Positions 1 through 64,000 of a stretch of DNA of 64,000 nt are shown piece after piece; position 1 is the first letter of the stretch; each line of letters opens with the position of its first letter. Below the pieces are notes generated by a model that saw only the letters and a program-made list of their open reading frames with translations, ran no database searches and had not been told where the DNA came from. Origin of the DNA: Hygrophila difformis (Eukaryota; Streptophyta; Magnoliopsida; Lamiales; Acanthaceae); the NCBI GenBank assembly GCA_030278955.1, contig JAOANR010000001.1, positions 21,679,468 to 21,743,467 on the forward strand, read 5' to 3'. Both the position numbers and the translations under genes were made by a program.

Positions 1-993
1 ATATAAGATAAAAACATAGTTAAGTGAGATATTGATGGATTCGTCTAATGACATAGTTTTATAATGTTAAATTTTTATAATTTTTACTTATATACAATTT
101 GAGTTATTAACGATTAAAATTGTGTATTGGATTGCGTAAAATGCAGGATAGTGAAGTTAAAAGAAAAAAAAAACGGAGGAAGTACATTATTATTACTAAG
201 GCATACTCGGGTAGGGTCAATTGGCAAATCAAAGACCCGACCCGAACCGAGAAAACTTAAGATGAACCCAACCCAAGACTCGAATCGGGCTAAATGGGTT
301 TGGTCCGGGTTAGTTCTCATGTCTATCGGGTTAAATTGTCATCCCGAAAAGTACTCCCCTACCGATAATAATTTGTTGCCTATTATCTTTGCCTATTGAC
401 ATTTTTATGGTAACTTTAGACAAAAACATATTGCAAAGTCAAAATAAAATGGTAGATATGCTTGGACATAATAGTTAACACCGCGGGAAGCGATGAAATT
501 ATGTTGTCAGTTATTTTTTACCCGGGAGGCGATGAAATGATGTTGTCAGTTATTTTTTTACCTGACGCACGAGGCAACAAACGAAGTAACAAATACAACA
601 ATGATGCACGGTCAGAACCAATTAGCAATAGGAACAGCACACCATGAAAGGAATCAAAAAATGTAAAAAGGGAACTAGAAGACTACTCTTTTAATTTGAA
701 TTGAACTTGAAACACGACTAATAAATTAAGTAGTAAAGTTTAATTGCAATATTAGCGGAGAGATAATAAATTTTATTTGATTCTGCAAATTATTGAGGGG
801 CAAAAGATTGAATATCAATATATCATTGCCGATCTGTAAAACGAGCAAGTGTTTAAAGTATGGAATCTTACATTTATTTTAGTTACCTTGTAGTAACTAA
901 AATTACTCCTTTTTAAGGTACCCAAGGTAGCCTTATTCCTCCATCAAAGCACAATTTGAAAAAGGAAAAAATAACTCATTCCCATCAACAAAA
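1..993. other. Gene-free upstream region
   Basis: AT-rich DNA upstream of the first subtilase gene. No convincing coding frame, RNA gene or transposon terminus was seen. The short frames at 114-399 and 462-647 have no recognisable domain. The stretch must contain the promoter of the gene starting at 994, but no clear TATA box stands at the usual distance. A 39-bp tandem duplication lies at 490-567. Confidence 0.6.
490..567. repeat. 39-bp tandem duplication
   Basis: Two adjacent near-identical copies with period 39, each starting GCGATGAAAT and running through TGTTGTCAGTTATTTTTT. They differ at only a few bases, so the duplication is recent. It lies about 430-500 bp upstream of the subtilase start codon. 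A regulatory role is possible but unsupported. Confidence 0.8.
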
Positions 994-3189
994 ATGGGAT
1001 TCTCTATTTTCTTGGCTGTCTTTTGGTTACTCAATTTCCATCACTTCAACGATGCCCATCCCAAGCACAATCCCTCAAAATCCGAAAAAAATACTTTAGA
1101 AACCTACATCGTACAAGTAGAATCGAATGCCCAGGTGGCCGATTTGGATAGCTTCTATGATTCATTCTTGCCGAGTTCCTCCACAGAATCCGAAACCGAC
1201 GCACCAAAGATGATCCACCGATACCGTGAAGTGTTAACTGGTTTCGCTGCTAAGTTGTCTGCGAAACATGTTGAAGCTATGAAAAGAAAGAAGGGTTTTA
1301 TTTCAGCTAGGAAGGAGAGAGTTTTCCCATTGTTGACAACGCATTCTCCCAACTTCTTGGGGCTGATTCAAAATGCGGGACTCTGGAAGGCTGCGAATTA
1401 CGGTAAAGGTGTGATTATAGGCGTCCTGGACACCGGAATTACACCCGACCACCCATCCTTTAGCGGAGAAGGAATTCCTGCCCCGCCTCAGAAGTGGAAA
1501 GGTACGTGTGGTTTGAAATCCGGTAAGCGTTGCAATAACAAGTTAATTGGCGCGAAGGCTTTCGAATCTGGCACTGATCCGACCGACGGAGAGGGCCACG
1601 GCACACATACTGCTTCCACGGCTGCCGGGAATTATGTTAAGGATGCTGATATATTTGGGTTAGCCAATGGAACAGCATCTGGCGTTGCTCCCCTGGCTCA
1701 TCTTGCCATCTACCAAGTATGCGGTTCTGCAGGGTGCTCCGAGAGCAACGTCCTTGCGGGATTTGACTCTGCAATTTCCGATGGAGTGGACGTAATTTCG
1801 GTGTCCCTTGGTGGCGATCCGCGGCCCTTTTACATTGATCCCATTGCAATTGGAGCCTATAGAGCCATCCAGAAGGGGATTTTTGTCAGCTGCGCAGCAG
1901 GGAATAGCGGTCCCACTAAAACCAGCGTATCGAATGATGCGCCTTGGATCCTAACTGTTGGAGCCAGTACGCATGATCGAGCTTTGGAAGTATCCGTAGA
2001 GCTCGGAGACAGCACGGTACTACGCGGACAAACAGCCTTTCAGCCCAGGGGATCCAACACTACGAATTTAGAACTCGTAATTCCTAAAAGGCTTACTTGT
2101 GATGATTTGGTGGGAGGTAAATATGATGGGAAAGTTGTGATTTGCCAAGCTGGCGGATACAGCAACAAATCGGCCAAAAGCAAATATGTTAAAAGATCCG
2201 GTGGCGTTGGAATGATCCTAGTCAACTTAGAAGAAACTGGTGCGGTTACTACTGCTATTCCTAATGTTCTCCCTGCAGCAGAAATCACTTTCGAAGATGG
2301 TGAAAAGGTATATGCTTACACGAAATCAGCCACCAAACCAACGGTTAGCTTCGTGTTCAAAGGAACACACATAGGCGACAAAAACGCCCCAATTGTTGCT
2401 CCATTTTCCTCCAGGGGCCCTAGCCTCTTCAGCCCCGGAGTTTTCAAGCCCGATATTCTCGGCCCTGGCGTCAGCATCCTTGCCGCTTGGAATACACCTA
2501 TTGATAATTCTACCACCAAGCCAGCATTCAACATGTTATTTGGAACTTCAATGGCAACCCCTCACCTTAGCGGCGTGGCAGCTTTGATCAAGAGTGTGCA
2601 TCCCGATTGGTCCCCTGCAGCCATCAAATCTGCCATTGTCACAACGGCTCAGACACTCAACCTTGATAATAAACCAATATTTGATGCAACATTGAAGCCT
2701 GCCGATGCCTACAGTACAGGTGCCGGCCAAGTTAACCCTACATTGGCAAGTGATCCAGGCCTCGTCTACGACCTCAAACCCGAGGACTACATCCCTTATT
2801 TGTGTGGTCTTAACTACTCTAATCAACAAGTTGGCACCATTGTTCGACAAAAAGTGGACTGTGCAACAGTTCCCAAAATTCCCCAATCACAGCTCAATTA
2901 TCCCTCATTCTCCATCTCTTTCGGACCATCTTCACAAACTTATACAAGAACAGTTACCAACGTTGGACCGGTTAGTTCCGTGTACGAGGTAAAAACCGAG
3001 TCTCCTGAAGGCGTTACTGTAAAAGTAGATCCTGCGAAACTTACCTTTACCAAAGTCGGGGAACAGCAGAGTTATAATGTGACATTCACCAGATCATCTG
3101 GTGCTCCAAAGTACTATGGTCAAGGATCTATTACCTGGACTGCTGCAAAGAATACTGTTCGGAGCCCGGTTGGGTTTATATTTTACTGA
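994..3189 (+). CDS. Subtilisin-like serine protease (SBT1/P69-like), intact
   Basis: Secreted plant subtilase of the S8 family that cleaves proteins in the apoplast or cell wall. The single exon encodes 731 residues, a normal length for intronless SBT1-type genes. Residues 1-22 form a signal peptide. An I9-type propeptide follows (about 37-117), ending near the mature start at TTHSPNFLGL. The catalytic residues are all visible: Asp146 (VLDTGITPDHP), His202 (GHGTHTAST), the oxyanion Asn304 (CAAGNSGP) and Ser519 (GTSMATPHLSG). A protease-associated domain lies between the Asn and Ser motifs (about 350-440), and a fibronectin III-like C-terminal domain begins near 635. The first ATG is chosen because it directly precedes the signal peptide. 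The next gene (4880) is a tandem paralogue. By remembered similarity it is closest to asterid P69/SBT1.2-like proteases; the substrate is unknown. Confidence 0.96.
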   Translation: MGFSIFLAVFWLLNFHHFNDAHPKHNPSKSEKNTLETYIVQVESNAQVADLDSFYDSFLPSSSTESETDAPKMIHRYREVLTGFAAKLSAKHVEAMKRKKGFISARKERVFPLLTTHSPNFLGLIQNAGLWKAANYGKGVIIGVLDTGITPDHPSFSGEGIPAPPQKWKGTCGLKSGKRCNNKLIGAKAFESGTDPTDGEGHGTHTASTAAGNYVKDADIFGLANGTASGVAPLAHLAIYQVCGSAGCSESNVLAGFDSAISDGVDVISVSLGGDPRPFYIDPIAIGAYRAIQKGIFVSCAAGNSGPTKTSVSNDAPWILTVGASTHDRALEVSVELGDSTVLRGQTAFQPRGSNTTNLELVIPKRLTCDDLVGGKYDGKVVICQAGGYSNKSAKSKYVKRSGGVGMILVNLEETGAVTTAIPNVLPAAEITFEDGEKVYAYTKSATKPTVSFVFKGTHIGDKNAPIVAPFSSRGPSLFSPGVFKPDILGPGVSILAAWNTPIDNSTTKPAFNMLFGTSMATPHLSGVAALIKSVHPDWSPAAIKSAIVTTAQTLNLDNKPIFDATLKPADAYSTGAGQVNPTLASDPGLVYDLKPEDYIPYLCGLNYSNQQVGTIVRQKVDCATVPKIPQSQLNYPSFSISFGPSSQTYTRTVTNVGPVSSVYEVKTESPEGVTVKVDPAKLTFTKVGEQQSYNVTFTRSSGAPKYYGQGSITWTAAKNTVRSPVGFIFY

Positions 3190-3417
3190 CTAACAGATTT
3201 AATGAATTATTTTATCTCGGAATAATATAATGAATGTTTCAAAATAATATTCTTTCATAAGAAAGAAAAGTATTGACATTTATGGTATAATTAATGTATG
3301 TTACTACATATATATAAAAAAAAATAAATAGACAAATGTATGTTAATTGATAGCTAGCGAGTTTGCATTCGGATTTAGCAATTGGATTCGACTGCTAATA
3401 TTTTTTTTCTTGTAGTG
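3190..3417. mobile_element. CACTA-type transposon terminus (fragment)
   Basis: Downstream of the subtilase, AT-rich DNA ends at 3406-3417 with TTTCTTGTAGTG, the outward 3' terminus typical of plant CACTA elements. It is preceded by short subterminal-like repeats (around 3350-3395, GATTTAGCAATTGGATTCG). No matching left end was found, so this is a fragment or a deletion derivative. The first 60 bases also serve as the 3' flank of the protease gene. Confidence 0.45.
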
Positions 3418-3453
3418 GTTAGTTATCGATTCTCCTTACCTATTTAGGGTTTA

Positions 3454-4140
3454 CACTACAAGAAATTAGAATGCATAAAAAAGAAGACCAATGTCGTTGG
3501 TGTTAACCCAATAATTTAAAAAATTAAGGTCCATCACTTTCTGACCCAATAGCCGAGTAGCCGGCCCAGTCCGTAAGTTTATTGGAGTAAGATGATCTCA
3601 GAGGGGCGGCGTTCAAAAGGATTACTAGAGAGGGCCTCGGAGTCATCAAGACAGAGCGCCATCAAAAGAAGGAAAGTCACGGGCATTAAAGACGGAGGCC
3701 ACCAAAGGAAAGAGAATCGAGTCATCAGGGGAGAAGATCATGGGCCTTAAAGAGGGAAACCCTAAACCCACTACGGAGAGGAGCAATTCCCACTCCTATA
3801 AAAGCTGAATGTGGCATCCAAACACGGGGACTCCAATCCTTCTCAAAGAAGCCGCACTTTATTTTTTTCAATTTTTTTCGCTTTCCATTACAGCTTTCTG
3901 CATTTCAATTATTTATCGCTTTCGGCAATTACATTCTTTACTGCTTTCGTTCAATTCATGTAATCTTTCAGTTCTTTCAATCTGTAATTCCTTACGTCCT
4001 ATCAATTCCAAATCTCCCAAATTTTTTACGGTTAAAAGTTGGCTAAAATTTTATCGTCTTCTTTGTCGCCTTATGTGCTAGGCAACGAATAAAATGACGA
4101 AATTCTTCCGTCTACTTCCACAAAATTTTTGTTGTGTAAA
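3454..4140 (+). mobile_element. CACTA-like miniature element, interrupted by a solo LTR
   Basis: It starts with CACTACAAGAAA at 3454-3465, the left terminus of CACTA elements. Only about 47 bp of it precede the solo LTR, and the sequence resumes at 4043. A degenerate right end (TTTTTGTTGTG) may lie near 4125-4137. Without the LTR it would be about 150 bp, so it is non-autonomous. The right boundary is uncertain. Confidence 0.35.
3501..4037 (+). mobile_element. Solo LTR of a retrotransposon
   Basis: A 537-bp segment with imperfect inverted termini (TGTTAACC at the left, GGTTAAAA at the right). It is flanked on both sides by the 5-bp target duplication GTTGG (3496-3500 and 4038-4042). It contains a TATA box (TATAAAAG, 3797-3804) followed by T-rich sequence, as in an LTR promoter and R region. 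No internal region or second LTR is present, which fits LTR-LTR recombination. The final CA appears mutated to AA. The family is not identified. Confidence 0.7.
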
Positions 4141-4209
4141 CTATAGAATTCGATGATTAAATTATTTTCTTTTTCGTTCCAGTGAACAATCTTAAGTGTG
4201 ATGAATTTA

Positions 4210-4469
4210 CTCCCTCCGTCCCATTTAACTTGTCTTGTTTCACTTTTGAACATAATCCAATGCACTTTTTCAACTGTTAATATCTCAAAATATGTTCAAT
4301 AAAAAATTATGCAAAATATATATTATAAAACTACGTGATCATACGATTCTAACAAGACCCAACTCGACTATTTTTCTCTAAATATATGCTTGAAATAAAG
4401 TTGAGTCAAAACTGAACAATGAACAGTGTAAAAAAGTCAAACATGACAAGTGTGATGGGACGGAGGGAG
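4210..4469. mobile_element. Stowaway MITE
   Basis: A 260-bp element with the classic Stowaway inverted termini CTCCCTCCGTCCC and GGGACGGAGGGAG, flanked by TA (4208-4209 and 4470-4471). The termini match over about 13 bp and weakly further in. It is non-coding and depends on a Tc1/mariner transposase elsewhere. It lies between the two subtilase genes, about 410 bp upstream of the second start codon. Confidence 0.92.
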
Positions 4470-4795
4470 TATTATTTATGACTAAAAAAAATTGATTTCA
4501 TTGAGGAGTTTGACTAGTATATTAATTAACATTGAAAGAGTAAGAAACGTGCTTTCACAATTAGCAATAATATATATAGATACGTCATATAATTATTAAT
4601 ATCATTTTTCATGCATAAATACTTCATGTAATCATTAATATCATTGCCCATGTGTAAATGCATTAACTGCATATATATGAATCCAGAGGAATTGTTGAAA
4701 AATTCCATTAAATATTATGTAGTCCTATTTATTTCTGAAGATTGTTTAAAATTAAAAGCGTTGTTACTACAGGAAAAACTAAGGTAGACTCCCAG
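4470..4795. other. AT-rich spacer
   Basis: Short AT-rich spacer between the Stowaway MITE and the promoter of the second subtilase. No coding frame or transposon end is recognised. It probably holds part of that promoter. Confidence 0.5.
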
Positions 4796-4804
4796 CATAT
4801 AAAG
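4796..4804 (+). promoter_or_regulatory. TATA box of the second subtilase
   Basis: CATATAAAG lies 76 bp upstream of the ATG at 4880, a normal distance for a plant core promoter with a leader of about 45 nt. It is inferred from position and sequence only. Confidence 0.5.
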
Positions 4805-6154
4805 CAGTAGTCCTCACATGCCTTTGCATTCACCATCCAAAAATACCTTTCAAACCAAAATTCATTCCCATCTCCAAGAATGGGATTCTTCTTCATTCTG
4901 GCCGTCATTTCCATACTTAGTTTCCACCATTTCCTTTCTGCAGAAAATGTCAATCACAATCCTCTCAAAACCTACATCATCCAATTACAGCCACATTTAC
5001 AGACAACCGATTTGAACAGCTTATATGATTCATTTATGCCGACTTCCTCCACCGATGAACACGGTCCACGGATTATCTATCGCTATAAAAATGTGTTCAC
5101 AGGTTTTGCTGCAAAATTGTGGCCAAAAGAGGCGGAAGCTATGCAAGAAAAGGAGGGTTTCCTTTCAGCACATGAGGAGCAAGTTTTGCCATTGCTGACG
5201 ACGCATACTCCCAACTTCTTGGGTTTGATTCAGAACTCGGGATTTTGGAATGTTTCTAACTATGGGAAAGGTGTGATCATCGGTGTTCTGGATACCGGAA
5301 TTACCCCTGATCACCCATCCTTTAGCGATGAAGGAATCCCTCCGCCGCCTAAAAAGTGGAAGGGTGAATGTGAATTCAAATCAGGTAACTCTTGCAATAA
5401 CAAGTTGATCGGCGCTAGAGCCTTCCGCTCGCGGCGGGATCCAACGGATGTAGACGGCCACGGTACGCATACGGCCAGCACAGCTGCCGGTAATTTTTAT
5501 AAAGGTGCTAGCTTTTTTGGCTTGGCCAATGGTACAGCATCTGGCACTGCCCCTCTTGCTCATGTCGCCGTGTACCAAGTATGCTCTTCAATAGGCTGCA
5601 CCGAGAGCGACATAATTGCAGGTTTAGATGCCGCCATTTCCGATGGGGTCGATATAATTTCAATGTCCCTTGGCGGCCGGCCGAAACCGTTTCACACCGA
5701 TTCGATTGCCATCGGCACGTATGCAGCCATCAAGAAAGGAATTTTTGTGAGCTGTGCGGCTGGGAATAATGGTCCGTTGGATCAGACGGTATCGAACGCC
5801 GCCCCTTGGATCCTGACCGTCGGTGCATCTACCCATGATAGAAAAGAGGAAGTCTCTGTAGTGCTCGGAGACAGCAGCCAGGAAATACTAGGGCAAACTG
5901 CGTTTCAGCCTCAGGGATCCAACATCACCAAATTAGAACTCTCTTTTCAGGAATCACTTTGCGACAGTCGGTTCAAAGAAAGTGTTAAAGGGAAAGTTGT
6001 GGTTTGTGAATTGAGTAGAAGGGGTGCGAGAGTCCTGAAAGGAGAAATCGTGAAAAAAGCGGGTGGTGCCGCAATGATTCTAGTCAATTCAGAAGATTTT
6101 GGTGGCGTTACTTATGCCGATGTTCATGTTCTTCCTGCAGCGCATATAAGTTAC

Positions 6155-6486
6155 TGTTGAAAAATGGCATAAACATCAAATGCCGCAAAAGTAACAGGAA
6201 TCGCCGAAGTCCAATAAGGAGGCTCATCTACCACGCCGGATTTGTTGAAGCCATCATAAGAACAGTTTAGCATGTGTTGATTGTCTGTTGTGTGTTTTAA
6301 ATTCTATAAATATGTACTTGAATTGTTGTAATGCTTAGAGCAGAGCAAATAGTCAAGCAAAGAGCCAAGCAATCTGCTCTCCGCTCTTGGTTATCCTTTT
6401 GAGATATCAAGAGTGTAAAGTGTCTTGTGTGTGTGAGATATCGAAATCCACAAATTGATATCAGTGTGTGATATCAAGAAATTACA
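6155..6486 (+). repeat. 5' LTR of the small element
   Basis: 332 bp, TG...CA termini, nearly identical to 7384-7714. It contains a TATA-like segment (TATAAATATG, near 6307) suitable as an LTR promoter. Confidence 0.93.
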
Positions 6487-7383
6487 AAATGGTATCAGAG
6501 CCTGAGTGATCCTGTGTGATCCAAACTCAGAGCGAAGAAAAGCCGGGTAGAAGCCCAGAGCCTGAGTGATTCAAACTCAGAGCGGAAAAAAAGCTGTGTA
6601 GAAGCACAGATTAATTTAAGTTGAAGTTCAAGGGAAGAAAGGAGTACACAAATTGGCTCTTCTCCCTCCAGAAAATCTGCCCTCCACCTTCATCAGACTA
6701 AGTGAGAAGTGAGCAGCCAGACTTGTTGTCATCTCTGTGAGAAGCCATCGGTGCTTCTCAGACCACCGTTGCCGGGAAGCCCCGGACTTGATGCGTTGCC
6801 CGCTGCCACCACCAGCTGCAGCACACCTCCAGCGAACCCACACCGTCGCACTACCTCCAGCGCTGCCCGCTGCCACCGCCCAGCCCAGCCTCCTCGAGCT
6901 GCCGCCACCGCCGAACGCCGGAACCGTCGACCAGCCGCTCTCCTCCACCACCGCTGCTCAGTGGAATCTCAGATTTGTTTGGTTTCTTGATGACTCCATT
7001 TTGAAGGCACTTGGTCAATATGCTAGTGCATCCGTGGGCAATTAAAGGAGTAAGTTAAAAAATAAAATAAAAAAATAAAGAAGTTGGGCCATCTTTAAAC
7101 AAGTTGAAGAAGACACACGTAATAAAAACTAGAGAAAGTGTATGAAGCTTGCTCATTGATTAGCTCAGTCAATTGGGAACAGTTGGACGTTGGTATTGAA
7201 ATTAATCCCCACCAACTCACTGCCACAAATTTAAAGCAAAGCAAGAAATTAATGATTTGTGCATACTAGTTTCTGAAGCCTTGAAGAAATTAGAATTTTG
7301 GAGCCAGAAAAATTTATGGAAGAATTCAAGAAGATGATAGGGATGATAGATGACAGAAGCATTTGAAGTTTACGGGGGACTTT

Positions 7384-7714
7384 TGTTGAAAAATGGCATA
7401 AACATCAAATGCCGCAAAAGTAACAGGAATCGCCGAAGTCCAATAAGGAGGCTCATCTACCACGCCGGATTTGTTGAAGCCATCATAAGAACAGTTTAGC
7501 ATGTGTTGATTGTCTGTTGTGTGTTTTAAATTCTATAAATATGTACTTGAATTGTTGTAATGCTTAGAGCAGAGCAAATAGTCAAGCAAAGAGCCAAGCA
7601 ATCTGCTCTCCGCTCTTGGTTATCCTTTTGAGATATCAAGAGTGTAAAGTGTCTTGTGTGTGTGAGATATCGAAATCCACAAATTGATATCAGTGTGTGA
7701 TATCGAGATTAACA
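7384..7714 (+). repeat. 3' LTR of the small element
   Basis: 331 bp, matching the 5' LTR without visible difference until the last dozen bases (GATTAACA here against GAAATTACA in the left copy). The near identity indicates very recent insertion. Confidence 0.93.
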
Positions 7715-8625
7715 ATTACAAAGATGGCCAAAAGTTAAGATCTTATGGTAAATCAAACCCTAATGCAACAGTGAGCCTTGTGTTCAAAGGAACACGCATA
7801 GGGGACAAAAATGCCCCAATTGTTGCTGGTTTTTCCTCTAGAGGTCCTAACTCGGTTAGCCTCGGAATTCTGAAGCCCGATATTCTTGGCCCAGGCGTCG
7901 ACATCCTTGCCGCTTGGAATAAACCTCCCGGTAATAGTACCGCCATGAAGCCGGCATTCAACATGATATCTGGAACTTCAATGTCAACCCCACACCTTAG
8001 CGGCGTCGCAGCTTTGCTCAAGAGTGTGCATCCTGATTGGTCTCCAGCAGCCATCAAATCTGCAATTGTTACAACTGCTCAGCCACTGAACCTTGATAAA
8101 AAACCAATCTTGGATGAAAAGTTGAATCCTGCAAATGCCTACACCATGGGTTCTGGCCTGGTTAACCCTTCACAGGCAGCTGAACCGGGGCTCGTTTACG
8201 ATCTCAAACCCGAGGATTATATCCCCTATTTGTGTGGTCTCAACTATTCTGATGAACAAGTTGCTTCCATTGTCGGGAAAAATGTGGACTGCGCGAAAGA
8301 GCCCACAATTTCTGAAGCACAACTTAACTATCCCTCATTTTCCATCGTTTTCGGAAAATCTCCTCAAACTTATCCTAGAACCGTCACGAATGTGGGGAAG
8401 GCTAATTCAGAGTATGAGGTAAAGGTTGAGTCTTCTCCAGGTATTAAGATAAATGTAGAACCTACAAGACTCATATTTACCCAAGTCGGGCAACGAATAA
8501 GCTATAATGTGACGTTCAAAAAATCATCGGGCGGTGAGAGCAACGCTAAGTATGGTCAAGGATCAATTACATGGAATTCAGCAGGGTATGCTGTCCGTAG
8601 TCCAGTAGGGTTTCTTTTTAAGTAA

Positions 8626-9094
8626 TGTTCAGAGTAATCAGTTTGTAATTCATGGTTAAGCATGGGTGTTGATTATTGTTAGTGCTTGTAATAATCTGAA
8701 CACATTTTGCTTCTCATTGTTTTTGTGTCAAATGTGATCAATCACCTCTCCCTTTCTTCGTTGATAATACTAGTGTTCTTAGTATTGCCACCAATCCTTT
8801 TACTTCGCACTTCATAAGCGCACCAAACACATTGACTTTGACTATCATTACTTTCATCAAGATAACGTCTTATCTCGGGGTGGGGTGTGGCTTGTGTGTG
8901 GTCAACATTGAGAAAAATGGAATGATGGAAACGCATAGAAAAATGATGTCAGAGCAATAAAATTATAACGACTCTATAAAATGATATGTGCGCATGAAAA
9001 AATAATGAATATTAGAAAATAAGCAACATCATTTTTCATGGAGCTAACATCATCTTTCATAGCATGGACATTATTTAGCATGTACAGACAAAAT
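8626..9094. other. 3' flank of the split subtilase
   Basis: AT-rich DNA after the stop codon, which should include the 3' UTR and polyadenylation region. No further gene or transposon end is recognised. The antisense frame at 8742-8936 has no known domain. Confidence 0.5.
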
Positions 9095-9190
9095 AATTGA
9101 CAGTACAGGAATCGAACTGCTTATCTCTTGTCCATGTTTCTTGTTTCATCCTATAACCAGAGTGCGACTTGTTTATCCTACTTCCGACTA
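9095..9190 (-). mobile_element. Possible tRNA-derived SINE fragment
   Basis: Read on the minus strand, it has a B-box-like sequence (AGTTCGATTCC) near the right-hand end of its transcript and an upstream stretch that could be an A box (AGTCGCACTCTGG). This is the arrangement of a pol III promoter in a SINE. No intact tRNA cloverleaf can be drawn and the ends are unclear. Confidence 0.3.
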
Positions 9191-9324
9191 GCTAATAGTG
9201 TCTTACTTCCCACCTTTCTTTTTAGTTTCTCCTAGTGTCTCACTTCCTTGTTTTTATTTTTTTCTTTTTAATAATTAATAATAATCCCCAAATCATCGTT
9301 ATATCAATCAATAATTAAACTAAA

Positions 9325-9480
9325 TTGGAAATGGGGACTTGAGCTAATTGTTGTGTTACTTGACTTCCAACCTTATGGTTGGGTATTCGATTCCCACCCA
9401 AACTTCTATCCCCCTCCCCCACATCCCCTTTGTAATTCGTGTGGCTTGAGCACCCACACACTTTAACGACACATGAGTGT
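9325..9480 (+). mobile_element. Probable tRNA-derived SINE
   Basis: It contains a tRNA-like head with a B-box-like TATTCGATTCCC (around 9389-9400) and an A-box-like stretch about 45 bp before it. The tail includes TTTGTAATTCGTGTGGCTTG. A similar tail with an equivalent B box occurs at 11,200-11,345, so the two are probably members of one SINE family. Confidence 0.5.
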
Positions 9481-9631
9481 CAATGATTATAAAAAATAAT
9501 AATTAAACTAATTAATTAAATATCGAATACATCATTATCAATAAATTCAATCCAACATTATATTTTATATTACTACCACCACATATTCACATCACATACA
9601 GTCACATGCATTTATGGTATATACTAATATA

Positions 9632-9693
9632 CTCCTACTTTTAATTCAATATTTTGTCCATAAAATGAGACACTACTAATATGGCGGAGGGAG
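9632..9693. mobile_element. Very short Stowaway derivative
   Basis: A 62-bp segment starting CTCCTAC and ending GGCGGAGGGAG, flanked by TA on both sides. The right end matches Stowaway termini; the left end is degenerate. It may be an internally deleted MITE. Confidence 0.4.
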
Positions 9694-9867
9694 TATAAAT
9701 TTCACCACAAGGATAAAAATAAAAAAATTAAAAAAGAAAAAAGAAAAGAAGAACATTTTTGTAATGGAATTTTGAGGCAAAACAAATCCGTTACAAATTG
9801 TAACGGAAATTTGTGACCTAATTTTTCTGTCATAATTTATGACAAAATTTTCAATGAAAATTTAATA

Positions 9868-10110
9868 CTTCCTCCGTTTTTCTTTTTAAATCTTACACTC
9901 ATTTGCATGTATGTGTTTGCACATTTTCAACGATTAATAACTCAAATTCGGTACAAGTAAAAATTCTAAAAACTACAAGATGAGACGAATACAACAAGAT
10001 CCCACTTGACTATATTTTTTCTCTATAACTATAACAAAAATAAGAGTCCAAGTGCTATAATGAACAGTAAAAAATATCAAAACGTAACATTTAAAAAAAA
10101 ACCGATGGAG
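9868..10110. mobile_element. Degenerate Stowaway MITE
   Basis: A 243-bp element with termini CTTCCTCCG and CGATGGAG, flanked by TA (9866-9867 and 10,111-10,112). Internal sequence resembles the copy at 4210-4469, including a TTTTCTC-rich centre and the AATGAACAGT motif. It is older than that copy, judging by decay of the termini. Confidence 0.75.
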
Positions 10111-10857
10111 TATGTTGCAATTTGACATAGATTTTCACACAAATTTGTTACGTCATCAAAAAAGTATTATTATATTAAAACAACTTTTCATTTAGCGATC
10201 GAAAATATAGTTGTTAAATTCTAAAATTCAGTTATTATCATTAAAGTTAGCAATCGATAGCTTATAAATGTGAATATTAATGAGAATATTCTCGTATTGA
10301 TAAATGGATAAACTAAAGAATATCCTATAAGATTTGAAGATTAATACAATTAATTAATTGATTTGGATCTCTCTCTCTTTATATATATATAAAGACATGT
10401 ACTGTTTGGCAAAACAGCTAAATGAAATTAGTTTATTCTAGGCAATTAAAAATAATTAGTTTATTTCAAAAGATAAAACAACTTAAAATAATATTCAATC
10501 AGCTCTTTTTCAACCGCTGCAAATAGAAGTATTTTGGAATTAGCTTATTCTATTCAAAAAGTTGGCCTCGAAATTGTCAAACAGCTAATTTATTTAATTT
10601 ATTATTCACATAATTAAATAACAGCTACCAGCGAATTCCCAAACTGGCGCATAGGATAATGTGAAGGGACAAAAAAAGTATAATGGAGAAAACTTTAATA
10701 AAAATGATTTTAATTACATGAATTTTGTTGGTTTTGTTTTGATCTTTTTTCTTTTTTGCTTTTTTATCTGGCTTCAGCACTTCCCAAAAAAAAATTACAT
10801 GAAAGAGAACGAAAATGAATAAGTAAATTAAATTTTTTTACCACTTTAATTTTATTT
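10111..10857. other. AT-rich gene-free stretch
   Basis: No coding frame is supported. Around 10,190-10,260 there are phrases such as TTAGCGATCG and TTAGCAATCGATAGC, similar to subterminal repeats of CACTA elements, so a decayed CACTA fragment may lie here. The rest is AT-rich with nothing recognised. Confidence 0.4.
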
Positions 10858-11903
10858 GAGATAATAATTTTTTTTAGGCAATGAGTCATTTTCAAATTTT
10901 GACCATTCATTTTTTATTTAGAGTTTTGGGCAACAACAATGATGTCAGGCGCAGAAAAAGTCCAAAGCAGGCCGTGTGTTGTGGCACCAGCATCCTTATG
11001 GCCCAAAAGTGGAAATCGCATCCTTCTGCTTGTCTATTTAAGTTTTTTATTTTTTATGTGTTTAAAATTTACAATATTCCTTTCATCCCATTATTAATGT
11101 CTCACTTTCCTTTTTTGGCATTTCAAATAAAAAACTAACCACTTAATAACAAAGTGTCAAACCACATCTCAAGGTCAGATGCTAAAATGAGGTTACTCAT
11201 TGTCTTGTTACTGGTTTGTCATATATACCAATGTGTGCATTTCCATCGGAAAGCTAAGGTTGGGGGTTCGATTTCCCTCTTGGTCCCCTATCCCTTTTCT
11301 CCATCCTCTTTATAATTTGTGTGGCTTGGGTTCTCAATAAAATAAAATAAAATAAATTTAAAAATATATTTTTTAAAGAAACATTAGCTACTGAATTTTC
11401 CGATTGCTAACATAAATTTTTTTATGAAATAACAATAGAAAAAAATAAGGACTCTCCAACCATCAAGAGAAAGTGAAACAAATTGAAGATCTGGATGATG
11501 AGGGGTCTCCGTTGAGAAGGCAAACATTCGTGTGACAGAGGAGTACTGGGACACTGAGCAACCTCATTTTAACAGTTGACCTCGATATGTGATTTGACAT
11601 ATTGTTATTAAATCGTTATTTTTTTTATTTAAAAGGCCAAAAAATGAAAGTGAGATATAAATAATGAGATGGAAGGAATATTATTTATTTTAATTACATA
11701 AAAAATAAAAAACTTAAATAGGCTATCAGAAGGATACGATTTTCACTTTTCGGCCATAATGATGCTGGTGCCACAACATGCGGCCCAATTTGGTCTTTTT
11801 TCTGCGCTCGATATCATTGTAATGGCCTAAAACTCTAAGTGAAAAAATAATAGCAAAAATATACAAATTGCTCATTCTGATGACCTAAAAAACTTATTAT
11901 CTC
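10858..11903. mobile_element. Mutator-like element with long terminal inverted repeats
   Basis: A 1,046-bp element whose arms (about 10,858-11,210 and 11,545-11,903) are inverted copies. The termini read GAGATAATAA on the left and TTATTATCTC on the right, and similarity runs for roughly 350 bp with small gaps. Immediately outside both ends is the same 9-bp sequence ATTTTATTT (10,849-10,857 and 11,904-11,912). A 9-bp duplication with long TIRs is the Mutator signature. The centre carries a SINE-like insertion and no transposase, so the element is non-autonomous. The AT-rich target makes a chance match somewhat more likely than usual, but the repeat falls exactly at both TIR ends. Confidence 0.82.
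11200..11345 (+). mobile_element. SINE-like insertion between the inverted repeats
   Basis: It contains a clear B box (GGGTTCGATTTCCC, around 11,268-11,281) and a tail with TTTATAATTTGTGTGGCTTG like that of the SINE at 9325-9480, followed by an A-rich end (AATAAAATAAAAT). It occupies the loop of the Mutator-like element and so probably inserted after it. Confidence 0.5.
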
Positions 11904-11912
11904 ATTTTATTT

Positions 11913-13184
11913 TTCATTTTTTACTTCATATTAGGTTTATTAGTTGTTATAATTTTTCCATTGTATTTATGTTTTTTTACATTATTTTCCTAATTTGATT
12001 TAATAGTATTTCATCTAGAAAACAAAATTTAAATGATAAATAAAATAAAAAGAATGAATTAAGCTGGAAGAATTAAAGTTTTGACATTCAAATTTAATTA
12101 ATCAAAATTTATTTCGAGTAATTTTTTTTTTATTTTTACTGAAAGACCTATACATGATAATAAATAGGTAGTGGGAGCCCATATCACATAAATTACAAAG
12201 AGACAAATTGTAATACCATAGAAATTATCCGAAATAATTTTAATTTATTAAGTAGACTTTTATTAAATATTTAAACACTTGCTTAAAGAATTAGTATATT
12301 GATTTTTTCTACAAAACAACACTTGTAAAATTATATATGTAAATTTGTCTTTTCCAAAAGAAATATGAATTTCAATATCAAGGATAATAAAATTATATAG
12401 TTTATGGAATATTTTTTAAATCTATTGTTTAAATTATATATATAAGTTTTTATATATATACACATTGGTCTTGAAAATTATTATGAGGATAGTATGTGAA
12501 TATTTTAAGTATTTTGATATTCATTATAGAATAAATTTTTATAAAAATAAATGAGTTTTTATGTGAATCTATGAGAATTAACTTTTATATATAAGAAAAT
12601 ATATTCATTGATTATAATTTTTATTTAATGATGACAAGAAGACTTTGTGGTTTGAGTATTGTTGTGAATAAAATAAAACCATGCAAGTATATTATTATTA
12701 TCTTTTTGAAAGCACATTAATATAAATACAATACTTGAAATAAATAAATAAATATTATATTATCATATCCAACTCATTGAGTATAAATGCATGCCACTAA
12801 ATAATGGCCAGAATAATGATTTTTCTAGACAAGCTAATACTTCAATCATTTTCATGATACACTACTTACACAAATATAAGCTTAAAAGCAATTGCAAGAA
12901 ATTTTCTTTCTAAACAAATAGATGAAAAATCAACATGATTAACAAGTGTCTTGGATGAATGGCTAGCAAAGAAAGGTGATCAATCATCTCTTGAACCCAC
13001 CAAGATTAATAGCCTCCATAATAGGCAAACTATTATGTTAATAGACAATATGATGGATAAAATTAATAGCCTCCCAAATTAATAGCCTCTTTGTTAGGCT
13101 ACAAGGACCAAATGAGTGGATACAACTCAAGACACACTTAATTGGATGATTGGTGAGGTTATAATCACTCTAACAATGTATCAT
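11913..13184. other. AT-rich gene-free stretch
   Basis: About 1.3 kb of very AT-rich sequence without a supported ORF, RNA gene or transposon end. Short runs such as AATAGCCTCC recur near 13,005-13,090, but no clean repeat unit emerges. Confidence 0.5.
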
Positions 13185-13376
13185 GTTCAATTGTTCAAAT
13201 CTTAGCCTATAAATAGATGGAGTTTCTAGCCTTCAAACACACCAATCTCATCCATCTCATTAGCCAAATTCACTACCCATTCTATTCTTCAAAGTTCTCC
13301 CACATAGTGAGCATATCTTAAGGATTGTGGAGTTTTGTTGGCTTGGCAACCTTCATCATTCTAGAGTTCTAACTGT
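13185..13376 (+). other. Possible LTR or promoter fragment
   Basis: It contains CCTATAAATAG (around 13,206) followed by a pyrimidine-rich leader-like stretch, the look of an LTR promoter/R region. It stops at the start of sequence related to gypsy internal DNA. No partner LTR is present, so the assignment is tentative. Confidence 0.25.
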
Positions 13377-13586
13377 AACGACCCGAATATTTTGTATCCC
13401 AAATAAACAAATTCAAATTGTTTTGAACTACGTAATGACTTGATCCCTTCACAGGGTACGTAGGCAACTTGAAAATTTCAATTCTGGGTTCAGTCAAATA
13501 ATAACAATCAACAACCAATCAATCAATCAATCGAACAATAAGTCGCGCAACTTCGAGGACGAAGTTGATTCTTAAGGAAGGTAGAC
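13377..13586 (+). mobile_element. 3' internal tail of a truncated Tekay-like element
   Basis: The segment ends with TTCGAGGACGAAGTTGATTC and a purine-rich tract (TTAAGGAAGGTAGAC) directly before TGTAATACCC. This is how the internal region of Tekay/Del-type elements usually meets the 3' LTR. The LTR at 13,587 therefore has internal-type sequence on both sides. Confidence 0.5.
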
Positions 13587-15547
13587 TGTAATACCCGAGA
13601 TTTTTAGCGGAGACCAAAGGAATAAAATTATTTCTTAATCCAATCAAGGTCGAAATATCTCCGAGAAGAAGAAAATAATTTTTCGCAACAAATTATTGCT
13701 CAGAAATGAAACACCGATAGATTAAAAAAATTCAAAATGGAATAAAAAGAGGGAAAGGAAGCCGAAGACATTCCATGAATCGAGTCAAAAGAAATGGAAT
13801 TAAATTCAAGAAAGAAAAGATTTTTAATTCCAAGAACCCGTGAAGTCGCAAATAATTTAATTAGATGAATTATTACACTGGAGCCAAAAGCCGACGAATT
13901 CAAACTCGACGGATTCAAGATTTCAAATACGAAATTTATTTGAGTCGAAATAAATTTAAGATAGGAATCATAATCCGAGAACGACCCGAAAAATCGAACC
14001 CGAAAACGTAGGAGAACAGAAGTCCGAAAGAGAGGAGAAAAGTCCCGACGGATCGCACGACCCGGCCCAGGCAGCAGCCCAGGCCGGAGCCGCGCGGTCT
14101 CCGCGCGGAGTTTGCCCAAAAACTGCGCCGACACCGCTCCAGAGCAGCAGGCAACTGCCAACTAGCGATTCCAGCGATTTATTGCCGAAATTTTGCGGCC
14201 CCAATTCTGGAGATCCGATCCCAGTCGGTGGAAGGTCAATAAAGTCGAGATTGACAGATCTCCCACCCCATTATCAGGCTTTCAACACCCTTGTTTCATC
14301 CCAAACTCTCCCAAAAATCAAAAACACAAGTTCTTACCTTCCGACGACTTTCCAACGACTTTCCGGCAACCAAATCCGATCAAAGAAGTGTGTAGATCAA
14401 GGATTGCAGGCTTTGAATTGTTGGTAAGATGTAAATCAGGTTTCCTTATTGTTTTAAGAATATAACCATCATTCTAACTTGCGGATCTTTACTTGCAAAC
14501 ACGTTCGTGGCCAAAGGAGAAGGAGAACGCGTTGCGTAGATCCGTCCGTGGCAATTTTGGACGAATCGATCGACCCTAGGACGTTCAAGAACTCACCTAC
14601 TGTAAGTCAATACCTTCCATATCAATATAGTTGGTTTAAGGGCGTCCGAAATATTGGATCTAAAACGAAACGTTAAAATCGAACCTAAAAACCCCAATCT
14701 AGGTGTTTTCTGAAATCCGACCAAAACTCTTACTTCGAGTGTTCAAACGGAAAAATTCAAAACTAAGATTTTGATCCTAAGATCTTAAGCTATACTGTGT
14801 AAAAATTTCAGATATTTTCATCTAGTTTTGATACCCCAAATCGTGTCGGACATATTCTGCGTTATTAAGGAATTTTCAAAAATTGACAGTTCACTTAACC
14901 GAACTTGATGAGCATATTTCTACCATTTCTAGTCTGAACTAATCTTTGTGATGTAAACAAAAGTTGTAGGTAATAATGTCTTGTATGTGTCCATAAAATT
15001 TCAGAATTTTTGGAGTCCATTTGATGTGTCGAAAAATCGGATTTTGAAACTGTGGCGAACCTGAATCCTGACAGCTTGTTGTTTGTGTAGAAAACTGGAT
15101 ATTTGACATGCTTCAATTCTTATTTCCGAAAAACTCGAAGCATGAAAGTTGTTCGTTGGGATGTTTTTGAGATACTATGAAAATTTCAGATCAATCGCCT
15201 TTGTATTGAATTTTTAAACTGAAAAGGCGCAAACTGTGACATCAAACGGTTTTAACTTGTGAGATCTTGAAATTTCTAAACAAACGATCGAAATCTGTTA
15301 TATCTTTGAAAATCCCGTTACACTAAAGTTGAAACGATATCGGTTACATTGATTAAATAAAATTAGTGGGTGAGTGCTCTGCAGGGTGCCCTCCTAACTA
15401 TTTACTTCGTGCCTTTATGGACGATGGTGACCCCGCGCGAAATATGAGAACTATTGCCAAAACGGCATCTTATTTTGGGTCTACCCTCTCGGGTGTATCC
15501 GTATGGGTTACCCGAGGCTCGACGGAGTGGTACTGGGTATGGAGGAT
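13587..15547 (+). repeat. Element A LTR, left part
   Basis: It starts TGTAATACCCGAG, inverse of the LTR end GGGGTGTTACA. From about 13,990 on it aligns with element C's LTR from about 44,610 (for example GAAGTCCGAAAGAGAGGAG and GTGAGTGCTCTGCAGGGTGC). Antisense frames at 13,700-14,204 are GC-rich LTR sequence, not genes. It ends with AGGAT, the target of element E. Confidence 0.85.
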
Positions 15548-17108
15548 TGATATATGCTATATTTTATGGATATTTTGTACATATTTCAACTCTACAATTT
15601 TGTGGATTGTGGTAAAATGATTTGAATTTGATTAATTTTGTGAAATGTGTGAATTTGTAGAGAAGGTGCATTTTCATGCTTGGACAGCCCATTTTCAAGT
15701 GTTAGGCGTGCCCACGCCTAAGGTCCGGTTCGCAGCTGTGGAGCCCATCTAAAAGTGTCTCAAATTGCAAATAAATCCCTGGGGTATTAAATTAAAGATT
15801 TGAAGAGTATGGGCATTATTTGGCAAAGGGATTTAATTCTTATATCTTGGAGAGAAAGAAACAAAAGATTTGGCAGATTTGGAAAGGCAGAACACGATAA
15901 AACGTGGGAGAGAAAGAATCGGTCCTGGGGAGTAATATAAGAAACGACTTCAACACACAGACACAGAGATACAGATTCAGACGAGAGCAGAATTCCAGAT
16001 TCCATACTCCCAAGTCCCGTTACTCTTTCCAGCAAAAACCTTCACAAATCCTGATACATCTCAACACTTAATTCCATCGGGTATTAGAGGAAAATTGGGA
16101 CAGCAGCAGCGCCTGTTCTGGAGCAGCCAAGCAGCGCAATTCTGGACATTTTCCGGACAGTAGCAGCAGCTTCTCGGGCGAACAGCAGCAAGGGGTGTTG
16201 GGACAGCAGCCTTGGGCGAATTTCAGTCCATATTTTGGGTGAATTTCTGTTCAAAACCTTGGATTAATTTGAGATGTTGAACCTTTCATGTTTTGTTGGA
16301 ATTATTATGGATTGTGAGTAGATATTTTGTCTAGTTTGGGATTGAATTGATTTTGGGATTATGTAATTGTGAAACTTGATTTAGTTTTAAATGAATGTTC
16401 ATTTTGTTCTGGGTATTTCCAATTTCTCTATGTTGAAAGATTAGAATTCTTGGATTGATATTGTGGCCAGATATTAATTTGGGGATTCATTGCTATATTG
16501 AGTTTCTTCATCCGTAATTGTGTTGGAATTTGATTGGAGTAGTAAACTAGAGGATAGCCCTCTAGGGGGAATTGGAATCAATATTGAACATGTCCTCGTA
16601 GGAATTTTGTTATATTGAATTGGGCTTTTCTTGTGTGTAATGCTGTTGAACTTGTAAATCCTATGGTCGTACCTAGGGTTCTCGTTTAATTAGGGAATTA
16701 GCAAACGGTCGTACCTTGGCTAATGACAAAGTATGGAAAAGTTGATTGTGAACGCGTGTTGAGCAATTATAACCAATTTATCCATTGAATAAATGAACAT
16801 TGTTTATGGTTGATGATCAATTCACATGTCTCAAATGAAAATTCATGCCCGAGCTAGATTTCTTGATTATTGGAGTTTGAAAAACCTGTCTTTTGCATTC
16901 TTAGCTTAGTCTTGGTTTTATTATTATTATTAGGGTTAGTTGATACTGAAAATCCCCCCTTTTATATCTATATTTATTTTATAAATAATCAATTTATTAA
17001 ATCCTTGTTTGCATCCCTTGGGAGACGACCCTACTCACCACACTACATTTATTCTTGTTTGTGACGTAGGACTAATATCTATTTTTGCAGCTTTGCGACG
17101 AGCTAGCA
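15548..17108 (+). repeat. Element E 5' LTR
   Basis: 1,561 bp, starting TGATATATGC and ending GCTAGCA. It is nearly identical to 22,453-24,012, with only scattered single-base differences, indicating recent insertion. It carries a palindrome (TAGGCGTGCCCACGCCTA) at 15,703-15,720. Confidence 0.93.
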
Positions 17109-17113
17109 ATTTT

Positions 17114-17131
17114 TGGCGCCGTTGCTGGGGA
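17114..17131 (+). promoter_or_regulatory. Primer binding site (tRNA-Asp) of element E
   Basis: TGGCGCCGTTGCTGGGGA, complementary to the 3' end of plant tRNA-Asp except for one T in place of C. It starts 5 bases after the 5' LTR. Confidence 0.85.
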
Positions 17132-17218
17132 CGCCATTAAGGATTTGGATACTTTGGTTATTTTATTTTTTTTCTATTTTATTATATATATTATTGTTTA
17201 TTTTTGGCTTACTAGTTT

Positions 17219-19807
17219 ATGCCTCGAACAGAACCTGGTGCTGAAAAAGATTTTGATCCTGAAATTGAAAAGACTGCACGTCGTTTGAGGAAAGAAGCTA
17301 GGGAGCTAAGGAGAGCAGAAAAAGCAGCCGTTCTACCACCACTGATAAGCTTAGCAGTGCAAATTGCTGAGGATTCTAGCTCATCGGATTCTGAGGATAG
17401 CAAGGAGCTAGAGGAGACGGTTGATCTTCCACAGGCACAAATGGCACAGCAAAGGACATTAAGGGAGCTAGCAGCTCCTGATTTGGCTCAACAGCCTTTG
17501 TGTATCACTTTCCCTACTGTAGCTAATCACACTGACTTTGTGCTAAAAACTGGACTAATCCATCTTTTGCCTGCATACTATGGTTTGTCAGGTGAGGAGC
17601 CTCATAAACATTTGCAGGAGTTCGATGTGGTTTGTACAAGCATGAAGCCCCCTGGTGTCACTGAGGATCAGATCAAGCTGAGGGCTTTCCCATTTTCACT
17701 GAAGGATGCTGCGAAGGACTGGCTCTTCAACCTTCCAGCAGGGAGTATTACCACGTGGAATGACATGAAGCGCAGATTCCTGTAGAAGTATTTTCTTGCA
17801 TCTCGAGCTGCCAACTTGCGAAAAGAAATATGTGGAATCAAGCAAGCAACAGGGGAGTCCTTATATGAATACTGGGATAGATTTAATAAACTTATTACTA
17901 GGTGCCCTCAACACCAAATTTCTCAACAATTACTAATCCAGTATTTTTATGAAGGGCTAACTGCTATGGATAGGATGATCATTGATGCTGCGAGTGGTGG
18001 TGCACTGATGAACAAAACTCCAACGGAGGCATGGCAGTTGTTAAATGATATGGCCATGAATTCTCAACAATTTGGGCCACGAGAGACTGTGGCAGTGAAA
18101 GAGGCCACCGAGGTAAATTCATTAAAACAACAACTCACTGAGCTAACCTCTTTTGTTCGAAAACTTGCTATAGGTACTGTTCCTGTTAAGGCATGTGGCA
18201 TCTGCTCCAACATTGAGCACCCTACTGATGCTTGTCCTACATTGAGGGATGAGGTTTCTGTCAATGCTACTAATTTTGTGCCACAAAGGACCTATGATCC
18301 ATATTGCAACACCTACAATCCGGGGTGGCATGATCACCCAAAGCTGAGGTATGGAAATCAGCAAGTTAGCTATCCACAGCAACCACCACCCGGTTTCCAA
18401 CCCAATCCACAGCATCAACAACAACAACAACAACCACCTCACACCCCTGCTCCAGGTAGTTCCTTGCACGACATGGTTAAATTTATTGCTTCAAGTGTTT
18501 TGCAATTCCAGCAGGAAACTATGGCGAGTGTGAAGAACTTGAAGGATCAAATGGCTCAAGTTATGGCTGAGCTTCGAGAGTCTAGAGAGCGTGAGAAAGG
18601 AAAGCTACCTGCACAAACTAGCATGAACCCATGTAATGTTAGTGCCATAACCTTGAGAAGTGGCAAGGAGTTGGAAGGTCCAAGGGTTATCAATTTCAAT
18701 GATAAAGCCGATGAAGTGCTTGAAAAGGAGATAGAAGAAGAAGCGAAAAACTCATCTAAGGTAGTTTTGAATTCTCCAGTTCAAACATATTCTAACCCAG
18801 CCCCTTTCCCTCACAGGTTTGCAAAACCGAAACAAGGGGACAAAGACAAGGAGATCTTGGAAGTGTTCAAAAACTTGGATTTGAGTATCCCTCTACTTGA
18901 TGCAATAAAGCATGTACCTCGCTATGCCAAGTTCATAAAAGATTTATGTACCAAGAAGAAACGGCTGCGAGGGGATGAGAAGATCTTAGCTGGGGAGAGT
19001 GTTTCAGCAGTCCTTCAACGCAAATTACCTCAAAAATTTGGAGATCCTAGTATGTTTGCATTGCCATGTAAGATAGGTAAGATGGATATTGAAAAGGCCA
19101 TGTTAGATTTAGGAGCATCGATTAATGTCATGCCTAAATCTACATATAATTCACTGAATATTGGGCCATTGAAAGAAACTGGAATAATCATTCAACTAGC
19201 TGATAGGACAAATGCATATCCTGAAGGCATGGTGGAAGATGTCCTAGTGCAAGTAAATGATTTAATTTTTCCTGTTGATTTCTATGTAGTAGATATGAAT
19301 GATGAAAAATGTCGAAATCCTTCACCTATCATACTTGGTAGGCCATTTATGTATACTGCAAGAACAAAAATTGATGTGGAGAATGGAACATTGACTATGG
19401 AATTTGATGGTGTGAAGGTTAAGTTCAATACTTTTGAGAATGTAAATCATGTGGAATCTAATTCTGTGTGTAGTATGAATATTGTTCTTAACCAAAATGT
19501 GCAGGAAGTGGGGAATGAGATGCAAGGGAATGACAAGATGTACAAGGAAGATCCACCACTTATAAAAAGAAATGGTAGGACATTTTGTAGATCTCATTCA
19601 ATATTTGATCGAGGTAAGCATTGTTCCAGTGGGTTTGGTCCGTTTGATATGACTAATATTGACTTTTTTGATGAAATGACAACCCGAAGTTCCACCATGA
19701 GCAAGTTGATTGTAAATGGCTTCCAACTTAAGCCATATTACAGAGGTTTTAAGAAGAAAAGATGTGGAGTTTACGACTCCAATAAATCCCAATGGGGAAA
19801 GTTTTAA
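17219..19807 (+). pseudogene. Gag-protease of element E, with one internal stop
   Basis: An Athila-type polyprotein frame. The N-terminal half is Gag (retrotransposon gag domain around the GEEPHKHLQEF and KDWLFNLPAGSITTW motifs). It is followed by a zinc knuckle (CGICSNIEHPTDAC, CX2CX4HX4C), a low-complexity Q/P stretch, and an aspartic protease with DLGASINVMP near 19,105-19,140. A TAG at 17,783-17,785 replaces the Glu codon expected after RRFL, and the same frame then stays open to 19,807. No RT follows; the frame ends with a basic tail and then the GGGAGGCAACCCA sequence (around 19,859) that commonly follows Athila coding regions. The stop makes it a pseudogene, although readthrough is possible. 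Confidence 0.88.
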
Positions 19808-22452
19808 GTTGGAAATTGAAGCTAAGTCTAGCCAAAGACGTAAAAGAAAGGCGCTTCTTGGGAGGCAACCCAAGTGATTTTATTTTAATTCCATTCTCTT
19901 AGTTGGAGTTTTTAGTCTTAAATTGAGTCTAATAAAGTTTTCATTGGTTTTGGCTCATACTATTTGATTTCAGGACCTTTGAAGTGGCAGAGCAAAAATT
20001 GGTGTTGTGCGTGGGCATGCTTAAGACTGAAATTCATACTGGACTACATAAGGAAAAGAGATGGAGAAACAGAGTAATTAGAAGCCTTGTGCGTGGGCAC
20101 GCCCAAGGAGTCAATATACACTGGTATTGGAGTGGAAGGAAGGAAGTCCACCAGTCTAAATAAGAGCCTTGTGCGTGGGCACCCTCAAGAGAGAAAAATA
20201 GACTGAATATTGATGAGGACTTGGGGCAAAATCAGCTTCCAAATTCAAACCCCACTAAAAGCCCTAACAGAAACAGACCCGTCTCCTCCCCTCTTCCCCA
20301 AATCTCTCTCGAAAGTCACCACCCACCACCCTCCTCTCGCTCTCTCTCGCCTCTCCCTCTCAGCCGCCACCATCACGCCGCCGCCGCACCACCGACCGGC
20401 ACCACCATTTTTTTTCCTCATCACCAGCGTCGCCCTCTGTCCACCGCCGCTGCCCCCTGATGCGCCGCCCCTGCCTCCTCTCGCTCCCGCCGCCACACAC
20501 CACCAGCGCCGCCCTCTGTCCACCGCCGCTGCTAGGGTTCCAAAAGCCCCAATCGATTTTGCCGTTTTCTCCAAATTCAGGGAAGTTCTCATTCTCTTAT
20601 TGTGCTTCACTCCGTTCTTAATTTGAAAGCATAAATTTCATGGTTTGGACCTATTCTTGAATTGAGCAAAGAGTGTTTGTTCGATACTGTCAATTGATTT
20701 TTGAAGTTAGGCTGCACAGTATGAAATTGATTTTTTTTTCCTAAAGACTGTCAATTGATACATAGGAGATTCTGAGCTTCACTGTTACTTGGATTGTGAT
20801 TTGTTTCTAGTTACTAGATTGTGTTGCTCTTGTTCTACTTGGTTGTTTGTGGGAATTTTCTGCTTGCAGATCTGATAATGGGACATGAAATCCAATACAC
20901 CATCTCCAAAGGTTCCACATTGTTTCCAACTTGAAAGGAATTTCAAACGCCCGATCCACCGGGCAAGCTTCAATGGCAAGTTTTGGAAAGATGGCAATTG
21001 GCACCACGGGCGCCACGATCTAATCCAGGGAAGTGTCTATCACCCTCTCTTAATTTCATCTTTATTTTGCAATAGGGACATTGCATGATTTAGGTGTGGG
21101 GGAGTGGTTTTAGGTTATGCTTACATGAATTTTTGAACTTCCTAGCTAGTCCTCTTGCGTTTATCTTGCCAAGTTTTTATGTGCATTGCTTGACTTTGGT
21201 AGAGTTTGTCATGTTCTTAGTGGACTTAATTGAAAGGTATGCTTAGCTTCTATCATTTAACCCTAAATGAGCTATTTGAGCCTCTTTGAGCAAGAAAAAT
21301 AAATAAATAAATACACATCACATATTTGCTCAAATTTTTTGTTGTGTGAAATGCATGAGACTTGATTTTCTAGAACTTGCTTGAGTATACATAATTGATT
21401 CTACTCTCAAATGTTAATCTTGATGCAAATAAAATGATAAGGGCACTAGGATTACCCCATTTTGGCCTTGTTTTTTTCCCCTTCACCCATGCTTATCCCC
21501 TAGTGAACCATGTTGAGCCTATTGATGATATATCCATTTATCTTGGTTCATGTTTAACCCCTTAGCCTATGAGACCTTTTTCTTTGATTATGGCCATACA
21601 CTTATTTGAACCCTAGGAACATGGGGAAATTTGCTTAAACATCATTACATGTGATTTTGTTTAGAGGTTGCACTTGATGTGAGTTAATTGAGCTTTTGTG
21701 TCCGATGTAATTGTACTGCCTCTCTCTAAAAAAAAAAAGAAAAACAAAAAGAAGAAGAAAAGCCCTGTGAAAATAAAAAAGAAAAAAAGAAAAATACGGG
21801 CAGTGGAAATAAGTAGCTTGGAACGTGTTCCTTTGACCGGAGTGTTATGAACGAAGAGTTGAAGTTCTGTCTGCAATTTGCAGACAATGGAATTCCTCTA
21901 ATAAACGTACCAAGCTATTGAAAGCCACCAAAAAAAAAAGAGAAAAGAAAAGAAAAAAAGAGAGAGGCAGACTTGTTTGTGTTATAGCTGCAAGTTGTAA
22001 TTCTTTATCTTGAGAGCAGCATGATCATTGCTGTCAAAGAGAGTTTGTGCAACATATGTTTCGTAGCATGTTTTGATGGTTAGACAATTTCCTCAATTCC
22101 TTTTAACCTACATGTTCCATATTTTCCTACCCCAACCTTAGCCCCGTTACAACACTAATAAAGACCCTTTGATTATGAGCATCATGTTCTTATTTGAGAT
22201 GTGAATTTACTGTGATTTGATAGCAAGCCTAAGGGATTGATAGTTCTCTATGCGTATTGAGTGAAATCTAGCCTAAACACTTGAGGGTGAGTGATCTCTT
22301 TATATATTTTCCCATTTTGTGTGGATGGTTGGCTTTGCATACCTTGATTTTGATGAAACTTTGACATGGTTAAATGATACTTGGTTTGGCATGCACTTTT
22401 GATTTGGTTTTGATATATGCTTGAGGACAAGCATGGATTAGGTGTGGGGAGT
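19808..22452 (+). other. Post-coding region of element E
   Basis: About 2.6 kb without a supported ORF. It holds three copies of a GCGTGGGCACGC palindrome (20,005-20,188), a TATA-like CTAAAAG near 20,255, a pyrimidine- and GC-rich leader-like stretch (20,275-20,560), a splice-acceptor-like TTTTCTGCTTGCAG ending at 20,869, and a polypurine-like AGGTGTGGGGGAG at about 21,092-21,104. The true polypurine tract precedes the 3' LTR (22,438-22,452). The order palindromes, promoter, intron, exon resembles the post-pol units of elements B and D, but the coding exon has decayed. Confidence 0.55.
20005..20188 (+). repeat. Three palindromes at about 81-bp spacing (element E)
   Basis: Copies at about 20,005-20,025, 20,085-20,107 and 20,167-20,188. 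The middle copy is an almost perfect palindrome: CCTTGTGCGTG, then GG, then CACGCCCAAGG. The same core occurs once in each LTR (15,703-15,720 and 22,609-22,626). The copies lie just upstream of the leader-like segment of the post-coding region. Confidence 0.8.
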
Positions 22453-24012
22453 TGATATATGCTATATTTTATGGATATTTTGTACATATTTCAACTCTAC
22501 AATTTTGTGGATTGTGGTAAAAATGATTTGAATTTGATTAATTTTGTGAAATGTGTGAATTTGTAGAGAATGTGCATTTTCATGCTTGGATAGCCCATTT
22601 TCAAGTGTTAGGCGTGCCCACGCCTAAGGTCCGGTTCGCAACTGTAGAGCCCATCTAAAAGTGTCTCAGATTGCAAATAAATCCCTGGGGTATTAAATTA
22701 AAGATTTGAAGAGTATGGGCATCATTTGGCAAAGGGATTTAATTCTTATATCTTGGAGAGAGAGAAACAAAAAATTTGGCAGATTTGGAAAGGCAGAACA
22801 CGATAAAACGTGGGAGAGAAAGTCGGTCCTGGGGAGTAATATAAGAAACGACTTCAACACACAGACACAGAGATACAGATTCAGACGAGAGCAGAATTCC
22901 AGATTCCATACTCCCAAGTCCCGTTACTCTTTCCAGCAAAAACCTTCACAAATCCTGATACATCTCAACACTCAATTCCATTGGGTATTAGAGGAAAATT
23001 GGGACAGCAGCAGCGCCTGTTCTGGAGCAGCCAAGCAGCGTAATTCTGGACATTTTCCGGACAGTAGCAGCAGCTTCTCGGGCGAACAGCAGCAAGGGGT
23101 GTTGGGACAGCAGCCTTGGGCGAATTTCAGTCCATATTTTGGGTGAATTTCTGTTCAAAACCTTGGATTAATTTGAGATGTTGAACCTTTCATGTTTTGT
23201 TGGAATTATTATGGATTGTGAGTAGATATTTTGTCTAGTTTGGGATTGAATTGATTTTGGGATTATGTAATTGTGAAACTTGATTTAGTTTTAATTGAAT
23301 GTTCATTTTGTTCTGGGTATTTCCAATTTCTCTATGTTGAAAGATTAGAATTCTTGGATTAATATTGTGGCCAGATATTAATTTGGGGATTCATTGCTAT
23401 ATTGAGTTTCTTCATCGGTAATTGTGTTGGAATTTGATTGGAGTAGTAAACTAGTGGATAGCCCTCTAGAGGGAATTGGAATCAATATTGAACATGTCCT
23501 CGTAGGAATTTTGTTATATTGAATTGGGCTTTTCTTGTGTGTAATGCTGTTGAACTTGTAAATCCTATGGTCGTACCTAGGGTTCTCGTTTAATTAGGGA
23601 ATTAGCTAACGGTCGTACCTTGGCTAATGACAAAGTATGGAAAAGTTGATTGTGAACGCGTGTTGAGCAATTATAACCAATTTATCCATTGAATAAATGA
23701 ACATTGTTTATGGTTGATGATCAATTCATATGTCTCAAATGAAAATTCATGCCCGAGCTAGATTTCTTGATTATTGGAGTTTGAAAAACCTGTCTTTTGC
23801 ATTCTTAGCTTAGTCTTGGTTTTATTATTATTATTAGGGTTAGTTGATATTGAAAATCCCCCCTTTTATATCTATATTTATTTTATAAATAATCAATTTA
23901 TTAAATCCTTGTTTGCATCCCTTGGGAGACGACCCTACTCACCACACTACATTTATTCTTGTTTGTGACGTAGGACTAATATCTATTTTTGCAGCTTTGC
24001 GACGAGATAGCA
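22453..24012 (+). repeat. Element E 3' LTR
   Basis: 1,560 bp, TGATATATGC to GATAGCA, nearly identical to 15,548-17,108. It is preceded by the Athila-type sequence TTGAGGACAAGCATGGATTA and the polypurine tract AGGTGTGGGGAGT. It is followed by the AGGAT target copy. Confidence 0.93.
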
Positions 24013-24826
24013 AGGATAGGCTGCGGCCGCCGGGCTACCGGCTAAATGAAAAATGACGAAATTGGCTGAGGCTGCCGGATCACCGGCTAAATGACACTTA
24101 CAAAATTGGCTGCGGCCGCCGGATTGCCGGCTAAATTAAATATTGTTGAGATGGTGGTGTAACGGGGGAAAATTAAAATGCTTAGATTTTTATTTATTTA
24201 TTTATGTCATTATTCATGCTTTTAATTCATGTTTAAATTAATGGCCCATGCTTAGATTATTATTATTCATGAAATTTAAATGTGTCTTTAAAGTATGCAA
24301 ATTAAATTCTTATTTTTTTTTTAAATTGGTAAATAAAATATTTTGTATGCATGATTAGAAGTATAATCTTAATTATTAAAATTAAAACCCCTTTATTGCT
24401 AAGCTAGGATTGACTTACTCAGTATTTTATAATACTGATAAAAACCGTTGTTTATCTTTCTATTATAGGGTACGGAGCATGATCATGCATTGGGGGATCA
24501 TTTTGGACATTTAGTTAATTATTTTACATGACTTGTATGAACGGGCCTGTTTAACCCGTGTTTTGGCCATGTCGGCCCTATATTTTAAATTCTGCTGCAT
24601 AAATTTTATTTCCGCTGCAACTTATTATTATTATCATGTGTGGATGATATTACACTATATTATTATTATTTTTATTTTTTTAGCAATTCTGGACTTATTT
24701 TTAAAAAAAAACTCTTTTCAATACCCATAGCCTTGCATCTCTTTAGCAAGCTCGGAAAATTCGTGTCTTGCTAGGGAGGTGTGGCGGTGGCATCCTGGCC
24801 TGAGTTATCAAATCCGGGGTGTTACA
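24013..24826 (+). repeat. Element A LTR, right part
   Basis: Resumes element A's LTR after E. It begins with a triplicated GC-rich repeat and ends TCCGGGGTGTTACA. It aligns with 46,150-46,883 of element C, including ACGGGCCTGTTTAACCCGTG and GCTAGGGAGGTGTGGCGGTG. Confidence 0.85.
24017..24140 (+). repeat. Three tandem GC-rich repeats of about 45 bp
   Basis: Three copies of a unit containing GGCTGCGGCCGCCGG...CCGGCTAAAT, each itself partly palindromic. Element C's LTR has only one corresponding unit (around 46,149-46,180), so the array expanded in A. Confidence 0.8.
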
Positions 24827-25601
24827 GGATTGTATCAGAGCCCGGAATATTTTAAAGCTATCATTTTAAAAAGAGCCCCGAATATTTTTAAAATCTATTA
24901 TTATTATTTTTAAACCAATATTATTTTAAAACTATTACTCTTTAAAACCACTATTATTTTAAACTATTATTTTGAGCCCAAGTTTTTGGCTCAATCATTC
25001 TACTTACTATTTATTTAAAATCTTAATTTTTTTGAGCCCAAAAATTTTAGCCCAATATTTTTATTTACTAAGCCCAAATATTTTTCTTAGCCCAATACCT
25101 ATATTTTTATTTGAGCCCAAGAATTTATTACTTTTGGCCCAATATAGTGGCCCAAACCTTTTTCCTTATTTCTAGATTATGCATGAGGATAAATTATTTT
25201 TAAAACCCATGGATAAATAAATGCATGTATAAATTAAAACTCATTGGAGGGATTGCATATGCATACTTGCATAAAGATTTAAATTTTTGCATCTCCTAAC
25301 TTTACATTTGGCATGTTCTAACTCTAACCTACCTTGTTGACATTAGATGGCCGAACCGAACGCGAACGTGATCAACCTTATGATAAGACTGATTAACGAG
25401 TACCTCGAGTCCCAACAACATATATGTATTTAATAAAGAGATAACAATCAAACAAGGGTACCTTAAACCCTAAACCCTGAGACCCTAGACCCTGGGGTTT
25501 CGAAAAAAAAATCCACTAATACCGCTTATTAAAAGAAAATCATTATAGAAACCATCTATTATATTTTCCTTAAAATCTAAATCACTTGTTCTTGCAACAG
25601 A
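24827..25601 (+). other. Element A leader with primer site and small ORF
   Basis: Untranslated leader between LTR and gag. The primer binding site is at 24,830-24,842. At about 24,970-25,160 there is a degenerate run of AGCCCAA-T-rich repeats. A short ORF (25,347-25,433, 28 codons) shows weak similarity to the first residues of the coiled-coil ORF of element C at 47,252 (LMI...LESQQ). It stops early, so the pre-gag ORF is a remnant here. Confidence 0.6.
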
Positions 25602-26831
25602 ATGGCACCGAGAGGGAGACCGCGCGTCCAGCCCATTCCTCCCAATACCAACGAAATACCTAGGCAACCCGACATGCCGATACCAAACGTGGGTGTACAC
25701 GCTCAGGAAGAGCCAGCAGGCCCTATACCAAACAACATGGGTAATCGCCTACGCACTCTAGAAGAGGTTCTCATTGCGCTAGGGAACGCGCAGGTGAACC
25801 AGGGCCAAGCGGCTGCGGCACCTCCACCACAGGCTCGCACTAATTACCTAGCAATGGTGAACCCATACCACCCGCCGTATTATGCTGGCGAGGAAGACCC
25901 TGCAAAACTAGAGGAGTGGATTAGGACCTTCGACAAGTTGTTAAGCGCTGTTAAGTGCCCGGAAGGGGAAAAGGTGCATGTAGTCTCATACTACTTGGAA
26001 GGTGAAGCAGACGACTGGTGGCAAGCCACCCAGGGAAAGATACGAGAGGACGAGGAGCCCTATTCATGGACTGAAATGATGGAACTGCTCAGGGACCGAT
26101 TTTACCCCCTGAGTACGAAGGCGGCCATGTACGAGGAGTTTTTGTCATTAAAACAAGGCGGGCAGACTGTACAAGAGTATTACACTCGATTCAAGGAGTT
26201 GGTGCGCTTCGCACCAAGACTAGTACCGAAAGACGTAGAGAAGGCACAAAAATTCGAGATGGGGTTGAACTTGACCATACGGGAAGTGATCACTGGCGTG
26301 CATTACCAGGACCTGCAAGCAGTGTATGATCGTGCGGTGGCTGTCGCAAGGGTGCAACAACTGAAGAGGAGGATGAGTGGAGAGTCCAGCCGGGGACCTC
26401 AGGGACAAGATAATAGGAACAGGGATAGCCGATCCGGTAACAATTCTGGAGGAAACAACTTTCGGGGAGGCCTGAACAGACCCCCTCAGAACAACAATAG
26501 GGGAAATGATGGGAGAACCTTTTTCCAAGGTAACCCTGTGCCACCATGCCCAAGATGTGGGAGACCTCACTTGACTAGGGGATGCCCCCAACAGGGCGCA
26601 TGCTACCGGTGTGGTCGACTTGGTCATCGGGTGAATGAGTGCCGGACTCGAATTGAAAACATCACCCAGCGGGAGGACTTGGTTACGGGGCCAGCACAGC
26701 CTCGTAATCAAAATGGGCGGAACGGTAACAATCAAGTGTACAGACCCCCTCAAAATCATAATTTCAACCAAAATCAACGCCCTCCACAGAATCCAAATCA
26801 GCAACAGAATCAGAACCCGAACCGGGATTAG
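25602..26831 (+). CDS. Gag of element A
   Basis: A 409-codon frame starting ATGGCACCGAGAGG. It contains the retrotransposon gag domain (about residues 80-250, with DDWWQATQGKI and FYPLSTKAAMYEEF), a basic RG/N-rich linker, and two zinc-knuckle-like motifs: CPRCGRPHLTRGC and CYRCGRLGHRVNEC. It forms the particle core that packages the element RNA. In element C the same frame continues into protease; here two consecutive TAG codons (26,829-26,834) end it, so the Gag-Pol fusion is lost. Gag itself is unbroken. Confidence 0.85.
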   Translation: MAPRGRPRVQPIPPNTNEIPRQPDMPIPNVGVHAQEEPAGPIPNNMGNRLRTLEEVLIALGNAQVNQGQAAAAPPPQARTNYLAMVNPYHPPYYAGEEDPAKLEEWIRTFDKLLSAVKCPEGEKVHVVSYYLEGEADDWWQATQGKIREDEEPYSWTEMMELLRDRFYPLSTKAAMYEEFLSLKQGGQTVQEYYTRFKELVRFAPRLVPKDVEKAQKFEMGLNLTIREVITGVHYQDLQAVYDRAVAVARVQQLKRRMSGESSRGPQGQDNRNRDSRSGNNSGGNNFRGGLNRPPQNNNRGNDGRTFFQGNPVPPCPRCGRPHLTRGCPQQGACYRCGRLGHRVNECRTRIENITQREDLVTGPAQPRNQNGRNGNNQVYRPPQNHNFNQNQRPPQNPNQQQNQNPNRD

Positions 26832-29242
26832 TAGGGCAATCAAGGACGGCCAATGGGGCGATTGAATGTTATCAACCAAGCAGATGTGCCTATGCAGGGT
26901 GACGTGATGGCAGGTACGTTTCATATTTCAAGTACACCCCTTAAAGTTCTGTTTGACTCAGGAGCTAGTTGTTCGATTATATCGTCAAGAGTCTTACCTG
27001 AACTAGATCTACCTAAGTGCGAACTGGTTAACTTAGAAATTCAACTACCTTCAGGAGAAGTAGTATCATGCTCTAGACGTTATAACGGAATTCCGATAGT
27101 TATCAAGTACATAGAATTCTTTGCAAACTTGGTAGAATTTAATTTAAGGGACTTCAACGTTATACTAGGAATGGATTGGTTGACCGGTATAAAGCAGTGA
27201 TAGAATGTCAGAAGCAGAAGATCACCTTGTTGAAAGGTAGGGGAAAGAGAGTCATCTTTTACTCTCAACCCCCTAAGAGGAGCAACAAGGTTGTTAACGC
27301 TCTCAAGCTTCATTGCTTAATGCGTAAGGTATACGCGTTGTATGCATGCTACGTTCACAACCTTGAGGCGGAAGAGAGCAAGGTTGACAACTTCCCAGTG
27401 GTAAGAGAATACCCGGACGTATTTCCTGAAGACATCCCTGGTATGCCACCTGAGAGAGATCTTGAATTCACGATAGATCTCATTCTGGGAACGGAACCTG
27501 TTTCAAAGGCTCCTTACCGCATGGCGCCACTGGAAATGAAAGAGTTAAAGGAACAACTTGAAGAGTTGATGGAGAAAGGATACATAAGACCAAGTACGTC
27601 CCCGTGGGGAGCGCCGGTCTTATTTGTTAAAAAGAAGGACGGAGGACTACGCCTTTGCATCGACTACAGAGGACTCAATCAAGTGACCATCAAGAACAAG
27701 TCTCCATTACCGAGGATTGAGGACTTATTTGATCTATGGAAGGGAGCGTCGGTGTTCTCAAAGATCGACTTGCGACCCGGTTATCACCAGCTGAGGATTG
27801 CCGAGAAGGATATCCCGAAGACGGCGTTCTGAACTCGTTATGGACACTACGAGTTCGCAGTAGTATCCTTTGGGTTAACAAATGCACCTGCAATGTTCAT
27901 GAACCTCATGAACAATGTATTTAGAGAATTGTTAGATCAATGCGTCGTGGTGTTCATCGATGACATCCTGATCTACTCGAGAACCGAGGAGGAGCATTCC
28001 CAACATTTGCACCAAGTGTTAGGGATTTTGCGCAAGAACCAACTCTATGGAGAACTATCCAAATGAGACTTTTGGTTGAAGGAAGTAGCATTCCTTGGGC
28101 ACATAGTATCCGCCACTGGAGTTTCAGTGGATCAGGCAAAAATTTCGGCGGTACGTGACGGAATGGGTATCGCCGACGAGTCCAACTGAAATACGGAGCT
28201 TCCTTGGACTAGCTGGTTATTATAGGCGATTTGTGAAGGACTTCTCGAAAATCGCACGCCCGTTGACCCAGCTATTGAAGAAAGGGGTGAAATACGACCG
28301 GACCAGTGAGTGTGAGTCCGCGTTTCAAGAACTGAAAGCGACTCACCACTACACCCGTATTAGCACTACCATCAGAGAATGGTGACTCCGAGGTTTACAG
28401 TGACGCTTCGAAGGAAGGTCTAGGATGCGTTTTGATGCAAGACTCGAGAGTCATTGCATATGCATCGCGTCAATTGAAACCTCATGAAACGAACTACCCG
28501 ACACACGACTTGGAGTTGGCGGCAGTCGTGTTCGCTCTGAAAATATGGAGACATTACCTCTATGGCAGAAAGTGTCGGATGTTCACTGACCACAAAAGCC
28601 TCAAATACATATTCACTCAAAAGGAGTTAAATCTGAGGCAACGGAGGTGGTTGGAACTAATCAAGGACTATGATCTTGAAATTTCTTACCACAAAGGGAA
28701 GGCCAACGTGGTAGCCGATGCCTTAAGCCGGAAGTCCCAACATGTGGCGAATTCGTTGGTGATTCCGCCGGCATTGTATATGGACTTGGCAAGATTGAGC
28801 TTAGAGCTAGTGCATTCGGGCACTGTAAATGAAGTGGTCAACGCAATGGTAGTCGAATCGACCATATTTGACGAGATCAAACTCGCCCAACCGGGCAACA
28901 CAAAGTTGGAAAGGATTAAGGAGAACATTGCCAATGGGAAGGCGATAGGATTTGCTATCCATGAGGATGGAAGCATTCGTTTCAAGGGAAGGTGGTGTGT
29001 ACCACAGAAATGCGTGGAGATAAAACAAAGATTGATGGAAGAAGGGCATAACACACCTTACTCGGTTCACCCTGGAGGCAACAAATTATATAAGGATTTG
29101 AGGAAGATTTACTGGTGGCCGAGGATGAAGAAGGAAGTGGCAGAATTTGTAGCGAGATGCCTCACGTGCCAAAAGGTCAAAACCGTGCGACAAAAACCCT
29201 TAGGATTGATGCAACCATTGGAAATCCCGAGTTGGAAGTGGG
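26832..29242 (+). pseudogene. Protease-RT-RNase H-integrase remnant of element A
   Basis: The frame after the double stop holds the protease ([15 protein letters not shown], around 26,950) until a one-base deletion near 27,184 shifts it. The next frame (27,185-27,832) has the RT N-terminal half ([26 protein letters not shown]). TGA at 27,830 replaces a CGA seen in element C, and a second TGA near 28,064 replaces TGC. RT continues with FIDDILIYS near 27,955. Further shifts occur near 28,155 and 28,350-28,430. RNase H ([19 protein letters not shown]) and the integrase zinc region ([13 protein letters not shown]...CLTCQKVK) follow until element B interrupts at 29,243. It is not functional. Confidence 0.88.
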
Positions 29243-29578
29243 TGATAATGGCCAAACTTGTCCATTATTTCCAATCCATTTCCGTGTCTAAGACGGACAT
29301 TTTGATCGTATTCCCATCTTATTTTAATAAGAAAGCAGTTGAATTCGACAAATTAATCCGAGTTTGTAAAAACAATAAGCTGGTAATTAAAAACACAAAA
29401 ATATGCAATTTTAATTGTAGTTGTGTTAGAAAAATCCAAAAACATGAAAAAAGGAAAAAGAAAAGAAAAAAGGAATGAAAATATGGGCAAAAGAATAAAA
29501 TAGCCCACAAAAATCAAAAAGATGGGAAAAAGAATGAAAAACCCACAAAAATGAAATTTTTGGCCAAGTGTTGAAAGG

Positions 29579-29920
29579 CAATTCGGTCTAGGCAATTCGG
29601 TCTACACTGAATTGCCCATATAGACCGAATTGCTGAAGAATAAAGAGGAATAATAGACCAAGTGTTGAGAGGAGAAGCAAGATACCCAATTCAGTTTATG
29701 CAATTCGGTTTACACCGAATTAATTGCATAGACCGAATTGATTCAAGACAAGGAAGCCAAGCAGGAACCATGAGCAATTCGACAAAATCAATTCGGTCTA
29801 CACTATACCGAATTGACACTGAAGACCACATCCCAGCCAAAGATCAAGAAAGAAGGACTTCAAGCAATTCGATTTCCACCAATTCGGTCTATACCGAATT
29901 GCATGTGGAGACCGAATTAA
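29579..29920. repeat. Palindrome array, element B LTR cluster 1
   Basis: Four units built from the half-site CAATTCGGTCTA and its inverse. The typical unit is one forward half-site, a 2-9 bp gap, a full palindrome of two abutting half-sites, about 6 bp, then one inverse half-site. Units lie at about 29,579-29,632, 29,687-29,740, 29,774-29,815 (shortened) and 29,864-29,920. They occupy the U3-like part of the LTR. The same cluster is in the 3' LTR remnant (44,215-44,566). Confidence 0.9.
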
Positions 29921-30909
29921 ATTCAAAATACATCCAGATGAAGCTGAGGAGCACGTGGAAAAAGCATGCCATTGCTAATGGGCTCTGATGGGCCTAAGGT
30001 TTTGAAGAACAAGTGTAAAAGCCAATTCTCACCAACACTGAAGATATCTCAGAACACATAATACAGTTCCAACCCTAATACTTAGAGAGGACAAGGGGTA
30101 CTAAGTTCTTCACCCCTTAAGGGTTAGGTAGGTAGATTAGTTAGATTATTTTTATGCACTTTAGATTAGTTTTTGGTGCTTTGATGTTAGTTTAATTTGT
30201 AAAGCTGTTACTACCACTTAGAGTAGCCATTTTCCATATTTTTAACATGTTTTGTAGTTAGAATGAACCCAACCTTCAATCTAATGATGGTTTTGGGTTA
30301 TTTACTTTGTTTTCAAGTGTTTAATGCAAAGAAAATTTCCAGAAATGGATTTTGGCTCATGTGTTTCACACTCTTTAAATGCTTTCTTTAGCAATAAATA
30401 TGGTAGAATGAATGTTTGTTCCAACTAGGTTACATTTAATATGTTTCTAGTTGGCTTTCATTCTTAATAAATGCATGTTAAGTGGATTTTTGGTGTGTTT
30501 TTATACCTTAGAGCTCAAATAAGTGTTCTTAGGTGTTTAGTTAATTTAAGGCTTCTTAGAAATAGGTTTACATGGTTTATTTTAATTTCCTTGCTTAGAT
30601 TTCTTGTTTATGTTGCCTTAGATAATTTAAGTGTTCTTATTCTTTTATGCATGATGTTCTTAGAATTATAGTTGTTTTAGGTTATTCACTCTTTGAATTA
30701 TTTGTTTGTAGCTTTAGGTTTTACTCCATGCTTTTATCCACTGAACATGCATGATTATGGATAACCACAAAATATTTACAAGTATGGCTGCGAGATGACA
30801 TTGATGTGAAATGAGTGATGGGGTCAATCCCATCTATCATAAACCACATCAACTTAGAAACCGCAGTGATATTTGTAAACATAAAAAATACACATGAGAA
30901 AATGTCATG

Positions 30910-31305
30910 TAATTCGGTCTAAGGCAATTCGGTTTATACCGAATTGCCCATGAAGACCGAATTGCATGATAAAAATGTTTGTTCACATCCTCACGAAGTT
31001 CCCATGCAATTCGATCATGCCTTTGTTTATTTTCTTTGTTAACCAATTCGGTTTGCCAATTCGGTCTACACCGAATTATCCTGGTAAATCGAATTAAACA
31101 CTCCTTTTGAAGCAAATGCCTTAGCCAAATTTGAGTAAAGGGATAACCCCATCAATTCGGTTTGTTCAATTCGGTCTATACCGAATTGCTTGACAAACCG
31201 AATTAGATGATGTTATTTCCCAACCTTACTATGATTAATTGGGTAAGATAACACTTCATTTCTCATGCATAGGTAATTCGGTTTATATTGCAGTAGACCG
31301 AATTG
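30910..31305. repeat. Palindrome array, element B LTR cluster 2
   Basis: Three full units of the same four-half-site design (about 30,910-30,964, 31,043-31,096 and 31,152-31,205) and a partial one at 31,273-31,305, plus an isolated half-site near 31,010. The cluster lies about 1 kb after cluster 1, probably downstream of the LTR transcription start. Confidence 0.88.
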
Positions 31306-33679
31306 ACCTCCCCTCGCTATTTTAAAGCTCCAAAAATATTTTATCTTCCTGAGTTGTGTAAGTTGCATGGGTGAATTGAGCTGAGGCCCAACACACCTAA
31401 CTTTATCCATTACACATCTCAACCATCAGTGTCTAAATTATTGTGTGATTGATACTTACACAATACCCAAAAAACATTCTTTTAATTTCATCTTTTCTCA
31501 TTAATTGTGTGTATGAACGGGTAGTAAGAGATATCACAGATCAATGTTGGCAAAAAGGTCCCTTCACCGGGATAACGATTAACTCGTCTTCTGTGTATTA
31601 ATTATTACTCGTTATTTTGCATGGTTTGATTAGTGATTAGTGGAAGCTACGGCAAAAAGGTCCCTTCATGGGGACAACGATTAGCCACTCAGCCAATTCC
31701 TAATTAGATATAGTTTCTTCTCTTTATCTTAATTTCAACCTGAATTTTGAGCCACAGTAATGTTAAACAGTGTCGATCAACATTGTTATAATAGTACTGT
31801 AGTAAGAAAACATGTGGGTTTTTACTCTCTCATGGATAGTAGGACTCTTGATGGTAGCGATCACTGTCATTAAGGGTTTCTTACTGTCTAAAAACCATTC
31901 CATCTGGAATAATTGGGAACTGGATGGCAGATGTTTGCAGTCCAGATAACCCCAGTTATTTCTGGCACTCTTTTAGCCAATTCTTCTCATTTCAAGGCTA
32001 ATCCATCTTTGTGTATCAAATTCTGTTTAATCCCACCATATATTTTGGGGTATTTTATTTTATTTCTCATATACATGTATGCATGATATTATTTTGTAGA
32101 TATTGTGGTCTATAATATTTTGGGGATCCTTCTCCTTGGACATAGAAGTCTTGATTTAAATCAGATGCTGCATAATAAATTTCTGCAAAAATTACTTTAT
32201 AAAATCCGGATCTAAGTAAGGGATAAATTCACAGTTATGACTAATTCATCTTCTACTGGGGGTTGATTTCGGGAAACTAGAAACAGAGTCAGCGATTAGG
32301 TCTCATCTAGACTGAAAGGATCTGTGCTTTAACTGAGAGTCTAGTACCTGTGTAGGGAATGATTTTCAAATATCAATTGTTTTCTCAAAATTACTGTGTG
32401 TTGGAAATCTTCTATTAAGTATTGCATCGAATCAGTGTTCACTTGGATTCGGATAAGATGTGATAAATAATACTAGAGGAACAACATGTAGGCCTTGGTT
32501 AATTTCTAAGGTAGGGGTTGAGTATTCTTTTAACTACTATCTTCTTCCGCCAAAGCCTATAATTGAGTCTTGAATGAGTACATTCGGAATAGATCTTCCC
32601 AGGTCTGTTCCACTCAGTTTGTATCTCATAACTAACCGGATGTTATAAGCCCTGTGGCTTACTGATATTTGGGAAGTTCTAAATCTGCATCTGGTCATCG
32701 AAACCAGGAGCTCTTTTATGCTAACAGAATGAGATAACTTTTGAGGCTTCCGAGTGATAGGTTTTTAAATGCTTTCTTTACTGCTTTCTTTACCGCTTTC
32801 GTTTAAATGCTTTTATAGAGGTCACTCGTAAGTATTAGAGGTTGGCCGCCGGTTGTAAGGTTTAAGAGTTGTGGATTAGTTCGGGATTTTATCTAGACTA
32901 TTGGGTGTGACAAGGGGGATGATAGGAGTACTTGGCATGTCAACTAATGATGTGTTAGGTGTTGCTTATTCACTATGGAAAAATAACATACCTCGGCAGG
33001 GGGAGTTATTAATCTGTGGTATCTTAGAAATTGAGGTCTTAAGAGCATGTAAATTCTGACTGTAAGTACCTGTCTGTTAAAGGGAACATAGTTAGAAAGC
33101 ATGAGAGTTAGCTAACTGATGAATTATCCCAACCAAAGATCTGTGTAATTAAAATGGAATTTTAATTATGTTTCATCTGAATCTTGTCCAATCTTTATTA
33201 TTTCCTTCCTGTCCCTTCTGTCACTTTTTAAATCTGCTTTCGTAGAATAATTTTAACCGCTTTCTTAAGCATAATTTTTATCGCTTTCTTAGAATAGATT
33301 TAATTGCTTTCTAGAATAATTTTAATATGCTTTGTAGAATAATTTTACTGCTTTCATAACTTTGTTTAAATTATGTATAGTAGTTGTTAGAAACCAATGC
33401 AAAACCTGAAACGAGTAACCGAGTGGAAAATCTTAGTAAACGACGTGGGCCCTGCTTCTATCGCACATCCTCTAGTGAACGATCCGGTCTTACTATAAAT
33501 TACTGCAATTTTTGACACCGTGCGCTTTCGGGCCACAGTTTCTTAACACGAGTAATAAAAACGTGAAAATCTTAATATATCCTTAAACCCCGTCAATAAA
33601 TCAAAACTCTTTTCATTTAATAAATTCAAACTGGATATATTTCAAAAATACTCGTGTGGGAAATCTGTCAAAAGTTTAA

Positions 33680-33697
33680 TGGCGCCGTTGCCGGGGA
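33680..33697 (+). promoter_or_regulatory. Primer binding site (tRNA-Asp) of element B
   Basis: TGGCGCCGTTGCCGGGGA, complementary to the 3' end of plant tRNA-Asp, immediately after the 5' LTR. This site is typical of the Athila clade. Confidence 0.92.
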
Positions 33698-33823
33698 GGA
33701 TACAGTCGTTTATCAAGAGAATTACACTCCTGATTTACTCAAAGATAGTTTTTGTATATACTATTGAACCATTACTAACCTGGGGGTTGTGCAGGTACTG
33801 TCAAGTTAAGATATAAACTGCTT

Positions 33824-36800
33824 ATGCAAAGGAGGAAGGATACATTGCCTGAGCTACCGTTCGATCTAGAAATAGAAAGGACTGCTCGACAGCTGAGAGC
33901 ACAAGCAAGATTGCGAAAGGAACGGGAAGCACGGACTCGTACCTCACCTGAAACTACAAGCAGTGATTTATCTGACATGGCAGAAAACCAAGACATTCCC
34001 CCGATCTTACCCATAGACCAACCACCCATCCATAATCAACCACCAAATCACCCTGGCAATGGAGCTGATGGAGGTATGGTAGAACATCCAAATCGTGTTA
34101 ACGAGGAGGAGAATCCACCTAATCTGGAACAGCAACATTACCAGCAATTCCACCAACAACCGCCACCACCTCTAAACCAATATAACCAAAACCAAAACCA
34201 AAATATACCATACCAGCAATACCAGAATCAACCCTTCAATCAAGATCAATTTCAGAACAACCCTCAAGAGCCAGACAACAAGTTCCAACAAAATCTCAAT
34301 TACCACCAGCAATACCAAGATCAAGCGGAACAAGGAAATCAGCAGCAGCAGGCAGCAGCTGACTTCATGCAGCCTATTGTGGAGCCTTATCTGAACAGGC
34401 CCGGGAGAGCACAATTTGCCGCACGTAATATCGAACTGAAACCTACACTAAATAATTTGGTGCAGAACAATCAATTTTGTGGTGCAAATCATGAGGACCT
34501 TCATGATCATCTTCAAACTTTCCTGGAGCTATGCGATACGATCAAAAATCAGGGGGTATCCCCTGATGCAATAAGACTGATGTTGTTTCCTTTCTCATTG
34601 TTTAGTGGAGCCAGGGATTGGTACAAGTCGTTGCCTATCAATCAGAGAAGCACATGGGCAGATCTGGTGAGGAGTTTTCTGTTGAAATACTTCCTTGAAT
34701 CAAAAGTGGAGGAAGGACGAGCAAAAATTGGAGAATTCAAAATGAAACCGGATGAGTCACTCTATGATGCCAAAGAGAGGTTCTTCAACCTTTTGAGGAG
34801 ATGCCCCCAACATGGAATCAACCATGGGAACAGTTGCGAAAATTCTACGGAGGACTCACCCACTCATGGCGAATGATGCTAGATGCTGCTGGAGGAAGGC
34901 ACTTACTCCACTTGCCCATGGACCAAGCCTGGGCAAAGATTGAGACCATGTCTGTCAACAGATCAGTGCTGAACACTGATGAAAGAAAGGCTGACTCCTC
35001 TAGAAATGTTTTTGCTGTAAGTGAGAGTAAAACATACTTCGAAAAATTACAGGAATAGGTAGCTGCGATTCAGCTGGGTCAGGATAAAGGAAAAGGTAAT
35101 ATACAGCCAGGAGCTTCTTCAAGCCAAGCACAACCACAGCAATCGGAAGCTGTTTGCGGGCTGTGTCAGGGACCACATCCAATTGATACATGCCAACAGA
35201 TAGCTACCGAAAGCTGTAACTATGCCGGAAAATACCAGAATCGCCACCCCAACCTATCCTACTCAAATAACAATGCACTCAATGCGCATTTGTTATCTCA
35301 GCCAAATCAGCCTACCCAGTTTGCCCACAAAAACCAACAGCAAAACTTCCGGCCACAGAATCAAAGGTTCGTTCAACAGAGAGTACAGAACTTCCAAAAT
35401 CACAATCAGAATTTCCAGCCACTCATCCAACAAAGACCCAACCAAAATCAAGGCCAAAACTTTCAGAATTTCCAAGCCCAACCTGATCATAACCAGCAGT
35501 TCAATCAAAAGCCGCCATCTCGTCTGGAGAACATGATGACCGAGTTTATTTCCAATCAAAGGGAGATAAACCAACAATTGCAGTAATCGATTAAGAATGT
35601 GGAAACACAAGTCACTCAGCTGGCGAAAGAACTGCAAAACAGGGGGAAAGGAACATTACCGAGCAGTACTGAGACCAACCCGCAATGTAAAGCAATCACA
35701 TTGCGGGGAGGTAAGACTCTGAAGGGGAATGTTGGGTCCGGAAAGAAAAAGGCTGTAAAGGGAAAAAATTCAGTGGAGGTTGAGAAGGAAAAGGAAAAGA
35801 TTGAAGGAGAAGAAAGTATTGAACTGGCGAAGGACAAATCAGATGCAGCTAATTCGCAGACTGAAGCTGCAGTTGAAGCTGATAAGGGTACGGGTGAAGG
35901 TACAACTTCCTTCCCTTTGCCACCAAAAATTGTTAATAATAAGTACATGCCAAGGGTGCCATACCCTGCACGTCTTAAAAATAAGGAACAAGATGAAAAA
36001 TTTAAAAATTTTTTAGAAAGATTGAAAGCTGTTGAGATCACTATTCCCCTGGTCGAAGTGATTTCGGAAATGCCCGTCTATGCTAAATTTCTTAAAGAAA
36101 TGATTTCAGGGAGAAGGAAATTTGAGCAGGATGAAGTGGTGGTTTTAAACAGCAGCTGCAGTGCCATAATCCAAAGAGTGCTACCGGAGAAGAAGGAAGA
36201 CCCAGGCTGTATCACACTGCCAGTCCACATTGGAAAAACCAATGTTGGAAAAGGGTTATGCGATTTGGGATCCAGCATCAACGTCATGCCACTCGCCATG
36301 GCAAAACGTCTTCACTTGGGAGTAATTGAACCAGTTACAATGAAACTGCAACTGGCGGACCGGTCAATCATCCACCCAGTCGGAGTTCTGAAGGACGTGA
36401 TCGTAAAGACGGGAGGGACTCTCTTCCCTGTCGACTTCATCATTCTTGACATTGAGGAGGACTATGAAATGCCACTGATCTTAGGCCACCCCTTTCTCTC
36501 AAGAGGTGGTGCACTGATAGACGCTCGATCAAGCCAAATCAAGCTCCGTGTCGAAGAAGAAGAGCTGAACTTCAACATGGGCAAATTGCAGAAGTTTCCA
36601 TCTGAGGAAACTTGTTCCAAATTTGATGTAATAGATGGTAGGAGTGAGGATGAGATCATAGACTCTATGACTGTGATGTCGGACAAAGTTTCAAAGCAGG
36701 TACTGATGCCTGCTGGTGCCGAGCCAAGCTGCAATGCCGTGCACTTCGAGGACCCTATAACTGGGGACCTTGAAAAATTCGACGGTGTTGAATTCACTCA

Positions 36801-36927
36801 GGAGGAGGAGGAGAGCACTAGGGACAAGGTAGTGGACCCTGTACTGACACAGGGTCGTGAAGGTAAATTTGATATTTCACCCCATCCGTTTCTCGCAAAT
36901 TACTGCCTTCCGTTGAATGTCCGCTAG
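33824..36927 (+). pseudogene. Gag-protease of element B, broken
   Basis: The Gag frame starts at 33,824 with a basic helix (DLEIERTARQLRAQARLRKE) like that of element E, followed by a Q/N-rich stretch and the gag domain (SGARDWYKSLP). A frameshift near 34,815 moves it to the next frame. That frame runs on with a stop at 35,056-35,058, the zinc knuckle CGLCQGPHPIDTC near 35,155, a Q/N/F-rich region, and a second stop at 35,584-35,586. From 35,599 the same frame holds the aspartic protease (LCDLGSSINVMP, near 36,258) to a stop at 36,927. Comparison with element D indicates a frameshift near 36,870-36,890 that separates it from pol. At least four lesions are present. Confidence 0.87.
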
Positions 36928-37001
36928 AGCTTGAACATAAAATACTTCCGGATCATCTTAAGTACGTTTTTCTCGCTGAACCTAAAAAGTTACCGGTAAT
37001 T

Positions 37002-39830
37002 GTGTCAGCTAAGCTGACACAAGAACAAGAAAAAGCTCTGGTAGACATTATCAAGAAATATGTACATGCAATTGGATGGACCATTTCTGATATAAAAGGA
37101 ATAAGCCCCTCTGTTTGCATGCATAGAATTTTAATGGAAGAGGAGTACAAGCCCTCTAGGCAACCCCAAAGGCGTTTGAACCCCCACATGCAAGAAGTGG
37201 TAACGAAAGAAGTTATCAAACTCTTAGATGCTGGTATCATCTATCCTATATCTGACAGCAAATGGGTTAGCCCAGTGCAGGTAGTACCTAAGCGTGGGGG
37301 GATGTGCATAACTACTAACAAACGAGGAGAAGAAGTGGCGACAAGGCCAGTGACCGGTTGGAGAGTTTGCATCGACTACCGGAAGCTCAATACCGCTACG
37401 CAGAAGGATCACTTTCCCTTGCCGTTTATTGATCAAATGCTCGAGAGGTTGGCCGGGAGGGAGTACTACTGTTTTTTGGATGGTTATTCGGGCTATATTC
37501 AAATTGTAATATCTAGTGAAGATCATGATAAAACTACTTTCACTTGCCCGTATGGAACTTTTGCGTACAGGCGCATGCCTTTTGGCCTTTGCAATGCGCC
37601 TGCAACTTTTCAGCGATACATGATGTCTATATTCTCCGAATTTATCGAAAAATGCATTGAAGTTTTCATGGATGACTTCTCTGTATATGGAAATACTTTT
37701 GATGGATGTTTGACTAATCTTGCAAAAATTTTAAAAAGATGCGAGGACACTAACCTAGTTCGGAACTGGGAAAAGTGCCATTTCATGGTTACCGAAGGAA
37801 TTGTGTTGGGTCATCGCATCTCGCGCGCAGGCATCGAAGTCGATAGAGCCAAGGTCTCAGTCATCTCCAATCTTCCATTACCCAATTCAATAAATGCAGT
37901 TAGGAGTTTCTTAGGGCATGCCGGTTTTTACCGGAGGTTTATTAAAGATTTTTCTAAAATTGCCAAGCCGCTCACTAACTTGCTTTGTAAAGAAAATTCC
38001 TTCGTAATAAATGAAGCGTGTGTTCAAGCCTTTGACACGCTCAAAAAGATGTTGATTTCTGCTCCAATAGTGCAACCACCCGATTGGTCAATACCTTTCG
38101 AGGTAATGTGCGATGCAAGTGATCTCGCCGTAGGTGCAGTTCTTGGGCAACATATGGAAGGGAAACATTGTGTAATTCATTACGCAAGTCATGCCCTACA
38201 TGAAGCTCAAATCAACTACACCATCACGGAAAAAGAGATTTATGATGTGGTTTTCGCGTTTGATAAATTCAGAAAGTACCTCATTTGTACGAAAACCATA
38301 GTGTACACAGATCACTCTACACTGAGATACTTGTTCAGCAAACAAGATGACAAACCTCGATTAATCAGGTGGGTACTTCTGTTGCAGGAATTCGATATCA
38401 AAATAAAATATAGAAAAAGCAAAGACAATGGTGCTATTGACCATTTGTCTCGAATAGAAAATGATAAAAATGAGATAGCCGTCAATGAAAATTTTCCGGA
38501 TGAGCAACTGTTTGCTTTGCCCCTTCATGATAAAGCTTGTCCATGGTTTTCCGACATTGCTAACTTTTTAGCATGTGGAATAATCCCACCATTCCAGCAG
38601 AAGGTCCATAAAGCAAGGTTCAACCGAGACGTAGTCAACTACTTCTGGGAAGATCCTTATCTCTTCAAGCATTGTGCAGATTCGATTATTCGACGATGTG
38701 TAACTGAGCACGAGGCTTATCAAATCGCTAGAAAATGCCATGAATCGGAATATGGAGGTCACCATGGTCCCACTCGAACAGCTCATAAAGTGCTCGAGTG
38801 TGGTTGCTATTGGCCTACCATTTACGAGGATTGCAGGGCGTTTGTTAAGACTTACGACAGATGCCAAAGACTAGGGAATATCTCCAAGAGGGATGAAATG
38901 CCTCAAAAAGGAATTCTCACTCTTGAGATTTTCGATGTATGGGGTATTGACTTCATGGGACCATTCCCGACATCTGATGGGAATCATTACATCTTGGTAG
39001 CTGTCGACTACGTGTCCAAGTGGGTTGAGGCGGTTGCACTGCCAACCAATGATGGTCACCAAGTCATCAAATTTCTGAAAAATAACACTTTTAATAGATT
39101 TGGTGTACCTAGGGTAATCATATCTGATGGAGGAGCCCATTTTGTTAACAAAGCTTTTGCAAATCTTATGAGCAAAACTGGGATTCTCCACAAGATAGGC
39201 ACGCCTTATCATCCCCAAACTAGTGGCCAAGTCGAGGTATCAAACCGCGAAATCAAACATATACTCGAGGCTACTGTGGGGATAACCCGTAAAGATTGGT
39301 CACGTAAGCTCAATGATGCACTATGGGCATACCGCACGGCATTTAAGACTCCCATTGGGATGTCCCCTTATAGGCTTGTCTTCGGAAAAGCCTGTTACTT
39401 GCCCGTAGAACTAGAGCATAAGGCTTACTGGGCCGTAAAAACGCTTAATTTTGATCCAAGAGTTGCTCAGGGCAAACGCAAGTTGGACCTCAATGAAATT
39501 GAGGAAATACGTGCGCAAGCTTATGAAAGCTCAAGGATATACAAAGAGCGGACCCAGAAGTTACATGATCGTCGTATTAAATCTAAACACTTCTATGTTG
39601 GTCAAAATGTCTTATTGTTCAATACTAGGTTGAAGCTATTCCCCGGAAAGCTTAGATCCAGATGGGAATGGCCATACGAAGTGGTGCACGTGTTTGAAAG
39701 TGGAGCTGTCAGGATTCGAACTGACAAGGGAGAGATGGTGGTAAATGGACAGAGATTGAAGGAGTACCTCGGACAGTTCGACACCAAAAAAGAAGTTCAA
39801 ATGATATCAGAGCCGGCCTATGCTCAATAA
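37002..39830 (+). CDS. RT-RNase H-integrase of element B (open frame)
   Basis: A 942-codon uninterrupted frame that would normally be the C-terminal part of a Gag-Pol polyprotein; the ATG at 37,002 is only its first Met after an upstream frameshift. RT carries the catalytic FMDDFSVYG at residues 222-230. RNase H follows ([13 protein letters not shown], about 370; [10 protein letters not shown]). Integrase has the HHCC zinc region (about 576-626, [13 protein letters not shown]...DRCQRLG) and the DDE core ([22 protein letters not shown]). No chromodomain is evident, as expected for Athila. All key residues checked are present, but the broken Gag-protease upstream makes the element non-autonomous unless complemented. 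Confidence 0.92.
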
Positions 39831-40298
39831 AATAATATATATTTATATAACTAATTATTTATTACATAGCATATTCATTATCTTGGGCAATAAGTATCCA
39901 AACATCAACTAAACATTTAGAGTACTAAAACTCTAAATGTGAGGATGTTGATATTTGGAGAAAAATCTAATAATTTTCCTATGTTTGCCTTGCAGGAATT
40001 CATGGAATCAACAAAAAGAAAAATAAAGCTTCAAAATTTCAGGTTCCGGGTTGGATTAATATTGCAATTAATGGAAATTAATTTCAGAAATTAGAGAAAT
40101 TTAAAGTCCGGAATAAATCCACAAAATAGCAGTGTTAATCCAACCTAATTTATGCAAGCAATAAATATTTAGAATAATCATTGTGTGTAAGTAAGCGTGC
40201 TCAGTATTTTGGATTTGTAGAAAATGCATAATTTTAGAAAATGTTAAAAACTGGAAAATTTCAAAAATTTTGTTAAGTATTGCCTTGGTAAATTCTCC
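39831..40298 (+). other. Spacer after pol with hairpin and polypurine-like motif
   Basis: Non-coding. At 39,913-39,952 a hairpin (CATTTAGAGT, loop, ACTCTAAATG) runs into TGTGAGGATGTTGAT, the same sequence that stands at the 3' LTR boundary (43,866-43,882) and in the intron (42,362-42,400). Confidence 0.6.
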
Positions 40299-40780
40299 AA
40301 ATTCGGTCTCCAAGCCAATTCGGTTTAGACCGAATTGATCGAAGAGATCGAATTGATCCCCCAAGGCACACATTCGGTGTTAATTTTGCTAAGTAGCAAT
40401 TCGGTCTAAGTAATTCGGTCTATACCGAATTGATTTTGAAAGATCGAATTGATTTACAAAAGGCATTATTTTATTTTCTCATTTTTGCAAGTGACCAATT
40501 CGGTCTAAAAGGCAATTCGGTCTATACCGAATTGCCTGAATAGACCGAATTGCCTCACAAAAGCACCCTTTATTCTTCTAAGTGTCCAATTCGGTATACT
40601 CTCTCCAATTCAGTCTTATGTCAATTCGGTCTAGACCGAATTGATTTTAAACACCGAATTGAAGTGAGTTGTTTGTGTTTTTCTCCAGATTCGGTCTACA
40701 AGCAAATTCGGTCTATACCGAATTGGCCTAGAGACCGAATCCCTCACAAAGAATTGGGGATTTCATCAATTCGGAATTGA
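40299..40780. repeat. Palindrome array upstream of the internal promoter, element B
   Basis: Five units of the CAATTCGGTCTA half-site design at about 40,299-40,353, 40,397-40,451, 40,496-40,552, 40,586-40,662 and 40,688-40,740, plus a half-site pair near 40,769. They are the same units as in the LTR. The array ends about 20-60 bp before the TATA box at 40,798. Confidence 0.9.
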
Positions 40781-40797
40781 TCCCAGTCCCACTCCCT

Positions 40798-40808
40798 TAT
40801 ATATATAC
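40798..40808 (+). promoter_or_regulatory. Internal TATA box of element B
   Basis: TTATATATATA followed by a pyrimidine-rich leader (CCCTTTCCCTCTCTTCCC). It lies about 150 bp before the ATG at 40,951. Element D has a TATA box (TATAAATA) in the equivalent place, also directly after its palindrome array. Confidence 0.7.
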
Positions 40809-40950
40809 CCTTTCCCTCTCTTCCCTCTCACTTTCACTTCCACATTTACAAAAATCCCCTATTTCCCTCTCGCGACCCTTCGTCTTCCTCGCGAAACCAG
40901 AGCTCGAACCCAAAACTTCACTCCATCCAAATCACTCCCAAGCTTTTTAA

Positions 40951-43532
40951 ATGGCGTCTTCATCTTCTAATCCAAGTGGGAGCATGGGGTAAGTTCTCTG
41001 TTTTCGATTCCGCGCCCCATTGTCGTGTTTCCAGTTTTGATTTTTATGAATTTTTGCGAAATCCCGGGGGGGGGGGGGGGGGGAGATTGTAGACTATTTT
41101 TATGTTGGGGAAGGTCGGAATGTGGTCGGAATATGTTGGGCATAATCGAAATAGCTTAAAACAGTGTTAGTAGAACTTAGGGTTTTTCCCTGTTTCCTTG
41201 TTCGAACTCCATTGTTGATGTTTTGAAGCTTACTGTGTTCTAGGATGTGTTTATCTTTGAAAAATATTTGGGTTTCAAAACCCTCAAAAATCTGTTTTGT
41301 CCATTGTGTAAATTTGGTTGTCATTTCATTTGTTGATGACTGTGATTACACTTAGAAAACTGTGATGATGGTGATTACAGGGGTAGCTTTTCCATTTTGC
41401 TCCTGTACCACTGTTTTGATATGTGTGATGATGATCATTGAATAAGCATGATTCATTGAGTGAATCTATTGTGTTGAGTTCTTGAAGCATGATTTGTTGG
41501 CAAAATTTTCTTTTGAAAAATGTTGACATTTGTGAACTGTGTTGAATTTTATTGTGTGTTTGTTTGCATGTACTGTATTTGTGAATTTTGCTAATAAAAG
41601 TTTTGTGGGTACCTAGTTGACCACACCATGCAAATAAACTGAAAAGTTGATGTTTGTAATAAACATGAAAACATGGGTTACAAACAAAACCATGCCAAAA
41701 TTTTTCCTGACATGTGTTTCTCAAACACAGTTGGTTTGGCATTTATGTATAAAAGAGACAAAAAGTTGGTAGGATTCTTTGTTTTGCTTCATTAAGTGTT
41801 TGACTTGCACATGTGGATATGTGGGGAAGCAACAAAGTGTAGTAATTTTGCTCACTTTTCATCACCCATTATCCACACAAAAATTCAAATGGGGGACCAC
41901 TCACACCCCCAATTTTATTAAATAAAAAGTCAACACTTTGTATTAAAATCTAAAAATAGTCTTTGTGTGTTTGTGTTAGTTTATTTTTATTTTTATTTTT
42001 CCTTAATCCATTGCCTCATGCTAGCAATTGCATCATTCATCATGTGCATTTATTCTCCATCATTGAATTTTTTTTCTCATCCCATCTCACATGTTTTAAA
42101 TCACTTTTATAAGTGATTAAAAATTAAAATTTTCTTAGGTGGGCTCAATAGCCTACAAAAATTCCATCTTTTGGTCTCTTGACCATTTGAAAAATCCTTA
42201 GACTATTTTTTTTAGTCTAAGAAAAATTATAAGGGTCCAAGACTCTTATTTTTCTTTTCTTCCTTTATACTATTTGTGTTCAATAAAGTTAGATTTTATA
42301 ATCTAACTCGGTATCTTAGTACCTATCTTTTGCCTCAATAAATTCAAGTGAAACCAATTAACCACATTTAGAGCAAGGCTCAAAATGTGAGGATGTTGAT
42401 TTTTAACTTAAATCTTATTTTATTAAAAATTTGTCAAAAATATTCTCATCTCTTCTTCTTCAGGGACCAATATATCATTGAGGATTCCGTAATGGGGCTT
42501 TCAAAGACAACTCCAGATCTTGCCTTTCTAGAGATCGAACGAATGAAAAGGGAAATGGACGAGAATAGACGAGCTTTGGAAGCCGAATTCAAGTTAAAGA
42601 TGGATCACCAGATCGAATGGAGATTCGAGATGAAAGAACACTGGTGGAGAAACATTCCAGAAGAGGACAGAAATCACAAGGCTATGGGACTTGAAAGAGA
42701 TTTTTGCAAGCATGTTCTGAATTTCTGGGATAATGAGTTCACACACGCCACTTTTGATCAGAGATTCTCGCCCGAAGTACACTACGAAAGAATGGTCTAG
42801 AGAATGATTGAACAGAAAGGCCGGTGGAATAGATTACTGGAGCAAAAATTTGGAGACAAGAAAGTAGCAGCCTTTGAGCCGATCCCTATCCAACATGCCA
42901 TCACAGAAGAAACCAAGAGGTATTATGCCAGAAAAATTCCTCCAGCACAACAAGTGGCGGTCTCCGGGATATTCTCTATGACAAACGCCTTCCCATTCAT
43001 GTACAAGAAAGAGTTATTTGACAATGGGACTGTCTGCGGACCGGAAGAGCAATTGTGGCTCACAAAGCACGCCAAGGCACGCCATACTGAAATGGCATAT
43101 AACTTTTGGGAATCTCTCAAGCCCGTGTTGAGTTATGGAGCAGCCCACCACACCCCAATGCTGGATACAATAATTGAGCGTACAAAGGCAATAAGGGAAC
43201 TGTGGGGCGAGTACATGAAAGCATGGGGGAGTTGGAAGAAGGATATCAGAGTCCCAGTGCTAAACCCAGGAGTGGTGATACCCCCAGGGAATGAGGAGAT
43301 TATCCCAACATTTTTGCCAAAGAGATTCCCGGCGGTTATACCTAGAGAAGTCGCGATGGATGAGATGCCAAATTTTGCACTCATCAGAACCGTATGCCCC
43401 GTTATAACCCTCAATAAGACATCAGGATCTCGATTTGAGGAAATGAGTAGGTGGCGAGTTGGTCTGATTGCAAGCTTATGGGAGAATTTAATTGAATTTG
43501 ATTATGAGCGTATTGTCCAAAATCCAATTTGA
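40951..43532 (+). pseudogene. Spliced post-pol ORF (ORF3) of element B, one stop
   Basis: Exon 1 is 40,951-40,988 (12 codons plus 2 bases, Ser-rich) and ends at a GTAAGT donor. The intron spans 40,989-42,463 and ends in TCTTCTTCTTCAG. Exon 2 is 42,464-43,532. The splice keeps the frame open, giving 368 codons with a single TAG at 42,798-42,800. The exon 2 product is charged, with a probable coiled-coil (EIERMKREMDENRRALEAEF) and Trp-rich parts. No signal peptide or membrane segment is visible, so it does not look like an envelope protein although it occupies that position. The function is unknown. The last ~50 codons are clearly related to a remnant in element D (56,045-56,185). Splice sites are inferred from sequence and from the matching layout in D. 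Confidence 0.72.
40989..42463 (+). other. Predicted intron of element B ORF3
   Basis: 1,475-bp GT-AG intron (GTAAGTTCTC to TTCTTCAG). It is AT-rich with a run of 18 G at 41,066-41,083 and a hairpin/polypurine-like motif at 42,362-42,400. No other coding frame is supported. Confidence 0.65.
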
Positions 43533-43878
43533 GAGTGTGTGAGATTTCCGTTTCCACTATATGTGAGGCTCTGCTTTGATTGATTAATGTTCATGTCATG
43601 CTTGAATTCAAGAATTAAACCAATGAGATTTTCTATACATATATTCAAGAAGAATTAACAATAATGATTGATTTGTATACCGACTCAAGTGAAAAATATC
43701 ATTTCATTAAACACTGCAATCAAGAGAGTTTAATACTTGTAATTTTGATTATCTTATCCCAATATAAAAAGAATGAAATTTTTGAAGCCACGCAAATGGA
43801 TTGAATGTGCAGAGGCCTTGCTGTTAGGAGCATTGACTCTGACTGCTCGGGGACGATCAGTATTAAATGTGAGCATGT
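43533..43878 (+). other. ORF3 3' flank and LTR boundary, element B
   Basis: Non-coding. It ends with CTGCTCGGGGACGATCAGTA and AAATGTGAGCATGT, the purine-rich boundary directly before the 3' LTR. The same sequence precedes element D's 3' LTR. Confidence 0.6.
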
Positions 43879-44597
43879 TGATAATGGCCAAAATTATCCA
43901 TTATTTCCAATCCATTTCCGTGTCTGAGACGGACATTTTGATCGTATTCCCATCTTATTTTAATAAGAAAGCAGTTGAATTCGACAAATTAATGTGAGTT
44001 TTTAAAACAATAAGCTGGTAATGAAAGACACAAAAATATGCAATTTTAATTGTAGTTGTGTTAGAAAAATCCAAAAATATGAAAAAAGGAAAAAGAAAAG
44101 AATAAAGGAATGAAAAGATGGGCAAAAGAATAAAATAGCCCACAAAAGTCAAAAAGATGGGAAAAAGAATGAAAAACCCACAAAAATAAAATTTTTGGCC
44201 AAGTGTTGAAAGGCAATTCGGTCTAGGCAATTCGGTCTACACCGAATTGCCACCGAATTGCCCATATAGACCGAATTGCTGAAGAATAAAGAGGAACAAT
44301 AGACCATGTGTTGAGAGGAGAAGCAAGATACCCAATTCAGTTTATGCAATTCGGTTTACACTGAATTAATTGCATAGACCGAATTGATTCAAGACAAGGA
44401 AGCCAAGCAGGAGACCATGAGCAATTCGACAAAATCAATTCGGTCTACACTATACCGAATTGACACTGAAGACCACATCCTAGCCAAAGATCAAGAAAGA
44501 AGGACTTCAAGCAATTCGATGTCCACCAATTCGGTCTATACCGAATTGCATGTGGAGATCGAATTAAGTTCAAAATACATCCAGATGAAGCTGAGGA
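43879..44597 (+). repeat. Element B 3' LTR, truncated, with palindrome cluster
   Basis: TGATAATGGCCAAAA onward matches 29,243-29,958 with few differences. It includes the palindrome cluster (44,215-44,566). Similarity stops at CTGAGGA (44,597), where element C's LTR sequence begins. About 3.7 kb of the LTR is missing. Confidence 0.9.
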
Positions 44598-46883
44598 AAG
44601 GCATGGAAATCGGAATCCGGGAGCATAGGGGGATAGAAGTCCGAAAGAGAGGAGGAAAGGCACGAAGGATCGCACGACCCGCCCGGACCGAAGTCCAGGC
44701 GAGTGCCGCACGGTGGCCGCGCGGTAAAGGGGGAAAGGGCGCGCCACGACCGCGCCAACGGATAGATTCGCCGGTTGCGAGATTCACTCGCCCGAATCCG
44801 GATTTTCCGACTTCGGTTGAACACCTTTCGGCTCAAGACTCCCCAAGGCCGACCTTGGACGTCCCTAGGTCGTGCCTATCTATAAATAACACCTCTTGGA
44901 AGCCCCGAACACTTTTCAAAACCCTACGATACTCTCTATACACAAAACCTTAGATCCGGAAGTCATCGGAGGCACCAAAATGAAGCCGGAGACTGTTTGG
45001 ACGAATTCGGAAGTCTTCCGACGTCGTGGTAATTCTGATCCGTTCATCCATCTAGTTTTTAATTCAAAAACGAAACCCTAAATCTCTTCTTTTCTTCTCT
45101 ACACCCCGAATCGGATCTAGAACGAAGAACCCGGCGAACGGAAAGGATAAACACTGGACTGGAAGCCACGCCTCCAAAATCGACGATCTCGGATGATTAA
45201 GAATCTGTGAGTTGACACTTACATGATTTTGGGAGTAATTAAAACACGTAAAACTAAAAGCTTAATCAAAACTTTCGTAAATCTGTCAACATGTGATTTC
45301 TACCGACGCAGCGAATTTGTCTAATTTATCCGAACCTTTAAAAGTCTTCAAACGAAAAAACTTAAAACACAAAAAACGTTTCTAAGGCATAGATCTATCC
45401 CCTGTAAAATTTTTAGAATTTTTCGTGATGATTTGATACATGAAATCCACTCGAAACCGAACTGCTGAAACTTGAATCTTGAATTTCTTGATAGAACTTA
45501 GGTCTGATCTTGATGACGTTTTTGACATTAGTTTTAAGATGATTTAGATCTTTAGCCGAACATGAAAGTTGTAGACAAATGTCTTAAGAAGGTCTCTGTA
45601 AACTTTCATTAAGTTTGGAGTTGATTTGCTATGGTAGATCTTGATAATCTTGAACTGCTGTACGCGAAATTCGGACAGATTAATGATATGACGAAAATTG
45701 ACGTTTTTGACCTGTTTCGGTATCTCGGATTGAAAAAGTTAAATCTCGATGTTTCCGAGTCAGTGGTAAATTTTCGGAATTTTTGAACTTAAATCTGATT
45801 TTAAATAAATTTTAGAGTAAACAGCGGTTTACCGGGTCAAACCTTGAAATCTTGTTGAAACGGTGAAGCTGGGCTTTAAGGTATAAACGAGTAGAAGACT
45901 CTTTGAAATTAATACATGAAATCTGGAATTTAGGAAATCCCCTTTATAAACTTGATCTTTAAAATTAGGGGGTGAGTGCTCTGCAGGGTGCCCTCCTAAC
46001 GATTCATTTCGTGCCTTTATGGACAATGGTGACCCGCGCGAAAATTTGAGATATGATATTGCCAAAACGGCATGAGATATATGGCCTACACTCTCGTGAA
46101 TATCCATATGGGTTTCCCGAGGCTCCGGAGTAGTACTGGGTATGGCAGATACGGCTGCGGCCGTCGGTTTCCGGCTAAACTTGTTGATATCGCGATGCAA
46201 TCGTGAAACACTTGAAATTACTAAACGGGGATGTAATGGGGATTTAAAATTGAATTGGATTATTTATAGTTGTCATTTAAATTGTTAAATGCTTTGTTTA
46301 AATTAATTATGGCTTCATTTTTAAATTATGCTAAATGTATTGTTGTCTCGTGCCATGAAATATTATGCAAATTGGTTAAATAATTAAATTGAAGTATTTA
46401 TGGCATTATCATGTTTTTATGTAAATACTAAATTAATGGCTTTTAAACCCTACGATCATGCATGTGTTAACTTACTCAGCAAGTTGTGCTGACCAAACCG
46501 TGTATTTTTTCTTTTTCCTTACAGAGTATGTGGAACAGACATGAGCACGTTCATGCACGGGGGGACTTATATTTTGCAAAACTTATTATTTAAATTCTTG
46601 CATTAGTCGATAGAATAAACGGGCCTGTTTAACCCGTGTTTTGACCATGTCGGTCTTATTTACATTTCCGTTGCAATATTATACTTAAATATTATTTCCG
46701 CTGCATTATGATATTATTATTTTCGAGACTATATTGTATGGGCTGTTTGCAAATGTTTTAAATATTTTTAAATACTGAAATACCTAGCCTTGCATCCCTT
46801 TAGTAAGCCGGAGAAGCCGTGTCTTACTAGGGAGGTGTGGCGGTGACATCCCGACCTGGGTGACCAAAAATCGGGGTGTTACA
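44598..46883 (+). repeat. Element C 5' LTR (truncated)
   Basis: Aligns with element A's LTR from about 13,990 to 15,547 and then 24,018 to 24,826. The alignment confirms that element E inserted in A's LTR. Short frames here are not genes. Confidence 0.85.
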
Positions 46884-47111
46884 AGTTGGTATCAGAGCCC
46901 GGCTATTTTTAAACTATTATTTTTAAACTATTATTATTTTTAAACTACTATTAATATTTTGACTATTATTTTAAATTTTAAAAGTATTATTTCCATGGAA
47001 AAATTTTTATTTTAAAACCCATGGAAAAAATATATATATATATAGTGTATAAATTATTGTTGGGGGGAAATCATCATTTGCATTTGCATATTGCATCTCC
47101 TTTAGGTAAAG

Positions 47112-47226
47112 AACTTAGAATCTTGGCGAATTTCAACTTAGAATCTTGGGGAATTTTAACTTAGAATCTTGGCGAATTTTAACTTAGAATCTTGGCGAAG
47201 TTTAACCTAGAACCTTGGCGAATATT
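47112..47226 (+). repeat. Five 23-bp tandem repeats in the element C leader
   Basis: Unit AACTTAGAATCTTGGCGAAT plus 3 bases, repeated five times without gaps, with the last copy most diverged. A sixth start follows at 47,227. The array ends 25 bp before the ATG of the coiled-coil ORF and is not seen in element A. Confidence 0.93.
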
Positions 47227-47251
47227 AACTTAGATCTTTTGCTTGCGCTAG

Positions 47252-47587
47252 ATGGCTAGTCAAGATATGATGCACTTGATGATCAAAATGATGAAAGTTC
47301 ACCTTGATTCCCAACAAACCATAGAACAAATGAAACATCGTATGGCTCACTTGGAGGCAAATCTGCACCACATGGGTAACTTAAGAGAGGCGGATCATCA
47401 CCGCATAAACCAACTCGAACGCCAAGTCGAAACCCTCACTACACAAAACCTAATCCTGAAGGAACACATCGATGCTCATGGACAAGACTTGAACACCATC
47501 TTTGACGATCTACTGCCGCCAAGTTCGGAGGAGGAAGACCCGGAGGAGGATCCCGCTACCCCACTGGAGGACGTCTTGAGACGCTAG
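47252..47587 (+). CDS. Pre-gag coiled-coil ORF of element C
   Basis: A 111-residue frame between the primer site and gag. It begins with a Met-rich helix (MASQDMMHLMIKMMKVHLDS), continues as a heptad-like coiled coil (about residues 25-75, many Leu/Ile/His/Gln), and ends with an acidic tail (SSEEEDPEEDPATP). No known domain is recognised. Element A has a short, early-stopping relative at 25,347-25,433 with the same LMI...LESQQ pattern, which suggests the ORF was once a real part of this family. A structural or Gag-accessory role is a guess. Confidence 0.6.
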   Translation: MASQDMMHLMIKMMKVHLDSQQTIEQMKHRMAHLEANLHHMGNLREADHHRINQLERQVETLTTQNLILKEHIDAHGQDLNTIFDDLLPPSSEEEDPEEDPATPLEDVLRR

Positions 47588-47926
47588 GGATTCTATTTAT
47601 AGTAGATACTATTTTGCTAGGAAAATATTTCTACTTTTGTATACCTTCCCGCTTGTACTAAAATTTCTTTTAAGGAAATAAAATGCCCGATTTATTTATA
47701 ATAAATCAAAATATATATATATATATGTATATATAAAGTCTGGACAGATCTGTCCGACGAAAAAGAAAAAAAATCGAAATAAAATAAAATAAAACCCAGA
47801 AGCGTACGGCGCTTCTTAGTTCGATCGAGCACCACGTGCGAAATTACAAAACACCTACACATTTATAGAAATTGTTTAGACTATATGTTAATTTCACAAG
47901 TCCTAATCCACCCTATTTGTAACAGT
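47588..47926 (+). other. Spacer between coiled-coil ORF and gag
   Basis: AT-rich non-coding leader with a TATATA run near 47,711-47,735. Nothing else is recognised. Confidence 0.5.
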
Positions 47927-50900
47927 ATGGCACCCAGAGGAAGAGGAAGAACTCAACCCGCTCCCCAAACCACTACTGAAACACCTACAGAAAAACCCCC
48001 AAATGTCACGGAACCGGCTCAACCTGTAGAGGAACAACCCCAAGGTGCGCAGGACGCCCCCGCACCGAACAATGTGGGCGATCGTCTTCGGACGATAGAG
48101 GTGGTCTTGATTGCGCTAGGGAACGCGCAAGTCAACCAGGGCCAAGCTGCGGCGGTACCTCCGCCCCAAGCTCGCCCCAACTATCTGGCAATGGTGAATC
48201 CCTACCAGCCGCCCCACTACGCTGGTGAGGAGGATCCAGGTAAACTAGAGGAGTGGATCCGAACCTTCGACAAGCTGCTGGGAGCAGTCAAATGTCCGGA
48301 AGGAGAGAGAGTGCACGTCGCTTCGTACTACTTGGGAGGCGAAGCGGACGACTGGTGGCAGGCAACTCAAGCCAAGCTGACTGAAGATGACGAGCCCTAC
48401 TCTTGGGCGGAAATGATGGAACTACTCAGGGATCGATTCTATCCCTTGAGTACTAAATCGGCGATGTATGAGGAATTCCTATCGCTGAAGCAAGGAGGCC
48501 ATACTGTGCAGGAGTACTACACTCGTTTCAAGGAACTAGTAAGGTTCGCAAAAAGGCTAGTACCCACGGATGCAGAGAAAGCACAGAAGTTCGAGATGGG
48601 ACTGAACCTGTCTGTTCGCGAGGTGATCGCGGGGGTACACTACCCCGATTTGCAAGCTGTGTATGACCGCGCTGTGGCAGTAGCGCGTGTGCAACAACTG
48701 AAGAGAAGGGTGAGTGGGTAGTCCAGCAGGGGTCCCCAAGACAAGAGAAACCGGGAGGTGAGAAGCGAGAACAACACGGGAAGGAACGAACAGCGGAGAG
48801 GGTCGAATAGGCCACAATAAACCAACAATGGGAGGAGGTTTAACCAAGAAGAACCGGTACCACCCTGCTCAAGATGTGGACGACCCCATCTGGCGAGGGG
48901 ATGCCCTCAACAGGGCGCCTGCTTCCGATGTGGTCGAATGGGTCACATTCGTCGGGATTGCCGAACGAGGATGGAGAACATAACCAAGAGGGAAGATTTG
49001 GTCATGGGGCCGGAACAACCTCAGAACCAAAATGGGCGGAACGGAAATAATCAGGGGTATAGACCCCCTCAAAACCAATTTAGGCCGCCGAATCAGAACC
49101 AGAACCAACGACCTCCGCCACCGCAGAATCAAAACCAACAGCAAAATCAGCAGCAGAATGCGAATCAGCAGGGCAACCAAGGACGCCCTATGGGAAGGCT
49201 CGACGTGGTTAACCAAGCGGACGTGCCTGCACAAGGAGAAGTGATGGCAGGTACTTTTCATGTTTTGAATACACCCCTTAGAGTTCTATTTGATTCTGGA
49301 GCTAGTTGCTCAAACATAGCATCAAGGATAGTGCCTGAGTTAGATCTACCTAAGTGCGAGAGAATTAGCTTAGGAATTCAATTGCCTTCTGGAGAAGTAG
49401 TATCTTGCTCTAAACGATATAACAGAATTCCTATAGTGATAAAGAACGTAGAATTCTTCGCGAACTTAGTAGAATTTAAATTAAGAGACTTTGACATCAT
49501 ACTGGGGATGGATTGGTTATCCCAGTATAAAGCGGTGATCGAATGCCAAAAACAAAAGATCACCTTGTCAAAAAATAGGGGAAAGAGAGTTATCTTTTAC
49601 TCTCAGCCCCCTAAGAAGAGTAACAAAATCGTTAGTGCACTCAAACTAAGTAACATGATGCGTAAGGGGTATGAGCTATATACGTGCTACGTGCACAACC
49701 TTGAGGCGGAAGAGAATAAGGTTGACAGCATACCAGTGGTAAGAGAATACCCGGATGTGTTTCCTGAAGACATCCCGGGAACGCCACCTGAGAGGGATCT
49801 TGAGTTCACTATAGATCTCATCCCGGGCACAGAGCCTGTCTCAAAAGCTCCATACCGGATGGCACCACTGGAAATGAAGGAGTTAAAGGACCAACTCGAG
49901 GAGCTGTTAGGAAAATGGTACATAAGGCCGAGTACTTCCCCCTGGGGAGCACCGGTTTTTTATGTTAAGAAGAAAGACGGAGGATTACTTCTTTGCATAG
50001 ACTATCGAGGGTTAAACAAGTGACTATCAAGAATAAATACCCTTTGCCGAGAATAGAGGATCTATTTGATGAACTGAAGGGAGCTTCAGTATTCTCGAAG
50101 ATCGACTTACGGTCTGGGTATCACCAGTTGAGAATTGCTGAGAAAGACATTCCGAAGACGGCGTTCCGAACTCGATACGGCCACTACAAGTTCACAGTGT
50201 TATCCTTTGGTTTAACAAATGCTCCGGCAATGTTCATGAACCTCATGAACAATGTATTTCGAGAGCTGTTAGATCAGTGTGTAGTGGTGTTCATAGATGA
50301 CATCCTGATCTACTCGAAAAGTGAGGAGGAGCACGCCCAGCACTTGCACCAAGTGTTAGGGACCTTGCGAAAGAATCAACTATACGGCAAATTGTCCAAA
50401 TGCGATTTTTGGTTGAAGGAGGTAGCATTTCTAGGACATATAATATCCGCTGATGGAGTTTCAGTGGATCCGGCAAAAGTCTCTGCCGTAACTGAATGGG
50501 CAACTCCAAAAAGCCAAACTGAGATAAGGAGTTTCCTTGGATTAGTCGGGTACTATAGACGGTTCGTAAAGGATTTTTCGAAAATCACACGACCTTTGAC
50601 CCAACTACTGAAGAAGGGAGTAAAATACGTGTGGACAGAGGCTTGTGAGACAGCGTTTCAAGAGCTGAAGAAACGACTCACAACCACACCCGTATTGACA
50701 TTACCATCAGAGAATGGCGACTTCGAAGTTTACATCGATGCTTCGAAGGAAGGTTTAGGTTGTGTCTTGATGCAAGACTCGAGAGTCGTAGCGTATGCAT
50801 CACGCCAGCTAAAACCTCACGAGGAGAATTATCCGACACACGACCTGGAGTTGGCAGCGGTCGTTTTCGCTCTAAAGATATGGAGACATTATCTTTACGG

Positions 50901-51234
50901 GCGGAAGTGTCAAATGTTCACCGACCACAAGAGCTTGAAGTATATATTCACTCAGAAGGAGTTGAATTTGAGACAGCAAAGGTGGTTGGAACTTATTAAA
51001 GACTACGATTTAGAGATATCCTACCACGAGGGGAAGGCGAATGTGGTAGCCGATGCCCTAAGTCGGAAAACCCAACACGTGACGAACTCGTTGGTAATTC
51101 CGCCGGCATTGTACATGGATTTAGCGAGATTGGAGTTGGAACTTGTGCATCCGGGCACAGTGAGTGACACGATCAATACCATGATCGTAGAAACTCCAAT
51201 ATTGGATGAGATTAGGCTCGCCCAACCGGGCGAC
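47927..51234 (+). pseudogene. Gag-protease-RT-RNase H of element C, broken
   Basis: Gag starts at 47,927 (MAPRGRGRTQPAP). I prefer this to the in-frame ATG at 47,885 because it aligns with element A's Gag start. The frame has stops at 48,719-48,721 (TAG for GAG) and 48,818-48,820 (TAA). It continues through two zinc knuckles ([27 protein letters not shown]) and the protease ([14 protein letters not shown], near 49,290) into RT. A one-base deletion near 50,015 (in LNQVTIKNK) shifts it to the frame ending at 51,237, which carries [15 protein letters not shown] (near 50,290), RNase H ([25 protein letters not shown]) and the start of the RNase H-integrase linker. Element D cuts it at 51,235. Confidence 0.9.
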
Positions 51235-53798
51235 TGAAACTTTTGACAATTTCCTACACGAGTATTTTGTAAAATACCAAGTTCGAATTTCTTAATTGAA
51301 AAGAGTTATGATTCTGGGGAAATGGGTTTAAGGATATATTCCACTTTTTATTACTCATGTGGGGGACTTCGATCTCAAATGGTGTTGTGGAACTCCCCGG
51401 CATGAAACTTTTGACAATTCCATGCTATGGAGATCCTTGCCATGAAACTTTTGACAAGTTCCCACTATATGAGTATTTTCTGAAAATTAATAATCCCGGT
51501 TTTCAATTTTATTTAATGAAACCAATTTATGAAGATGGAGTTGGGATTAGGGATGTATTTATAGGTTGTCACGTTTTTATTACTCGTGTTAAGAAACTGT
51601 GCCCCCAAAAGCGCACGGTGTCAAAAATTGCAGTAATTTATAGTAAGACCGGATCGTTCACTGGAGGATGTGCGATAGAAGCAGGTCCCACGCCGTTTTA
51701 CTAGATTTTCCACTCGTATTGCTCGAATCGGTTTTGAAGTTGGACTAACAACTACATAACTGAATTTAATCTACAAAATAAGCTAAAGAACATGCTGATA
51801 TAATTCCACAAAAACAACAATAAAAAGCTGTAAATCTATGCTATAGTATCTATGAAGCTGATTCAAAATGCTGACAGAAAAGACAGGGAGAAAAAAATAA
51901 AGATTGGACAAGGTTTAGATAAAACATAATTAAACTTCCATTTTTATACATAGATCTTTGCTTGGGATAATCCTGTCAGGAAGCTAATTCTCATGCTCTC
52001 AGCACCATGTTCCCTTTAACAGACAGGTACTTACAGTGTGAGTTCACATGTTCTTAAGACCACAAGTTCTAAGATACCACAGATTCATAACTGCCCCGAC
52101 CAGGGTATGATATTTCATCTGTGGTGGTCAAGCAACACCTGTCAAGTCATTAGTTGAATTGCCAAGTACTGCTATCATTCCCCCGCGTCACACCCAAAGT
52201 TTCTAATCAAGCCCTGAATTATCCCTTAACTCTCAGTCCTAGTAGCAGTTAGAAGATCTAGAGACACATCCGATGACCTCTACGAAAGCAATTAAAAGAA
52301 AAAGCAGTAAAGAAAGCATTTAAAATCCTATCACTCGGAAGTTTCAAAAGCTTCGTACTGGTAGTAAAAGAAAGCCCCCAGTCAGGATGACTGGATGTGG
52401 ATCAAGATCCAAAATTTTGGTGAACCGCTCGCAGTGTTCGCTTCCTTCCGGGTGGTTATGAGATACAAACTAATGAAACGGACTAATAGGTTAGTTCGTT
52501 CTGGATGTACTCACTCAGGACTCAAAAATAGGCTTTGGCAGAAGAGGATAGTAGTTGAAAGAATACTCAACCCTATCTTAGAAAAAAACCAAGGCCTATG
52601 TATTGTTTCTCTAGAATTACCCATCACACTGTACTTGAATCCAAGTGGATCCCATCTCGGTGTGACAGTTAAGACTAAATTCCCAACACATAGAAATTTT
52701 GGAAAATAATAAATGTGAAAACCATTCCCTAAACAGGTACTAGACTCTCAATAAGAACACAGACCCTTTCGGTCTAGAAGAGACCTAATCGCTGACTCTG
52801 CGGTATCTATTTTTGTTAGAAGTTTAATATGCGGTATCTATTTTAAATCTAGACTTCTAATGTCCAAGGGAAGGATCCCAAAATATTATGGACCACAGTA
52901 GCTACATAATAATATCATGCATAAAGATATATGGAAGTGTAAAATTAATCAACCCAAAATATAATGGTGGGTTTAGACAGAACGCGTGACACAGAATGAG
53001 GTGGCCGTGAGGCCAAAAGGGTGGCAAAGTAATCAGGTGGATTGCAAACATCTGCTTTCCAACTTCCCAACTACTCGGATGGAGCGAATCTAGACAGCAG
53101 AAACCCTAAAATGGCAGTGTCGCTACCAGTTGGGCCCTTACTGTCTGCGAATTCTGACAAAAACCTACATGCTTCCTTTCAACAGTATTCATTAGCTAAT
53201 ATTGACAGATATTAACCAACTTATATTACAGATTGGAATTTGGGTTTAGAAATTAAGGCAAAGAGAATAAAACAGTATTTGGACAGTGATTAATCGGGTG
53301 GCTACTTCATTTCCCGGTGAAAGGACCGTTCGCCTGACCTCGTTAGTTATTATCCAAACCATGCAAAATAACAAACAGTAATTAATATACAAATTACGGG
53401 CTACTTCATTTCCCGGTGAGGGGACCGTTCGCTGACATTATTCTGTAATATCTCTCACTGTTTGTTCATACATCACGAAAAAGGATAGAATAAGATAAAA
53501 ATAAAGACAGTGCCTTGTATGAGAGACATTGGTTTCTCATGCAAGATTATAGAACCAGTCCATAATTAATGTCTTAAATAATCCTTCTCTCCATAATTAA
53601 TTACAGTCCGGATTATCTGCTTAATGCATTAAGGTTTTGTTTATAGAAAAATATTTTAGGGAGAATTGAACAAAGGTCCTTTAATCAAAGTAATTATCGA
53701 TCTTAATCATTGCTAATTATGATCTTTAATTATTGACTTAAGGGTTCAATTAATTAATGAAGAAATTGGAGAAATGGAAAATCTGGCAAAGCTGCCAA

Positions 53799-54430
53799 TT
53801 ACGACGCTATACAGATGTTACGACGCTATCCTAGGACAGCGTTGTGGGGATAGCGTCGTCATGGATTGGTGATAGAGGTAAAAATCTTGGTGTTTTAAAG
53901 AGATTATGTGCGACGCTATCAGTGGATAGCGTCGTAGTGTTGGTGTCGTACATGAGTTTAGAATTGAGATGCTACGACGCTATGCATGCCTTACGACGTT
54001 AAACGTGGTTTACATCGTAAGGTCTAGCGTCGTAGTGAGGAGAGATGGTTTTGAAAGAGGAAGAAGTTGCTACGACGCTATACACTAAATTACGACGCTA
54101 TCCTAGGATAGTGTCGTAGGTGTAGCGTCGTAGGTGGATTTTCTGAAGAGTTCGAAAAAGGGAAGGGTACGACGTTATGCACTAATTTACGACGCTATCC
54201 TAAGATTGTGTCGTGGTCATAGCGCCGTAGGTAGGTTTTTTTAATGAAAATGATAAGTTTTGGGGTCCTAGGACCTTAGAAAAAAATTACGACGCTATCA
54301 GTGGATAGCGTCATAGGTCTAGTGCTGTAGGGAAAAATTTTGTTCACATCCTGAAGTAACTACGACGTCAGACTCTGCCCTACGTCTCTATCAGTGGATA
54401 GCGTCGTAGGGCGGTTAGCGTCGCTAGCTA
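53799..54430. repeat. Palindrome array, element D LTR cluster 2
   Basis: About seven units built on the half-site TACGACGCTATCC and its inverse. Full units (half-site, gap of about 10 bp, full palindrome, about 6 bp, inverse half-site) lie at about 53,799-53,860, 53,972-54,034, 54,070-54,134 and 54,169-54,230. Shorter ones are at 53,910-53,951, 54,289-54,330 and 54,360-54,430. The layout is the same as in element B but the sequence is unrelated. Confidence 0.9.
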
Positions 54431-55082
54431 ACTCAGTTTGTGTTGTTGGTTGGGTAATGCAATCTATGCGATTGCAAACCCTGTTTTCAAGTTCATGGTT
54501 CATCAATGCAAGAACAGTAATGAAATAAGCGGAAAACAGTGGCTGAAATGCACAAAAACGTGACATAATAAGCTAAAAATACATACCCATGAACCACAAA
54601 CCCAAATAAGGGTTTTCAACCATAAAAGAATGCACAAGAACCAAAAATAAAGAAGGAAAACAGAAAATCCATTTGCAAAAGAAAATAAAATGACCGAATG
54701 GTCATTAAACCAAAAATAAAACAAGTAAATCCATGGAATCATTTCCATTTCATGTTTTTGGGACTCTTTGAAGCTTAACTTCCCATTTTTCATAAAATGG
54801 TTTGATAATACCCATCATTTGGGTATTTCAAACCTAAATAAGTGTTTAACAAAACTGAAATAAGAGAAAACAGTATGAAACTGGCTACACTAACTTGGAA
54901 ACATAAAGAAAACCACTAATCTAAACAAAATACAAACTAAATTAAGCTAAACTGCATGCATAATTTAAATAATACAAGAAAATAAATTCTAACTAACTAA
55001 CCTAACTACACACTGCTCAAGAACACCAGTTGCCTCCAAGTGTGGAATGTATGAAGTGACAAGACTAGGGAGTCAACACCTC

Positions 55083-55090
55083 TATATATA
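55083..55090 (-). promoter_or_regulatory. LTR TATA box of element D
   Basis: TATATATA, read as CCTATATATAGAG on the minus strand, about 600 bp into the LTR and about 60 bp after the first palindrome cluster. Confidence 0.6.
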
Positions 55091-55148
55091 GGCGAGAAAC
55101 CCTAGGCCCATAGGCCCCCAGGCCCTTGAATTTGAATTCTGCAGCTTG

Positions 55149-55404
55149 GTACGACGCTATACTCGGCTTCGTCGCTATCTTCATTACGACGCTATGGGTA
55201 CTGCGTCGTAGTCTTCCATCTCAAAACAATCTGTCTCCAAATGGACAGCTTACGACGCTATACTCCGTTACGTCGCTACACTTGAGTACGATGCTATGCT
55301 CGGCGTCGTAGTTCTTCCTTCAAGGTTGTCTTCATTTCTGCCTACGACGCTATACTCGACTACGACGCTATACATGCTCAGCGTCGTAGTTGTGGCTAGT
55401 GTCA
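55149..55404. repeat. Palindrome array, element D LTR cluster 1
   Basis: Three units with TACGACGCTAT half-sites at about 55,149-55,211, 55,252-55,312 and 55,342-55,404. On the element strand they lie just upstream of the LTR TATA box at about 55,085, so they sit in U3. Confidence 0.88.
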
Positions 55405-55693
55405 TAATTTCCTGGAATTGTCAGATTTTTGTGGGTTTTCATTTCTTTTCCCATCTTTTTTGTTTCCTTTTTCTTTTCTTTTCTTTTTCTCATGTTTTTG
55501 GATTTTTCTAACATAAATGTGTAATAAAATTACATATTTATGCATTTCTCATACCAGCTCAATATTTTTACTGATATGCATAAATCAGTCCAATTCTACT
55601 GCTTTTTATTTAATATAAGACCGGAATGCGATCAAATGCCCGTTTCAGACACGGAAATGGATTGAAAATAATGGACATTTCTGGCCATTATCA

Positions 55694-57388
55694 ACATCCT
55701 CACATTTAATATTGATCGTCCCCGAGCAGTCAGAGTTAATGTTCCTAAGAACACGGACTCTACATATTCAATTCATTTTCGTGGCTTCATAAATTTCATT
55801 CTTTTTGGATTGGGATAAGACAATAAAAAACTACAAGTATTAAAATTCTCTTGATTGCAGTGTTTAATGAAATGATACTTGCTCACTACATCGGGCCTTC
55901 AAATCAAGCATTATTGCCAATCCTTCATGAATATCATGTTTGAAAGATGCAAAGATTAAGAATGAGAATTAAGGTATGACATGAACATACTTAATAAAAT
56001 AGAGCCTCACATATAAGGAAATCGGAAAATTCACTCACTCTCAATGGGGTTTAATCATTGAACGCTCAAAATCAAATTTAATTAAATTGTCCCATAAGCT
56101 TGCAATCAGACCAACTCGCCACCGGCCCATTTCCTCAAAGCGAGATCATGAGGTCTTTTTTAAAGGTTGTAATGGGGCATACGGTTGTAACATTAGGTGA
56201 GGAAGGAAATTATTGGGCTAAGAAGTGGCAAGAATTAATATTATCATAACATGGCATTATTTTTATTTAAAAAATTAATGAGCATCAATATTTTTTCTTT
56301 CTTTCTTGTGCTTTTCTTTTTCCATTGCATGACATTAGACTATGTCTAATTGCTTTGTCATTTGCAATTTATTTTTGTTGAATTGAATTTAACAAAAATT
56401 TTTTATTTTTTTTATTTTTATTTTATTTTTTTTGAATCGGCTTATAGCATTACCGATTAATACATTTTTTATGATCACAAATTTAATGCCTTGATAAAAT
56501 TCATTCTTGCACACTTGGGTTTGAATTTTTTTGGTCTTTTTATAGGGCTAGGAAAAATATAGAGGGCTTCAAAAAAAATTAGGCTTAAAGGCTCAAATTG
56601 GTTAATCCTAACGGAGAAATATTTTTGGGTTTGGATTTCAAAAGAAGGCCAAAATATTGGTTTTCTAAGTGCCTCGATCATATGCTCGATTTCGGGAGTA
56701 TGGCATGGTCTTGAATCGGTCCCAATTGCAAGTTCTAGTTTCCTTTAATCAAATTGATTCACACATCAAAGAAATTAAATGAGTGAAAATGACTCATGGC
56801 TCAATTCTCACAAGATTGGATTGATTCATGTCATACAATATTCTAAAAGTTAATCAAAGCTTAATTCTAACAATTTATTCAATCGAAATTTTCAACATGA
56901 AGATTTATTACCCAATAAGCTGATCGCATCATTAAATTTTTATAGCTCAAAACCTTAGGAATTTATGTCATGCATGTTCTCAATTATATTATCCCAATTT
57001 AAGAGTTTGAAAATTTAATCACAAGCCTAAATTCAACATGTGAATTTAGAACAAGTTTATGCATACTTTTGCTGGTTATTAAATTTAAAGCAGTAAAGAG
57101 GCACTGCTGACATACGGAGTATGTCAACAGCATATTTTTGGCCTCACAGTCACTTATTCATCTCGGACTGTCAGACATCTTTTCAAGAAGAGAATAAACA
57201 AAAAAAAGTTGTTTGCGGATCTCAAAGCTTGAGTTCTATTCATGGAAAGCGATAAATTACATCATTTACAAGAGATTCTTATGCAGTTAGTACGAACCTG
57301 CATACAAAAGAAGAATTCCCTCATATGATGTTTACATTAAAATAAAATAAGGCATTTTTAGGATTCATTTTTCTCCACTCCTCCGCTC
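55694..57388 (-). other. Non-coding region between F-box ORF and 3' LTR, element D
   Basis: Apart from the ORF3 remnant no coding sequence is supported. The right LTR boundary has AAATGTGAGGATGT preceded by CTGCTCGGGGACGATCAATA, as in element B. The remainder is AT-rich. Confidence 0.5.
56045..56185 (-). pseudogene. Remnant of the element B-type ORF3 in element D
   Basis: On the minus strand this reads like the last ~45 codons of element B ORF3 (GRWRVGLIASLWDN matches SRWRVGLIASLWEN), with TVCP upstream and frameshifts between. It lies between the F-box ORF and the 3' LTR. It shows that element D once had the B-type ORF3 and lost most of it. Confidence 0.8.
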
Positions 57389-59453
57389 CTAGGGAAAGAG
57401 GAATCTGCTCCAGTGGATGAAGCTTGTCAAATTGCAACGCAGGCACCAGCCGTGATGTTCTTCTAGGGTTGCTCCATTCATTGGGCAGTAGATCCGGTCT
57501 GCCTGGCCATGGAACAGACCAGGGGAGTCCAAGTTATTTTCCACCCATCCGAGGGTGTTAGTGGACGTGTAGACAAAGACCGACCTATCAGTTACCATTT
57601 CGTCGATCATTTTGATCCCTAGAAGAATTTGGCTCTCCTCATGCTTGCTCATCAGCATCAGCCCTCGCACAAAGATTGACGCTTTGTGATTATCCTCTAT
57701 CCCTAGTCGCAGCATCTCGCAGGCTTGCTCTTCATCCCCTCCTGTAAATGCTTCTATTGCCGGGACGATCTGAAGGTTGAAATTTTCTGCCTCCATGCAT
57801 TTTTGTAGAAATTCCTCCTTCTGCCTCCATGCATTTTTCACGGAGGAGAGTTCCAGTTCACACCGCTTGTAGACGATGGTGAGATCGCCTGCGTCCCTCA
57901 GCTTTGTGCAAGTTTCCCTAGCTCTGAACACTTCCTTCATCTCATCCACCCCGATTCGGGAGAGGATTTCTCCTAGCAGCTCCAATGGAAGATCCAGAAG
58001 CTGGGTCCCTCCAGGTACTGGGTCCGGGATTTGGAAAATGTTGTCCCTGAACAGATAGAGAGTGATGAATCCAATTTTATAATTTTCTCAGAAACCATTC
58101 AAATTTGGAAACCAACATCCTCACATTTAGAGCTTTGCTCTAGGTGTGAGATTATTAAATTTCCAACTTGAATTTTAATATAAGGCATAGGTAGAAATTT
58201 TTTTCTTTTTACACTTTGAGATAATTTCAAAGCAGTGAGTTATTAGGGAAAGATAGGGGTCATTGGGCCCCTAAATATTTGAATGGACTATTAAGTCCAA
58301 AATAAAGTAAAAATGGTCATAGACCAAAAATCTTTATAATGGGTCATAGGGCCCAAAAATTTGATTTCCAATTTTTAAACAGTCCCGAGGTGATTGTTGA
58401 AAGTGCAATGGAATGGAACGGAACGCGAATCGAGGAATGTGCAATTGGTGACGCGGCGGCTCGGAACTGCTCAACTTGAACTGTTTGGAAATGAGAAATG
58501 GGCAGTTTAAGTGATAAAAATAAGGAGAAATCAATTTTTAATTTTATAAGGGTTGACCAGATTTATTTAATAAAAGGTGGGATTTTGTGGTCCCAATTTT
58601 GGAATTTTCTAAGTGATAGCAGTCCACATGATGAGTAGATACTGCTATTTTATTACACTAGTTATGCTCCATTGGGAACAAAACAAGTTGGTCAATCTTT
58701 AAAAAGAAAGAACCCACTTACTATTTTGTCTTTTTCAAAAAGGTCATTTTCCTTTGAAAAAGTGGTAAGCTCCCATTGGGTGCTTGTACCATGTTTCCAA
58801 AAACAAGCAAACATTTATTCCCAAAAGATTTTGTCATGCTGCTAACAGGTATGCCAAAAGGAACACCCAAAAGAATGCTCCCTTTACCCACAACAGCAAG
58901 CATAAATCATTATTAACACAAAATTAAACCTAACAGGGTTTGAACCAAAGTAAACACTCAAGCTTGTCAAGATCTTAGAAAAACTAACAACATCATGGTG
59001 CTCAAAGTAACATCCTAATGCTCATCAGTTCACTTTTTCAGTTTTTGGGTTTCAAAAATTCTCAAACCCTAACTGCTCTTTCCAAAAGTTTTGTGGGTTT
59101 TAGAAATCAAAAGCTCCACAAGATTTGAACCTCCTTAACAACAGCACAAAATCAAACATCTTCTCAATCATGCTCGAACAACACAGATAGTAGCATAAGA
59201 AAACTGAAAATACTCTTCCTACTCAAAACCGAGAGCAACAAGACCCAAAACGAGAAAATAAGAAAACAAACAAGGCACATTATGCTATTACAAGTTATTT
59301 ACAAGTGTGAGACACAAAATGCCAAGTAAAATTGCAAAAACAGGGGAGGTTCGAGAATGGGGGGGGAAATGAGACAGCTTACTCCGATCTTCCCCTTGAG
59401 GGAGAGGGAGGCATCGGTCCCAAGTTTGGAAAGAGTCGGAAAAATCTGGCCAT
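57389..59453 (-). CDS. F-box-like protein in the post-pol unit of element D (two exons)
   Basis: Exon 1 is 59,453-59,383 (23 codons plus 2 bases) and ends at a GTAAGC donor. Exon 2 is 58,046-57,389 after a CTGTTCAG acceptor. The joined frame is open and encodes 242 residues. Exon 2 begins with an F-box-like motif (LPLELLGEILSRIGVDEM), followed by a helical region with Sel1/TPR-like character and a C-terminal Cys/His cluster (CPMNGATLEEHHGWCLRC). This order resembles the plant At2g35280-like F-box family. F-box proteins usually bind SKP1 in SCF ubiquitin ligases. It stands where element B has ORF3 and uses equivalent splice sites. Capture from a host gene is inferred; coding integrity suggests it is recent or maintained. 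Confidence 0.75.
58047..59382 (-). other. Predicted intron of the element D F-box unit
   Basis: 1,336-bp GT-AG intron. It includes the hairpin/polypurine-like motif (58,112-58,150) about 65 bp upstream of the acceptor, the same relative place as in element B. No other frame is supported. Confidence 0.65.
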
Positions 59454-59571
59454 AGTATCCGCTGGTTTTGGTTGGAAAATGTTGCGAAGAACTGTGCGTT
59501 CTCTCACAGGGAAGTGGGTTTGAAAAAAAATGAGAGTGAAGAATGAAAATGGGGAAGAAGAAGGGTTGGGG

Positions 59572-59579
59572 TATTTATA
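59572..59579 (-). promoter_or_regulatory. Internal TATA box of element D
   Basis: TATAAATA on the minus strand (CCTATAAATACCCC), about 120 bp before the exon 1 ATG and 16 bp after the last palindrome unit. A pyrimidine-rich leader follows. Confidence 0.78.
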
Positions 59580-59595
59580 GGCGGGAGAAATGCTG

Positions 59596-59832
59596 TTACG
59601 ACGCTATACTTGTCCTACGACGCTACACTAACGTCGTAGGGTGGGTTCAGCGTCGTAACTGGAATAAAGGGAAAAGTCAACTACGACGCTATACTATTGG
59701 TACGACGCTGGTGTAGCGTCGTAGTTCGGTGTAGCGTCGTAGGTCGGGAGTGAGATGAAGGGGTACTACGACGCTATCCATTTACTACGATGTTATACTA
59801 GGATAGCGTCGTAGTTAAGGACTGCGTCGTAA
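59596..59832. repeat. Palindrome array upstream of the internal promoter, element D
   Basis: Three units with the TACGACGCTAT half-site at about 59,596-59,658, 59,682-59,744 and 59,766-59,832. Each has the four-half-site design found in the LTR of the same element. They abut the internal TATA box. Confidence 0.9.
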
Positions 59833-60336
59833 CTGAGTTGACTCCCGTCAACACTCAGATTTCAGAATTTTCAAAATTCTGCGGACTGGGCCCGAGTAGA
59901 TGAAATTGGGCCTCAGCTGGTTTTATTTATTTTGGACTTAGAAAATTTTAGTCCAAAATATTTTTATGTTATGATGGGATGAATTAATAAAATCCTACTT
60001 GCATAAGATAGGTTGGATCAATTCCACTTGTTTGGGAAAATTATTCCGGATTTTAAATTGCTTTAATTTCCGGAATTATTTTCTTGAATTCATGGAGTCA
60101 ATCCAACCAAGAACATGGTTTTTCTGCTGTATTTTTCTGCTCCTTCTTTTTGGGTGGTTCCATGGTTTCTGCAAGACAAATAAATTACCCATGCTAAATT
60201 TTCTCCAATCATCAACATCCTCACATTAGAGTCTTAGTACTCTAAATGTTTAATTGACTTTTGGATACTTTCTGCTTTTGAATTAAAACAATGCATCAAT
60301 ACATAAAATGAAATTTTTATAATTTTAATGCTGCTT
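59833..60336 (-). other. Spacer after pol, element D
   Basis: Non-coding. At 60,211-60,251 the minus strand has the hairpin CATTTAGAGT-loop-ACTCTAATG running into TGAGGATGTTGATGATTGG, equivalent to 39,913-39,952 in element B. Confidence 0.55.
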
Positions 60337-63300
60337 TTATTGAACATAAGCCGGGTCTGCCACTGCTTGGCTCTCCTTCTCCGGATCGTAGTGTCCTATA
60401 TACTCCTTCAAACGTTGTCCATTTACCACCTGATTTCCTTTTTCAGTTCGGATCTTGACTGAACCGTTCTCAAACACCTCCAACACTTCATATGGCCCTT
60501 CCCATCTGGATCTTAGCTTTCCGGGGAACAGCTTCAACCTAGTATTAAACAACAAGACATTTTGGCCATCATAGAAGTATTTAGGCTTAATCTGGCGATC
60601 GTGCAACTTCTGGGTCCGCTCTTTGTAAATCCTTGAGATTTCATAAGATTGCGCACGTATTTCTTCAATTTCATTGAGGTCCAACTTGCGTTTGCCCTGA
60701 GCAACTCTTGGATCAAAATTAAGCGCTTTTACGGCCCAGTAAGCTTTATGCTCTAGTCCTACGGGCAGGTGACAAGCTTTTCCGAAGACAAGCCTATAAG
60801 GGGACATCCCGATGGGAGTCTTGAATGCAGTGCGGTATGCCCATAGAGCGTCATTGAGCTTACGTGCCCAATCCTTACGGGTTATCCCAACCGTGGCTTC
60901 GAGTATATGTTTGATCTCGCGATTTGATACCTCGACTTGTCCACTGGTTTGAGGATGATAAGGCGTGTCTATCTTATGGAGGATGCCAGTTTTTATCATA
61001 AGGTTCTCAAAGGATTTATTAACAAAATGTGTTCCTCCATCAGATATTATCACCCTAGGTATGCCAAATCGGTTAAAAATGTTGTTCTTGAGGAACTTCA
61101 TGACTTGGCTACCATCATTGGTTGGTAATGCGACAGCTTCTACCCATTTGGACACGTAATCGACAGCTACCAAGATATAGTAGTTTCCACAAGATGGTGG
61201 GAACGGTCCCATGAAGTCAATGCCCCATACATCAAAGATCTCAAGTGCGAGAATCCCCTTTTGCGGCATCTCATCCCTCTTGGAGATGTTTCCTAATCTT
61301 TGGCATCTGTCGCAGGCTTTCACATACACCTTGCAGTCCTCATAAATAGTAGGCCAGAAGAAGCCACACTCGAGTATCTTGTGCGCAGTTCGAGTGGGAC
61401 CGTGATGACCTCCATATTCAGATTCATGGCATTTCTTGGTGATCTGGTAAGCCTCAGACTCAGTCACACACCGTCTGATTATTGAATCAGCGCAGTGTTT
61501 GAACAGGAAGGGATCTTCCCAGAAGTAGTTTACTACTTCTTTGAAGAATTTTGCCCTTTTGTATTTCTGCTGGAATGGTGGAACTATCCCACATGCTAAA
61601 AAGTTAGCAATGTCGGAGAACCATGGACACGCTTGATCATGCAAATGCAGAGCGAACAACTGTTCATCCGGAAACGCTTCATTAATGGCTTTGTCATTTT
61701 TATCATTTTCTAACCGAGATAAGTGATCAGCAGCACCATTATCTCGTCCTCGCCTATCTTTTATTACAATGTCGAACTCCTGCAACAACAGCACCCACCT
61801 GATTAAACGAGGCTTTGCATCTTGCTTGCTAAACAAGTATCTGAGTGCACTATGGTCAATGTATACTACAGTCTTTGTCCCGATCAGATATTGTCTGAAC
61901 TTATCAAATGCAAAGACTACATCATACATCTCTTTTTCTGTAGTGGTGTAGTTTACTTGGGCTTCATTCAAGGCATGACTTGCGTAATGAATTACGCAAT
62001 GTCTCCCATCCTTATGTTGCCCTAAAACTGCACCTACTGCAAGACCACTTGCATCACACATTACCTCGAATGGCAGTGACCAATCGGGTGGTTGCACAAT
62101 TGGGGCAGAAGCTTACATTGTTTTGAGCGTGTCAAAGGCTTGGACACACGCTTCACTTATTACAAAGGGATTTTCTTTACAAAGAAGGTTAGTGAGCGGC
62201 TTGGCAATTTTAGAGAAATCCTTAATGAATATCCGGTAAAAACTGGCATGCCCTAAGAAGCTTCTAACCGACTTGATAGAATTGGGGAGAGGGAGATTGG
62301 AAATGATGGAGACCTTGGCTGGATCGACCTCAATGCCTGCACGTGAAATGCGATGACCTAACACTATGCCCTCAGTGACCATAAAATGGCACTTTTCCCA
62401 GTTTAAAACCAAGTTAGTATCCTCACATCTCTGTAAGATTTTAGCAAGATTGGTCAGACATTCTTCAAACGTATCTCCACATACAGAGAAGTCATCCATA
62501 AAACTTCAATGCACTTTTCGATAAATTCGGAAAATATAGACATCATGCAACGTTGAAAAGTGGCAGGTGCATTACACAAACCAAAAGGCATGCGCCTATA
62601 GGCAAAAGTGCCATAGGGGCATGTAAAAGTTGTTTTTTCGTGATCCTCACTGGCGATCACTATTTGATTATAACCTGAATAACCATCTAAAAAGCAATAA
62701 AACTCCCTTCCCGCCAACCGTTCCAACATTTGATCGATAAAAGGTAAAGGGAAATGGTCCTTGCGAGTGGCCTCGTTCAACTTCCGGTAGTCTATGCAGA
62801 CTCTCCATCCGGTGACCGGCCGTGTGGCAATTTCCTCCCCTTGTTCATTCTTGGTTATGCACATCCCACCCCGCTTGGGAACAACCTGCACAGGACTGAC
62901 CCATTTGCTGTCAGAGATTGGGTATATAATACCGGCATCTAACAGCTTGATCACTTCCTTTCTTACCACTTCTTGCATGGGTGGGTTCAATCTTCGTTGG
63001 GGCTGATGCGAAGGCTTGAAATTCTCTTCCATTAAAATCCTGTGCATACAAACAGAAGGGCTTATTCCTTTGATATCAGAAATGGTCCAACCGATTGCAC
63101 GCACATGATTTTTGAGCACCCCCACCAGAGCATTTTCTTGATCTTGTGTTAGATTAGCTGACACAATTACCGGTAGTTTTTTATGTTCTGCGAGAAACGC
63201 ATACTTAAGATGTTCCGGTAAAACTTTTAGTTCAAGCTCTGGTGGGCATTCCACTGAAGGAAGTAATTTGCGAGAATTAGATGGGGGAAATTCAGATTTA

Positions 63301-64000
63301 CCTGTCGGATCCTGTATCAGCACAGGATCCGCCTCCTCTTGGTCGGCGTCGTCATGGAACTCGGCACCATCAAATTTCTTCAAATCCCCAGTTTCGGGAT
63401 CGGCGAAATGGACGGCGCTGCAGTTTTCGTGCTCCTCGCCAGCAGGCTTCTGTACCTGCTTTGAATAGTCATCATCCATCGTCATTACAATCCCATTGTC
63501 AGAGTCTAGCACTCTCTCTCTCCTACAGTATATTACATCAAGTGTGGAACAAGTTCCCTCATGCGGAAACCTCTGCAGCTTGCCCATGTTGAAATTCAGC
63601 TCTTCTTCTCCAACACGGAGCTTGATTTGATTTGAACGTGCGTCTATCAGTGCACCGCCCATTGAAAGGAAGGGGCGGCCTAGGATCAGTGGCATCTCAT
63701 AATCTTCCTCTATGTCAAGAATGATGAAATCGACAGGAAAGAGTATTCCTCCCGTCTTGACGATCACATCCTTCAGTATCCCAACGGGATGAGTGATTGA
63801 CCGGTCTGCCAGTTGTAGTTTCATTGTAACCGGCTCAATTACTCCCAGGTGAAGACGTTTTGCCATGGCGAGTGGCATAACGTTGATGCTCGACCCCAAG
63901 TCGCATAGTCCTTTTCCGACACTTGTCTTTCCGATGTGGACTGGCAGTGTGATACAGCCTGGGTCCTCCTTCTTCTCGGGTAGCACTCTCTGGATTATGG
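60337..64000 (-). pseudogene. Protease-RT-RNase H-integrase of element D, broken, partial
   Basis: It enters from the right edge with the protease (LCDLGSSINVMP near 63,890) and runs into RT. A one-base deletion at about 62,500, inside the codon before the catalytic Met-Asp-Asp, shifts the frame. The next frame (62,499-62,113) carries DDFSVCG and ends at a TAA (62,115-62,113) where element B has a Leu codon. The same frame then continues (62,112-60,337) through RNase H ([23 protein letters not shown]), the integrase zinc region ([13 protein letters not shown]) and the DDE core ([22 protein letters not shown]). Apart from these two lesions the visible pol is intact, so inactivation is fairly recent. 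Gag is outside the window. Confidence 0.9.

Follow-up and report, generated by a model that had tools for sequence, protein, structure and literature searches.

Two related Athila-type retrotransposons of Hygrophila difformis, here called B and D, carry arrays of short palindromic units both in their LTRs and immediately upstream of an internal TATA box, with one half-site used at both places within an element and an unrelated half-site in the other element. Both lie in a window of 64,000 nucleotides, the whole stretch of DNA that was analysed, and the Athila-type label comes from the first-pass annotation and from general anatomy. From the sequence we give an even chance to the reading that the arrays are putative binding-site clusters for a trans-acting factor serving both promoters, with codes that were switched between lineages.

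Palindrome arrays in elements B and D

The features of the two elements were as follows, with the arrays defined by half-site matches.

29579..29919, plus strand: first array of CAATTCGGTCTA units, element B 5' LTR
30910..31305, plus strand: second array, element B 5' LTR
36873..39830, plus strand: pol frame of element B with RT, RNase H and integrase (Pfam)
40299..40780, plus strand: internal array of element B, immediately 5' of the internal TATA box
40798..40807, plus strand: internal TATA box of element B, TATATATATA, read from sequence, putative promoter
40951..40988, plus strand: predicted short exon 1 of the post-pol gene of B, from ATG to donor GTAAGT, splicing predicted from sequence
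42464..43532, plus strand: predicted exon 2 of B, split by one in-frame stop into ORF pieces 42464-42797 and 42801-43532
44214..44566, plus strand: first array of the truncated 3' LTR of element B
53800..54430, minus strand: second LTR array, element D
55083..55090, minus strand: LTR TATA box of element D, read from sequence, putative promoter
55150..55404, minus strand: LTR array of element D, TACGACGCTATCC type, upstream of the LTR TATA box
57389..58046, minus strand: predicted exon 2 of D, an open element gene with F-box (PF00646) and TPR_27 (PF23310), present in the genome in multiple copies
59383..59453, minus strand: predicted exon 1 of D, from ATG to donor GTAAGC, splicing predicted
59572..59579, minus strand: internal TATA box of element D, TATAAATA on the minus strand, read from sequence
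59597..59832, minus strand: internal array of element D, immediately upstream of the internal TATA box
60337..62112, minus strand: RNase H and integrase frame of element D (Pfam)

Allowing up to 2 mismatches, the B half-site CAATTCGGTCTA had 59 matches in the window compared to 5.2 expected, and 0 of 100 shuffles reached 59. Of these matches 56 fell within the four B arrays, of which the 5' LTR has two and the 3' LTR and internal region one each; the other 3 lay elsewhere. The D half-site TACGACGCTATCC gave 30 matches against 0.44 expected, all 30 of them within the D arrays. The arrays described for both elements in the first-pass annotation, including the unrelated half-site in D, are therefore real, and their coordinates were correct to within a few bases. 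The second LTR of B ends at about 44,597, short of its second array, and TATAAAA was absent from the 5' LTR of the window B and present in 5/5 other B-type LTRs checked. Each of the three LTR array types, counting the third code described further on, is followed by a similar core promoter, made up of GGGCCTAGGGTT and TATA with minor variation.

The unit had been proposed to consist of a half-site, a gap, a full palindrome, a gap and an inverse half-site, and this was confirmed: in 20 fetched loci and the window, 194 of 223 convergent B half-site pairs shared a fixed core-to-core spacing of 12, and the outer half-sites were mostly 14-15 or 17-18 bases away. The B palindrome includes CGGTC-GACCG. 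Incomplete units are common, since an outer half-site at 13-20 bases was present on both sides in only 85 of the 194 central B palindromes. The spacing in D was looser, the second LTR array having a central spacing of 17 in 6 of its 7 units and the two remaining arrays one of 12, 13, 15 or 17. Internal uniformity of each element, also claimed earlier, holds approximately, as many half-sites differ by 1-2 changes. Across nine internal arrays the identity was 90.7% in half-site columns and 83.2% in spacer columns, a comparison that used only columns with letters in at least 6 of the 9 sequences and is biased to conserved columns because these were chosen by matching the core.

Motif agreement and replacement among genomic copies

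When the 915 Mb genome was searched, a third palindrome code, E, was discovered in sister copies, in two flavours (E1 and E2) that may be a single code because many half-site letters are common to both. The CGG-CCG core was present in B and E2 and missing from D and E1. The unit plan is alike across the three unrelated sequences, so that the proposed conservation of position and layout during replacement of the sequence holds for three codes (B, D and E) instead of two. The LTR and internal motifs agreed in 12/12 elements with both arrays readable (7 B, 3 D, 1 E1 and 1 E2), and no mismatched element was seen among them, as the first-pass annotation would predict. These were the two window elements, four copies picked by coding gene (D, D, E1, E2) and six fetched by the B motif (L026, L028, L033, L034, L035 and L037); the latter came from 20 large loci selected for B palindromes, the other 14 being left out of the count. 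Eight F-box copies were sampled by short stretches: 4 yielded both arrays, 3 just the LTR array and 1 neither (C2:33.37M, where other sequence was present). For gene-chosen copies the membership of both stretches in one element was judged by their distance to the F-box. The agreement could also come from descent and gene conversion. Among the matches listed, no pair of a strict D palindrome (50 places) and an F-box (67 of 150 positions) lay within 20 kb, which leaves the strict D pattern without positional support. For the strict E1 palindrome, 4 of 25 listed places were within 20 kb of an F-box (26 positions compared, picked by contig from 150), one at internal-array distance, two at 5' LTR distance and one at neither (C1:21,024,887, 7.6 kb upstream).

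Comparison of the window D with the B-type copy L034 revealed two separate replaced blocks with sharp edges, one comprising the internal array, promoter and F-box gene (about 2.8 kb) and the other the LTR core (about 1.9 kb), with about 80% identity in the DNA between the blocks and on the pol side. Identity was 77-84% in RT and integrase, 59-69% in the F-box coding region and 76-86% in the non-coding DNA that reaches as far as the initial 270 LTR bases; the LTR core gave no match, and neither did the greater part of the internal promoter and intron.

The B palindrome occurred genome-wide at 10,887 forward and 10,922 reverse matches with at most 1 mismatch, compared to 0 for the control. In the 21 loci examined, all on contig 1, each of the 146 palindromes had matched element sequence at most 1 kb away, Athila-type for 139 of them and that of L021 for 7; L021 is an unrelated Ty3/gypsy element in which they sit before its own TATA box. 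It belongs to a different Ty3 lineage, with an RT 36% identical to that of B, and may be a CRM-type chromovirus; it has an SH3_Tf2-1 match, and no Athila sequence lies within 1 kb of its B half-sites. L021 has no recognised extra gene, and no chromodomain was found in the three pieces scanned. For this element there were 25,039 candidates, of which 125 were scored, with long open frames clustered. The L021 promoter word had 72 exact genome matches, and B sites were read in L021 itself, the one member of its lineage that was read. The B code is thus not private to one family, and the self-specific code proposed earlier does not stand as worded. The shared palindromes suggest possible convergence on one code, or its borrowing, by unrelated elements.

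Factors that may act on the arrays

On the preferred reading, the array units would be occupied by a factor that binds DNA sequence-specifically, probably as one dimer or as two, and this factor would serve two promoters: that of the LTR, from which the genomic RNA would be made, and the internal one, which would drive a spliced post-pol gene, usually an F-box gene. Lineages would have changed to another recognition sequence on more than one occasion (B, D, E1/E2) with position and unit layout retained, and after each switch the same new code would stand on both promoters. Protein binding, activation or protection from silencing, and the source of the factor are what we infer. The F-box protein is probably not the factor. 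A host factor, or one that some elements produce and others exploit, we consider more probable than strict self-encoding, because L021 uses the B site with no recognised extra gene and the F-box ignores the motif type.

A tentative possibility, which overlaps with the preferred reading and does not exclude it, is that the codes belong to several unrelated host transcription factors, one per code, whose sites the lineages took up separately. The use of the B site by L021 and the similar core promoter below all three LTR array kinds are consistent with this, as is CGGTC-GACCG in the B palindrome, which occurs in several Sirevirus motifs in the available part of Bousios et al. 2010 (PMC2829016). 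However, a similar four-part spacing in three unrelated sequences would not be expected from different factor families.

We consider it unlikely that the element family itself encodes a factor, F-box or other, that recognises its own arrays, counters silencing and co-evolves with the site, in the manner of VANC. In its favour, about 110 of 150 scored F-box matches had no internal stop, F-box dN/dS was 0.09-0.24 in 4 copies, and the F-box block was replaced along with the arrays between L034 and D. F-box dS between B-type copies and D was 2.4-3.3, near saturation, and exceeded the integrase dS of 0.74-0.91, the two being taken from different copies (L034, L037, L026 and the window for F-box; L030, L033, L040 and the window for integrase). 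The targets of VANDAL VANC proteins are likewise fast-changing repeats in the accessible portion of PMC5735166. Against it, the F-box did not follow the motif: two D-motif copies had a mutual F-box dS of 1.05, yet each was nearer to an E-motif F-box, at 0.62 and 0.72 (136 codons, in a set with dS not computable in 2 of 15 pairs), and LTRs 88-95% identical to that of D accompanied F-box identities of 68-97%. The idea that motif type simply tracks an F-box clade was therefore dropped, as dS does not group D apart from E and the F-box varies at constant motif. No DNA-binding domain was matched in the F-box proteins scanned; a protein database search for F-box relatives gave 187 candidates, none significant, and a solved-structure search three weak matches, at E 0.13 or worse. 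The window B keeps its B sites even though a Pfam scan of both post-pol ORF pieces gave no match, F-box included, and the B site is used by the unrelated L021. Viral contigs held no relatives of the B pol or B post-pol ORF, and a solved-structure search with the B ORF piece 42801-43529 found none.

Homogenisation, in which array DNA is transferred between the LTR and internal site through recombination or template switching with no functional link, is in our view also unlikely. Sharp block edges between D and L034 would fit it, as would the frequent recombination of Arabidopsis Athila families in the available text of Marco and Marin 2008 (PMC2410132), but in the window the LTR and internal arrays of one element align only over short single-unit stretches and not in their flanks, the replaced blocks are large, and the B half-sites of L021 stand apart from any Athila sequence.

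Nested inverted half-sites could fold, and palindromic regions of maize Sirevirus LTRs are reportedly linked to small RNAs, yet a main function in hairpin formation, whether in RNA (Dicer substrates, for instance) or in DNA, was rejected as very improbable, since changes in one arm were rarely mirrored in the other (10 of 168 deviating palindrome positions) and a half-site common to the units of both arrays would be unnecessary. The mirrored count was about twice the mean expectation of 4.7, yet within the range of 500 re-pairings (maximum 12), and in unique palindromes only it was 7 of 129 compared to 5.2 expected. The rarity of mirrored changes favours recognised sites and weakens the hairpin alternative of the earlier annotation.

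A more speculative extension of the preferred reading, which we hold to be doubtful, is a swappable code: matched tetrads on both promoters would let lineages escape or specialise by switching both at once, and an unrelated centromere-type element would have copied the code of a successful family for its factor. In a genome with thousands of candidate copies, the same sites stand on both element promoters, with at least three codes in one layout. The question of private co-evolving regulators in plant LTR retrotransposons thereby becomes directly testable.

Relation to known systems

The VANDAL elements offer a comparison in which short motifs are also clustered in non-coding transposon DNA and their content changes quickly among relatives (Hosaka et al. 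2017, PMC5735166, as far as the accessible portion goes). There, VANC21 targets are single-orientation motif arrays in a DNA transposon with binding demonstrated by ChIP-seq and EMSA, whereas the present arrays are palindromic tetrads in LTR retrotransposons known from their sequence. The VANC gene domains (DUF1985/DUF287) were not found in the main frames scanned. The VANC-like logic proposed earlier stays an analogy because no DNA-binding protein was identified in the frames scanned.

For Athila Ty3/gypsy elements a post-pol gene, modules exchanged between families and purifying selection are described in the available text of PMC2410132, and all three apply here. Unlike in that account, the promoter arrays in the LTR and before the post-pol gene here change together between elements. 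Of the six fetched B-type loci holding both arrays, five have an F-box as their post-pol gene.

A further close likeness is with the Ty1/copia Sireviruses, for which palindrome arrays in the LTR and before an env-like gene are already described. In the available part of that paper (PMC2829016), the Sirevirus RMs are element-specific palindromes with 8-32 copies per element and a sequence that differs by element; they lie mostly in the upper LTR half, which in the four elements drawn places them 5' of TATA, and also ahead of the env-like gene, with linker copies only where this gene exists, and all RMs but one have a CGG-CCG core. Here also palindromes are repeated in the LTR upstream of TATA, with more before the post-pol gene, and the CGGTC-GACCG of B is common to several of those motifs. 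The present elements are, however, Ty3/gypsy, with RT and RNase H preceding integrase in one frame and Ty3-type Pfam matches. Compared to that same partial account, their units are tetrads of half-sites at favoured distances, two separate places are replaced between related elements, an F-box often forms the post-pol gene, code B is common to two unrelated lineages, and code D is without the CGG-CCG core. The Sirevirus motif observation of 2010 is thereby extended to Ty3/gypsy elements.

Palindrome arrays in elements B and D

The genome searched comprises 915 Mb in 246 contigs, with the window at 21.68-21.74 Mb of contig 1. Match counts in the window confirmed that the half-sites of the Athila-type elements B (plus strand) and D (minus strand) lie in the LTR and upstream of the internal TATA box, where the first-pass annotation had placed them, at counts far above chance. 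In window alignments B and D were 80.5% identical across 4 kb of pol, 80% where the sequence leads up to and enters the 3' LTR, and 70-74% in the leader; by this similarity the two are related elements. The LTR cores and arrays were unalignable. Both elements follow one plan after pol, consisting of an array, a TATA box, a short ATG exon with a GT donor, an intron, a TTCAG acceptor and a second exon; splicing of this gene is predicted from sequence. The second exon of D encodes an F-box plus TPR_27 protein in an open frame (57389-58046), and that of window B is a different ORF, split by one stop, the pieces of which gave no Pfam match.

The word GGGCCTAGGGTT plus TATA was found, with small changes, downstream of the arrays in the LTRs of B, D and a third type, E, which indicates that the core promoter was kept while the arrays were swapped. 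The 5' LTR of window B lacks the TATA word that was seen in five of five other B-type LTRs checked.

Other features of the window are as follows.

55693-53505, minus strand: LTR of D, preceded by pol
53505-51439, minus strand: leader-like DNA in the same orientation, matching B 31481-33683
28336-29478: Ty3 RNase H and integrase-type frame, continuing into the B LTR start at ~29,243
25,727-28,907 and 48,064-51,242: stretches 77% identical to each other
39931-39956, 42379-42404 and 43861-43886: PPT/LTR-start-like word of B (about AAATGTGAGGATGTTGAT), one copy each past pol, within the intron and by the LTR
15536-17109 and 22441-24013: LTR pair of a further young element, 98% identical
17216-19807: gag and protease frames of that element, in which no comparable palindrome array was found
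931-8625: genes for subtilisin-like proteases in tandem, with a Peptidase_S8 match in frame 931-3189; a second copy of similar sequence is split by an insertion

One LTR of D thus lies between two internal regions, which suggests that this region is a product of unequal recombination. As the integrase-type frame runs into the LTR of B, B was probably inserted within another element. The first two PPT-like words of B are followed within ~85 bases by splice-acceptor-like TTGCAG/TTCAG. Three copies of the word also occur in the related loci L028, L033, L034 and L037, recalling the multiple PPTs of Sireviruses.

Matched codes in relatives

Twenty loci of 9.9 kb were fetched around B palindromes on contig 1, and most contained Athila-type sequence. 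An F-box gene was present in five (50-58% identity to that of D), and six combined integrase, an internal array and both LTR arrays, all of them B and none D. An extra B array adjoining the integrase match of one locus (L037, 8811-9330) probably derives from a second, nested copy. Additionally, the genome was searched for relatives of the D F-box protein. Of 6,376 candidates, the 150 that were scored were 68-100% identical, about 110 of them stop-free by manual count. For eight of these, short stretches upstream and downstream of the gene were sampled.

Array codes (LTR/internal) of the sampled F-box copies, by contig and position
C10:38.8M, D/D
C4:26.2M, D/D
C1:41.4M, E1/E1
C6:16.3M, E2/E2
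C1:64.2M, LTR array only, D
C12:50.0M, LTR array only, D
C8:38.5M, LTR array only, E1
C2:33.4M, neither array found in the sampled stretches

The half-site of E, a new one, reads CTGTGTCGC and continues with GAGGC or GGAAC. The proposal that each element carries one motif was borne out wherever both places were read, namely in B and D of the window, in the six B loci and in the two D copies, the E1 copy and the E2 copy. Within E, 8 of 21 half-sites of the C1:41.4M element were E1-like and 4 E2-like; for the C6 element the counts were 0 and 8 of 15. These few sites suggest a finer match between LTR and internal array. Among 25 listed strict E1 palindromes, one lay 1.58 kb upstream of an F-box on C7, the place of the internal array, two lay 10.95 kb upstream of F-boxes on C7 and C11, the place of the 5' LTR, and one lay 7.6 kb upstream of a C1 F-box, at neither place; judged by distance to the F-box, these positions agree in part with the array places. 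No such pair was found for the strict D palindrome when 50 listed palindromes were compared with 67 of the 150 F-box positions.

Replacement of arrays and probable exchange of the F-box gene

We compared D piece by piece with the B-type copy L034. Identity was 77-84% across RT and integrase and ~70% directly past integrase, the internal promoter and intron were for the most part unmatched, and the F-box frame was 59-69% identical. The non-coding stretch and the initial 270 bases of the LTR reached 76-86%, the LTR core had no match and the leader matched weakly. In this one comparison, LTR core and internal block have both been replaced. Although the F-box is under purifying selection (dN/dS 0.09-0.24, four copies), its coding DNA is less similar than the adjoining non-coding DNA, and its dS of 2.4-3.3, near saturation, exceeds that of integrase (0.74-0.91, with integrase from other B-type copies). 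From this we infer that the internal block, including the F-box, entered by exchange.

The expectation that motif type tracks a coding-region clade failed for the F-box. D-motif copies had LTRs 88-95% identical to that of D, yet F-boxes of 68-97%. Over 136 codons, two D-motif F-boxes were 1.05 apart in dS, and an E-motif F-box was closer to both of them (0.62 and 0.72). The arrays of the two promoters therefore stay matched, and the gene does not follow. F-box silencing suppressors are known from plant viruses, so the element F-box may have a role against host silencing.

The B code is also not private to its element, as a self-specific code had implied. Locus L021 has gag and RT, and the tail of its integrase matches SH3_Tf2-1; with RT 36% and integrase about 24% identical to B it is, on these domains, a different Ty3/gypsy element. 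B arrays lie in both its LTRs, directly upstream of TATAAAT, and an additional one upstream of gag, and no Athila sequence was found within 1 kb around its seven palindromes. Its promoter word has 72 exact genome matches. The integrase search gave 25,039 candidates, and many of the 125 scored were clustered with long open frames, which suggests a centromeric, putatively CRM-type family.

Probable half-site recognition and comparison with known arrays

Unit geometry was determined from 223 convergent B half-site pairs in the 20 loci and the window. A single fixed spacing occurred in 194, with NTAN at the centre in 191 of these. Outer half-sites were mostly 14-15 or 17-18 bases away and flanked both sides in 85 of the 194 central palindromes; in none of the 85 were both distances 15 or less. 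Units of E share this plan, and their centre spacing is 19-20 between the core words used. In D the layout is looser: outer sites lie at 14-20, and the centre spacing, 17 for most units in its second LTR array, is 12-17 in the other arrays.

Hairpin formation, an alternative raised earlier, is unlikely to be the main constraint, since deviations in one arm were rarely mirrored in the other (10 of 168 positions, with 4.7 expected and a re-pairing maximum of 12; 7 of 129 against 5.2 in unique palindromes only). This argues for individual recognition of each half-site. Across nine internal arrays, half-site columns were 90.7% identical and spacers 83.2%, a result favoured by the choice of columns.

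The observation is real and extends beyond its first version. For 13 Sireviruses (Ty1/copia), PMC2829016 describes palindromic repeated motifs that mostly occupy the upper LTR half; in the nine elements with an env-like gene, further copies precede this gene (77 of 79 linker copies). These arrays are of the same kind as those found here. The motifs are element-specific there, with a CGG-CCG core in 12 of 13. Post-pol ORFs are described in the accessible portions of PMC7264820 and, along with tandem repeats, PMC11963269; the word F-box is absent from those of PMC7264820 and PMC13317346. Among the literature matches listed, with subscription papers mostly outside, titles and abstract openings contained no report of matched arrays in Ty3/gypsy, which is weak evidence of absence. 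The arrays fit best among the Sirevirus palindrome arrays, as a Ty3/gypsy variant set apart by four-part units, at least three codes, replacement at two places and the presence of one code in an unrelated element.
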